Shown in pieces: positions 1 through 64,000 of a stretch of DNA of 64,000 nt. The first letter of the stretch is position 1. Each line of letters starts with the position of its first letter. A model generated the notes under the pieces. It searched no databases, was not told the origin of the DNA, and worked only from the letters and a program-made list of their open reading frames with translations. The position numbers and the translations under genes are program-made. The stretch covers positions 18,531,248 to 18,595,247 of the forward strand of contig OY540811.1 of NCBI GenBank assembly GCA_961205875.1, given 5' to 3'. This stretch comes from Sialis fuliginosa. Its lineage: Eukaryota; Arthropoda; Insecta; Megaloptera; Sialidae.

Positions 1-414
1 TAATTACTGCATAACTTAAGGAGGTTAATTATCTTACATGTGTGTGTGTGATTTCGCTTCTCACATTTCCATTGTCTGCATTGTTGGGGTTTGATGTTTG
101 AAATAGTCTCTCTTTAGACGTTTCTATTGTATTAACATTTGATGTTACATTGCCGTTCTTTTAGAGGTTTTAATAGTAAATGTTGCACGTAGTATTGAAT
201 ATGTGTACTCGTTTGTTTCAGGTACTAAAATAATCCATAAAATGAAAAAATATAAAGTGGTGTTATCAGCATCGGTTTGGTAATATTTTTTTTAAATTCT
301 GTATTCCATGGCTAGCTTTATGTTTTTATGTACCTAAATGACAGTTGTATGCTGTGACATCATGGAAATAAAACACGACTTGATAAACATTTTTTTTTGT
401 CTTTTCATATTAAA

Positions 415-535
415 TCTTAGATACTGCACAGAAAAATTATCCCATTATTGGTGAAAACCGCATTGAAATCGGTTCAGTAATTACCGAGTCTATAAGTCTC
501 ATACAAACGAACATTTATTTATATTTATAGAGATA
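415..535 (+). repeat. RTE/SINE-like 3' tail fragment
   Basis: The wording aaaaccgcattgaaatcggt, then a run ending in catacaaacgaac, is the familiar layout of 3' tails of insect RTE-type LINEs and their SINE partners (accgcatcaaaatccgtt … acagacagac). Only the tail is visible, with no coding part. The family is named from recollection of the motif. Confidence 0.4.
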
Positions 536-639
536 GTAACAAAACATTAGTACTTATATTTTGGTAGCCCTTATGACTAACAATAAGTATAAAAAAATTT
601 AAGCCAAAATTTATTTCAATATTTTTTACATTTGTGTCT

Positions 640-790
640 GGGGGTCATAACTTTGCATGTTTCGTTATAATTTCAAGTTTGAGCTTATATACTATGTAAT
701 TGATAAGATATTTTGCTGTGACGGACGTACGATAAAGCAAGAATAATAGGATTACGGTCGTAGAACTACGAAACCCTAAACATACTACAA
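640..790 (+). repeat. Dispersed repeat tail (gacggacg … aaccctaaa type)
   Basis: Reads tgacggacgtacgata, then ggattacggtcg, then acgaaaccctaaa. A related tail is at 41000-41160 (gacggacggagacggatgg … ggaaccctataaa). This layout is common at 3' ends of insect LINE/SINE repeats. No coding sequence is attached. Confidence 0.35.
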
Positions 791-1510
791 CTTGTGAAGG
801 TCCTGCTAATTATAAGCATTATTAATATATATTTATCATAACGATTGAAATTTACTGTAAATAAGATACTTATAATTATAATTAAAACATATTAATCTCA
901 ATGATATTGCATTATTTAAAACTACAGAACAAAAACATGATTCTATTTTTTGTTATTCTGTTTCGTCTTTTTTTAATAAAAAATGTTTTACAAAAAAGTT
1001 AAATAAATAATACTGTGTGATAAATTTTTATCACTTAATTTTTATGTAGATTTTCTCAATTAATACCGGGGATGATACACGGCTGGCCAATTTATCATCG
1101 CTAATCAAGACATTTAAAAAATCTGATATAAAACTTTTTCCGTACGTCATACATCATAATTAATCTGGTTGTACGAGGGAGGGATTTTTAAACAAAAAAA
1201 AATTAAAAACTTGTTGAAGCGGTGCGTGCATGTTGCATATCCTATGTATTTAAATAGGGACGGCTGGTTAAATAACAATATATTATAATCAGGGCCGTAC
1301 TGAGTAATAGTTCTGTATTTTAATTTATAGATTATTTGTGTCTGTTAATGATAGATAATACAAACATAATTTTATGAATAAAAACGACAATGTTAATTGA
1401 GTACATGGACACTGCAAATTTGTATTCTTATAAATATGTATATTTTATATATGTATATATATATGGTTTAAATAAGAATTAAGTGTTCTTAATAAAATTG
1501 ACCCATTACT

Positions 1511-1599
1511 AAATCTATTATATGTGATTCAATAAAAAACGCCGCTGCGTTTTGACGCAGCTAAAATGTCACTTGTATTGAATCACATATAATAGATTT
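1511..1599. repeat. Short palindromic element with nested hairpin
   Basis: The arms 1511-1534 and 1576-1599 are perfect 24-bp reverse complements. Between them, 1544-1561 is a second small GC-rich hairpin (gctgcgt / acgcagc). It looks like a tiny MITE or cruciform-forming repeat. I see no clear target duplication. Confidence 0.6.
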
Positions 1600-1995
1600 G
1601 CAAAGTCGAAGCACTGACGGACATAGTTTCTGTCAAGTTCCAAGGCTTTAGAGCTATGGTCGCTAACATAGTTTACCGAGAAGCATACCGACTCAATTAA
1701 TTAATATATATATATATTTATATATTTTTTTAATTTACGCCATTAATATTGCTTGCAATATTTTTTTTTTAGTTTCTTGGTAAATTTTTCAAGTTTTTGT
1801 ATTTTCAACATACTAATTCTAAAATAATTACTTCAATAATTTCAAGATATTTTTTTAATTTTCTGGATTTATTTAAATTATTTATATTTTAACATAAATC
1901 GAACACAAAATATAAGCTATAAGAAATCGAATCAAAAATGTTGATTTTACGAAAGTAGAGCTAGCTTTGGTTTACATGCTTTCAAATAATGCTAT

Positions 1996-2201
1996 CAGTG
2001 GCGTAGTAAGAAAAATTTTCGGGGGGGGGGTTATAATAATTATTTCACATACTTTAAGAACATTGAATATTTCGGGGGGGGGTTATAATCACAAAAAAAG
2101 GTCATACAATTCAAAATTGTAATAATAATTTCATATATTTTATGCACATAAAATATTTCGGGGGGGGGGGTCGACCCCCCCCCCCCGTTCCTACGCCACT
2201 G
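1996..2201. mobile_element. hAT-superfamily MITE with poly-G tracts
   Basis: The terminal inverted repeats CAGTGGCGTAG (1996-2006) and CTACGCCACTG (2191-2201) are perfect. They are flanked by a perfect 8-bp target duplication AATGCTAT (1988-1995 and 2202-2209), the hallmark of hAT insertions. The 206-bp inside has no coding capacity. It contains three atttcggggggg-type blocks about 60-80 bp apart and a final G-run next to a C-run around 2160-2186, which could fold or form G-quadruplexes. The untouched duplication suggests a fairly recent insertion. Confidence 0.88.
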
Positions 2202-2209
2202 AATGCTAT

Positions 2210-3563
2210 ATATATTAATTAAAGACAAATTAAAATAATTTTATTTATTTGATGTACATCTAAGAGTTAATTTTCATCAATTTCTATTTGATCAACCCTC
2301 ATATGATTTTACATTTGAATGGGGGTGTGTGTATGTGTGTGGGTGTGTGAGTGAAAGTAATTGGATAATTTCCTGCGAATTTAAGAGAGCGTATAATCGT
2401 GCCATTTGTCAACGTTCGATGTGTCGATATTGGCTTATGTATCTCCTAAAACGAAGCTAACCGTTTAAGCTTCCATTTCCCATCGTAAAAAGTCAACAAG
2501 GATCAGTTCTGAAATTAAACTTTGGATTTTAAACCCTACTCAGGGATAAATATTTTTATTTTTATCCATGAAAATCAAGATATAAAAATATGTTCCAAAA
2601 ATGTATATAATTGTATACAGGATGAGTAAAAATTATGGAAAATAATAATATTTTCTAAAATATTTATTATTTAAAAAAAAATTATAAGGGACAGTGGTCA
2701 ATAAACAATTTTCACAAATTAGATAGATATTATAAAAACAATCAATTATTATTGCTAAAAGGATATAAGGGACATGGGAGCATTCAAAAGTGGTTTAAAG
2801 GATTTTTTATGTTAGAGGTGCATATATAGTTATAAGATGGAATAATTTATATATTTTATTTATTTTTCATTTTTTTGATAATTATAATGTGTCATTTGCT
2901 GTATAGCGTGATCATTTCTTTAATAATTTGTATTGTTTAATTAGAATTTTGATTATTTAATATGTGTATATATGTATGTTTATGTGTACGTATGTATATT
3001 TTATGTATATGTATTTCCTTTTTTTTTTGACTTATTCTACATATTTTATGAATAAATATTTTTCTATCTATCTATCTATCCATCATCTAATGAAGCTATC
3101 AATTTTGGATAAAGCCGTATATTGTTTAGAAGATTATAGTTTATATTATATACATATACAACATAGCTGCTAAAAACTATTATGATAATAACAAAAACTT
3201 TTTTTTCCTCAACTGAGTCTCTTTGCAATATAATAGAAATGTTCATCCCTTGAGAACAATTTTTTACTGCCAAATTTTCCTCTCCACGAAACTAAATGTT
3301 TTATCCAAAATTATCACTTCCGAAGAGACTAATTTTTTATTTTAAATTTTTAAGGTTGTTTGTGGAATAAATAATTAAAAAATAAATTCGAATTTCTTTA
3401 ATAAAAACCGATGACTTTCATAAACACATGATTCATTAAAAAAATATTTTAATTAGTTTTAGTTGTCTTTGTAATGTAAAAATTAAATTTCAATTTTCGT
3501 ATGAATTAATCAATAGTAATTATCGGGATAGTTATACTGATAAATCGACATTATGATATATAG
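2210..3563. other. AT-rich intron, simple repeats only
   Basis: Contains a GT-rich microsatellite at about 2320-2352 and tctatctatc at about 3063-3080. A tatacaggatgag stretch near 2617 resembles the terminal tatacagggtga motif of other insect repeats. Nothing else was recognised, and the short open frames here have AT-driven composition. Confidence 0.5.
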
Positions 3564-3810
3564 GTACTCTCTAAAAACTGAATCAGTGAATGCTAACAGA
3601 TTATCAGTGACTATTCTGCACTGTGAAATAGTGAAAAGTAAATCACTGTTAATCAGTGGATAAGCACTGAACAAATAAGTGGATCATTGTTAATTTGGCC
3701 AAAATCATTAGTTGACCAGTGAGAACTGGTATAGACCACTGATTTTTAGTGACTTTTACGTTCACTGAAGGAATCAGTGGAACTATCACTAATTCAGTTT
3801 AAGAGAGTGC
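3564..3810. mobile_element. Foldback MITE rich in cactgat/atcagtg motifs
   Basis: The ends are inverted copies: actctctaaaaactgaatca at 3566 against the reverse complement of cagtttaagagagt ending at 3808. The inside repeats atcagtg and cactgat in both orientations about ten times, so the element can fold in many registers. There is no coding sequence. The superfamily is not assigned because I see no convincing target duplication. Confidence 0.6.
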
Positions 3811-4645
3811 GTTGAAACACAAAATCTTAAATATTTAAAAACTCTAATGTGGACTTTCAAATTGTTTTCAATGGGGGTGGGATATTTTATATTAAAATAC
3901 ATAATATCGGTTTGTATTTAAACATAAAAAAATCTATTTCCAGTAAAAGTTTGCCGGACAGGCCGACAAACGTTTATCTAAAAACTCAATTTTCAACAAA
4001 AATCAATACTTTTCTTATTCCCAATGTGATGAACAAATAAAGAAAGGTTCACATATAGAAGTACATACTTAAAATGATAAAAAAGTATATATATTGATCA
4101 TATATGATTATATTATCAACACACAACATCACAAGAAACACGTGAATAATATATGTATGTATATTGTTTGGTTCTGCGTTTGTCTATTTTAAGAAAATAC
4201 ACACTTCAACAACTAAAGAAAAGGCCAACGGAGATGTTCGGAAAAAATATACAAATTTAGCGAACGACCGACCTTTTATTTTGAATAAGTGTACCGTTTG
4301 AGAGTAATTTGCATATAAAAATGTGGAAATCTGAAGGAGAATGCAAAAGAAGAAGTCGTTATAATACTCTACCACACAACTGTTCAAGTTCGGTCACAGA
4401 TAGTGAAACTTATTTTTTAAAGTTGAAAATTTGATTATAGAGACGGAAGTAAGTAAGTTTACATTTTTATTCCTTATTTGTGAAGTTTATTTTATTAAAA
4501 GTTCGGGACGGCTGATTTGTTCAGCAATTTTGTCATAGTTACCAGTGAATTATTAAAATAAAAGCATTTTTTTTAATTTCTTATTTAATTTGTAGCCGTT
4601 TCTCAATTTAATTTTATGTATGTGTATAGAAAATATTAAATAAAA
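3811..4645. other. AT-rich intron with no recognised feature
   Basis: Two short open frames (3849-4040 plus, 4184-4387 minus) lack any recognisable domain and have the composition of the surrounding intron. I see nothing else. Confidence 0.5.
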
Positions 4646-5535
4646 TATTAGTCTAGTAAAGGAAGTATTTTGACACGAACTTTTAGGAAGGCAATTTTAT
4701 GGTTGATTATTATAGATTTTGGGGCGGTGAATTCGAAAAAAATAACCCGAACTGAAGAAAAATGGTGCATTACTCTTAAAAATGGGATTGAAGAGTGAAA
4801 ACCTCGTTTCCAAGCATTTTTTAAATTTATATCAAAATCTAAATCGATGATGGGGTATTTTTATGGTTGATATTTGTTGGGAACACGCAGACGAATCGAT
4901 TGATATAACATATACAGAATTCGACCAACAAAATACTCTTTCTAGAGGGTTTAAAAGACGTAAAAATGCTTCTTCTCGTGAAAAAATAGTTTAAAAATTA
5001 ATAACGTCTGTTGAAATCATCCCAATGACTCGTAATTAGCCTCAAATTAACCCTGAAGTTCCAAAGAATAATGATCAACCATAATTTAAAAAAATCTTAA
5101 TAGATTAAACAATGAAAATCGGTAATATTTATGGGTAAGTAACGTAAATTTTTAAAAAACTATCTTTTTACTAAAATTTAAATAAAAACATCAGAGTTGG
5201 ATATTTTTTAGTGAAACCAACGTAGATATACTGAATTTGACATTCAGTATATGTGATTTCAATCGATTCGTCTGTATGTCCCCACTCATAAAATCAATCA
5301 TAAAAAACCCATCATCGATTTAGATTTTGAGATAAATTGAATAAAAGCTTGGTAACGGGTTTTTCACTATTTAACCCTATTTTTAAGGGTGTTGCACCAT
5401 TTTTCTCCAGTCTGGGTCATTTTTTTCGAATTCTCTGCCCCAAAATCTATAATAATCAACCATAAAATTGCTTGCCCCTAAAAGTTCATTTTTTCGCACT
5501 TTTCACTGACAATGAGTGCTTCCTTGACTGGATTA
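4646..5535. mobile_element. Non-coding element with long (about 285-bp) terminal inverted repeats
   Basis: The left arm, about 4646-4930, and the right arm, about 5215-5535, are diverged reverse complements. Shared landmarks are taaaggaag / cttccttga at the ends, ttttatggttgattattata, and aaatcgatgatggg. The roughly 285-bp centre is not coding. The arms have accumulated substitutions and small gaps, so it is old. Superfamily unknown; it could be a foldback or long-TIR MITE. Confidence 0.65.
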
Positions 5536-5544
5536 TATTGTACC

Positions 5545-5653
5545 TACTCTGTTTCATTTAAGTTTGTAGTGGTTGCCGGGGTTTCTGTTGGTACAATTCA
5601 CGATTCGTACCGTCAAAAACCTCGGCAACTACTGCAAACTATGAAACAGAGTA
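5545..5653. mobile_element. Short Tc1/mariner-like MITE
   Basis: The arms of about 48 bp start tactctgtttcat and end atgaaacagagta, around a 10-15 nt centre. The TA at each outer edge fits a Tc1/mariner TA target. It lies about 10 bp from the larger foldback on its left, suggesting nested or adjacent insertion. Confidence 0.6.
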
Positions 5654-6347
5654 TAGTTGAAAAACTTGTTAATTCTAAAAAATTTAAGTAAAATCGATAT
5701 GGCGTAAATTGTATTTATTTCGATAGCTTAAAGATGTAGTGGTAATAAAAATTAATAAAATATATTTAACAGTGCAAAACCAGGTAAAAAATAATAATTA
5801 TCTTAAACATTAGATTTCTAGTTATTTCAGCCATAAATAACAGTGGTGCTATACGTTGATATTGATTTTTATCATATAAAACTATAATTTTAAAAGTAAA
5901 CTATCAGTTTTTTTAAACATACGCCTTAATTGTTTAAATTTTGTTAAAAAATAATGTTTGTTTCATTATAAAGATATAAAAATACATGAAGGTGTATGTT
6001 AAATCACTATACTAAAATGTATATTAAAAACAATTCCTATGTACTAATATAAATAATAATAACTTGACCAAAACAACCAATAAAAAAACAATAAAACAAC
6101 AGGTAATTGCTTTATCCGTGTAAAATTAATCTGAACATCGCACTTTTAATCTCTCTAATTGCATAAAATGGATTAACTTAATTGATAAATTATTCTGTGT
6201 AATGTTTTACCGCGAACTGTTAAAAATTAAAATAATTATTTTACCAATGTCATAACTTTATTTTCAATTATGTATAATTTTTTTATTTATCTAAATAATA
6301 AATTAGTTTATATTTTTTGTTTAGATGAGCTATTTAGGCTAATATTA
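5654..6347. other. AT-rich intron with no recognised feature
   Basis: Low-complexity AT-rich sequence. No open frame, repeat or structured motif that I can support. Confidence 0.5.
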
Positions 6348-6577
6348 TATGCTATCCATACATATTACAATAGTAATATGGATCTTGGCTTCTGGATCTA
6401 AGCCGCGTCGATTTGGTCGTGTTATCGACCAACGTTTTAGAAGAGCCCTGAAGATCTCCACTGCAATGTGTGAAGAAACATTGGCCGATAACATGATCTA
6501 ATCGACGCGGCTTACACCCAGAAGCTAAAATCCATATCAAGATCACCGCGGAAGCCTCAAGACTAGTATAATATTAA
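6348..6577. mobile_element. Foldback repeat with decayed hammerhead-like motif
   Basis: The arms 6374-6438 and 6475-6537 are diverged reverse complements (for example taagccgcgtcgat against atcgacgcggctta). The centre carries CTGAAGA at 6448-6454, then a partly paired CCAC…GTG hairpin, then GAAA at 6475-6478, matching the order of the other foldbacks in this window. The outer hairpin pairs are mutated, so activity is unlikely. A taatatta on both sides (6340-6347, 6570-6577) may be a target duplication, but it is AT-rich and palindromic. Confidence 0.6.
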
Positions 6578-9270
6578 TATTTTTGTAAAATATACTTTAA
6601 TTTATTATTTTATGAATAATATTCTTATATTAGGTATATTTAATACATCAATTATTCTCACTTCCTAAATGATATTACCCTTGACTACAATTAAAACAAT
6701 TTTTAAATAAAAACTGTATTTATATTTATTTTGAGTTAATATTTTAACACCACTTTAAATATTACCACAAAAATATAAATTCTGAATCTCATCCCATAAT
6801 TGTGGTCCCAACTCAAGCGCAAAAATTACAATGAGGAAAAGGAAACAACTCTGTGGAAATTAAAAAATGTCCGGGAAACCCCGCGCACATTAGGATCAAG
6901 TTTTATCACGGCATCGTCAGTAGGTCCTTCCGCTACCAGGATTCTTTACAACCGCGCGAGTGTATTAGTGTCTGAGAGAGAGAAAGAGAGAGAGAGAGAG
7001 ATTTTTTTCCAGAGGTAGCTTGCATATGAAACTATAATATTATAAATAGAGTGACATAAGTAACTTTTTATTTGTAAAATGTGAATTAAAACATAAATAA
7101 ATAATTAATATCACATTAAAAATGTTTAAAATTTTGACAATAAAAAACCTCTTTAAATATTATGTGCTGGAACATGACAATATGCCAACACTGAGTTTTC
7201 ATACATTGTTTATACCAGTGGTACCTCTTAAAATATAAAGATACATTTATTGTTAGTTATATTTACAAATTAATGCATTCCAAGAAGTTACTATTGTGCG
7301 TAAAATAGATATGTGTTTCTATGCTTAAAATAGCTATGTGTCTCTATGCGTAAAATAGCTATTATCTCTACATAAAGTACCTATAACCAATATTGATTTA
7401 CTTTGAATAATATTTTAAGATACAGTTTGCCGAAAAACCCATATTGAGTTCCGTGAGTTGGCAAAGCTACTGGTTTATAATAAAGATCTTATACTTACAA
7501 GTGCTTATTAAATGTGTCCTTATAAAATTGTCTTTTCACTTTTCATTCTGTCATGCAAATAGGAATCTATATATTCTTCAAAAAGTTTTGTACTAAAAAA
7601 TGCAAAATACAATAGTATTTGAAGTTTTTTTTTTATATACAACGACACTGATGTCGACTGGTTCATTTGAAGGTATTATAAAATATCTCGGTTCATATCA
7701 CATTCCACTACCAAAATGCCGTCAACGTGTTAAATTCATATTTAGCACATAGTTCAATAATTAACGAATGAAATTTATTTGATATAGGTTTTATATGGCT
7801 TTGTATACAAAGTGTAAATGACACCCGATCCATTGATCCATACCTTCCATTTTTCATGTGTTAGATAGTCAGCTATTTTTGATCAATATATTTAACACTA
7901 ATATTTTTTTAGTTTAAATATTTATTAAAATTTACTTAACCATAATTAAACAATATTGCTCGAAAAATGAATCCTTATCAGATGTATTAATAGTTTTTAT
8001 GTGACTAAAAAATCACAGTTTCTTTATTAGCTTGAATTGTATAGGAAGGTCAGATGTATCATAGTTATCTTTCTAGATTTATTCTCTTATATTAAGCCAC
8101 GTGAACACTTAACAATTCAAAAATCACATTTTTATTTCTCTAATAATTTGACAAGAGATGGCACCTTAGATTTTTTTAGTTTAGTCTTTCTTATTTCCTT
8201 TTTGAGCCACCACTGGATGTACATATATGATGCAATAGGGAAGGATATGTGTGGTGTTTTTATCTCTGAACAACAAGTTCGCGCTTTCTTGCGCTCGCGT
8301 GCTTCAATGTACCTATCCGCGATATCTCGAGAAAAACACACAATGCTGTATGGATTTTATCACTTTACTTCAAATACAATAAGTGTTGGTGGATTTCATC
8401 GTTTCACTTAGTTTAATATCTCTGTATTCTGTTGTGGAAATGTGGAATTATAAAAAAAGGTCACTGAAGCATCACTAAACAGTTTACCTTTCATTAGAGA
8501 ACCGTATTTACAAATTAATTTTACGGTTGTAGAAAAATATATTTAGTGATTTAGGGTTAAAAAGTTAAAAATACAAGAAAAATATTTGGCCACCTTGTAA
8601 AACTACATTTTAACAATACATTACTTTAATAATATATAAATTCTATAGAAACTATAATCGAAATCCATCATTATACACATATGTATATACATATATCGGT
8701 ATTTAATTAGTATTAAACATTCTCTTAAGCTCCAACTATAGACTTCACATCTGAAATGTCAACATGGTACAAAACACACAACATTACTAGCAATTATGCA
8801 ATTCAGTAAGGATCCACATGACGCATACAAGTCAAAGGAGCCTGTGTGTTTAATGCGCAGCTGGTGTTAGCTGAATACGACCACAGAATTCTAGAGAGTG
8901 AGTGTCAACAGAGATCTTGCATCTCGCGATAACTGGAACTAATGCAAGCTATAAAGTGTATGTTAGGTGTCTGTCTGGAAATTTAAATAATATACGTTAT
9001 TATTGTGGTACAAGATACTATTGCTATGGCATTTGCATTCGTATAATTGAGATCAGCAATATCGCTTGCCAACTAGTTAGTCTGAATACATGCCGGTTGG
9101 TTGGTTATTTTAATAAATATTATAAATTTGAATATAGTGGCATTATTGAATCAGTTAATTGACCTAAAATAATTGTTATGGGTATATTTTTGGCACACAG
9201 TTACTGCCTAAAAAGTAATAAGTAATTAACAAAAAGTAAACAATCATTTTATGAATATATGTACATTAGG
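6578..9270. other. AT-rich intron; GA microsatellite and possible old repeat
   Basis: A (GA)n run lies at about 6972-7001. A block at about 8050-8420 is slightly richer in GC (cgctttcttgcgctcgcgtg, tatctcgag) and may be an old mobile element, but neither open frame across it (plus or minus) shows a domain I recognise. Nothing else is supported. Confidence 0.4.
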
Positions 9271-9378
9271 GTGACGAAAAATTTCCGAACACAGGTTCAC
9301 ATAAAGTTTTTTGCTTAAAATTGCATCCATGATCTACTGTAAATTTTTTTACACTAGTTGTAAATAACCCTGTATATA
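9271..9378 (+). repeat. Dispersed repeat, copy A (inverted copy at 33809-33919)
   Basis: Shares landmarks with the reverse complement of 33809-33919: aatttccg, gttcacataa, ttttttgcttaaaat, gatctactgt, tttacactagttgtaaat, and an end like tatacaggg. It is non-coding and of unknown class. Confidence 0.55.
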
Positions 9379-10053
9379 AAAACTTAATAATATTACTTCT
9401 TCGTATATTTTACTTACAGTTAGTAGATTTTGTAAAGTTTTGCACACGCAACGACGATTTGTTCGTTCAGATTGAATAGTCATGATATTAAAGAAAAAGT
9501 AAATTATTATTATTGCAAGGGAGATTTAATAAAATATGCCCATTATTCTAATGTGTTTTATTTAGTAGCAAGTTAGTATAATATAAATATAATTTAATTT
9601 TTAAAACATTTTCATGAATTATTCATTTTATGGAAAATTAACAATGAAGTAAATATAAATTCATATTTCATAATATAATAAACAAACTCCCGTTGTCTGT
9701 GTATTTGTAATTTCATGTTTGTGTTTTTGATTATCTGTTTTGAAACTATCTAAAGCAGCTCTAACTTTTGGGGATTATAAATTCTTATAGTTTCTCAGGT
9801 AAGCAATAATCTATGTAATCCTTTAATTTAACAAAGGCATTACAAACTTTTCAAATGTTCGCTGTTCATGATAATTCACACAAATTATAATAATAATATG
9901 AAGAAGTTTATAATACAATTACATATGTTCTCAAGTTCATATACATATTTATGTGTAATGTAGTAACATAAAACTTATGTTGATGTTTTATTGTACGTAC
10001 TTGAATAATGTACAGAATAAATTTTTACTGCATTTAATATTTTAACTATTGTG

Positions 10054-11201
10054 TACTCTGGGCTGACAATACAAATGGCGACAAAAACAAAAAAATCCTT
10101 ATACTTTCCATAGAGTACCAACCTTAACTAAAATACTGTCAAAATTTAATGACATTTCATGTACTCTTGTTCAATTTACATCCTTCGAAGTGACGCTACT
10201 TTTGTTATTTTTTAATCAAAAAAGTTAATTTTGTGTTTTGATTAAACATTGTTTTTTGATGGGGAAAATTCTGTCCAAATAAAGAAATGGCTTGATAAGT
10301 GTAATGATACATCTGCCCCAGCTAATTCAACCGTAAAAAAATTGTTTGATGCCCCATGTTCAGGAAGGCCAAATGAGGCACTTACTCCAGAAATGAACAG
10401 AATGACTGTTAAGTGAAAGTTAGTAAGCTAGCTAACATCATAGGCATCTCAAAGGAACGTGTTAGTCATATCCTTCATGTATGTCTACATATGAAAAAGC
10501 TTTGTGCGCGATGGGTACCGCGCTTTTTAACAATTGGCCAAAAAGATGAACGTGTTCGACATTCAAAGCAAAATTTGGCATTGTTTCACTGCAATAAGAA
10601 GGATTTTTTTATGCGATTTGTGACAATAGATGAAACATGGATCCATTACTACGCACCGAAGTCCAATCTGCAGTCAGCAGAATAGTTATAGCCCAAAAAT
10701 TCAACAGTCGGCCGGTAAAATTCTTGCTAATATTTTTTTGGGATGCAGATGGTATAATATTTATTGACTACCTTCAACATGATAAAGCAATCAACAAAAA
10801 ACATTACTGTCCATTACTAGATCGAATGAACTACGAAGTCAACGCAAAACGGTTGCAAATGGCAAAGAAAAAATGTTGTTTTTCCAAGACAATGCACCAT
10901 CTCACACCATTTCGCACCCTCCGTATCTGATCTGGCCCCCAGCGACTACTACCTTTTTCCGAAATTGAAAATGTTACTCACTGACAAAAGATTTTACTCT
11001 AATGAAGAGGTCGACTTGGAAACAAACGCCTATTTTGGGTGACTTGACGCGAACCACTATAAGACCGATATCAAAATGTTAGAGAATCGTTGGAACAAGT
11101 ACATTACTCTAGATGGAGATTAAGTCGAAGAATAATGGAGGTTTTTCATTAAAAAATCGTTTTTTTATTGTTAGGCCAAGGACTTTTCAGCCCATGTAGT
11201 A
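10054..11201 (+). mobile_element. Degraded mariner (DD34D) transposon
   Basis: The right end reads ggacttttcagcccatgtag followed by ta. The left end, tactctgggctgacaa at 10054, is its eroded inverted repeat. A broken transposase runs between them on the plus strand. The length of about 1.15 kb is close to a full mariner, so this is a complete but dead copy. Edges are given to within a few bases because the left repeat is eroded. Confidence 0.75.
10258..11131 (+). pseudogene. Mariner transposase pseudogene
   Basis: Mariner transposase cuts and pastes its element using a DDE/D catalytic triad. Pieces are spread over several frames: a helix-turn-helix part with SGRPNEALTPE (about 10357-10389); then ISKERVSHIL and MKKLCARWVPRFLT followed by FVTIDETWIHYY, which carries the first catalytic Asp (10413-10684); then FFWDADGIIFIDYL and a QDNAP-like region in another frame (10637-10930); then SDYYLFPKLK with the third Asp and a C-terminal LENRWNKYITLDGD. 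A stop at about 10413, frame changes near 10670 and 10900, and a stop near 11040 inactivate it. Confidence 0.85.
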
Positions 11202-11784
11202 TGTAACTGAAACATATTCTTTTATAACCAAAAGTTTAATGTTGAACTAGAATATTTTGTATTTTTTTTTCTACAAGTTTAAAATTTAAAATATTCAGTT
11301 GATGCGATTAAACAACAACGCATCATATTAATACAAGTTAACGAGCAACTTCTCCAAACTAAGAAACTTTTTTCGATTAAATTCTGGCTTTAAAAAACCA
11401 TTGAATTTATAAATATTTGAAACAGTTTTCAATATACAAGACGAAAAACGCATCAATCATTGAAGACGCTCGGAAAAGTCAGGCACCAGAGTTTTCCCGC
11501 AATTTTCATGTCTGTCGGTGGTGTTTTATACAAGAGAAATGTCGTTTACTTATTTAGGTCAATTCAAGTGAAAACTTGCCGTACTTCTGGAATTGCTCCT
11601 TCATGTTTTAATACTTGCTATGCTCTATTTACAGATGCTTCTAGTCTGTGGTATGTGAACGGAACATGCATATCGTAATCGAATTCGGGTATCTGTATCT
11701 TATTTCTTATTTAATAAAATACTTTTTTTATTAATTATTTTTCTTTTGAATTCAAAATATGTATGTTTTACAAATTTGAAGTCT
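11202..11784. other. AT-rich intron with no recognised feature
   Basis: A 72-codon open frame (11460-11678) shows no recognisable domain or splice context. I see nothing else. Confidence 0.4.
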
Positions 11785-11793
11785 CATACTATA

Positions 11794-12240
11794 AAAACAA
11801 ACTTGTTTGACTAAACATCAAAATTTTTTTAAGAAAAGGTAATCGCAAGCTTTCGATTCACAGAATCATCGTCAGGCTAAAATATAATAAATTACAATTA
11901 AATACAATTAATATAATGAAAAATATTGATATTTTAAAATAACTATTTGAGTTACTAAGAGATTTGTTATTTTTTCAAACATTTCCGTAGTCACATGAAT
12001 ATTGTTGAGATAACGACATCGTTCTCACATTTTGATCTTTAATAATAGGTATATTTTCTGAATTTTTATTTTAAAATATCAATATTTTTCATTATATTAA
12101 TTGTATTTAATTTTCATTTATTATATTTTAGCTTGACGATGATTCTGTGAATCGAACGCTTGCGATTACCTTTTCTTAAATAAATTTTGACGTTTAGACA
12201 AACAAGTTTGTTTTTATTTATATTTAACGTCACTACTGTA
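11794..12240. mobile_element. Inverted-pair repeat with outward hammerhead-like motifs
   Basis: The arms of about 150 bp (11791-11942 and 12067-12217) are reverse complements around a 124-bp centre. The left arm, read on the minus strand, has an uneroded CTGACGA / hairpin / GAAA motif (see 11840-11880). The right arm has the same motif on the plus strand near 12134-12166, with C to T at the first core base and GAAA changed to GAAC. A catactata on each side (11785-11793, 12241-12249) could be a target duplication, but that word recurs in the right flank. A third, solo copy lies at 16137-16333. Confidence 0.7.
11840..11880 (-). ncRNA. Hammerhead-ribozyme-like motif (left arm of 11794 element)
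   Basis: On the minus strand: CTGACGA (11875-11869), one T, a 5-bp helix GATTC/GAATC closed by TGT, then GAAA (11854-11851), then the self-complementary AGCT followed by T, with the predicted cut after 11847. This matches the hammerhead order C3-U-G-A-N-G-A / helix II / GAAA / helix III / UH. The helix III of two base pairs is too short for one molecule and implies action as a dimer. Unlike the textbook core, one nucleotide is unpaired before helix II. Sequence-based; activity untested. Confidence 0.5.
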
Positions 12241-12249
12241 CATACTATA

Positions 12250-15200
12250 CATATCATACATACTATACATATAATAATAGCTAGAAGTGAAAATACATAA
12301 ATATATTTTACTTTTTAAAATTCAATATTATAACTTAATATTGTTTTTAATTAAATTTTCACAGAACTGTGGGTTTGTAACTATTATATCCATACGTGAA
12401 TTTATTTTTAATTTCTGAAAATACTGAAAATTGAACAAAGTGAAAAAATATATTATGTAATGATCATACGTACATATTACGTACAGATGTGTAGTTACCT
12501 ATATATCGCTTTTTAATTAAAGTATATACAATATATGTATAAACATAAGCTAAAAAAATCTTGTTTATGTATTTCTTGCTTTGTAATTTTTGCATACCTT
12601 CCTTTTAATTATTAATTAAACATAGACCGTGTTTTTTTCCGCCAGTTTTTCAGTGTTTGATTTTTAATAAAGTATAGGAGAGAAATATTGTAGTGATGAC
12701 TTTCTGCGGTAAAACGTACATTTGGTTAACAAATAGATATAATCTTACATTAGTGGATTTAATGATCTAACTTGACTTTGTTCGCCGTAGCTGTTAGATT
12801 CTATGTTTATTTTTTTATTTTTGCTGATTTAAATATAATTTATTAAAGATACATTTCCTAAAAACATAATATTACTTACAAAAAAATATGTCTTTCAATA
12901 CAAAATTTAATTTGTATAACTACAAGAACGATAAAAAAACATTGTGTTATGTATCCATATAACCGTATTAATCACACATAAACATATATAATATCTTGTG
13001 ACGTCATGCGCAGAACATTGTCAAAAACTCGGGAATACCATATCTTTATTATTTGTATCATGTACTAAAACTTGGGCAAAGAAAATATCTATGATTTAAA
13101 AAAAAAACAAGAAAATCGGATAAGTGGTTCTCGAGTGATACGGATAGACAATTAGACAGGCAGAGAGACGTTACATTTTGTAATGTATGTATAGATCAGT
13201 GATCTAAAAGCAGTGTACACCATAGAAAGAATAGCAGTATTACATTATTATAAAATTACAACTGCTCTAAAATCTAGACCAAATTCATAACGACTTGACA
13301 CCATGCATTAAAGTTACTTGTCATATATCAAAATACGATCGATTGTTAAATATACATAAGTATTTATAAACTAAAAATGCACATATCTCATACATACGGT
13401 TTGTTAACTTAAACAATACCATAAATAGTAAAGTAAATATATATTTTCACATAAAGGAAAAATATATGGTAAATATAACAGACGTGTTTATGAGAAAAGG
13501 TGGAGACAAACTGATATTTATATCAAATAAGATATATCTTAAAAATTATATGTTGAATAATTTTCAAAACAAGAGCATATAAAATGGCGAACACATAAAA
13601 CTTTATTGTTCATGTTTGTATACAAACATACACACAAACACATTTGAAAATTTTTATTTTGCGACGGTTATACGCTATAAAGTACAGCGCAAAAATTGTC
13701 ACTGGAAACGTTATCAACGGAAAACACGTACGGAAATGTATTATAGAAAATTTGGCATTATACGTAAGTACATATGAATGTATTTGTGAATTAAAATCGT
13801 ATACAATATTAAATGATTCTTTTATTATTTGTACGGACGATCGTAAAATTGCAATGATTTTAATTAAATTATAATAGAATAACGTTTCAAAAATAAGTTA
13901 CTCTTTTTGATGGAGAGTGGACAAAAAATTAATTAGTTCTGCAGTATAAATGAAATTCATGGAAAATATGAATAAACTCGATATTTTCAATAATAAATTG
14001 AATTTAAAAATAAGTTGTTATTATATATTTATAATAGAAATCTTATTTTCACCGACCCATTTATATAAGCGTCTACAAATAGTGTGCAAAATATAACTCA
14101 TGGAAAGTAACTGCATCCACACAATTTTACGTTCAAAGATAGCGACACGAATTACCCGCGGAAAACGGAAATAACTAAAAATTAAAATGTCAGACTACGT
14201 CCGGAAAATGCAATCTCAAATAACTTTTCACGGTTTCTTTATTACAAAAAGAGTGGGAGACTCTTGAATTCAATGAACTATATTTTTCTTAGACATAAAA
14301 TTCTAGAATTCTTATAAATAATTTTGAACTTGATCGTATTAAAGCAAATTATTTCGATTAAATAAATAATTATTATATTATATATTATATTATATGGCCC
14401 TAATACGAAATTATAGGCTGATGCACAAATACTTTATTTACTTGAATCAATTAATATTTATTTGTTCACAGCAATTTTTTTCAGTATACGCTTTACGATT
14501 GCGCGATAACAACGGAATCGCAAACCATATTTTCGTAAATTGAATTATCACTGTTACAAATTCCAAAACAAATCTCACAGAATCAATACCCAGTTTAAAG
14601 TGTTTGCAAGCTTACAATTTTATGTAATTTCTTTATAATAGCGTGCATTAAATAAATATTTTAATTACTGGTAATTTAATTAACTTTGGGGTAAGATATG
14701 CGTTTCATCATTGACTAAACTGTAATTAATTTTCTGTTTATCTATAAATTATATTTTTATTACACTCAAGCTCATTTTACGTGCTTCATATGTACTAAAC
14801 TTTTAAATGCCCATTATGTTTGCGCATTAAAATATTATTTAATTTTTTCTATTATAATTTCAATTATTTTTTAAAATGTAGATTGTAGATTTTATAAGTT
14901 AAATTTTATTAATTAGAAAATAATGCCAACAAAGGAAGAAGAAGAAACTTTAGAAAATATTTACTAATAATTTTGATTTATGGAAATTTATAATAATTTA
15001 TTGGATTTATTTCTTACCTTCGTAAATCCTTCAAAAGCACGTAGTTTTTAGCAAGGCATTATTTCCAATGGTTGAAAAGATTTAAAACGAACCAATTACA
15101 ATACATTGTAGTAATTCAGGTAGTAACTTTAAAGGTTTATATTTTGACACACACGGCAATAAAAATATAATCCAATAGAAAAATATAGAAAAATCCGAGT

Positions 15201-16136
15201 ATTCACAAGAAGATGGTAATAATGATAGTATGCCATGGACATATGTATACGTAATCCTTAAACACGAGCCTAGTTATATACGCTGTACATGTCCTGCTCG
15301 AAAGATATCCTGACAATAGTTTGAAGTTTTAAAGCCGCTTATCCCCGCAGAGCTACACCTGTCCCATACGAAGTGCTACGTGAGTTTAACTCTCTCAATC
15401 CGGTACATTATCAAAATTTACAAAAAACAAATGCGAGGATTCCAACACATGTTGAAATACTATAGTTCAGTGCAGCAATTTGCAAATTTTGCTGGCAGGG
15501 TGTGAATACAATTGTTTTCATTCGGAGTGAAGCAGTTAAACTTCTTACCGTGTTTTCTTCTTCGCGAGTGCCTTTTTATACTTTTGGATTTACTCTAGGT
15601 ATAGATAGAGAGAGGTGATTTTATTTTTGTATTAGAGGTGATTTTGTTCGATACTATGAGGAAACGTTTATTTTCATCTCCAGATAATGCGAGAGATGTT
15701 TCAAAAGTTTTAAAGTTAGAGGAATGCTTACCTTGCTCTGAGTTCAGTATTGTTCTAAATAAAGCTTATTGTGTCTACAAAAATAGTGTGAGAAATTTTA
15801 AGACATCTATACTTGTCTATGTCTCTATATGAGATTTATATTAAAATAATTATATTAAATTAAATTATATTTCAAGAGCAATACAATTTATCTTTTAACA
15901 TAGGTATTTTGCAAACAGGTTTATTTAAAAGTTGGCTTTTAAAAATTTAATTAGATGAAAATTAACGTTTACCGCATACAAAGGATAATGTTATTGTTTT
16001 TAATAATTACAAGTTTTTTTTAATGTGTCTATTTAATATCACTGCTAATATAATATGTATATAATTATCATATAATAACAAATTAATTGTCCAAACGTCT
16101 TTAGACAGATGTTGTAATTTCAAATATTTTTATTTC
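12250..16136. other. AT-rich intron; one RTE/SINE-like tail
   Basis: Apart from the tail at 13085-13205 I recognise nothing in this stretch. The open frames at 13644-13874 and 15638-15832 have no domain I know. An AT satellite-like run (ttatattatatattatat) lies at about 14370-14396. Confidence 0.4.
13085..13205 (+). repeat. 3' fragment of the RTE/SINE-like repeat family
   Basis: Reads aaatcggataagtggttctc, gagtgata, then gacaattagacaggcagagagacgtt. This is the same tail seen at 26641-26985, 36510-38160 and 39252-39655. The 5' part (gcttcgctcgcg box) is missing, so it is truncated. Confidence 0.65.
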
Positions 16137-16333
16137 CTTCTGAAAGGTATATTTCTGAATTTTTAATTTAAAACATTAATATTTTTACATATTATGATTG
16201 TTTTTAATTGTAGTTTATGATATTTTTAGCCTGACGATGATTCTGTGGATCAAAAGCTTGCGAAAACTTTTTCTTTAATAAATTTGACGTTTAAACAATT
16301 CATTTGTTATTATTTAATATACTAAACGTCACT
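16137..16333 (+). repeat. Solo copy of the 11794 hammerhead-like repeat
   Basis: Aligns along its length with the right arm of the 11794-12240 element, from ggtatatttctgaattttt through the motif to aaacgtcact. The core CTGACGA (16231-16237) and the hairpin are kept, but the G of GAAA is A (caaaag at 16251-16256). That position is essential in hammerheads, so this copy is predicted inactive. It shows the repeat also occurs singly. Confidence 0.65.
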
Positions 16334-17693
16334 ATATTATATTATTATATTATAAGTATCATAATATATATGCTCTGATTGTATTATGAAATTTTTGAGT
16401 CAATATGTCTTTTTACAGGAATTGTAATCTATACAAAATTTAAGGTTTCCGCAGTGATTTTGATATGAATTATAGTTACAAAATATGTATGTTCTGACTA
16501 GACACAACAGCTACTGAACTAATTTTAATATGACTTTCACTGTTATGCCGTGTTCATACCAAAAGACACACATCAACACAAATCGTATTTTAAAATGTAC
16601 CTATAGGTTTTGTTGCCATTTTATTAAAAAAACACACAATTTTAATATGAATGATTAATTAAATTAAACACGTTTTAAGAAAAATTACAATTATTTTCTA
16701 ATAAAAATGTATAAAAACTAAAATAATAATAAATTGCAGTTATGATATCAATATACCTAAATTAACCATAATCACTACCGGCATTGTAGAGTTGTGGTGT
16801 CTGTTTTTAAAGTAGTCAGTTACTGATTTTTACAATACGCGGGTAAAGCCGCGGATAAATTTCTTACAGTTTCATGAAATTTTTTAATCATATTAAAAAG
16901 TCAAATTAGTTTTATAACTATACCTACCTAATAAATTTTGTCGTAACTAATTTGAAATAAGATTTTTCGAAGGTGTTTAAAATCATTAAAACATCAATAG
17001 TCGTTTTTTAAACAGGAATAGAGCAGTTAAAATAAATTTCTTTTAGTACCGCTGTAAAATGAACGCTTTAAATTGAATTCTTCTAAATTTATAGGTACTT
17101 GCAAACAGTTAAAATGGATGTATTCTTGTAACTTAAATGATTACAAGCTTTAAAATAATAACTGTTATTTTCCACTAGATAGATGATTTTAAGTAACATT
17201 TTATGTGAAATAAATGATGTAGACGTATTTTTATCATTTTATGACTCTTTAAATTTTATTTGGAATCGTTACATCGGGAACTTTTCGATTCTTGAACTGT
17301 TTATTTTTATTTATAGTTTGATTTTCTTTAAATTGTTTGACTGATGATCGTTCAAGTGACATTGTTAGTAAAATATGACTATTGTTTTTGAATATATTAT
17401 GTAAATTCTATTAGGCATGAGTCATAGAAAACAAGCAAAAGAAGAATAGGTAACTATCCTTAAAGTCGAACAAAATAAAATAAATATATGTGTATATGTA
17501 TATTGTATATATAATCATTATTAGATGACAATATATAGATAATGTAATGGTGTAATATTCGGGAATCTAGTAGTATCAATATGCCTTTGGGTAAGTCCCA
17601 CTGAAACTACCCACTGAAAAATTATGATGTTATTCTTTTTTTTTCAAGAAAATAACTACAAACCATATATTTTCACAAAAATACTTTTGTATT
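16334..17693. other. AT-rich intron with no recognised feature
   Basis: I see no open frame, inverted repeat or known repeat end in this stretch apart from short AT microsatellites. Confidence 0.45.
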
Positions 17694-18239
17694 ATAAGGT
17701 AACGGCACCGGTCTTGGCAAGCACCCCAGTAATGGCAAATGTTTAATTAAATGTCCTGAATTTCAAATATGTGATGATATTTGATTATAATCATTTCTGA
17801 ATATTAATCTATATATATTTAACTGTCTTACAGCGTGATTTGATGACAATCGGCCAATAGGTGTCAAAATGGTGGACATTTAAACATCGCGGATCAGTCG
17901 AAATTTACGTAGTGTGTATTTTCTTATGTAAATGATTAGTGGAGCGAGTTCGATTATTAGTGATTTTTATGCTGCTTAAATTTTTTTTTTTAAGTGAAAT
18001 TAATATGTTTCATTCTTGAACATATCTTAAAGATAAGGTCACCACTAAATTTAATTTTATTGTTCTAGGAGGGGTTTTGTGTTCAATAACCATTACTGGG
18101 TATTCATTTTTCACTAATACCCAGTAGTGGCAGCGATGTTTTCAAATGTAGTTTTCATTACTAGGTGTGAAAAATGTTAAGCAGGCAGGTTGAAATTATT
18201 AATATATAGTGAATTATAATTCTAAAGATAAATTTGCAA

Positions 18240-18720
18240 TTAACATATTCAAATTAGGTCAGGTAAGTATTAAGGAAAATTTACGATTGATATTATTTTA
18301 TGCAAAAATATATAAAAACATAAAGTCAAATTTAAGGTAGTTAATATGTTTGTTTGAATTGTTTAATGTACAAAAAAATATTGAATAATTAGGGCAGATC
18401 CGTATTAAGGAAGTAATTTAAATAATATTTTCTAAAAAACTATATTATATAGTTATAAGGTAAAAAAATGGAAGATAGTTGTTATATTGACAATATTTGA
18501 ACAAATTATAATATGAAAAATTTAGAACAGGCCCGTATTAACGAAATTTTATAATATTTTATATTTAAAATAAACAAAAATTTAAAGAAAAACTTAGACA
18601 GTTATGTTGATATAATTTAAATAAAATATAGAATTGTGCAGTTTAGGCAGGCCTGTATTAACGAAAATTTACAAATGATTTTTATCGTAAAAAATATAAA
18701 AAAAGAAAAATTAATGATAG
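18240..18720 (+). repeat. Satellite array A, about 4 units
   Basis: The landmark caggYcYgtattaacgaa recurs at about 18259, 18392, 18530 and 18648, giving units of roughly 118-138 bp with substantial divergence. It is the reverse-complement orientation of array B. Confidence 0.7.
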
Positions 18721-19094
18721 TTATGTTGGACGTACCCGCTTCGCTCGCGTTGTATAATTTTTTATACTTATTAACAGTAGAAATAATATTATTTTAATAT
18801 AGATATTGAAATATAATTTTTTTATATTTTTTGCTTTTTATTCATTATAAGGTACTGGCATAACATATGTATGTGATGTGAATTCATCATCAGAAGAAAG
18901 CGTGATTAACATAATGACGACTGTTAATTAACTTGCTTACTATAAATTTAATTTGATAATTGATTTAATTAATTGTTAGTTAAATACTTGCTTACTATTT
19001 GTGATTTATAATTTGTTAATTAAAAAAATAAATTTAATTGTGTAACTATCACACATGTGTTTTACTAAAGCATCTACACAAATTATATTAGATA

Positions 19095-20045
19095 ATATTA
19101 ATTGTATATTTTTCTTAATACGCCCCTGACACAAAAATCACAATATAACAACTGCGGATTGAAAACTTGTTCATGTTTATATAATTTTTATGAAAAAATA
19201 TTCATTATACATTTTTCTTAATACGTGCCTGACTAAAATATTAATATATACATTTTTGGTTTAACTACATCATAACTACATCATAACATACGCCATAACT
19301 TTCATTGCTTAATGGTTTCATTTTTATACAATTTTTATTAGAAAATATTAATTATAAATTCTTTTTAATACGTGCCTGGCTTAAATATACAATATGCATT
19401 ATTGGTTTAGTTACATCAAAGTCATAACTACCATTACTTAATATTTTCATTTTTATAGAATTTTTATCAGAAAATTTTCTAATTATAAATTCTTCTTAAT
19501 ACGTAGCTGACTAAAATATTCATATATACATTTTCAGTTTAACTACATCAATGTCATAACTGTCATTGCTTAATTGTTTCATTTTTAAATAGTTTTTATT
19601 GGAAAATATTAATTATGAATTCTTCTTAATGCGTACCTGACTAAAATATTCATATATACATTTTCGTATTAACTACATTAATTCCATAACTTATTGCTAA
19701 ATGGTTTCGTTTTATACAGTTTTTATTGGAAAAATTAATTATAAATTCTATTTAATACGTGCCTGGCTTAAATATTCAATATACATTATAAGTTTAATTA
19801 CATAGATATAACAACTTCCATTGGTTAACATTTTCATTTTTAAACAAATTTTATGAGAAAATACTAATTGTAAATTCTTCTTAATACGTGCCTGGCTTAA
19901 ATATTCAAAAACATTATCTGTTTAATTACATCGATATCAAAAGTTCCATTGCTTAGTATTTAATTACTTATGATTTATTATTAATTATTATTATTTATTA
20001 TTAACTATAAATTTTACTTAATACGACCCTGCTCTAATTAAAAAT
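19095..20045 (-). repeat. Satellite array B, about 8 units
   Basis: The landmark ttcttaatacgtgcctgact recurs at about 19118, 19216, 19359, 19494, 19624, 19750, 19878 and 20015, giving units mostly 126-143 bp long. Each unit also shares gtttaactacatca, cataact, attgcttaat and a gaaaatattaattataaat block. Confidence 0.8.
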
Positions 20046-20584
20046 GTAATCTATTTACTTATTTATTTATTGTATAACATTTCAAGATATTTACCTTTAG
20101 TTTAAAAAAAAAATTTTATAACGAAGTACTAGAAATATCATTTTGCCATCACTGGGTTGCCATAACTGGTTTTACCTCTGCCACTACTGGAGAAAAAACA
20201 TGATCAAAATAAAAGGCTATAATTTAAAGAAAAAAAACTATATTTGCGGATTTTGGTAATGAAATCGATTAAATAAAGAGTTACTTGTTTTATTAGTAAC
20301 ATGAGTTCATGAAAATTACAAAAAACAAGCTCATTAATCCAAAAAAACTGAAAACTTGCTCTTATAGTGGCCACCACTGGTGCCTTTACCTTATTATAAT
20401 TTTTGTATTAAATAATTTTGTATTATACATATTATAAAACAAAATTATTAATTAAAATGATTAGTTAAGTCACATAAATAGAACAATCTTTAAAAAAAAA
20501 CGGGAAATTAAAACCAACCTCAGTCATTCTGAAACACCTGATAATTAAAATAAATATTGTAAAAACATAATTTGTTCATATGTG

Positions 20585-20635
20585 GCCGCGGGCCTCACAT
20601 AAGAGCGTCGCGGGCCGTGGGTTGGCCAGACCTGA
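20585..20635 (-). repeat. hAT-like element end fragment
   Basis: Read on the minus strand it begins CAGGTCTGGCCAACCC and continues through acggcccgcgacgc, the GC-rich subterminal pattern of several hAT non-autonomous families. I did not find a matching opposite end. Confidence 0.35.
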
Positions 20636-20837
20636 TCTAAAGGAATTTGTAAAAGTTACTACTCTTTCGTATAGCCATCTCCCCTGATCTTACTCTAATC
20701 ATTCAAAATCATGTTCTAAAACTTAATAATCCCATATTTAAAATAATATTATACCTTTCCATCATCAAATCCAAATGGACAAATATAAATAAAGTTCCAT
20801 CTTTTTAGAATTTTATTTATTTCTTCAGTGGCATTAA

Positions 20838-21180
20838 TCAACACACACACGTGCACGCACACACACACACACAGTACAGTCCACTGTCGGGATGACGTCA
20901 ATTGAAGCACTAATCTTCGGGGGATGATAGATTAATTTATTGTGGAGAAACCTGAATACTGCCTGCAAGAGCTCCGGCCAGGTTTAGGGACGGGAAGATT
21001 TTCGTTCGTTTGGCTCAAGTATTATGTCGGATATTTAGTGGAATTTAATTACCCGAAATTAGATGATGTTGTGGGGAGGGGTTAGGGCGTGGTGTCCAGA
21101 GATTAGTTCCTAGTGGGAGTTAGGGTGGTTGTTGTTAGTTGCGTAATACACATGGGGCTTGTGTAAAAAGTGAGGATTTT
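20838..21180. other. CA microsatellite and G-rich intronic block
   Basis: A (CA)n run lies at about 20840-20873. From about 20880 to 21180 the sequence is unusually G-rich for this window (gtggggaggggttagggcg, gtgggagttagggtgg) and contains no open frame. It lies about 0.9 kb downstream of the Ig2 exon in gene orientation, so it could be regulatory; that is only an inference from composition. Confidence 0.35.
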
Positions 21181-21485
21181 GATGATTCATCTTATGTCTA
21201 TTTAAAGTGTTCGTAATTTAATTCTCCCAAATTAGATAGATTATGAATTATGATTGTTATTAATTAATTATGATATTGTGACGTTGAATTTATTGTAAGA
21301 TTGTGAGTTTAATTAATTAAATTATGGGCAGAGACGTATTCAAGGGGTATGTCAATTAAATGACGATAATATAAGATCTATGTTTTGTTGATATAAGCTT
21401 CCAGATACAGTTTGATGAATATTATTGGTTAAGAAAAATCAACTCGTAGCTATGTAAAAAAATTAAGAATAATAATATTTCTGTT

Positions 21486-21702
21486 TTTGAACGTTATTTC
21501 GCATTGCACTATATTGTCACTTAACGTTTCGACCAACATCTCGTGGTCTTCTTCAGAAGTGAAGTGTTAAGTACAGAAAGTGTAGCTGCTTAATTAAATA
21601 AGCGTTAACGTTTGCTAGAAGAAGACCACGTGATGTTGGTCGAAACGTCAAGTGACAATATAGCGCAACGCGGAATAAAACCCAATAATCAAAAGTTTAT
21701 AC
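21486..21702. mobile_element. Inverted-pair hammerhead-like repeat with 12-bp target duplication
   Basis: A perfect 12-bp direct repeat, aatatttctgtt, flanks the insert (21474-21485 and 21703-21714). Inside, 21494-21554 and 21618-21679 are reverse complements of about 61 bp around a 63-bp centre. Each arm carries the CTGAAGA-like core, a GACC/GGTC helix and GAAACGT reading outward. The left, minus-strand core is uneroded; in the right arm CTGAAGA has become TAGAAGA. The duplication length fits target-primed reverse transcription. Confidence 0.8.
21515..21560 (-). ncRNA. Hammerhead-ribozyme-like motif (left arm of 21486 element)
   Basis: On the minus strand: CTGAAGA (21556-21550), one A, helix GACC (10-nt loop) GGTC, GAAA (21530-21527), self-complementary ACGT, then T with the predicted cut after 21523. 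All core positions fit the CUGANGA…GAAA…UH consensus apart from the single extra A before helix II. Confidence 0.5.
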
Positions 21703-22029
21703 AATATTTCTGTTCTTTATTTATAATATTCCGTAATCGTATTTTTAAAATTTTATCAACACGTAATGGTAGGTTTTGTGAACGATTCAGTAAATCGAAT
21801 AAATCAATAAATAATTTATAAGTTTAAGTAAGGTGCGACTTAAATCTACTTTGTATTTAATTTGTTAGACGTAATAAAACATATTATAGAGCTGGTTTAA
21901 GTTCCCATTTTATTTTTATTTTAAAACAAATGTTAAAATTTTATATTGTTCCCAAACGAGAGAACAACAGTACACGACTATAGTACTTGAATGTTTTATT
22001 TCACTCGATACTTATTGAGTTATTTTTAC

Positions 22030-22200
22030 CTGTGTCTGCGTGGTAGAGATTCTTGTGCACCAGGAGGTGTTCCCCGTCTTCCCTGCGCCACAGGATACGC
22101 GGCGACGGACGTCCCGAAGCGCGACAAACCAGTGTCGCGTTCTCACCCTCCTGGGCAGTCAGGTCACTGCTCGTTTCCTCGTCCCGAATATCCGGCGGAA
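22030..22200 (-). CDS. DIP-family gene, exon with first part of Ig domain 2
   Basis: This is an internal coding exon of 171 nt on the minus strand. The acceptor is tttgttgcag before 22200 and the donor is gtaaaaat after 22030. It enters and leaves in phase 1. With the G left by the Ig1 exon it reads [14 protein letters not shown], then [14 protein letters not shown] with the first Ig2 cysteine, then [11 protein letters not shown] with the core tryptophan, ending HKNLYHADT. The VPPDI linker and the C…W…REDG pattern are diagnostic of the second Ig domain of DIP/lachesin proteins, extracellular partners of Dpr proteins in synaptic wiring. An NAT sequon is present. GC content is far above the flanking intron. 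The rest of Ig2 is not in the window. Open frames on the opposite strand here are shadows. Confidence 0.9.
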
Positions 22201-23468
22201 CTGCAACAAATCAACAACGATGTTATACAATGTTATTTATATGAATCATAATATTGTAGTGAATCATTTAGATAAAAAAGTTTATTAGGTGATATTGGAT
22301 TTAATATTTTCGAGATATTCCAGAAATATTTTTATACCGTGTTAAAATAATATTGTAACTGATGCAGATTCAAAAATGACTCACGAATATCTTAAATTAA
22401 CACGTTAATATGTACATATGTATGAATGTAAACTTTTCGAGGATATTTTATATAAATTTTTTTAATGAATCGACAAAATTTGGAGTAAATTATTTCTTAA
22501 TAATAACTATCAAAAATATTATCGTATTGTAAAAAAAAATGTATTATGAATTTTTATAACTGAAATCTAAAAAAAATCCTATGAATTTTTTTTCGATATT
22601 TGTAAAATAGTCGAAAGTTGCCTCATTTTCCACCCTTAACAACTAGTTAAGGTTGTAATTTTGCAACTACTCTATAGGGATCTGGTGTCTATATGGTGGA
22701 TTCGCACACCTGAGCAGCCATTTTGACGACTTACTTCTTTTGATATGTCCTTTCAAAAAAAAAAAAAAAACCGTTAATTAAAACGACCATTACCTTTCTG
22801 AGATGAGGTACGATACAAAAGATATTAGAATTAATTTTAATTTAAAAATTACTAAATGTTAAAGGAATTATTTACATATTAATAATAAGTTTTAGTTTGG
22901 GAAGGGTCGAAATATTCACCTGAAGAAAAACACCCCATAAATTTGTTCGCTTAATAAGCTAAAGTAGATCATACGCCCACTGAACTGTGCTGCTCTCATC
23001 TGTCGTTATAATGAACTGAAAAATTGTTCAATTACGAAATTTAATAGGGATTTTAATATGGTAATCTTGTTCAGCTAATTTTCGCTGCCAATATTTTTTA
23101 TTAGGGTAGGTACTGGCGCGTACTGATTTGTGATTATTTTCAAATTGACACTTGCGAATGATTTCTTGCAGATAAATTAGGTATATTTTCTTGATAGAAA
23201 ACCCACGCGAATGTGAATACTTACAATTTGATTTCTAGTTAGAAGATTTATTATTATTTTTATTTAATTAGCTTGATATTATTAGGACAATGTAAAAATG
23301 GCAAATCTTGGCATGTAAAATTCCGTAAAAAAATTTGTTTAATGAAGAAACCTGAATTATATTTTAATCTATCATATTTTTTTGATCATAAACTTTCAGA
23401 TATTGAGTAAACAAAGGTCTTCAAAATGATACATTTGTCAATTATTGTGATACCTTAGAGAATTTAAC
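22201..23468. other. AT-rich intron with no recognised repeat
   Basis: Ordinary AT-rich intron with a poly-A run at about 22755-22772. I see no other feature. Confidence 0.4.
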
Positions 23469-23479
23469 AATAAGTATAT

Positions 23480-23517
<38 letters not shown>

Positions 23518-23587
23518 GAAAAACGGAGAAACTGTGGTTTCTTAGTTACTAAACTAAAAATACACCTTAACCACAAAAATTAATGTC

Positions 23588-23632
23588 ACTCGACACGTGT
23601 TTCGACTTCACGAGAAGTCCTCATCAGGAGCC
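23588..23632 (-). ncRNA. Hammerhead-ribozyme-like motif, left arm
   Basis: Mirror image of the right-arm motif: CTGATGA (23627-23621), one G, GACTTC/GAAGTC helix with a TCGT loop, GAAA (23603-23600), self-complementary ACACGTGT, C, predicted cut after 23592. It differs from the right arm only in the loop. Confidence 0.6.
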
Positions 23633-23657
23633 AAACGATTCCAGTCTGGAATCGTTT

Positions 23658-23702
23658 GGCTCCTGATGAGGACTTCTTGTGAAGTCGAAACACGTGTCGA
23701 GT
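23658..23702 (+). ncRNA. Hammerhead-ribozyme-like motif, right arm
   Basis: CTGATGA (23663-23669), G, helix II GACTTC (23671-23676) with loop TTGT and GAAGTC (23681-23686), GAAA (23687-23690), then helix III ACAC/GTGT with no loop, C at 23698 and predicted cut after it. Helix I could start GCTC/GAGT. The loopless helix III implies that two copies act together, as known for small hammerheads of Penelope-like elements. The G at 23670 is unpaired, unlike the textbook core. Confidence 0.6.
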
Positions 23703-23755
23703 GACATTAATTTTTGTGGTTAAGGTGTATTTTTAGTTTAGTGAATAAGTATATG

Positions 23756-24662
23756 GTTTTACCGAAAACTTAACTTAAAATAAACTTTGGCATCGACTAC
23801 AATAAGACATATGTAGTACATTATTGTGAGGTAATAACAGCATTAATTTAAAATTAAAACCATACATTTCATATAATCAAATTATTCCATACAAACTTTG
23901 ATACTTTTTAATTTACAAAATATAGACTGATCAAATCCCTAAACAGTGATTTTCAATTAAATCTTTCCATAGTAGGTTTTTATTTGCAACATTATCACTT
24001 AAATGAAAATGTATAATGTAAACATTAATCATCCATATAACCATGAGTATAGGAACGGGTGAGAAGGGGGGATAGCTGTTGCTTCAACATTACACCACGA
24101 ATATATTAACAGGGGTGATACCAAATATTGCAACAATGAATTAATATAGTGTGTTTTCGAAATTTTGCTAATACAATATTACCATCAGCTAACATGAATT
24201 ATAACTGTGATTCTATCTCAATTTTCCAAAAAATAATATATGTGATGATGCGTTATATTGTATCTAATGGAATAGAAATGGATACGGATAGAGTTTAATT
24301 ATAATAAACACGTTGATAATTGATTGTTATTAATTGTAGTTATTTGAATAAATAATTAACATTTAAAACTTTTATTTAAAATTTCACTAAAAATCATCAA
24401 TAGGAAAAGTATCAAAATATCAAAGTAAGGTATCGTAATCATATATTTTTTTTGTGATAAATTTTGATCTGGTAGTTGAATTTAATTTTTTTAAAGATTT
24501 TTGGAATTAACGAGATATAGAAAATTATGTATTTATTAATTAAATGTTTTTATCAAGATATTGTAATTCAAAACTTTAACATCACTGCTATAAAGTTAAA
24601 TATATAAAAGATCTGTATAAAGCTAGAGGAATCATACCCGGTATTTTAAAGAAATTCTAAAT
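23756..24662. other. AT-rich intron with no recognised feature
   Basis: No open frame, inverted repeat or known repeat end that I can support. Confidence 0.4.
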
Positions 24663-25145
24663 ATACTAGCGAACCCACCCCGTTTTCGCACGGAAGTTAA
24701 TATTTCACCCCCAGTCACGTATGGAGGCTTGTAATTGTTGTTTTAGCTGATCTGGCAAACGTTTTTTTGCCCAAAAATAATTTGTTTAAAAATCAGATCA
24801 TGAATACACATTTTCGTAATTATCTCAACACCTAATACCGGGTCCAAAAAATAATAAATCTAACGGAGCAGCAAACACATATATGGTGTGAATATGGCTA
24901 TGATACATCCAGTGGTTTAGGCCTGACGAGATCACATACAAAAAATCAACATTTTAATGTATATTTATAAAGAAAAAATATAGTTTCTCGAAATATCTCG
25001 ACCCCAGCACCACCTACCGGATCCAAAAATCTAAACTTATCGGAACACCAAACGAACATATGGTATGAATATGGCTTCGATACATCCAGTGGTTTAGGCC
25101 TGATAAGAACACATACATACGTACCAACGTTTTTATTTATTAATA
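24663..25145 (+). repeat. RTE/SINE-like repeat with internally duplicated module
   Basis: Starts tactagcgaacccaccccgt, resembling the opening box of a common insect SINE/RTE-derived family. A module of about 115 bp occurs twice, about 175 bp apart (about 24828-24945 and 25008-25118): both copies contain atccaaaaa or gtccaaaaaa, cggaRcaNcaaac, tatggtRtgaatatggct and gatacatccagtggtttagg. No coding sequence. Confidence 0.55.
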
Positions 25146-25957
25146 TTTATTATTGTGCACTGTGCAGTAATTAAAAAACTATAGTGCAAATAATATATGT
25201 AATATATTTTGTACGTCCAGAGTAACTTACTGTATTTTAGTAAATTTGAGTACCACTGTTCTAAATTAAAAAGAAGTCACAGAATAATACTCTATTCATA
25301 GTGTTTGTAAATTATATCTATTTGCATTATAATTCCGGAAAATTTATGGTTTAAGAAAATATTTTTTTTTTTTACTCGCTAACCATATTTAAATCTTAAT
25401 TATTTTATTGAATAATCTAGTAGGATACGTTTATATTCCACAAATAAACATTAATCGTATTTACATGAGATCTCGCTCGCGCTGCTGTAGCAAATGAATA
25501 CTTAAGAGATCCTTCACGTCTGCCTGTACGATTTTAATACAAATTGTTACAAGTGGCTACTTAATTTCATGCAAAGATAGATGTGGATACAGCAGTCATC
25601 TATTAAGGGATTAAAATTGTTTTGATATTTCTATATTGTTAATTCGAGTTTTCGACATGATATTTATTGGAATTAAATTTTTTATTTTATTTTATTTTTA
25701 TTTTTTAATATGTTATGTTATGGCTACAAATTATTTTCGCTATGACTTACATAACAATATTTTTTAAATTGAATAAATGATGATTTTAAAAAAATATTTT
25801 GATGCTAATAAACAAAGACCTCATTCAACCAGTTTTTTTGAAACTTTAACAAAACTCTTTTATTTTGAGAGTAAAATACTATCGCATGTGAAATTACAGC
25901 GATTTTAGGATGTAATCACATAAATCCGATTTTTTCTCATATTTTACAATAAACTAC

Positions 25958-26200
25958 TTACCTTGGGTTGCACAAAGCAAAATTAATCACAATTAGTTAA
26001 TCAGTTGTTTTAAAACCATTTTTACGTCAATTCTAAAAAACAATCACGGTTATGATATATTTTATAAGATCAAAAATTATCATATTTAGCGAATTTTTTA
26101 TTAACAAATGGAGATTAAGTTTAGAATGAACATTAATCATGGTTTAAAAACAACTGATTAACTAATTGTGGTTAATTTTGCTTTATGCAACCCGAGGTAA
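25958..26200. mobile_element. 243-bp MITE with about 60-bp terminal inverted repeats
   Basis: The left end ttaccttgggttgcacaaag and the reverse complement of the right end (ttacctcgggttgcataaag) match for about 60 bp through aattagttaatcagttgttt. The GGGTTGCA-type ends recall PIF/Harbinger MITEs, but I see no clear 3-bp duplication, so that assignment is tentative. Confidence 0.7.
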
Positions 26201-26640
26201 TTGTTTTAATCCGAAATAGTCAAAACTTCGCTAATTTTACAAGCTTTTTCTAAAAATGCGTACATACATGCATTAATTAAAGTCCCCATTTCCAACTTTA
26301 CTATCTATTTTTGAACTATTCACACTTTTCAGTTACAACAGTATTTTGCTAGTGAGCGATAATTACGTTTCATGAAAAATACAGAAAACTGTTACATACA
26401 CAAGTTTTACTTTGATTAAAAATTATTTCGTGACACACCGGACCTATGCTGTTTTGAACAGTTAAAAACATGTAGGTATTTATTATTTCAAATGTTTCAA
26501 TATAAAAAAATGGAAATATCAAACATCTGTGACAAGGATAAAACATACAAAAAATGTATAATAAAAAGTATGATTGACTTTTATTAAGATTGATCGTTAA
26601 TAAAATAATAGTATAATAAAATATCCTTAAGATTATACAA

Positions 26641-26985
26641 ATACTAGCTGTGCCCGCGGCTTCGCTCGCGTGAACTACGGACACATTATTTAGGATTTTT
26701 GAAAAATATAGTTGAATTAATTGAGACTTTATACTTTACATCATTCTTTACTACATTATATTTTCAATATTTTACGGTTTAGGTAGCGTATTACAAAAGA
26801 GCGAGCAGGCGGCAAAATTTTTTCCAACTTGATTTACTATTATCATCACTGCTTATTCCTTATGTTACCTATCAATGAATTAAAAAAAACAAGTAAATCG
26901 GATAAGTGGTACTCGAAAGATAAGCGCACTAACGGACAGACAGACAGAAAGAGACGTTGCGTTTTATAATATATATAAATTCTTT
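26641..26985 (+). mobile_element. Short RTE/SINE-like repeat, full-length small copy
   Basis: Opens with tagctgtgcccgcggcttcg and ends acggacagacagacagaaag, agacgttgcgttttataata. In between it shares ggatttttgaaaaatatagt, acggtttaggtagcgtatta and gacttgatttactattat with the arms of the 36510 foldback. Non-coding, about 340 bp. It is best explained as a non-autonomous retroelement whose tail resembles RTE elements. Confidence 0.7.
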
Positions 26986-29900
26986 AGTTAAAGATTCAAT
27001 ATATATTTAGAAACCAATGAACATTTAATGATCAACACAAATCCTTAGATCCGAATTATACCACAAAACATAATATTTACATATGTACATAAATTTGCAA
27101 AAATACCATCCCATATTTCATTCCGAATGTATGTAAAATACATATTAAATACGAAATTTTCTTTGTTTCCAATAATCCCAATCTGTTCGTCGGTTTCCTT
27201 CGGGATAATAAAAATTACAGGAGCGAGGATCACGTTTAATAAAACAGTACAAGTTACATTAAGAAGTGGGGGTATTCGGATAAATCTGGCACGTAGATAT
27301 TGAATGTAGAATAGCTATAAGCCTCCCCTCAGTTTTACCCCCTACTCCGTATCATTTTCTTCTTCCGCTTTTTCCACTTTTGATTGTATCGGGGATCTTT
27401 TCTAATCAGGGCTGATCAAAAATAATTATTTTAGACTTCTGTAGTTGTTACAATGGTTCACTTGAATTCAAGAAACATTGGTATTAGTGATTACAATACC
27501 GTGATCACAAAGAAATTAAAACCACGATTGACTTGTTGGTCACTTTGCTGTAAAAGCTCTTAAATTTCAATTATATTTTACAGATTTGTCTTAGATGTTC
27601 ACTTATTTCTTATGTATTTAAGTTTTTTATAAAAATGTAAGGCTATCTGTTATTTTACGTAGTTATCTATACAAGATATAATTCGCAAATAATTTGAATT
27701 TTTCTTGCATATTGTTTTTTATATACTTATATATTTGTAAGTTCTATTTATATCAAGTGATTTTTTTTATTGGGCGAGGGGTTATATAGGGGCGCCAATG
27801 AAAGAGCCAGACACTACTGGTGTGTCCATGGTATGATTGGTTACAAACACCAATGTTTAGTATCTGAATTAAGTTAAATTAAACTGACAACATATTTCGA
27901 TATTTCAACGTTTTTTCATTGGAAATGAAAACTAAAAAATTACGTGTTTGCTAAAAATATATTAGAATATAAATTTATTTTATGTCAGAAATAATCACAG
28001 GATAATATAAGGGTTAAGTATTTGATCCAGTACTTATTGTAATCATTAGTAAGTTCAATATAACATGAGATAGAACCCTATATAAATTAAAAATATATTG
28101 ATTGATTTTCACATTGTATTTGTTTATTATTCTTTTCTATTAATTTTTAATTATGCTTAAAATACCAGAGGGAAAATAATTACGATCAACAGATTTTTAT
28201 TTCTATTTGAATTATATTTATAAAAAAATATTTCACCTGTTATGACTATCATTAAAAAAATATTTAAAAAAGTTTATATTATATTATATTACCATCATTT
28301 AAAATAAACCCTGTAGGGACCTACCTCTAAATTGATTTTCAAAATAATTTAGAAATACGATATGTACCTATAATGTTTAAAACAGTAGTTTATATTAATA
28401 GATATACATATGTATATTGTATATGGTAATTCATGTTTTTAATTTGTTGATTTTATGATTGCTTTTAATTGCCTGTATGATCATAAATGTTTATAAAACT
28501 TTATTTACGTAGCTAGTGTAATATAAAATATCATTTGTCAGTATTATTTTGATGCTATAATTAAATTGAAAGCAAAATAAAATGTATATATGTAGTACTA
28601 GTACATACATATACCTCCTAAAATCTATGTACGTTTTTGTATGCTTGTATAAATAGATAACAATACCATTATTTGTTTATTTTAAAATAAACTTTATTAT
28701 TTTCATAACATTTACTAACTCTACCAATTGACTTGAAATGCTTTATTCAATTTATTAATTTATTACACATGGTAATATTATAATATTAAATTATTTAAAA
28801 ATTAAATTTAAATGAAGAAAACAAATAAAGAAAAAATATGAATCAAGATATATATAATGTCACATAGAGAAAATAAATATGTATGGAGGTATCTTTTACT
28901 CTTCATATAAGGTGAATAAAGTGTCCCGAAGGTGACATAAAAGAAAATATATATGTTTTTGTTGATGGCTTAAAGAAAGTGGACCTAAATACTTTTCTTT
29001 TTAATGCATTTGATCTTGGGAGTTCAATGTCCTACAGATTTTTATATATGTATGTTTAAAAAAATAAAAATAAAACGAAATTTTTACGACTGATTTTTTA
29101 ACGTTGGAATACATTTTTTATTGAATCTTATTAAATGCTAAAACTTACATTTTTGAATATATTACTAACGATAATTTTCAGAAATTATTTGTAAATCATG
29201 TTTTCACAATGGAAATTCCAAAATCAACGAAAATATGGTTACGTAAATCTTGAATAGCCCCTTATATATAAGAAAAATATAATTTTAATATCATAAATAG
29301 CTCGCTTCAATTATGTTGAAATATTGGTATCCCTGTTCGAATGCTTATGAAATGTTAGAGTGGTGATATTAAAGTTGGAACGACTGTCTCCTCCGTAGTT
29401 ACAGCAAAGGCTCGTAGAGCCCGCGGCGGGCGCCTAAATTTATTTGTTACGCTGGAGATAAGAATTTGTCTTCAAGACTTAACCGTAATGTGCGCGGCAT
29501 TTGTTCTGATCGTATATGTGCAAATTTCATACGTATCTTCAGCGTCGTTGAATTTTGTCTTGTATATACTCGTACATACATACATGTACACTATACAGGC
29601 TCATGCCAATGTATTTAAGCTGGATATATATTATATGCGAGAGTGGTATTGTTTTGGGATGAGCGAGGAGTTTTATGCTTGTATTAATTTACATTCATAA
29701 ATAATATTCTGAGTTATGTTTCGATTATATTTTATCATGATATTGTCAAACGTTTATTATATAAATAATAGTTAGAATTTATTTTTTTATGTTTATATCT
29801 AAAATCAAAGTCAAAATTTAAAATTAATGGTTTTGAAGCGTGATCAAAAAATACGAAAATATATATTTATAAGTTTGTTGACCTAGTCCAGTGCATTTAG

Positions 29901-30399
29901 ATTAAATGTGTCTACGGAAAAATTTGCAAGGAACTGAATTTTTGTAAATACTTTATAAATAAGGTGTTAAAAGTCTATAAATCCATTGTGAGCATACTTT
30001 TTTATAGTCCATAAAAGGTACTTACATTTAGTTTTTAGTAAAACTATTCTGGACTAGTATATTAACAGAACAAATTTTTTTTCACATCTGAAATATCATT
30101 GATTTTCCTACGTAGTAAAGTTATTCTACTACCACCCTGTATATTCATGACACCAAAAGTAACAGCGCTTTTTCTGTTATAAACAACAGACAGCTACAAA
30201 AGTATTCAACTAAAACAAAAGCTTGTTTAACCAACAGGAATATTTCGTGTCGTGCATTTAAATATTTTACCATTTTTTTCATTCCTCGAGGATATGGCGA
30301 TACCTTTTTCAAAATCATTTCCTCTTGAATTGGATTTCTCACATTTCAAATGAAATGTCTTGACTGGCGTGAAATTTTGATATCCGAAATGTAAATATA
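26986..30399. other. AT-rich intron with no recognised feature
   Basis: An accctgtata at about 30134 resembles the tatacagggt repeat end. A short GC-richer patch at 29390-29450 (gagcccgcggcgggcgcc) has no coding or splice support. Otherwise nothing. Confidence 0.4.
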
Positions 30400-30410
30400 A
30401 TATATATATA

Positions 30411-30456
<46 letters not shown>
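30400..30456. repeat. (TA)n microsatellite
   Basis: Nearly pure TA run on the left of the 30487 foldback. A second TA run (about 30936-30961) lies on the right, so the foldback appears to have landed in or next to a TA microsatellite. Confidence 0.85.
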
Positions 30457-30458
<2 letters not shown>

Positions 30459-30486
30459 TATTCATATATATGACCATCTTGATATT

Positions 30487-30933
30487 ATTTAAATATACCT
30501 ATTTTGTAGGGGTTTTTTTTAGGTCAAAATATTAATTAAAGAACTAAACCAATGTTCAAATCATTTTAATTAATAGCGCTTATTTTAATTTTCAACATTT
30601 TTGTCTTCATCAGAAATTAATAATTATCCCTATAAGAAATCATAAACATAAGTAAGTAACATAAGCAAATGAACAAGATATTCATAGATATAAACATATT
30701 TTTTTTTACTTACAATTAAAAAAAAATATGTTTATATCTATGAATATCTTGTTCATTTGCTTATGTTACTTACTTATGTTTATGATTTCTTATAGGGATA
30801 ATTATTAATTTCTGATGAAGACAAAAATGTTGAAAATTAAAATAAGCGCTATTAATTAAAATGATTTGAACATTGGTTTAGTTCTTTAATTAATATTTTG
30901 ACCTAAAAAAAACCCCTACAAAATAGGTATATT

Positions 30934-30941
<8 letters not shown>
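30487..30941. mobile_element. Perfect 221-bp inverted repeat with hammerhead-like motif
   Basis: The arms 30487-30707 and 30718-30938 appear identical as reverse complements by eye over all 221 bp, around a 10-nt spacer. Each arm has CTGATGA, a GACA/TGTT helix with AAAA loop, GAAA and AATT-A reading outward. An atttaaatata at 30487-30497 and 30931-30941 could be an 11-bp duplication, but the word is palindromic and sits beside TA repeats. The perfect identity means recent insertion, gene conversion or an assembly artefact. Confidence 0.8.
30808..30842 (+). ncRNA. Weak hammerhead-like motif (right arm of 30487 element)
   Basis: CTGATGA (30812-30818), unpaired A, helix GACA/TGTT with loop AAAA, GAAA (30832-30835), self-complementary AATT then A at 30839. 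The order fits the other motifs, but the helices are short and AU-rich, so self-cleavage is less likely than in the 23481 element. The identical motif is present on the minus strand of the left arm. Confidence 0.4.
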
Positions 30942-30961
<20 letters not shown>

Positions 30962-30964
<3 letters not shown>

Positions 30965-32742
30965 GCATGTGTATGCGTGTGTTTATATTTGTAGTCGTTT
31001 CAAAATATCAGGTTATTTAAAAAGGAAGAAGACGCTTTTAAGAATGTAAAATTTGCATATGTTTGTAAATTATGTACTTTGATGATAGATAGGGCTAATA
31101 AAATAATACAAATATTATGTGTATGCATATGTTATAATCCGATAATAAGCATATGTGCTACGTATAATTATGTAGAAATTGATGAGTTTGTGATTTAGTA
31201 TGTATTGCATGAATAAATAAGATTAATTTCCTTGAAATTTTGCAAATTCATGAATGATAGATTAGTGTTTGAAACTAATCAGTATTCTGGACTTCATGAT
31301 CGATCAAATAAATTATATCAACTGAACCAAGTCTTTCGATGATTAATTTTATAATTGAAAGTAATATATTTTACATTAAAACTGTGTTTTTTTCTTTTAA
31401 TGCGTTGTTTTTATATACCATAACAATATTAAAATATCAACTGATTAAACCAATTCAATTATAGTAGGTACTCATATGTAGGTATATAATACATTAATCT
31501 TAATAAATAATGCAACATATATAAATTATTTATTTACTTAATAATGCAGTTTCAATAATTTTTCAGTGGATTCGTTCTGATTTGTTTTTGTTTATATTAC
31601 GTAATATTGTTGTATTAAAATATGAATGAAGTACAAAAATAATTTTAATTTTAAATATAAAAATAATTTTTTAATTAATTTTAAAATATTTCCAATTTTT
31701 GCTCATGATCAAAAAGTGAGATTCTACAATGAAATGAACGTATCAGTCTAAATAAAACCATATTCTATTAGTGATGACTCTAATGACACTTAATGAATTT
31801 CAACTTCGTGCGTGAAGAAAATAATCTAAGTAATAAATCTAATTATGAGTTGTTAAGAGGACCGCTGTCAAATTAAAATAACCATCCATTTTAATTTTAT
31901 AAAAGTTTCCAATATTCGTTGAGATTGCTTAAGTGTTTTTTCTTCTCCATTTTTCGGTTTTTTTTTCATCCCAAGTTTAGAAACATAAATGTTATTTCGA
32001 TCGTCAAGGAAGTTTGAATGGATATTAATTTAAAATTGAGGAAGATAAATTACGCTGAATTACATTTTTTGTTTGTTTATGACTGAAGGAAATCATGCAT
32101 TTAATTTGATTTCCCCACACTCATTGAAAAAATTGATTTTATATCGATGCGTGTTTTATCGGTATTAACTCTACTAAAATTCTATGCACCTAACAGTAAT
32201 TCAATAAATTTGATATGTTTTTTTAAAGATATTCACGATTTTATTTGAATAATTCTTGCCTAATTAAAATAAATCATATTTTTGAATAATTAATTTATTA
32301 ATATATTTCATCGACTTACTAAGAAAAAGAAAAATATAACTTGTAGATATACAAAAGATGCAAATCCACCGAAGAATTATTTAGAATAGAATTCTAAATA
32401 ACGTTATCAAATAACATAACGTTATCCCATCCTTGGTTGAAACTGTAATATCACATCAGTAGAAACACTTTTACGCACAAACATTGCAAATAAGCTTGTT
32501 GCTCTAGTATACAGTTGTTCCCGTAACAATGCGAAACCGCGACAACCAAAAACAAAACTAAAATGTTCCTAATAAATGTTTCTTTAGTGTGTATACAATG
32601 TTTATACTTGTTAACATGAGTTGCTTTAATTTTGAATGAAAGAATAACATTCGCATACTTTCAACAAGTTGCTTATTGTTCCAATTGAAGATCTGGACCA
32701 TAATCATTGAGATAAAGTATTAATTTTATTATACTTAATAAA
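30962..32742. other. AT-rich intron with no recognised feature
   Basis: I see no open frame or repeat structure here that I can support. Confidence 0.4.
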
Positions 32743-32751
32743 AATACCTAT

Positions 32752-33376
32752 TATATAGAGCTGGGCGCGTGAGTAAATTTTTAGTCACGTCCGCTCACTC
32801 ACGGTTACAGAAAAAAGTATTCACGATTACGTGCGCTCAAGAACCTATTTTTTTACTCACGCTCGATTACGCACGGCGAATCACGCTCGTGATACGATTT
32901 AATGTAAAAGTTGTAAATTAAATTTTGAAATGATGAAAATTAATGTTTTTTACGTGCAATATATTATGTGTATATTTTATATTAATATTATTTCTTCTAA
33001 AGTGCGTTTCTAGTGCAAGTAATAGCAAACAAAACAATAAGAAAATAAAGCTACAAGCATTTTAAAATCTTTTTTGATGTTCCAACAGAGTTGGCAATAC
33101 TGATTATGTAAAAGTGCTTCTAAAAATGACATGTATGTTTTAAACTGTATTTTTTATTGTCAAAATTCGTTTTAAAACATTATTATAGCTATGCTATTCA
33201 GATATTAAAAAAAGATCAAATAAGTTTATAAAAAAAATATCTTCAAAACATACTCACGCACAAGAAAAATGTACTCACGTACAGTTGTTTTAATTTGACT
33301 CACGATCACGCACGCTCACAATTCAACGTTGGGTCACGGCCGTGACCCGAAAAATTCACGGCCCGCGCCAATCTTT
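32752..33376. mobile_element. hAT-like non-autonomous element, tcacgc-rich ends
   Basis: The left end agagctgggcgcgtgag and the reverse complement of the right end (aagattggcgcgggcc) are imperfect inverted repeats. An aatacctat flanks both sides (32743-32751 and 33377-33385), consistent with the 8-bp duplication of hAT elements. Both ends are dense in tcacg/cgtga words (for example gtcacggccgtgaccc), while the middle is AT-rich and non-coding. Confidence 0.6.
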
Positions 33377-33808
33377 AATACCTATATTTAACTGGTATAA
33401 TGCGCCTAAAATAAAATCAATATAATTTTATATTACAGAAACATACCTATTTGTTTCAGAATTGTTGATGTCCATTTTTTAACTATAATTGGTATGTTTT
33501 CGATTTTTGGTACAAAGATTATACATTTTAATAGATTAAAAACTCGTTAAAACTTTTTGAATCAGTTTTATATTATATTTTAAATTTTTGGAAACGTAGG
33601 TATGATCTAAAATTAATTATCTGTGATATTTCTAAATAATTTGAATTTTAATATTATCACAATTCACAGGATTTTCCTGAGTAAGACAGTTTCATTTATA
33701 AAATGGAAATGTTCAGTTTTGAAACTTATTGTTAGTCACATTTTGAATTAAAAATTTTGCGTCATTTTTTATTACAAAGTTAGTTTAAAATTCCAATAAT
33801 ACATATTA

Positions 33809-33919
33809 TATACAAAGTGATTTACAACTAGTGTAAAAAAATTTAACAGTAGATCGAGGGTGTCATTTTAAGCAAAAAACCTTATGTGAACTTACATAGA
33901 ATATGTCCGGAAATTCGTA
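33809..33919 (-). repeat. Dispersed repeat, copy B (inverted copy at 9271-9378)
   Basis: The reverse complement shares at least six landmarks with 9271-9378, including gttcacataaggttttttgc and tttacactagttgtaaat. The two copies lie on opposite sides of the Ig2 exon in opposite orientation. Class unknown. Confidence 0.55.
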
Positions 33920-36499
33920 AGGGAGCTACAATCTTTTACCCAAACATTGGTTTTTATTTAATATCTAGAGAACCCATTGTGTTACAATTATGAAATTGGA
34001 TACAGGGATTGATATTAATAATTGTTATCGACTTCCAGTATCAAATAGTAATAATTTAGACTAGGGGTGTATGGGGCCGGTGGGCTCGCCGATTTTTATC
34101 AAGTATTTTTTTGTTCTTCAATTTTCTCCTGTACGAAGCCGGGGCGGGTCCGCTAATATAATATATAATTTAAAAACATTATATATAGATTTGGACGGTT
34201 AACTAAATATTCACAAACGATTGCGTTTGGTCGTTTTTGATTCGAGACATACTGTATAATATCTTGTTAAATTAAATGTATATGTGTCTATTACATATTT
34301 TAACTTAATTAAAACTAGATCAATGTAGATACACTTTGTTACAAACATATATCAATCACATGTTATCGGATCGACTGGTAACTGTTCTGTTAATTAATAT
34401 TGAGCAAATATTGCAAATGATTTTGTTTATTTCCATGTGCAAGGGTTTAAACATGATATGTTGGGGTAAAATTACAATTACGTCAACATTTTTATCTCTG
34501 TACAATGTTATCAAATTAAATTTTAATTGGTATGTATTTTCGAAAAAAAAAACGAAAAAAAAAACGAAATATGCTAAATGTCGATTTATATATCTACGTT
34601 TATTTTAAAATTATAAACTAGAATTCTTCGTCAAGCAGAGGTAACTAGAATAATAGAAATTAATTAATGATAATAAGGAAGACTTTTTTACAGAAGTAAT
34701 TATGCTAACAGATGTCTTTTTGTATATTAAAAAAATATAATAATCATAATAATTTAATTCAGTTAACTGATGCATAAATATTTATTTATTTCAATATATT
34801 ATCTTTCACAGATGTTAAAAATACAGTTAAATAATAAAAAATAAAAATATAACATAATATAATCAATTTAACATTTTGACAAATTATTAATTTATGTTAT
34901 AAAGGCTACTAGTTCTATTATTATCATATTAAAACAATATTAAATAACAATTGCTGAATAATATTTTCCAACATGAAGCTGTGTCATAAAGTATCTCACG
35001 AAATCATTATATATTATCATTAAATCATATTTAATTTTTTCGTGCAAATGTAATATTGTTTAAATGGAATAATAGAAAGATTTTTTTAAATAGAATGTAA
35101 GTCTATGTTTTAAGGGTTGTTGTAGTATTTATATATAATTATATTATATATAAAAGTTTGTTCCTTAGAAAGATCTAGAATTAATATTTTATTAATTTCA
35201 TAATAAAATCTTAATTAATCAATTTGAGGACTGTAATAAAAATATAATTTACATAAATTGGTATAGATAAAATATAAAACTTAAATTGAAAAGTCTATAA
35301 AATACATATAGTGAAAATAAAATGTTGAATATATTATGTAAATAACGTATGTACCAAATATTATTTTTTAAATGCAAACTTTATAAATTATAATATATTT
35401 CCTTATACTCTCTATTTATCAAAGAGAAATTTATTCTGCTACAAAAGTCAAAAATATAAAAGCTCGCTTATGCTGAATTCTGAGTTGATATATTTTAATG
35501 GAATGGAAAATATATTTCCTTCATATTTCAGAAAATTCATTTCTTTTTAGTAAACAAAAACTGCATAATCAAAAACATTTTTCACTTGAGTTTTGTCATT
35601 TGACCCAGAATTTATATAATATACGATTTTTATTTAGTTCAATTTGTATCTAAGCTTCTAAAAATAAATCATCACTTTGTTATGAATATTCGATTGTAAA
35701 AAAGTTTAAAAAAAAATTGAAACTAATTAAATTTTAATTTATAAAATAATTATTTACACTTTTAGGTTTCATTATAAAAAATATGTATGTATGAAAAAAA
35801 AAAGTATTTTAATATTAATACTGTAATAATACGCAATTCTTGCTTTAAAAGATTAAAGTAAGAAAAAACTTTTCACTAAAAAAAAACAACAAAATAAAAA
35901 ACTCATTGTTCACATCTATGTTTTTTCTAGAAATATTAAGATTTATAACATCAAAAACATGATAATATAGAAAGTAATATATATTTTTTAATATCCGTGA
36001 AAGCCACAAAGAATTTTTTGTGTTACGAAAGAAAGAAACCCGAAACAAAAAGACATCAAAAGTAATAAAAATAATATCAGTTAGTTTGGAATCAACAGTT
36101 ACAATCAAAACTGACACGACCATCACAAAAACATCCCGCGCATCAAGGAAGCTGTGATGATGGTGAGTCAGCCACGGAAATATCACGGAATAGTATTGTA
36201 AGATGGATAAACAGTTATTATTGTATACATTTGGTTTATTTGTAATAATCTATCTTAATTATTATAGTATAAGAAGTAGTACATCCTTGGTTTCGCATTT
36301 CTAAAAATATTCAACTAAAAGGGATTATAAACCATTTTTCACAAATAATTTTAAAAAATGTAAAAAAACATTTTATTTTTTACATTATAAAAATAAACCC
36401 CCTAGAAATTAATTGTGTGCCTTTCTGCAGTTTGTGAAGACCTTAGTCTGCCACTGCATTCATAATAAAACTTAGATTTAAAAAAATCTAATGATTGAC
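33920..36499. other. AT-rich intron with no recognised feature
   Basis: A 113-codon minus-strand open frame (35845-36186) is hydrophobic and low in complexity, with no domain I recognise. I see nothing else. Confidence 0.4.
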
Positions 36500-36509
36500 T
36501 TTTATATAA

Positions 36510-38160
36510 ATACTAGCTGGGCCCACGCGGCTTCGCTCGCGTAGACTACGGAATTATTGTTTAGGATTTTTGAAAAATATAGTTTAAATAATTAAGTACA
36601 AACACGATTAGTTATTATTGTAATAATAATTTATCAATACCTAAATTACCTAACAAAAACGAATCAGAAGAAAAAAGTACAAATAATTTGTGTTCTGTTT
36701 AAATTTAAATGTTAATTATTGAAAACAAAATAAACACAAACGATCAGCCGAGGGACTCCGAATAACAACCGAGCGTACGCGAATCCAGTCTGATGTACTT
36801 GCTTCGATGCGGCACGACACCATACATTTAAGATATTATCTTTATAAATATATTTTAAGATATTTTCTAAACTATACGACCAAATTGGATGCTGTAAATG
36901 GCAAACTATATCTACATTAAGTACTTATGACGATGAAATCATTTATTTCGATATGGATTAATGTTTTGCAGGTCATAAGTCCATGTAAACAAAACCCAAA
37001 TATTTTATGTTTTCTTTGTAACATAAAAGCAGTCATTGTGGCTAAAATATAAAAGTTAGACATATGGTGTCGCGGACTTAATTGAAGAACTTTTGATTCT
37101 ACACAATTCTTTATTACATTATTTTGTTCTATATTGAACGGTTTAGGCAGCGTATTACAAAACAGCGCGCCGACGGCAAAATTTTTTCCGACTTGATTTA
37201 CTATTATCGTCACTGCTTTGTTGTTATGTTACCTAACGTAAAAAAATATAGCCTATAACCTGGCCAGAGAACGTACCTATGAATTAAAAAAAAAAACTCG
37301 TAAATCGGATAAGTGGTTCTCGAGTGATAAGGTAACTAACGGACAGACAGACAGACAGACAGACAGAGAGACGTTGAGCTTTATATATATTAAGGATGAA
37401 CCAATATCATCCTTAATATAATACAAAGCTCAACGTCTCTCTTTTTGTCCCTTAGTGCACTTATAACTCGAGAACCACATATTCGATTTACGATTTAATT
37501 CATAAATACGTTCTCTGGTCAGATTATAGGATATATTTTATTACGTTAGGTAACATAAGAAATAAGCAGGAACAATAATAGTAAATCAAGTCGGAAAAAA
37601 GTTTTCCACCAGCGTGCTCTTTTCAATACGCTGCCTAAACCGTTAAAGATCTAAAATAAAGTCCGCGATACCATATTATGTCTAACTTTTATATTTAAGC
37701 CACAATGACTGCTTTTATGTTATAAAGAAAATTAAAAATCTGTTTAGGTGGACTTATGACCTGCAAAACTTTAATCCTTATCGAAATAAATGATTTCAGT
37801 GTTATAAGTACTTAATGTTGATATAATTTACCCTTTACAGCATCCAATTTGGTCTTTCATTTTAGGAAATAACTTTAAATAAGTTGTATACGGTAAAATA
37901 TTATTAATAACGAGAGAACTAAAGAAGTGTCGCGTCGGAGCGGAGCAAAGAGAACGATTCGTATGGTATTCGGACTTCCTCGGCTTGGCCGTTGTCTTTT
38001 GATCGTTAATTGTTTATTTAGTTTTCAATAATTAACTTTTAAATTTAAACAGAACAAAATTTATTCGTACTTTTTGTTCTGGTTCGTTTTTGTTAGGTAA
38101 TTTAGGTGTTGATTAATTATTATTACAATAATAAGCGAGCGAAATCGCGAGCACAGCTAG
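36510..38160. mobile_element. 1.65-kb foldback made of two inverted RTE/SINE-like copies, 10-bp target duplication
   Basis: The left copy runs from about 36513 (ctagctgggcccacgcggct) to 37399. The right copy is its inverted partner from 37407 to 38160 (ending gagcacagctag). They meet tail to tail at a 7-nt spacer between taaggatga and tcatcctta. A perfect 10-bp direct repeat, ttttatataa, flanks the whole unit (36500-36509 and 38161-38170), so the pair was inserted as one piece. Shared blocks include tacctaacaaaaacgaa, attggatgctgtaaa, aggtcataagtcca and gcagtcattgtggct. No coding frame. A gacagacagacagacagaca microsatellite lies at about 37343-37364. Confidence 0.85.
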
Positions 38161-38170
38161 TTTTATATAA

Positions 38171-39251
38171 TTTAGAAAATAAAAGCGCCAAACACAACAC
38201 AACAAAATTGTTAGAATCTTGCCACTGTGAACATAGTTTTTTGTTGCTCTCCCAATGGGACTGTAACAAAGTCAACATGTATCAGGCACAATTATACTCA
38301 GGAGAGTCGTTGAATCAACTTTTACTTTATCGTATTTAAAACAAGTTTTTTCTCTAAAATCTGTAACGTGCATTTATTTACTGTGATAATTAGCGAAAAA
38401 TAAAAAATAACCCGGTTACGCTATATTTAGATCAAAAGAGATAATTAAAATGTTTTTTTTTAATATACACATTACGATAATTTGAATTAATATGAATTAT
38501 TAACTATGCTTTTACAATGCATTTACACATTAATATATGTAGTCTCAAAGGAAATCATCCAAATATAAAATATTTTATAGTGTGAAAGACTATCAAAATG
38601 TAAATATATAATTTTTATTTTAGTATTTTATTTTTATTTTGGATATCTTTTGTTACATTTACATAGGCTTCAGAAGTCGTTTGCCACGTAAAGGTCAAAC
38701 TTGCTTACAACAAATTCCAAAATATTAAGACAAAAATCATCGGTTATTTTTTTTTAGGGCGGATTTTATATATTTACACCATTAATAATATTATAAAAGC
38801 ACAAATATACCCCAATTTCATTAATTAATTTTAATATGAAGTTTAATATATTTAAATACTAAAATTCGGAATATCAATTATTTATTGCTATAAAATTTAC
38901 TTATACATTTTTCAGTAGATTACATAATAATTTAATTGCACAAATATATATGAGTACCTACTATAAACGAAGAGTACTTTTTTATCTAGCAAATAAGTTT
39001 CAAAAAATTTGTCTCTGTTTGGTACATGGAGAAATGGTTTAGTTTGTGATAAGCGAATTTGAATGAAAACTAGTGTACCACTTCTGCGTGCGACTCAACC
39101 TACATGTGCAGCATTCTACGTCAACATTACGACCTATGACTTCCATTTTGTTACAACATTTTTTTATGTCTTATATATTTAAAATTTTTATTAATCTTAA
39201 ATATTTTTTTGATATGACGATAAAGATAATTAAATTAATTTTTTCCTATCT
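38171..39251. other. AT-rich intron with no recognised feature
   Basis: I see no repeat structure or open frame of substance in this stretch. Confidence 0.4.
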
Positions 39252-39655
39252 ATATCTATATGTATTATAAAACGAAACGTCTGTCTGTCTGTCCGTTAGT
39301 GCGCTTATCACTCGATAACCTTTTATCCGATTTATGTTTTTTTTTAATTGATGAGTTGCATTTTTTGTCGGCTGGATTACACCTTTTCCAACAGCTCAGT
39401 TGTTATTTTTAATTCATAGGTATGTACTTTTCTCAGATTTAGTATATATTTTGTTAAGTTAGGTAACATAAGGAAGTTTGCCACCAGTGCGCTCTTTTCA
39501 ATACGCTGTATAAACCGTTAAATATTGAACAATATAATGCAGTAAAGAACTGTGTAGAATAAAAGATCTAAAATAATTCAATTATATTTTTCTTAAATCC
39601 TAAACAATAATTCCGTAGTCCACGCGGGCGAAGCCACGGAAAAGCTAGTTGATAA
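39252..39655 (-). mobile_element. Short RTE/SINE-like repeat, minus orientation
   Basis: Read on the minus strand it runs from an eroded ctagcttttccgtggcttcg box to actaacggacagacagacag and the acgtttcg tail. It is the same family as 26641-26985. It is diverged, with a local insertion near 39365-39405. Confidence 0.7.
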
Positions 39656-39903
39656 TATTAATTGTACGAAATGAATATTGTAAAAGTGAGGTATCCAGTT
39701 CTTCGAATTGAAACGCATTTTATATCCCGATTTTAAAATAAAACAAAATCGATTAGTATGAACTATATACATCTCAAGAAAAAGATTTTTATATTTTTGC
39801 ATTTAAAAAGAAGACAATTTAAATTTGACGTATGAAATGGAAAAAATAATAAAGAAATAAACATTCGGTATTTATAAAATTCTAACAATTCATTCAATTA
39901 CAA

Positions 39904-39958
39904 TAGAGGTCTTCAAACCTCTCTGGAGTGCCGCGGAACACAGTTTGAAGACCACTGT
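39904..39958. repeat. Tiny hAT-like remnant
   Basis: The 55 bp have imperfect inverted ends: agaggtcttcaaac and gtttgaagaccactg. The CAGTGGTCTTCAAAC end is typical of hAT elements, so this is probably a deletion product. No duplication was seen. Confidence 0.5.
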
Positions 39959-40999
39959 ACTTTGTACTACAATAATATACGTATCTGATGATCTGATGTA
40001 CCAGTTATAATAGATGTAGTCAACACATATGTTTTTATTTATAAATTAATGTATAGGTATAATAATAAATAAAAGATACTTACTACATAAATTATGAATC
40101 GAAATGTTTGTCGGAACTTTTAGGAATTGTTGAGAAGATGAATAATGAATGAAATAAACGATAATGTGTTAATACAGACAAATGATTTGCTTGTTAATAT
40201 TTGCGCTGCTTCAATTGATAATGAAGCAAAAACCACTTACAGAGGGAAAATGCTCTAATGCCGAATTTAAACCTCGTTACATTATTAATGATCAGTAACA
40301 TCAGATTCTGATCCGTGGATGGACGATTGTTTGAAACAGAATTTTATATGCGTCATTATGTTTTATCTAAGTCGTTAATTTGATCGTTTATCAGTTGTGT
40401 TTTGTTTTTTGCTGATTTTTTTATATTGTTAAATTTTTACTACCAATTTATTACCTAATTTACGTTGTTGGTCTGTTAACTTAAGAGAAAACATACATAT
40501 ATACAAAATATTCAACTGTTTTATTTGAAGTTACATTATTAATTATTATCAGTATTTTTATAATTAGAAAAATAAAATAAAATTAGGGTCATATTCTACT
40601 AATTAAGATTTACATTTTGCCTACAATTAGATATGAAAATAAAAATAAAAAATTCTATGACGCCCCTACCTATTTCTCCAAAACTTGTAATGATATTGTT
40701 GACTTTAGTATTTGTCGTTGGTAGTTTCACCAAAGCCTCCTTACCAAATGTTCTAGTTTTTTTGAGCCAGTAATTACCAAGTTAGAGGGGGGACGGCAAA
40801 TAAAATACTGCTTGGAGCCCTTTGCACTTTGCAAGCACCATTTTTGAGTTAAAAAAAAATAAAATAGGGTTAAATTCTACTGATTGAGATACTACATATG
40901 CACCTTGGTATACAATTTTTTTGTATTTTTTCGATTTGCTTTGAAGCTTTTTAGCGCCCCCCCCTGAAAAAATTTGTTTTTCAAAAAATGCGCAGATCT

Positions 41000-41160
41000 T
41001 TCACTTAAGGGCCTAATTTTATATGTTCAGTAAAAATTTCAAGTTTCTAGCTTTTTCTATAGTATAGTTAACGAGATATTTATTTGACTGAAGAGGACGG
41101 ACGGAGACGGATGGACGGATGATATAGTGTGATTAATAGGAACCCTATAAAAATTTTAAA
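41000..41160 (+). repeat. Dispersed repeat tail (gacggacgg … aaccctataaa type)
   Basis: Reads aatttcaagtttctagcttt, gttaacgagatatt, gaggacggacggagacggat, then ataggaaccctataaa. It resembles the tail at 640-790. Non-coding. Confidence 0.45.
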
Positions 41161-41849
41161 TTTTCATTTATGGGTTTCTGGAATATGGAACATCATAATT
41201 TTTTAAAAGAAATAATATTACTAGATAAAACTCATAAATTAAATGTTTGCACATTAATTAAAACACTGAATGAGAAAGGCCGAAAGTATTTTTATCTACA
41301 TAATTTTAATTATACAAATTAGTTAATGAAACAACACTTTTAGCTTAAATTAAAATGTAAATTATTCAAGTTTGAAAATTCCAGACATGGTTTAACATAA
41401 CAAAAACAAAGAAAGTTCATCATCAGAACTACTAGAAGTAATTCAGTAAATAACAATATATTAAACCGTTATAATAAAGAAAATCTTCATTTAAATAGAC
41501 AATGTGACACAAAATAATTTTAAATTATTTAATTTGTGTTGAGAAAAGTTGAAATTATATTACCGGTGGTTCTAACTATTGATTTATTCAAAGCCAACTA
41601 AAAACCAATTACAAAGCGAAGCGAACAGATGTAGTGAATAAAAAATAATAATGTGAGAAAAAATATTACGTATTCCACGTAACTAAACATATAATTTAAA
41701 TTTTAAAAATCAGTTGGTGGTGTACAAACATATGAATGTATTTTGAAACTCGTGTCATTAGCGGCTCGTTAAAAATAAGATTTAATTAAATTGTAATTGA
41801 TATATTCTGATGGGATTTTAGCACACATACAAAGTTATTACCTACATAC

Positions 41850-42935
41850 TAGGGCTAACTAGGGCATGTAAGAAACTGATAAAATTTCAAAAATCGGTTT
41901 TCGTTTTTAATAAAGTGAAAAATCGATCAGATTTTTCAATTAATAGTCCTGTGGAGGCTAAAACAAATTATTTTTGGGTACAGTTTTAATACTTTAAGGC
42001 TATTTTACAAAAGTGGTGTAGAATAATACCTTAAGTTTGCTCTGATTGTGGTTGTCCGCGACAAGGATTTTCCAATTCAATTACAAATTTTTTAAGATTT
42101 TCTGATTTTTGCTAAATAGCGGTCTAAATAAATATTATACAAAAATAAGTTTCAAATAAAAACTATTTGCTATAAAATTCCCTACTACTTCCATTTTGAA
42201 AAAAATAAATAAATAAACTTAAAAAAACGTTAAACTTTATTAGTTATTACAGCTTAAAAAAGTGTGTTTTCAGCCATTTTAATCAGCGTAGCGGATAAAC
42301 AAATGATTTGTTTATTTTTTTTCAAAATTCCCTCTGAATTTTATAGCGAATAGTTTTTATTTTAAACTTTTTTTGTATAATACTTATTAGACCGCTATTT
42401 AGCAAAAATCAGAAAATCTTAAAAATTTTGCAATTGGAGCACACTTAGGGTATTATTCTACACCACTTTTGTAACATATCCGGTAAGTATTAAAACTGTA
42501 CGTAAAAATGTCTATTTTAGGTACTTTTTAGCCCAACCAGCCTGCAGCCTGGATTATAAGTATAAAACAATTTTTTTATTATTTTAATAAATAAATAAAT
42601 TAATATTAAAGAAAAACAATTTATTAATTAAATTCAATTTTATCTCCTTTATTATTATTATAAACTTGAATAACACTCAAATTCCACTACATACTCAAAT
42701 TCCATTTACTCCACTGTTTTTATTTACACATTGGGCGTTCGTTCATAGATGTCACACTTTTTTTGAAAATTTAAATAAATTGAAAACATAAATACTTCAT
42801 GAATAACGGTAGTAGAAAAATAAAATTATCACTTGAAAAAAAAATTCTTTCGATTTTTCGAGAAAAATCCGGTTTTACGGTTTTGGTAAATTTTAACAAA
42901 AAACCGTTTCGGCTTTAACCGGTTTACAAGCCCTA
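41850..42935. mobile_element. hAT-like foldback element with 8-bp target duplication
   Basis: The ends are TAGGGCT (41850) and AAGCCCTA (to 42935), flanked by ctacatac and ctacatgc, an 8-bp duplication with one change. The ends carry aaaatcggtttt- and aaaccggtt-type subterminal repeats. The inside is itself a foldback: about 41945-42225 and about 42290-42545 are reverse complements sharing aaaagtggtgtagaataata and tttgctaaatagcggtct. No transposase remains. Confidence 0.75.
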
Positions 42936-42943
42936 CTACATGC

Positions 42944-43626
42944 ATATAAGAGTACTTACATATTTATTCACAGGCTGATCGATAATTATTTTATTTTATT
43001 TTAGCAGACAGCACACTTTAATAAATTAATCTAATTCAAGATATATAACTGCTATATTATACAATACATAAACATCAGTTTTGTATATGTATGTATAATG
43101 TATAACCCTTGGCTCGCGGAATTATTGTATACGACCCGCGTTAGAAATAAATAACTGTTAACAATCCGGTCAGCTTTGTGTTTAATGAACGTTTTTATTA
43201 TTTTAACTTACCTATATAGTTAAATTTTACAGTCAGTATCTGCGATAAAAATATTTTTTAAATGCAAAACAGTGCAATTGGGATTTATGTGATTATAAAG
43301 TTGTTATTTTTGCTAGTAATATTAAGCGAAAATAAATCAATATTATTTAGTTCGAATTATATTTTATATACAATAAAACGTTGTTTTCCTCATAAATGGC
43401 AATATTCAAAGCTTTTTAAATTCGGTTTTCTTTTCTGAAAAGATATATTAATAAATTTTATCGGTTTATCACTATAAGGATAAAAAATTAAAATTGTTCT
43501 TAACTTTGATACCATTTTAACACTTGAGTTTCAGCTTCAAAAGAATTACTTTATTTTATTTTAATTTTAAATAATTATTTAATAATTCAAATGCACTTTT
43601 TTTAACTTGGTTAATTTGACCCACGC
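42944..43626. other. AT-rich intron with no recognised feature
   Basis: I see nothing in this stretch that I can support. Confidence 0.4.
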
Positions 43627-44149
43627 GGCTAGTAGTTTAGTCAAGTGGCGAGTAATTTAGTAACTAAACTTGTATGAACAGACAATATTAGTCGAGTAAA
43701 TTCATTTTGTTATATTTTTTGGTCGAATAGCGACCCCTACCATCCCTCACTAAGTACAAAATAAGTTACTAGACAAATCTGAATGCGATATTTCTAGTTA
43801 ACTTCATTAGTTGTCGCAAAAATTTAAACAACTCTCCGTCATTTATATATCACTATATATTCTTTGATATCCTTCTAATTCTAATTTCTTCAGAAGGACA
43901 TTTGTAGCTCTTAGTGCATCTCTCAAATTGATCTATTTTCGTATCCACTTTCTTTTTTTATCATTATTTTTTCCTCAACTTCTTCTTACATATATAGTCA
44001 TTACAAATAAATAAATTTATTTTTACTTTGTTACGCTGTACACTTGACTCGCAACATTTACTAATATGCTGTAATCCGGACACTTTTCAGTTACTAAAGC
44101 ATTTAGTGATGATAAGTAAATCACTCGCCAATTGGCTAAACTACTAGCC
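43627..44149. mobile_element. 523-bp MITE with ggctagtagtttag ends
   Basis: The left end ggctagtagtttagtcaagt and the reverse complement of the right end (ggctagtagtttagccaatt) match, followed by ggcgagtRattta in both. The middle is not coding. No clear target duplication, so the superfamily is unassigned. Confidence 0.65.
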
Positions 44150-45081
44150 TAGTCTGAACTAGGATTTAGGTCGCGCATTCCTGATATACATATGTAAATA
44201 GTATAAAATAAATGGAAGTAATTGAAATTATATATTAAAAATACTTAATAAAATATAATTGACATTCATACATTAAGTAAAAAAGTAAGATATTTTCCAA
44301 AAATTCATGTACAAATTAGAGAAATACAAGTCCTTCCTAATGGCATTGAGATAACAATAAATATACGAAATTAAATTTGAATAATTTCAAACATTTTAAA
44401 TATCTAACCTAACCTTTTTTGAAGATATGTCAAACAAGATATGTCAAACATTAGTAGACATTTTTGATAACCATTCCACACGGACCGCTACTGAATTTAA
44501 ATTATAAAAAAATCATTTGGTAGGGGGAGTATGTGTACGAGTACATGTATATTAAAACATACCACGATTGTGAAGGTGATAAACATTTGCACAAAAAGCT
44601 GCGTCTCTATGTTCTCGGTAACAATGTCGGCTATTGTTGACCCGAGATCATATATCTGTTTAAACAATAACGTTCTATGTGTACGTGTGTGTGTAAACTT
44701 GTATGTGTTAATCATAATTAATCATAGCGGCACTGGTTTATTTGCGGGCGACCCTTTTAACTAGACTGTATATTCGAATAATTTACAATAAAAATATCGA
44801 GTTTTCTATCCCCACTCTGCGTTGGATTGATGAAATTATTTATTATGGATTTAGTGTAAGCAAATAAATACAATGCAACTGTTTAATGTAAATAATGGCG
44901 TTAAATTAATATCCGAGAGAACAATTGTATATTGTTTTAATAGCTCAAAAGCGAAAATAAATATATATGTATGTTGCATAAATCTTTTCCATAAATTAAA
45001 TAGTAGGTACTAATAATTATTAAAGTCGTAATTATGTATATGTATGTAATGTAAATCAGCTTACACAAAGCTCATTTCGAT
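44150..45081. other. AT-rich intron with no recognised feature
   Basis: Overlapping short open frames on both strands (44497-44764) have no recognisable domain. I see nothing else. Confidence 0.4.
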
Positions 45082-46251
45082 ATAAGGTACTGGCACCATT
45101 GGCCACTTTAAGAGCAAAGGAAATTGTTTTTTTTGTGGATTAATGGGATTTTTGTAATTCTCATGAATTCTACTAATAAAACAAGTATTTCTTTATTAAA
45201 TCAATTTAATGATGTGATAGTTACGATAATCTGCTTGGTACTACCAATCGATTCTGAAAGTCTCGTAAGCAACAAAGTTCTCTTTCCCGCTAAAAAAAAT
45301 CTGTTTATTTTTTCACTATCGTTTAATCGTATCCACTATTGTTTTTTTAAGTATCGCAACCGCTAGATAAAGAATCGTAATTACCAGACAAAATATCGTA
45401 AGCACCGATATATGCTTTACAATATACCGTAACCGACTATGATATTGCATCGTAATGGCACTTAAGATATTTTAAAATATTGTACCTGTTAATTGTGTTT
45501 TCTATTATCGCTTGTTTATTTAATAAATCAACTATCAATTGTAAGTCCAATTTTGTACATATATATAACCCATTGAACAGGTGTTTAAGGTACAGTGTAC
45601 TGTAAAATATCTTAAATCTCCAATTAAAAGTATCTTATACACCAGTGACCACTTAAATTGGGGGCTAAAAATATCTTAAGCGTCATTTTAAATAAAATAA
45701 ATAAAATAATCATTGTTTTTCAATTTTTCTATAACGGTCTTTTCTATAAAAGTCAAAAGTATCAAAGTAATTATTAAAAAAAATTAATAAAATTATATCA
45801 ACTGGGGTCATATTATTCAGTTTTTTGTGCCTCCTGTAAAATTATGAAAATGTCGCTTACGTTCATTGACTTATAGGAGATGAAATATAGTTGGTTTTTT
45901 AAATTATAGCCTTTTATTTTTTATTTTTTTCTGTAATAGATACTCAGTGATAGATACTTGCTAATGATTACAGAATGATAAGTACTACGACACAAAAGTT
46001 ACAAAATAAAGAATCGTGGAATTTGAAACAATGTAAATCAGATGCTATGATAATATAATAAATAGATTTCACTAATAATAATTAATTTAAATGTCCATCA
46101 TTTTGACATATTTTGGCCGATTGTTATCAAATAAAGCTGTTTTAAATTTTATGATTATGATTCAATAGTGGCAATTATCAACAAATATTTCTGATTTAGT
46201 ACATATTTAATTAAACACAGGTATGATCCAAGACTGGTGCCAGTACCTTAT
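45082..46251 (-). mobile_element. 1.17-kb TIR element, second copy of the 17694 family
   Basis: The left end ATAAGGTACTGGCACCA and the reverse complement of the right end (ATAAGGTACTGGCACCAG) are perfect over 17 bp. Its right side in reverse complement matches the left side of the 17694 element (gataacaatcggcc, tgatggacattt) and its left side matches the other end, so the two copies are inverted. This copy has no satellite arrays. Between 45210 and 45450 words like tcgtaa recur irregularly. Confidence 0.75.
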
Positions 46252-49135
46252 CAACATTTTTGATACGCGCAATGAAAAATACATTTGTGATTTTGTTACA
46301 TTTATTTTTATTGGAAAAAAGTAATAGCAATTTGGCGTTTGGTTGATTAATTAAATACATTTTCCACAGTAAAATCTAATCTTGTTGTTCAACCGAACCA
46401 CAAAAAGTTTGTTTGCAGTTAGTGTTTCTGTCAATTAAATAATAATTATGTATATTAATAATTTAGTAGTCGAGCTATTTTCTACATTGATGATTTTATT
46501 TTGAATGAAACTGCAAAAATGATACTTTTGTGAGCTGATACATTAGTGCATAACTGTGTCCATACGATGTGTTTTATTATTGGAAAAATTTTATGTAAAT
46601 AATATCGAATCAACAATTTTTATAATTAATATCTACAAAATTTTCCTCGCTCGCAAATTCTTGCCCTTTTCAGTTCAATTTGTAACATTCACTATATATA
46701 GATATGTATGTATGTAGGTATAGAGATAATCGATCTGATAATGTTTTCTTTAGAAGCTTTTCGAGTTTGTAGCTTATCCATTTAAACTTTTTATGTCAAG
46801 TATATACCTTCCAAGAAAAAAGTCTGGGATGATTAGATCAGATGACCTTGAAGTTTGGAGGTTAACTGAGATCTATATTTTTGAAAACAATTTGACTAGG
46901 AATGCATTGTCTGGCAAGATTAATTTTGAATCAAGCAGTAAGAGTTCTGACTCTATATTGTTGAAACCGCATCACTTCATGATCTTATAAATTGACAGTG
47001 TCTTAGAATCTAGAATTCTGCTTATTAACTAATTATAAATCGCCAACAATAAGGTGGGAATGCGCTCTACACTCATCAAAAAAATTAACTTATGTGCAAG
47101 ATCCAACTAGAAGGAAATTTACTAGTTATTTACTGAAAATATTTATGGATTAAATATTATTAATTATAGATTCCATACGAAAATATTTACATGTTTTCCT
47201 AATAACATATTTTATTCAAAATAATTTTAATATTATAATTAATTTACATTTGTGTCTTTATTTATGTAAATTTTGATGTTGATTGACTGACAGATAAATC
47301 TAGTTTTGTTGTTGGCTATCGTTATAATTACGTATATAGTGTTGTTTCCATGGAGCGGTCCTGATCCGGATTCATACATATTATTATGAAGATAGACATT
47401 GGATTATTAAATATATTATTTAGGAAATGTATTATATTTTTTATAGTAAAAAAATCAATTACAGACTTTCCTGTCATTCTGTTTTTAACAAATAGTCGAA
47501 AATATCGATGTGCTATATCAAAAAATTGCAGTTTTTGATACAAAAGATTAGAAATTTTAGATAAATAGATATTATTACTATATTAGAGAAAAACATACAA
47601 GACAACAAATAAATTATTTAATAAAGTATCAATGCTTCGACAAAGTTTAAAGGAACCATAAGTTACGACGCCATAAACATAACAACATAATAAGTAATAG
47701 GTGAACGTCAAGTGCAGAAACTTAAGAAAATTGAATTTTAAAATAATTTACATATCCGTATACACTACACACATATAAATAAACAAGTACATGACGAAAA
47801 GTTTGTACAGGAACGGATATGAATGATCATACGCTTATAACTCATATCTTCTAACAATAAGTTTGTAAGTTGTCATAAGTTGGGGCAACCGACGGCGTAT
47901 TTACGTATATGTACATATATAATATGTATATGTATATTGCACAATATATATATAATATACACAAGCAAAAAACCGCAAAAGAATGTGGTTAATATATCTT
48001 TACATGTTGACAACATAGAATGTAATAACGAGTGATAGGGATTCAACATGTTTAAAAATTGAATCAATATTAAAATGTAATGTACCTTTTTTAACATAAA
48101 AAGTTGGATATTAAAAAATAATTTAAATACAAATGTTTAAATCTAAGTTCAAAAATTTTTTACTAACATCAAGTTATGAATGTTTTTAAGGTTTATTATT
48201 TACATATCAATTATAGTAATGCAACCACTTCTTGTGTCGGCTACACCTAAAGGTTGACTGCAATTATTCAACTGTCAATAATGTCATTCTTGTCTACGAA
48301 TATAATCTCATTTAAAATAAAAATGTCAATTGTGTTGTCTATGTACTATAAAAATTAAAAACGATTGTGTTGTCTATGTATAATAAAAATTAAAAAATTC
48401 ATTAACCTCAAATATTGTGTGAAATATATATAAAATTAATGGAGTAGTTAGTAATAACAAAATAACAATTAATAAAAGAAAACATAAAAAACATTTTTAA
48501 GTGGGGTTGATGTATAGAAAGGTATTATTATATTAGTTTACAATAAGGAATAAAACTGAATATTATTTATTTACACTGAAGTGAAAATGTTATAAACAAT
48601 TTTGAAGTCGAGAAAGCACACCAGGAAAATAAATAAAATCGTAAATAAATGAAAATTTTGTGACAGCCTCAATACAGGGATTACAAAATCCGCGTTATAT
48701 ATATATATAAACTTATACGATTCAAAATCCATTGCTTTGTCAAAGAAAATCTCATTATTGCTTTGAAAGATTGAGGAGACTTTTTCTCTGAAATAATATA
48801 CGATAAGAATTCGTTTTATTTGTTGAAACTTATGAAATAACAAGAAATAAATGGATTATACAGTTAATGTTATTTTCAAAAATATTTTCCTTTTTATAAT
48901 AATATAATTTTGATTTTTTTTCATGAAAAAAATGTCTCTTTTTTCATCAAAACATTCATTAATTATACATACATACACTTTCACTAATATGCAGCAAACA
49001 ATCAAATCATAAAAATGAACTGCCATGACTACCATAAGATTTTTTTATACTTTATTTACATTACACAGAAACTTATATGTCTAAAATGGTTCATTATACT
49101 GATAAAATGGTTTATTCCAAGAGTAAAGAATATTA
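46252..49135. other. AT-rich intron with no recognised feature
   Basis: Several short open frames, all AT-rich and without domains. I see no inverted repeat or repeat end. Confidence 0.4.
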
Positions 49136-49400
49136 TTGTTTTTTGGGATTGATGGGCTACAAATACCTCTTTATTAAATCAATTTAATAACCAAAATTCG
49201 TAAATATAGTTTGTTTTTTAAATTATAACCTTTTATTTTGCATATGTTTTTTCCAGTAATGAACAACGTAAAACCAGTAATGAGCACACAGTGATGAATA
49301 CTTGCTAAATATTATAAAATGATTAGTACTACGACACATACGTTATAAAATATAGAGTAATAAAATTTAATACAATTACAAAAGTTTTTACTTAAGAAAA
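49136..49400 (-). repeat. Internal fragment of the 17694/45082 element family
   Basis: Shares ctttattaaatcaatttaat, tttaaattataaccttttat, ttttttccagtaatg, gatgaatacttgctaa and agtactacgacac with the 45082 element and the right side of the 17694 element. Terminal repeats are missing. Confidence 0.6.
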
Positions 49401-52400
49401 TACACTTTTCTTGATAGTGTGCCGAATCGCGATAATTCTTTATCTACCACTTTTAAACAAAATGATAAATTATTTTTGACAAAATATTAAGTCAAAACGA
49501 TGGAATTCTTATATGTAGTTTTAAAATGTTTATTTTGAAAACTAACTGCGGTTTGAAACGAAATAATGCATCTTCTATCGATAACTTTAATATAATAAAT
49601 TCTGTTCAAATAGTAATAGTAAAAGTATTTTATTTTCTGCTGTTACAGAATAAAACCGCAAATGAAATGAATTTTAGAGACCGCATGTTAAAGTTAAAAG
49701 CATTTGTTTGTTGTAGACAAAAACAAGATGAATACATTAACGTCAAAAATAAAAACAATTCATGAAATATAGTTTGCAATATGATGCCACTATTCCTAAC
49801 TAGTTAAAGTTTAATTTTGCCATTAGTAAACTTTAATACGATAGCATCTGCAGCTAATGTCTTAACTCACAACAAAGTGTATGTAAGCCAAGATTAAAAT
49901 TTTAGCCTTACGGAGATTATGTATGGTGCATATTAAATGTTACTCACCTCACGATATTTTAACATTATAATATTTCATTGTCTTTAACGACTCTTGTATT
50001 AAATTCTGAGACTATATGAAAAAAATGAAAAGGGAATAGCCTGAATCATTTTAGGAATAGAGACTGTACACGGATAGATTGTTTGTTGTCACTTATAAAG
50101 CATTGATTTAAATTTTGCCTTTTCAGTATATTTATTACATGTATAATCAATAATATAGAGAAAGAGCACATTACCGCCTCCATATTTACTTTTATATCGA
50201 TTAGTTTTAATTTTATGTTATAAAACATAAAAAAAGTTCATCATAGCGAGTTTTGTGACTCTTAAAGGCCTTAGAAACACGCTTTATAAATCACTTCATT
50301 AGCTAGAAATAGGAATCTTTGCAGTTTATTTATAAAAAAATCCACTGATTTTATAATACCAATTTATAGTGGTATTGTTTCAAAAAAAATTTATGAATGT
50401 AGGACCAATTGACATTTGTTGTAAGGTCATGGAGGCAAATAAGGCCCGTCTTAATTAAAAATGCTTCGTTTCTGGTAATAAGTAATTTATATTAAAAAGG
50501 CTATATTAATGGTAAACTATGGTTTATTTTTAATCTAAAGAAGTACGAAAATCAAAATTTCTTAAATGATCTTTTCATTTTTAAAACATCTTAAAAAAGT
50601 AACTGTGGGCCTTATTAAATTATAATGGTGTAATAAAGCCACTTAACTAAATTAAATATTTTCAGATAATTATAATTTTATTTTGCATAGGAACTATGTT
50701 TTATAGATCGTAAAATATATAGTTAGTCAGAAGCGCTACAATAGTTCCAACTGACATATTATAATAATCTGTTGTATTTTATTAATTATTTTATTCAAAG
50801 GTATGATTTTTTTTGCAAATTACAATGATTGAATGTTTATCTATAATGGAATTCTGTTTCATTACATTACATCTTTAATCAAGATAAAATTTGGTGCATT
50901 TGGAGCATATTTATTTATATCAGATATACATAGTGACAGTTTTGTTATTTGAAATTGAATATTTCTAATTAAAAAAATTGGTATTGTACGATTAACGTAT
51001 TATGATAAATATGTGCATTTTATGACCAAGCCATGCTATTTTATTATATGCATAATAAAATATTAAGAAAAACAAAACACAACTGAAGTCGTATCACAGA
51101 ATCCTCATCATTAAAAGACAACAGTGTATGTCTTATGTTAGCAATATTCTTACTTGTTGCACTATGATAAAAACAATTACCAATTACAACATCCCCAAAG
51201 GGGTTTAAATAATTAGTAAAGGAAATATAAAGTGCAATACTTTTAGCGTCGCGTCGTGTCGACATGAGCACTAAAACGACACAACGGATTTACGGCGTTT
51301 ACACTTACATTCGTTAAACGAGTTTGTATCAAAAGCTTGAATGTTTGTTTTGTTAAGCATGCATGTTTGCATAATTAATACAATTTAAACATAAAGGGTT
51401 AAAAATTATTTATTCAAATATGGTTTGATCACAGTATTATTATATAACTCAATTATTGTTATTAGCCAACAATTAACCTTATTATTATAATATCTTGTTT
51501 AATACATAATGTTGTTTTCTGTTAATTATTAATTATTTTAAATTATTGCGTACCATTTATGTGCTGTGCTACATATACCTACGAGTATATGTAAAATTAT
51601 ACATATACAATATGTTGTATAATTATAATATATGTATGAATGTGTTATATGACTCTTTAAAACAATACAAATTGATTTTAAATAATTTGTGTTATATAAA
51701 ATTCGTTCTAATTAAATGTATTCCGAATATACTCTCATTTTAGCAATTTTCCGAAGGAAAATTACATACAACTAGCAGTTAATTAAAATATATATATATC
51801 TTGAACTATACTTTTGAGTATATATAATTTTGAATGGACCCGGTATCGTGATCTCGATATACAGATAAATTTAACCGTAAAAAATCACTAATTAGTGCGT
51901 AGAAACAAATAGTACGTTCTCTCTTCACTCCACGTCAGAGTATATGTTAGTTGGAGGAGATTTTTCGTTGCTTTTTAAATATTATGTAGTAACATTTGTG
52001 ACAACCTACCCATATGATAACCAGACTCAGTCTTCTCTATATAAGCATGAAGGTTAATTCTTAAAAATATTAACTGAATAATTTCAAGGTTATATTCAAT
52101 ATTTAACCACATTTAATCCGGTTCTTTAATTTATACAAAGAATAGAACTACCATTCAATGACCTCTTAGTGCTAAGCTCTTCTTGTTTCAGGACAAAAAG
52201 CATCAAGGAAACACTGTAAAGACATAAGCTTTCTCACAAAGTAAATCCAGCAAATAAAAAATGACAGAGATACAATAACATTTTAATGAGCATAAATGAT
52301 AAAACACTATGATGATAATAAATAAACAGAGTGTTACAAAAGAGCTTGGTAGAGAAGGGTAAGGAAAGAGGGGGAAAGGAATTATTTTTATAAAACAAAC

Positions 52401-55400
52401 CCAACTTGACTTTACCCGTTTGATGGAGGGAGACGTTGAAAAAGGTTATGTTATATAAAAAAGAACTTGATCACGCCTTTTTGAAAAGGGTTCAAGTTAT
52501 TTTCAATAAAAGAAATATCCTTAAAAATATTTCATCCTGAAGAATGATCTATGGACAGTGTCAAAAACTCCTTGAATGTTTGATGAAGCTGAATATTCAT
52601 AAAATATAATATGAATTTAAAAATAATATTTTATATATATGTGTATACAGGTATGTATTATATCACATAAAACATACAATTTCTTATATTATTTACTTTA
52701 TGTTCAGTCAATATTAAAAATATATACATACCTACCTACAGGATGTAGATTATAAAATTTTTTCTACGGAACATAGAGAAATATTATTTTAAAAACATAC
52801 GAATATTAGCTCTCCAACATTTTTTTTGTATAAAATTTGAATCTTGATTTAAAACCTTATTTAATTTTGTTCTTGAATTTAATCATATTATTTAAGTATT
52901 TGAAACATTTATTTTCGATAATTGACAATTGGAATATTCTATTTATCATAACTTACTTTAAAAGTTAAGAATTATTAATTTTGTGAAATAGTAAAAAATC
53001 ATGTTTCTGCAATTTATTTATAATTTGTAAGACCTTTAAAACTGACAGCCATTTGGGATCAAGATTCCAATTTACAAGAAAACAGTACAATTATGAGTTT
53101 GGCTATATTTGAATATACCTGATATTATTAATTTATGTACCTATATAAAGTGAAATATGAAAACATTTAATTTGATTTTTATTCACCAGCCATGAACATA
53201 ATATAGTTTAGGTTAAAGGTAAAATGCACATTTGAAACGATGAAAATTCACAATATACATACATTTAAAAATGTATTTGAATTTTTATTTCACTCAAAAA
53301 TATGCGAAAACGTTTGAAATTACTAATTGAAATACTATTGTGCTAGTTGTACTGTCAAAGGCCGGTCAATACCTATGGTAAAATTCTATATGTATGTATT
53401 ATGTTTATTCATAACTACAGTATGAATTTAAATGCGTATGCTTTTGAGTGTAAAGCACCTAGCATTCTATTTAAAGTTTATTTTGACAGAATACTAAATG
53501 AGCAAGTTTCAAAGCGATAATTTCCAATATCAAAATAGATTTTATTTATTCTGTATTGAAATAGGTGTATAAATCATGTTCATATAAATGGTTTTGTATT
53601 TGTTCTAAATTTTTTTTAATAAATAAAAGGAATACTTAATAATATTGTTGCAGGGAGTTGAACATGTTGGTTCTATTTTTACTTTTTTATACCCATCACC
53701 CATGTATATGAAATAAAATAAGTATTGTAAAACCGATTTTTTTTCGATTTCCGGATTTTGATGGAATTATCCATTTCAACCTTTCTTAATTCCATTCTGA
53801 CTATTTTCACCATGATGTCTGTATGTCTGTGTGCAACACAACAAATAGTAGATAATATTATTATCTATATAATTTATGTTCTATTCATTAAAAAAATTAA
53901 AAAAAAATTCAAATTGTAATTCAAATGGTTCATAACAGAGAAATATCTGCCATGGTTGTCATGAGACTTTCTTATACGTTTTACAGAAATTGAACAGTAT
54001 ACATTTCCACAGGTACTATGAGACTTTCAGTAGCTAAATCATAAATGATATAGATAATAATATACTCGAACATTTTTATCCCAAAACATTTTTCTTTTAT
54101 TCGCACCGTTTCAAAAAATAATTCGAAAATTCAAAAATTGGCAAGAGTAAAAATTCGTTCCGGTTTAGTAATTACGTTAAAAAAATCATTTGGTACCTGC
54201 TGTAGAAAATATCTATAATTAATTTATGCCTCATTAATTTTATTCTATACTTTATTAATTTTTATAACTTTTTTTATGTTTCGGTTAGAGTAGACGCAGG
54301 ACAATTTTTGTTCAAGGTTAGTGAAAAACTTCCGATCATACATTGCAATTAATAATAATTAATAAGTTTGTTTGGTATATACTTTTCCGAACTTTTATGA
54401 ATTTCTTTGTATGTTAGGAAAAAGAACGAAAATTTTAGTAACGTAAAATTGAGGTATTATTCGTTGGAGAAAATTATAAGAAACATTTTCGGAGCTTTTT
54501 CAAAATTCGTTTTTGAGTTCTTTTTTAGAATAAAACTATTAGATACTCGTACAAGTACCTTAACATAAAAAATTATAAGAGTTTCACCTTGCACATACAT
54601 ACAATAGTAATAAATGCAATCATTAATCTTCAAGACACTTAAATACATAAGTAACATGTGTACTACAAAGCATTTTATAAATAAAAATAATAAATCCTTA
54701 CAACTTAAAATTTACTATTATTAAATTTTGTTGTATATGAATTGATGTATTGGCAATATTATTTATGTACCATTCAATATTTCAAAAACACATTTACCCA
54801 AACATACATAAGCGTATTGTAACTGTAGAGAAATGAAGTAAAACCACAATGTGTATGATGAAATGTTGCACGTTGAAACGTTGGCTTGTATAAATATCAA
54901 GCACAAAACACGAGTTTAAAATAAATATTATAACATACAGTCGTATTCGAACATCGAACCCAAAAAAACATGTACCCATTTTGATGTTGAACATTTGAAG
55001 TTTGATATGAACCTTTTTGTTAACTCCGTTTCCATATGATTCTTTCAATATATCAGAGGTTGTGAAATTTTATTCATACTTTTTAACTATTATCTTAGTT
55101 ATTTTATTTGTGTATGTACATATATAATTTCAATGTATTTTTAAAATTTATCAATTCATATATGTATGTATTATTATATTGATCACGGGGTACTTTTCAT
55201 TAAACAACTTTTTATTACATTTTAGAGTTTACAATGTACATGTTTACTGTATACAGTATACATTGTATTTTATATAAATCAATTTATTTGAAAAAATATT
55301 CTAAAATATAAAATTAAGATTACAGCATTTATTTTGAGATTATCAACTGTTTCAAATATATTTTTAAAAATAATCAATTATTTTCTTAAAAATTTACATT

Positions 55401-56024
55401 ATAGATAATAAAAAGTCCATACAACTTTTACTCAAAACCTTTTTTAGTGCCTATTCGAATTTGAAAATCAAGAGTTAACATCCGTTTCCGGTTGTCGGAT
55501 TTCAATCATCATAGAAGTTTTATTTTGAGACTTATAAATACCCATGTTATAATTTTTCACCCTTCTATCCGCTTTGGATTTTGAATTTGAACGTCACATA
55601 AAATAAGATAAAATAATCTAAAAAGATTAAGGAATTATCAAAATTGATTCCTATAACCATTAAAATTTTTATTTCGAAAAGTTTTGGTATTACTATACTC
55701 TTAGAAGGTACACGAAAGTAAAAAAATATATTGATCAATCTTATACTTAAATTATTTTTTATGAACTACTACGAATCTTACATGAAGTTATATTTAGAAC
55801 GAAACAAATACAAAATAATATAGAAATGCATTATTTATTTACATTTACATGTTGTTTTGTACAATAAGTTAATTGAAAAAGTTGAAATCCCATAAGAGAA
55901 TAAAAAAATATGCCACTTTTATTCCCAGCCTCTCTAAAGCATAACAAAAATCAACGACATAAAAAATTCTACGCACACATTTCATACACACACAAAATCA
56001 TTATTACATTAGACGACAACTTAC
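49401..56024. other. AT-rich intron upstream of the Ig2 exon, near the Ig1 donor; no recognised feature
   Basis: About 6.6 kb of ordinary AT-rich intron. A pair of aataaggccc / gggccttatt words at 50440 and 50610 hints at an old inverted-repeat element. No exon-like GC-rich block is present before the Ig1 exon. Confidence 0.4.
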
Positions 56025-56232
56025 CATGAACGTCAATGCACCCCAACTGTTTCTTCATGGTGCTCGTGTTGATTTGACACATGTAACATCCGCGATCTGA
56101 CTCCTTTAGCTGGCGTATACGCAGCTGCCACGTACGCAGGTTGTCGTGCGTGACCGCCACGCGTGCATTGTGCGTAATCACGCGCGTGTGGAGCGTCAGG
56201 ATCGTCTGGTCCTCGGCTTTCATCCAACCGAC
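56025..56232 (-). CDS. DIP-family gene, exon with second part of Ig domain 1
   Basis: This is an internal exon of 208 nt on the minus strand. The acceptor is tttcttttttgcag just above 56232 and the donor is gtaagttg below 56025. It starts in phase 0 and ends in phase 1, matching the Ig2 exon. It encodes 69 codons: VGWMKAEDQTILTLH with the core tryptophan, RVITHNARVAVTHD, TWQLRIRQLKESDRG, CYMCQINTS with the second Ig cysteine in a DxGxYxC motif, and KKQLGCIDVH leading into VPPDI. This is the Dpr-binding first Ig domain of DIP proteins, extracellular and membrane-tethered in the family. The CYMC and LGCIDV cysteines recall, from memory, the DIP-gamma subgroup, but I do not assign a paralogue. 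The first half of Ig1 is outside the window. Confidence 0.93.
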
Positions 56233-58403
56233 CTGCAAAAAAGAAATGGAGTTGTTTATTTTTTTCGTATGTATTTTTTTTTTTTAGAAAGGATGTACAA
56301 ATGTTTTAATTTGTGAGATTTTAAAGTAGATAGTTTATTTTATTTGATAATTTTTTGCAACCGTTGGATTATGACAAAAACCCACATTAATGTCACGAAA
56401 AATATTCTGAATGACATATTCTATTCATACATCACCCACTTGCCACATCAGTTAAATGGGCGCATGACCTTACAATTAGTTTATTTGATATAATCAGAAC
56501 ATACATTCTTTGTATTCTGAAAAAGTTGTGTGTAAATAGTAATTGAAACAACTGTTTGAACAACCTGATTATAATATAAATAATTTTTATTGAACTACAT
56601 TTCTTGAATTGGATTTAATACCGATTACATATAAACAAAGATATATTTTTTTTAATATACCAAAATGCGCGATGAGCGTTTTTGCGACGACATGAAACTT
56701 ACAGTTAGGCAGCTAAAATATATACCTACTAATTGGTTTACTCGGTATAGTCTGGATGAATGTTGGAATGCCACCTCACTTACAATTAGTCTAACCATAG
56801 GTACATGACGACAATACGATTATTTAACTAATATATTTAATAAACTTGATATATATATTCAGTTTTAATTAACTTTCAGTAATGTTGTGTTTTCACATTG
56901 TTTTTCGGCGGTGTATCATATCCGCTCTTTTTCGAAATTTTTATTCCTGATGTTCCATATTCAGTTAAAGAGTATTCGATCAATGTCTAAACATTTAATC
57001 GGTTGAGTTATAAACTCACAAGAGATATTACAAGCACTGCACTCTGGTGGTTAATTATTATAGAATAGAACATTGAAGATGATAATGACCTTATAAAAAT
57101 CATTCAACAATTACAACCGAAGAACATATATCTACTTTAAAACTTTTAGTGATAAACCAGAAGTATTAAGATACCATCACATAATATATGAATGTTGCAA
57201 AGAGCAAAACATAATACATATTTCTATATTTTTCATTTCTTACGGAAGAAGAGAATTTTTGCAGGCACATCCTGTTTATATTTCAAAGAAAAATATATTT
57301 CTTATGCTAACTTAAAGCTTCCTGATTTTTTCTTCTGTGGGGAAAACATAACAAAATGTTTGCGTTGAAATGCTTTCTTACTTCAAGTTAAACAGGAATG
57401 ATATATTAAAATCTTGCAAACAAAAGGTTTATTTGCAGTAAGGGAAAATTGATTTGACGAATTGGCATACAATGTTCCTTTTATTCGATAAACTGTATAA
57501 ACAGAACTAAAAGCAAATTGCTTTTTTCTGTTTTACTGAAAAAATGTCAGATAGGTATGTATGAAGAACAAATACGTGCACTTCCGAATCCCAAAACAGC
57601 GTCTTGTTTTATACAGTTTTGATATTTAGAAAACGTTTAGAACAGATAATATTATGACGTTATCTTTTTTACCGAGTGTTTTAATATTTTATTTCTAAAT
57701 TTATATTTTTATTTATAAATTTTTTTATTATAGTAAGTATAGAATAATATATAGTAAAGGGGTTTTGTACGCTGATTTGAAGTTACGCGGTGCGATTTTC
57801 ATGTAAATTCAGGGATTTCCCGTTTCGGCGAGTGGGCTATCTAATGAAATCTGAATTTAAATATGTAATAATTTCTTCGTTTAACAAGAATTAGCACAAG
57901 TTCACAAACGCTACTAAGATGTATTTTCAGATAGTAACGATAATCCTGATGGAAAAATATAAAAATTTACATCAGTTTCCTTCAGATTTTCAAACTAATT
58001 TTCTTTCTTTTTTTAGACAATCTAATTTTCGTGAATTTTTCACTTTTTTACGCGATTTTCGGTCTATTTTAATTGATTGATTTGGTTAAACGCGGTTTGA
58101 GAAAATTATGGAACATATCTCTAGTTATATAAGCAATGTATTTTTTAAAGTGATTTTTTATATGTGATTTGCTGTTGAACGTAAACCCTACTGTACATAC
58201 TTGTAATTTATTGTTATTATCAGACGGAGATTCACGGTATCTTGGCGTACCAAAAATTCATCAAAATAGTAAATAATCTATCAATAGATTAAATATACTT
58301 AAGGCCTTTATTCACCACCTAATCTGCAGGGCCGATCTGTAGGGAGGTAGAGTGAGGGTAAATTATAGTAAGTAGTGTTTAATATATAATCGTCCCGACT
58401 TGC
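56233..58403 (-). other. Intron upstream of the Ig1 exon (continues to 64000)
   Basis: AT-rich sequence without exon-like blocks. I looked for the first half of Ig1 and a signal peptide exon up to 64000 and found neither, so this intron is longer than 7.7 kb. It also contains the 58404 inverted repeat and the LINE listed separately. Confidence 0.5.
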
Positions 58404-60210
58404 ATATATATGAGCATTTCCAGTAGTTTTTTAAAAAACAGGGAGCACGTATGTCACCGATTTTGCTCCCAATTTTTTTTCTCAAAGTACATTTCAAAAA
58501 AACATGTTTCCCAAAATCTTTTCCCCCCGCCCCCTTTTTGGCCGAATTACGATTTTTTAAACTTTTGAAATCGAGCGAAATTAGACTTTTTTTGATAGTA
58601 CCTTATTTTTCAAAATGTCCCTTATTATACATGTTATAGGGCTCATTTTCTTCGTTTTTTGTTGATCTTTCATTTGAAATCGGTTTTAGAGCCGAATATT
58701 CAATTTTGGCCGAATGCGGTACCAAAACATTAAGTTTGATTTTTTGTAAAAATAGTCGATTTTGAAATTGCCGCCAAATATTTTGGTTTCAACCAAAATA
58801 CTTCCGATAAAGGTCATTTTATTTTATTTTTTATTTAGTTTCCAAATATTTATAGATTTTTTAATTTAGTCAAAAACTTTTAAAGTTACACTTGTTTTAA
58901 GATGTCTTATTTTTCAAAAAGCGCTATATTCACACCATTCAAACTTTTTTCTCTATACTCCAAATTGCACCAAATTTTGGCAAAAGTTTCCTTTCTTTAT
59001 TCTAAAAACAACCCTTAAAAAACATTTTTTCATATTGAGCTCCTAAGTGAGATATAATTTTTATAAAACACCTAATTACTCGTGTATTAAAGATAAGAAT
59101 TTACAGGAATTTTCAGTGTTTCTGAAATATCGGGGCTCCTGATAATCGAATGAAAAATATACCACTTAATTCGTTATGAAATTCCCTACAAATCTACATA
59201 AGTAAAAATTTTAGATTAATTACAAAACCTACAAATAAATAAAAACTTTGTACATCGATTCCTAATTTATTTAATAACAACTTTAAATGTAATAGTGTCT
59301 CATAACTTCGTTGTTTAATAGGTATGTACTCATTTCTAAGACTGGCTCGCTTGCGCTCGCTCGGCTTTTATTTTTTTATAGGTTTTTTAATTAATCTAAA
59401 AAAAATTAACTTATGTAGATTTGTAGGGAATTTCATAACGAATTAAGTAGTATATTTTTTATTCGATTATCAGGAGCCCCGATATTTCAGAAACACTGAA
59501 AATTCCTGTAAATTCTTATCTTTAATACACGAGTAATTAGGTGTTTTATAAAAATTATATCTCACTTAGGAGCTCAATATGAAAAAATGTTTTTTGAGGG
59601 TTGTTTTAAGAATAAAGAAGGAAAACTTTTGCCAAAATTTGGTGCAATTTGGAGTATAGAGAAAAAAGTTTTAATGGTGTGAATATAGCGTTTTTTGGAA
59701 AATAAGACATCTAAAGACAAGTGTAACTTGAAAAGTTTTTGACCAAATTAAAAAATCTATAAATATTTGGAAACTACATAAAAAATAGAATAAAATGACC
59801 TTTATCGGAAGTATTTTGGTTGAAACCAATATATTTTGCGGCAATTTCAAAATCGACTATTTTTACAAAAAATCAAACTTAATGTTTTGGTACCGCATTC
59901 GGCCAAAATTGAATATTCGGCTCTGAAACCGATTTCAAATGAAAGATCAACAAAAAACGAAGAAAATGAGCCCTATAACATGTATAATAAGGGACATTTT
60001 GAAAAATAAGGTACTATCAAAAAAAGTCTAATTTCGCTCGATTTTAAAAGTTTAAAAAATCGTAATTCAGCCAAAAAAGGGGGCGGGGGGAAAAGATTTT
60101 GGGAAACATGTTTTTTTGATATGTACTTTGAGAAAAAAAATTGGGAGCAAAATCGGTGACATACGTGCGCCCTGTTTTTTAAAAAACTACTGGAAATGCT
60201 CATATATATA
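58404..60210. mobile_element. 1.8-kb non-coding element with about 840-bp inverted-repeat arms
   Basis: The left arm, about 58404-59243, and the right arm, about 59365-60210, are reverse complements with few differences. They run from atatatgagcatttccagta through tttgctcccaattttttttc and caggagccccgatatttcag-type blocks to ctacaaatctacataagt. The spacer of about 120 nt contains ctcgcttgcgctcgctcggc. Matching open frames in the two arms (58451-58639 plus, 59973-60203 minus) are by-products of the repeat. I see no clear target duplication. A transcript would fold into a very long hairpin. Confidence 0.85.
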
Positions 60211-62781
60211 TATATTACGCAATCTGCATGAACCCTGCAGATTTCTCCTGCCGATTAGATGCCAAACTTGGTGATATATAGAGGCCTCTAATTGATAAAA
60301 AAACAAATATCAAAATCGCATAAGGAGATGCGGTTTTCTTATTTTGTATCAGCATCCCGTTACCTACAAAAGTTTAGAAATACTGATCTATCGTTTTGAC
60401 AATTTTGATTACTTTCATCGAATCCTATCGAAATTACACGGTAATCTTCGTTATCATCGACAAAAGCCCGCGGTATACCACAACAGCTTATATATAAATA
60501 TATACGATATATATTATTTATATACGTAGAGCAATTGAATATATTTAATATAATATACAAACAAGAGATCATTGGCCAACCAAATTATATTGATTGGTAT
60601 TTCCGTACGTAACATAAAGTGCGCTACGTCTGTACAGGCACATACAACAATGTGTAATGCATTACCACAAACAAGCAATGTGGTCTACGTGTATGTTTGT
60701 ATGTACATATGCGCATACGTGTGTGGATGAAACCGTTGGCACTGGATATATTCATCCTATACATCTATATTAATAATTATGTTCGAATTTGTAATTTCAT
60801 TGCGATTGTACTAATATTAATGGCTGAATATATTGTAGTAATTGCAATATATGTGAAGTGTGTGTGTATGTGTGTGTGTATGTGTGTGTGTGCGTGTGTG
60901 TGTGTGTGGTTGTGAGTGTCGTGCTTCTATATTAGTATCAACGACGAGTATAATTATTGTCTGTATTTATTCCATCGGATAATTATGTTTAATGCTTCAA
61001 CGCTTTGTAAATCTGATTTAATTGCGGAAAGAAATCGATTGTTTTGGAGCATGTTTTGTACATATTCAGAAATAATATGAATATAAATTATTGATTAATA
61101 AAAAAATTTTGTACTAGCGAGATATAAAACATGAAAATTTTAGGTATATCGTATATCCTATTGCTTTTAAAATTTATTATATTTGGCTATAATTAAAAAA
61201 AACATCTGCCAAGTGAATGCACAGTGCTTCCTCGTGGTAAATTCATTAAAGAGAGAATATCAAACAATTGTAATATTTGACAATTTCAACCTAAATCAAA
61301 ATTTTTCCGTTAACATGCCAAAGTAAATGAAAAAATGACGATTTTTTAAAGAAAATTCAGGTGAATATTTTATAACAAACGTTTTGGTGACCTATATTAT
61401 GGAATATTGAATGTTCTACAAAAATTTTTTTATAAAATGTTTACGTAATATGTATCTTTCTTGAGTTATGCGTGTGACAAGAATTCATGGGACAGACAGA
61501 CAGATAGACACGGAACGAAAAGTGTTAGTTTTGATCTGAAACGGAAAAATCAAGTTAAAATTTTGAAATCGGAAAACATTTTTTTTTCTCATTTTAAAAC
61601 GATCACAAAGTTTCTTCGATATGGCGAGGGAGCAATAAAATTATAAAAAATACCTATGTGTTTGAATAACTCTTATTTGCTCTTTTACAGGAGAGAAAGA
61701 ACTAAAAATGAAAAGAACTAAATAAATACAGTTTGGTGCGCTTATTGAAGGTGATATTTTTTAGATGTAATAACATAAACAATTTTTCAGTAGTTACCAG
61801 ACATTTTTTTAATTTCAAAACGAAACGTTGTTAGATGATACGAAGATGATAATAAGAAACATAATGGTAATTTTGCATTTATTAAAATTAAATAATTGAA
61901 TTTAAGAATAAATCTTTATTTTCATGTAATGTTTTAACAGACACTACATAGTCAGGCAATACCTCATTTAACCACTTAGAGCTGTAATAGTTGCTAGGTC
62001 ATTAAACAATAATTAGTTATGATAATGCATTTATATAGTCTTACATATGTTACAATTCTCGGAATAGACCAAGGATGAAACCTCTATCCATGAGTTAACT
62101 TTAATGTTGGAGATAATCCGTGTTCTAAACTAGGGTTGGGTCGTATTGTCTAGTGTCTAGACTATTCTCTACTAGTGATGTAAACGTGAAAAGTTTCATA
62201 ACTTTTCAATTCCACTGAAAGTTTTCACCTGCCTGCAAAATTTTACAAATTTTTGAAATGTTTTTATTATATGTTTTTTGGTTGGTAGATACCACTTAAA
62301 ATAATACTAAACTATACGCTTTTAAAAAGTAACATATATTTAAATTAGTTTTGGAAATGATTGATTCTTATATTGTCGAGAATACATAAGTATACAAAAA
62401 ATACAATCAGATATCGAGGAGTGGGTGAAAAATAAAAAATAAAAAAGTTAACAAAATTTGGAAAAATAAATAAATTGTGTATTACATTGTAATTCAACTC
62501 ATAGTATTATAATCTGAACTTTTCACCGACTTAAAACTTTTTATGATGTTTTCAAAAAAATATATTTTCATGAAATTTTACATCACTATTCTCTACTATA
62601 GCAATCTTAACGTATTTCTTATTCTTGGTTGTAGGTAATCTACATACTGTTTTTCTGATATTTAAAAGATTTTACAATTCCCTCAATGTATAAAATATAA
62701 AAGAGATAATCAAAATTGAAAAACTTTTATATTATAATAGTTTTGTTCTCTCTTTTATTTTTATATCATACTTATTGGAAA
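60211..62781. other. AT-rich intron with a TG microsatellite
   Basis: A (TG)n run lies at about 60858-60912. A gggacagacagacagataga tract at about 61489 may be the end of another RTE/SINE-like tail. Otherwise nothing was recognised. Confidence 0.4.
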
Positions 62782-63845
62782 CATCACAGGCCCATTATTA
62801 GAAATGGGAAGTGATGTTATGCCAATAAGGCATAACTTCAACAAACCTTTTAACATCCAGCTAGACTGGAATGAGGGGCTAGCACAAAGACGCAGTCAGG
62901 AGGGCAAACTTGTATGGTATACAGATGGATCCAAAACTGACAGCGGCACCGGCGCCGGAATATATGGGGAGTCCCCTCAATTTAATGCATACGCATCTCT
63001 GGGGAGATATGCCACAGTATTCCAGGCAGAAACTCATGCAATAGATGTTTGCATGCAGGAGAACATACACAGGAACTATCAAGGCAAAGATATCCTTGTC
63101 CTGACAGATAGCCAAGCAGCACTGAAAGCCTTGGCTAGTTATCAGATCAACTCAAAATTGGTCTGGGACTGCCTTCAAAACCTCATAACCCTGGCAAACC
63201 GCAATAGGGTAACCGTTATGTGGGTACCAGGACATAAAGGGATAGCAGGCAATGAAAAAGCTGATACTCTGGCAAAAAAGGGCTCAAATACAACTTTTAT
63301 AGGCCCTGAACCAGTATTTGGAATTACCAAAAACACTATTCGCAGTTGGCTAGCTGATTGGATAAAAAGACAACATCAAAACCACTGGAATAGTGTGGAA
63401 GGACAAAGACATAGCAAAATTATGCTGAATGAACCATCCAGAAAACTAACGGAGGAAATACTACAACTAAGTAGACAACAAATTAGGCTAGTGACAGGAA
63501 TGATAACTGGTCACTGTAACCTACGGAAACACATGCAAACAATGGGAATCTATGAAGAAGAACCCATTTGCAGACTGTGTAATGAAGAGGATGAAACAGC
63601 CTCCCATATAATATTCGAATGTGAAGCTCTTGCTAGATGGAGAAATGCACTCCAAGCAGGAGCCAATAATCGAGAAGCTCTAATAAGAGAAAACCTGGTG
63701 AAAAGGCTACTTAACCTGATAGGAATGGTAAACCTTTTTACTGAATGAGTGAATTGATGAAGAACACAATAAGCCAAAGGCTGCAGTGTTAGAGGCATTA
63801 AACCCTCCTCATCAATCACTATCTAATCTAATCTAATCTAATCTA
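62782..63845 (+). mobile_element. 5'-truncated non-LTR retrotransposon (I/R1/Jockey-type group) with TAATC tail
   Basis: Only the last third of ORF2 remains, followed by a short 3' UTR and a (TAATC)n tail at about 63821-63845. Short simple-repeat tails and 5' truncation are typical of LINEs inserted by target-primed reverse transcription. Reading continues in frame upstream of the ATG (…ITGPLLEM), so the element begins near 62782. A possible tattgg on each side is too short to rely on. Clade is not fixed because the reverse transcriptase is missing. Confidence 0.85.
62804..63748 (+). CDS. ORF2 C-terminal remnant: ribonuclease H domain plus zinc-knuckle
   Basis: An open frame of 314 codons without internal stops. 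The ribonuclease H fold, which removes the RNA strand after reverse transcription, is at about residues 35-156. Its catalytic residues are Asp41 (WYTDGSKT), Glu76 (FQAETHA), Asp102 (LTDSQAA) and Asp154 (GNEKAD), with His144 in VPGHKGIAG. A C-x2-C-x7-H-x4-C motif (CRLCNEEDETASHIIFEC) follows at about 260-277, as is usual for this LINE group. The reverse transcriptase and endonuclease are missing, so the first ATG is not a natural start and the copy cannot move. The intact frame suggests a fairly young insertion. The minus-strand frames over it are shadows. Confidence 0.88.
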   Translation: MGSDVMPIRHNFNKPFNIQLDWNEGLAQRRSQEGKLVWYTDGSKTDSGTGAGIYGESPQFNAYASLGRYATVFQAETHAIDVCMQENIHRNYQGKDILVLTDSQAALKALASYQINSKLVWDCLQNLITLANRNRVTVMWVPGHKGIAGNEKADTLAKKGSNTTFIGPEPVFGITKNTIRSWLADWIKRQHQNHWNSVEGQRHSKIMLNEPSRKLTEEILQLSRQQIRLVTGMITGHCNLRKHMQTMGIYEEEPICRLCNEEDETASHIIFECEALARWRNALQAGANNREALIRENLVKRLLNLIGMVNLFTE

Positions 63846-64000
63846 TTGGGTATTATAAAGTTTAAAATAACTAATAAATATGACATAAAAATTAGAGAGA
63901 ATACAACAATTTAATTTAATTCATAATTTTACATCTCTTAAATTTGAATTTTTATTTTTCAGTTTTTAAAAGTTACACTTCTCCAAACGATGATTTAACA

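Follow-up and report, generated by a model that had tools for sequence, protein, structure and literature searches.

Repeats and hammerhead motifs in the window

The stretch of Sialis fuliginosa DNA examined here (the window, 64,000 nt of contig OY540811.1) includes a DIP-gamma-like sequence at 55969-56283 on the minus strand, which is the host exon identified in it. It also contains four repeats in head-to-head arrangement, each very probably a pair of 5' leaders (pLTRs) from a different Penelope-like retroelement (PLE), and these were designated families A to D. Their features are as follows:

11791-12217: family A head-to-head leader pair, arms 11791-11947 and 12061-12217 (inverted-repeat search, 94% complementary); endonuclease upstream in L087 and L092
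11845-11877, minus: hammerhead, family A (weak, 2-bp stem I), core 11869-11875, predicted cut 11847/11846 (descriptor)
16224-16285, plus: single decayed family A leader (repeat search)
21472-21700: family B head-to-head leader pair, arms 21472-21554 and 21618-21700 (inverted-repeat search, 82% complementary); endonuclease upstream in L070, L073 and L074
21517-21562, minus: hammerhead, family B, core 21550-21556, predicted cut 21523/21522 (descriptor)
21474-21485 (left copy) and 21703-21714 (right copy): target-site duplication AATATTTCTGTT, family B
23514-23541, minus: tail, confined to the left end of family C
23541-23749: family C head-to-head leader pair, arms 23541-23644 (minus) and 23646-23749 (plus), 1 nt between them (inverted-repeat search, 97% complementary)
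23588-23631, minus: hammerhead, family C minus arm, core 23621-23627, predicted cut 23592/23591 (descriptor)
23659-23702, plus: hammerhead, family C plus arm, core 23663-23669, predicted cut after 23698 (descriptor)
23469-23480 (left copy) and 23744-23755 (right copy): target-site duplication AATAAGTATATG, family C
30455-30485, minus: tail, confined to the left end of family D, an exact match to the right-end tail of the D array L108
30486-30939: family D head-to-head leader pair, arms 30486-30711 and 30714-30939 (inverted-repeat search, 100% complementary)
30582-30617, minus: hammerhead, family D minus arm, core 30607-30613, predicted cut 30586/30585 (descriptor)
30808-30843, plus: hammerhead, family D plus arm, core 30812-30818, predicted cut after 30839 (descriptor)

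The plus arm of family A has a decayed core (12133-12145), and that of family B (GGTCGAAACGTC, 21638-21649) has lost its core.

Hammerheads were sought with a descriptor consisting of a stem I of 2 bp or more, CTGANGA, a stem II of 3 bp or more, GAA, a stem III with A as its first base and T as its last, H17, and the 3' strand of stem I. Six sites in the window passed it in full (23663+, 23627-, 30812+, 30613-, 21556- and 11875-), whereas 400 simulated 64-kb Markov windows yielded 11 matches, a mean of 0.0275 each and no more than one in any. The motif is genuine and far more frequent than chance predicts, while the word CTGANGA by itself says little, because there are 21 copies of it in the window (11 plus, 10 minus). 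A preliminary description had placed hammerheads at seven sites, all of which do carry CTGANGA; five of these passed the descriptor (11875-, 21556-, 23663+, 23627- and 30812+) but 16231+ and 6448+ failed, and the match at 30613- was missing from its list. Its stem III words and its predicted cut after 23698 agree with the descriptor output and the coordinates. The surroundings are as dissimilar as it had stated, families A to D being alike only in the motif, and by descriptor and helix pairing the window holds at least four distinct families with minimal PLE-type hammerheads (A, B, C and D). Its count of five repeats with the motif is unsupported, because site 6448 is no hammerhead. Its reading that the families lie within one gene goes further than the single host exon identified in the window.

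The rejected site at 16231 is the decayed family A copy, in which GAATCGAAAG has changed to GGATCAAAAG. That at 6448 is without stem II, and its motif begins between the arms of an inverted repeat (62 nt, with a spacer of 38 nt) that forms part of a repeat unrelated to families A to D. The latter gave 84 matches from the 40 scored of 1212 candidates, and the identity of the 39 best candidates, with the window itself excluded, was 82-93%.

The conserved core (CUGANGA, GAA(A) and an NUH cut site) is present in A, B, C and D, and three further hammerhead families were found within 299,919 bases of fetched flanking DNA. Stems I and II are paired in all seven families, with stem I of A just 2 bp long. 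Of 70 helix cells 67 were paired, whereas 5000 strand-partner shuffles gave 44 on average and never more than 56; the count is tilted towards pairing because the pairing descriptor selected the families. Stem III is a self-complementary, loop-free word, and closure as a hairpin is impossible in A, B and D. Single-strand folding was better than shuffles for B (z -2.15), weakly so for C (z -1.15), and no better for A (z 0.21) and D (z 0.67). The Rfam hammerhead check gave no match in the window at the gathering score or at E<=10, and a whole-genome search with RF00008 gave none either, with 0 of 14 controls detected; the Rfam models may not cover the minimal hammerhead form. One extra descriptor match, at locus L056, was chance-like.

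Association with Penelope-like retroelements

A tblastn search of the window with PLE proteins gave no match. In genomic copies of all four families, GIY-YIG endonuclease coding lies upstream of the leader; RT was seen in family C, the search in A, B and D having covered the endonuclease alone. Best E-values for the endonuclease were 1.3e-19 at B loci and 4.4e-8 at A loci (tblastn), and BLASTP against 125 PLE proteins gave 1.4e-16 for a D unit and 7e-13 for A. Pfam recognised a weak GIY-YIG domain in the endonuclease pieces of B and none in those of A and D. For family C the domain scored under Pfam's cut-off (PF01541, E 0.0013), its homologues do carry PF01541, and the RT was recognised as PF00078 (8.5e-10) with 374 homologues. 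A single open frame at one C locus (L106) runs from the RT into the beginning of GIY-YIG, the arrangement of both domains in one ORF that is a feature of PLEs. The order in family C is GIY-YIG endonuclease, stop, TATA box, TCAGT initiator just before the ribozyme, hammerhead, and a reverse-transcription start region with two alternative ends, so that the pLTR bears a putative promoter (TATA plus initiator).

The units are PLE 5' leaders, mostly in head-to-head inserts, rather than stand-alone ribozyme repeats. That PLE leaders carry hammerheads here is close to certain, and the further assignment of the four window repeats to four different PLEs, each with a minimal type I hammerhead, has high probability on the sequence data. 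A tiny motif would then be common to four unrelated repeats because each begins a different Penelope-type element.

Structure of the inserts

Inverted or tandem pLTRs with an optional tail of about 30 nt, a PLE feature, were found in A, B, C and D, and many inserts consist of the leader alone. Target duplications of the PLE kind (about 8-15 bp, at AT-rich sites) were found at C and B; in family C they measured about 12 bp at many loci, and in family A they were poorly resolved. Among head-to-head pairs, 48 of 51 had one tail of 29-38 nt, at one end (C 25/25, B 11/12, A 12/14), and three broke this rule. The head-to-head order held for all 17 neighbouring pairs of family A cut-site 19-mers within 400 bp (minus then plus, counted by hand in the listed part) and for all 14 multi-copy D clusters, grouped by hand. 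Units of D also occur in tandem, spaced 3,559-3,571 bp apart, and both D arrays seen had a single tail. This family looks recently active, because 41 of the 43 leader matches listed in the genome were identical and full-length.

Subfamily variants agree between the two arms of inserts beyond chance, and the arms have been shortened independently of each other. Short overlaps were seen at many insert centres, as judged from BLAST ends, which may bridge a mismatch; in the random control, exact matches alone were scored. Family B junctions showed little overlap (2 nt in one of ten, the others having 1-32 nt of filler).

Arms starting within 4 nt of the predicted cut were few among the fetched loci: 4/43 in family A (L083 and L098 within 1 nt; L084 and L092), 1/42 in family B (L050) and 0/63 in family C. 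Genome-wide, a strict pattern for family A arms beginning at the cut (three non-matching bases before it and an exact 16-mer after, counted at the cut position alone) gave 0, against 384 copies running across; its base requirements cause it to miss more than half of the true cases, L083 and L098 included. Cleaved RNA was rejected as the usual template, since few arms start at the cut and family A copies run across it.

Discussion

The role of the hammerhead in PLEs and the origin of head-to-head copies are unsettled in the published PLE work drawn on here. The genome examined here has short leader palindromes of several PLE families in large numbers, so both questions become testable by counting. 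PLE hammerheads, inverted pLTRs and tails have already been published, and A to D are new families of such elements; what the present data add is evidence, at the genomic level, that target-primed reverse transcription is two-ended. The one-tail rule together with the shared arm variants favours two cDNAs from the two target strands, copied from RNA of one source, and we consider such two-ended priming reasonably probable. The element protein would cut both target strands and prime a cDNA from each, the tail site serving as the start for one and an inner site for the second. Both cDNAs would extend towards the RNA 5' end, which in most C inserts is the promoter start, and their 3' ends would then be joined, often via short shared words, with the hammerhead sitting within the copied leader. 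A PLE protein has been reported to cut and extend both strands in vitro, with two adjacent start sites defining the tail (PMC11167929).

The main competing explanation, which we regard as rather unlikely, also takes the repeats as PLEs but derives the palindromes from self-priming by snap-back, with an antisense transcript as template, a mechanism put forward for the Adineta vaga PLEs. A published proposal explains palindromes where PLEs meet head to head in this way (PMC3846280), and the idea also accounts for the same variants in both arms. However, 9 of 25 family C centres have at most one or two unpaired bases, which leaves too little room for a hairpin loop unless there was trimming, and in 7 of 25 C pairs at least one arm ends away from U378-391, the arms being unlike each other in six of them. 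A related element, moreover, primes both strands in vitro (PMC11167929).

Explanations outside the PLEs fare much worse. Animal retrozymes, short non-coding tandem repeats spread via hammerhead-made circular RNA, share with these families type I hammerheads, numerous short copies and, in D, tandem units, but the leaders are mostly single or head-to-head and tied to PLE coding, tandem arrays of about 170-400 nt were not found in A to D, and the strict family A pattern contrasts no arms at the cut with hundreds of copies across it; this origin is very improbable. Still less credible are foldback DNA transposons or MITEs with incidental hammerheads: the inverted-repeat shape and short target duplications fit, but the arms match the leader of an element coding for RT and GIY-YIG, the linked PLE coding contradicts the idea for A to D, and asymmetric ends, independent truncation of arms and the regular tandem spacing of D also oppose it. 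Chance likeness to a hammerhead might be argued from the abundance of CTGANGA words, of which 6448 is one such case, from the L056 match and from the folding of A and D, yet it has a negligible probability given six descriptor matches against the simulated rate, three more families in the fetched bases, and helices preserved despite differing sequences in seven families.

The structure of the leaders suggests that they may self-cleave, and the ribozymes are probably active in at least B or C. Because the stem III words are self-complementary and loop-free, a double (dimeric) hammerhead or the help of a protein would be needed. A speculative and improbable extension is that the PLE hammerhead serves mainly as a dimerisation device, stem III pairing two sister RNAs into a double hammerhead. 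If so, one complex would hold two templates, one per cut target strand, and starts at the tail site and the inner site would yield near-obligate one-tailed head-to-head inserts.

Comparison with known systems

Animal retrozymes (PMC7229834) have, like these leaders, a type I hammerhead with a weak helix III, and amphibian examples work better as dimers; they are described as non-coding tandem repeats of about 170-400 nt with circular RNA, whereas the units here are leaders of coding PLEs. The Penelope families of Adineta vaga (PMC3846280) resemble the present ones in having TATA and Inr elements in the pLTR, inverted pLTRs, a 31-bp tail on one pLTR, target duplications of 8-10 bp and palindromic head-to-head junctions. 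In contrast, many inserts here consist of the leader only. The sections of that paper drawn on here attribute the junctions to self-priming on antisense RNA and do not mention hammerheads.

PAc (Poseidon, Anolis carolinensis; PMC11167929) likewise has RT plus GIY-YIG, a pair of neighbouring RT start sites that set the tail, a hammerhead at the pLTR-ORF junction, priming on both target strands and AT-rich targets. Its cleavage required protein. The one-tail rule is at odds with PAc in vitro, where the two strands share start sites. A 2017 review reports the motif in all available PLE sequences (PMC6155905), and the minimal PLE hammerheads described by Cervera and De la Pena (2014) match A to D in being type I, with helix III absent or very short, and in lying within the pLTR. 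Compared with that description, A to D are new families, and their stem III words are loop-free and self-complementary throughout.

Hammerhead families in the window

The window (64 kb, 27% GC) comes from a genome of 392 Mb in 20 contigs. A DIP-gamma-like exon, the sole host exon identified in it, points to an insect host. The preliminary description had placed hammerheads at seven coordinates. The CTGANGA core was confirmed at all of them, and five of the seven matched the full descriptor (stem I, core, stem II, GAA, stem III starting with A and ending with T, H17, and the 3' strand of stem I); the other two did not. Families A-D are the leaders of four Penelope-like retroelements (PLEs). These and the other sites lie as follows.

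6448, plus strand: CTGANGA core
11875, minus strand: family A
16231, plus strand: CTGANGA core
21556, minus strand: family B
23541-23749: family C copy, with cores at 23663 (plus strand) and 23627 (minus strand)
30613, minus strand: additional match to the full descriptor
30812, plus strand: family D
G000:C3:21748680-21765728, elsewhere in the genome: head-to-head family D cluster, one of 14

Six descriptor matches in the window compare with 11 in total across 400 simulated windows. The earlier reading of these sites as hammerhead-bearing families was right in kind, and the observation itself mostly right. It did not hold at 6448, where stem II is absent and the motif starts within the 38-nt spacer of a 62-nt inverted repeat. 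Searched against the genome, this stretch had 1212 candidates, of which 40 were scored and yielded 84 matches, the 39 best besides the window being 82-93% identical; the self-inverted repeat spans 6376-6537 and occupies at least 40 scored places out of the 1212 candidates.

A scan of 299,919 bases of numbered loci fetched around family copies, some of which overlap one another, returned 135 matches in families A-C, together with nine additional rows. Of the nine, four were family B variants (L049 and L061, which are one place, L052 and L072), and four belonged to three further families found incidentally in flanking DNA: E (L062 and L105; also L043 and L042), F (L078 and a related copy in L087) and G (L097). 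The ninth, L056, looks like a chance match.

Stem III was ACACGTGT, ACGT, AGCT or AATT in families A-D, the eight-base one of these words in E, and ACGT in F and G; the descriptor also admitted a looped stem III, and the shortest reading of every match was loop-free. Helix pairing was present in 67 of 70 cells over the seven families, which were selected by a descriptor that itself demands pairing, versus at most 56 in 5,000 shuffles. A review (PMC6155905) describes minimal hammerheads in PLE sequences, with helix III usually absent; according to PMC7229834, amphibian hammerheads with a weak helix III perform better as dimers, and PMC11167929 reports that protein is required for cleavage in PAc (Poseidon of Anolis carolinensis, a PLE with RT and GIY-YIG). 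Because a four-base self-complementary word cannot close a hairpin alone, cleavage of the present hammerheads should need a dimer or a protein.

Among fetched loci, a start no more than 4 nt from the cut was found for four of 43 family A arms (single leader copies), 1/42 in family B and 0/63 in family C; for two of the four A arms the distance was at most 1 nt. A genome-wide pattern, which over half of true cases would escape, found no family A arm starting exactly at the cut, versus 384 copies continuing across it (exact copies of a 19-mer spanning the site). Given also the few cases in fetched loci, cleaved templates therefore look rare in family A.

Copies and structure of the families

The genome search scored 40 candidates per family, yielding 51 matches for A (1261 candidates), 49 for B (373), 63 for C (370) and 43 for D (427), 41 of the last being full-length and 100% identical. 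An endonuclease lies upstream of family A in L087 and L092, and of family B in L070, L073 and L074.

Hand grouping of family D, excluding one 77% match, gave 14 multi-copy clusters and one lone copy; in 14/14 clusters the minus copies lay to the left and the plus copies to the right. Same-strand spacings were 3,559-3,571 bp in 10 of 12 cases, the other two being 4,936 and 10,829. The head-to-head clusters hold up to three units of about 3.56 kb per arm, 100% identical over 191 compared bases. An endonuclease frame, about 31% identical to PLE proteins, was present in 561 fetched bases of the unit, and none was found in 611 bases adjoining a leader. On sequence grounds, family D is a PLE that is young and probably active.

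For family C, 38 loci were placed on one 515-nt unit taken from L028. Longer copies run in the order GIY-YIG endonuclease peptide, stop, TATA box, TCAGT, hammerhead and tail, a 29-38-nt extension on one end. The endonuclease gave 0.0013 against PF01541, under Pfam's cut-off, and had five homologues, among them a beetle protein with PF01541. L106 encodes an RT (PF00078) in the same frame, with 374 homologues (best 120 of 374 listed). Both inner ends fell at unit positions 378-391 in 18 of 25 two-armed inserts, and this explains why the leader alone forms the near-perfect palindrome seen in the window; position 379 is a putative transcription start. A 33-nt T run (23481-23513) separates the target duplication from the tail in the window, and an A run directly follows the tail in L008, L009, L014 and L021; such runs may reflect either a short template that was polyadenylated or slippage as reverse transcription began.

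Other repeats in the window

An inverted repeat at 58496-60116 (717-nt arms, 95% complementary, 187 nt between) had no match to the compared set of PLE proteins. The open frame at 62741-63748, with RNase H and zf-RVT domains, probably represents the 3' portion of a non-LTR retrotransposon. At 36526-39638 and 26655-26952, nested repeats in direct and inverted orientation have CGCGGCTTCGCTCGCG-type ends in common. Below-threshold Rfam matches to miRNA families MIR533 and MIR2934, at 37360-37447 and 21522-21650, look like generic long hairpins, the second being the family B palindrome itself.

Insertion pattern and mechanism

Among head-to-head pairs within 400 bp, 48 of 51 carried a tail on just one of the two arms (C 25/25, B 11/12, A 12/14). 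A hand count among the listed part of the 384 family A places found 17 neighbour pairs no more than 400 bp apart, each with a minus copy followed by a plus copy. Duplicated target sites of about 12 bp were seen at many family C loci and less clearly in A and B, with a detector that missed or misplaced some. Subfamily variants agreed between arms of one insertion more often than under independent draws: discordances numbered 0/26 in family A (10.5 expected), 10/57 in C (23.9 expected; nine concerned the centre base of the palindrome itself and one was a deletion) and 11/64 in B (29.1 expected). L052, possibly a pair of separate insertions, accounts for five of the last 11.

Junction overlaps of at least 3 nt occurred at 7 of 13 family A junctions versus 10.6% of random joins, a comparison that somewhat favours overlap, since the overlaps came from BLAST ends able to span a mismatch and the random control was exact. 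Family C junctions had an imperfect 7-8-nt word in common at 9 of 25; in L005 the join falls at CCGG, a sequence native to L106. Most family B junctions contained filler.

A published explanation, set out in PMC3846280, derives such palindromes from self-priming on antisense RNA, but the head-to-head centres are tight and the arms of unequal extent, which makes it less likely. We infer instead that one cDNA would be made per target strand, each extending as far as the 5' end of the RNA, and that the joining of the two there would produce the mirror-image leaders seen.

Comparison with known elements

According to PMC11167929, PAc protein cuts and extends both strands in vitro, reverse transcription has two adjacent start sites within the RNA, which define the tail, and start sites show no difference between the two strands in vitro. 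Families A-D are new families of PLEs, and their hammerheads are of an already known type; no priority is claimed for the one-tail count, and the new evidence here concerns the mode of PLE leader insertion.
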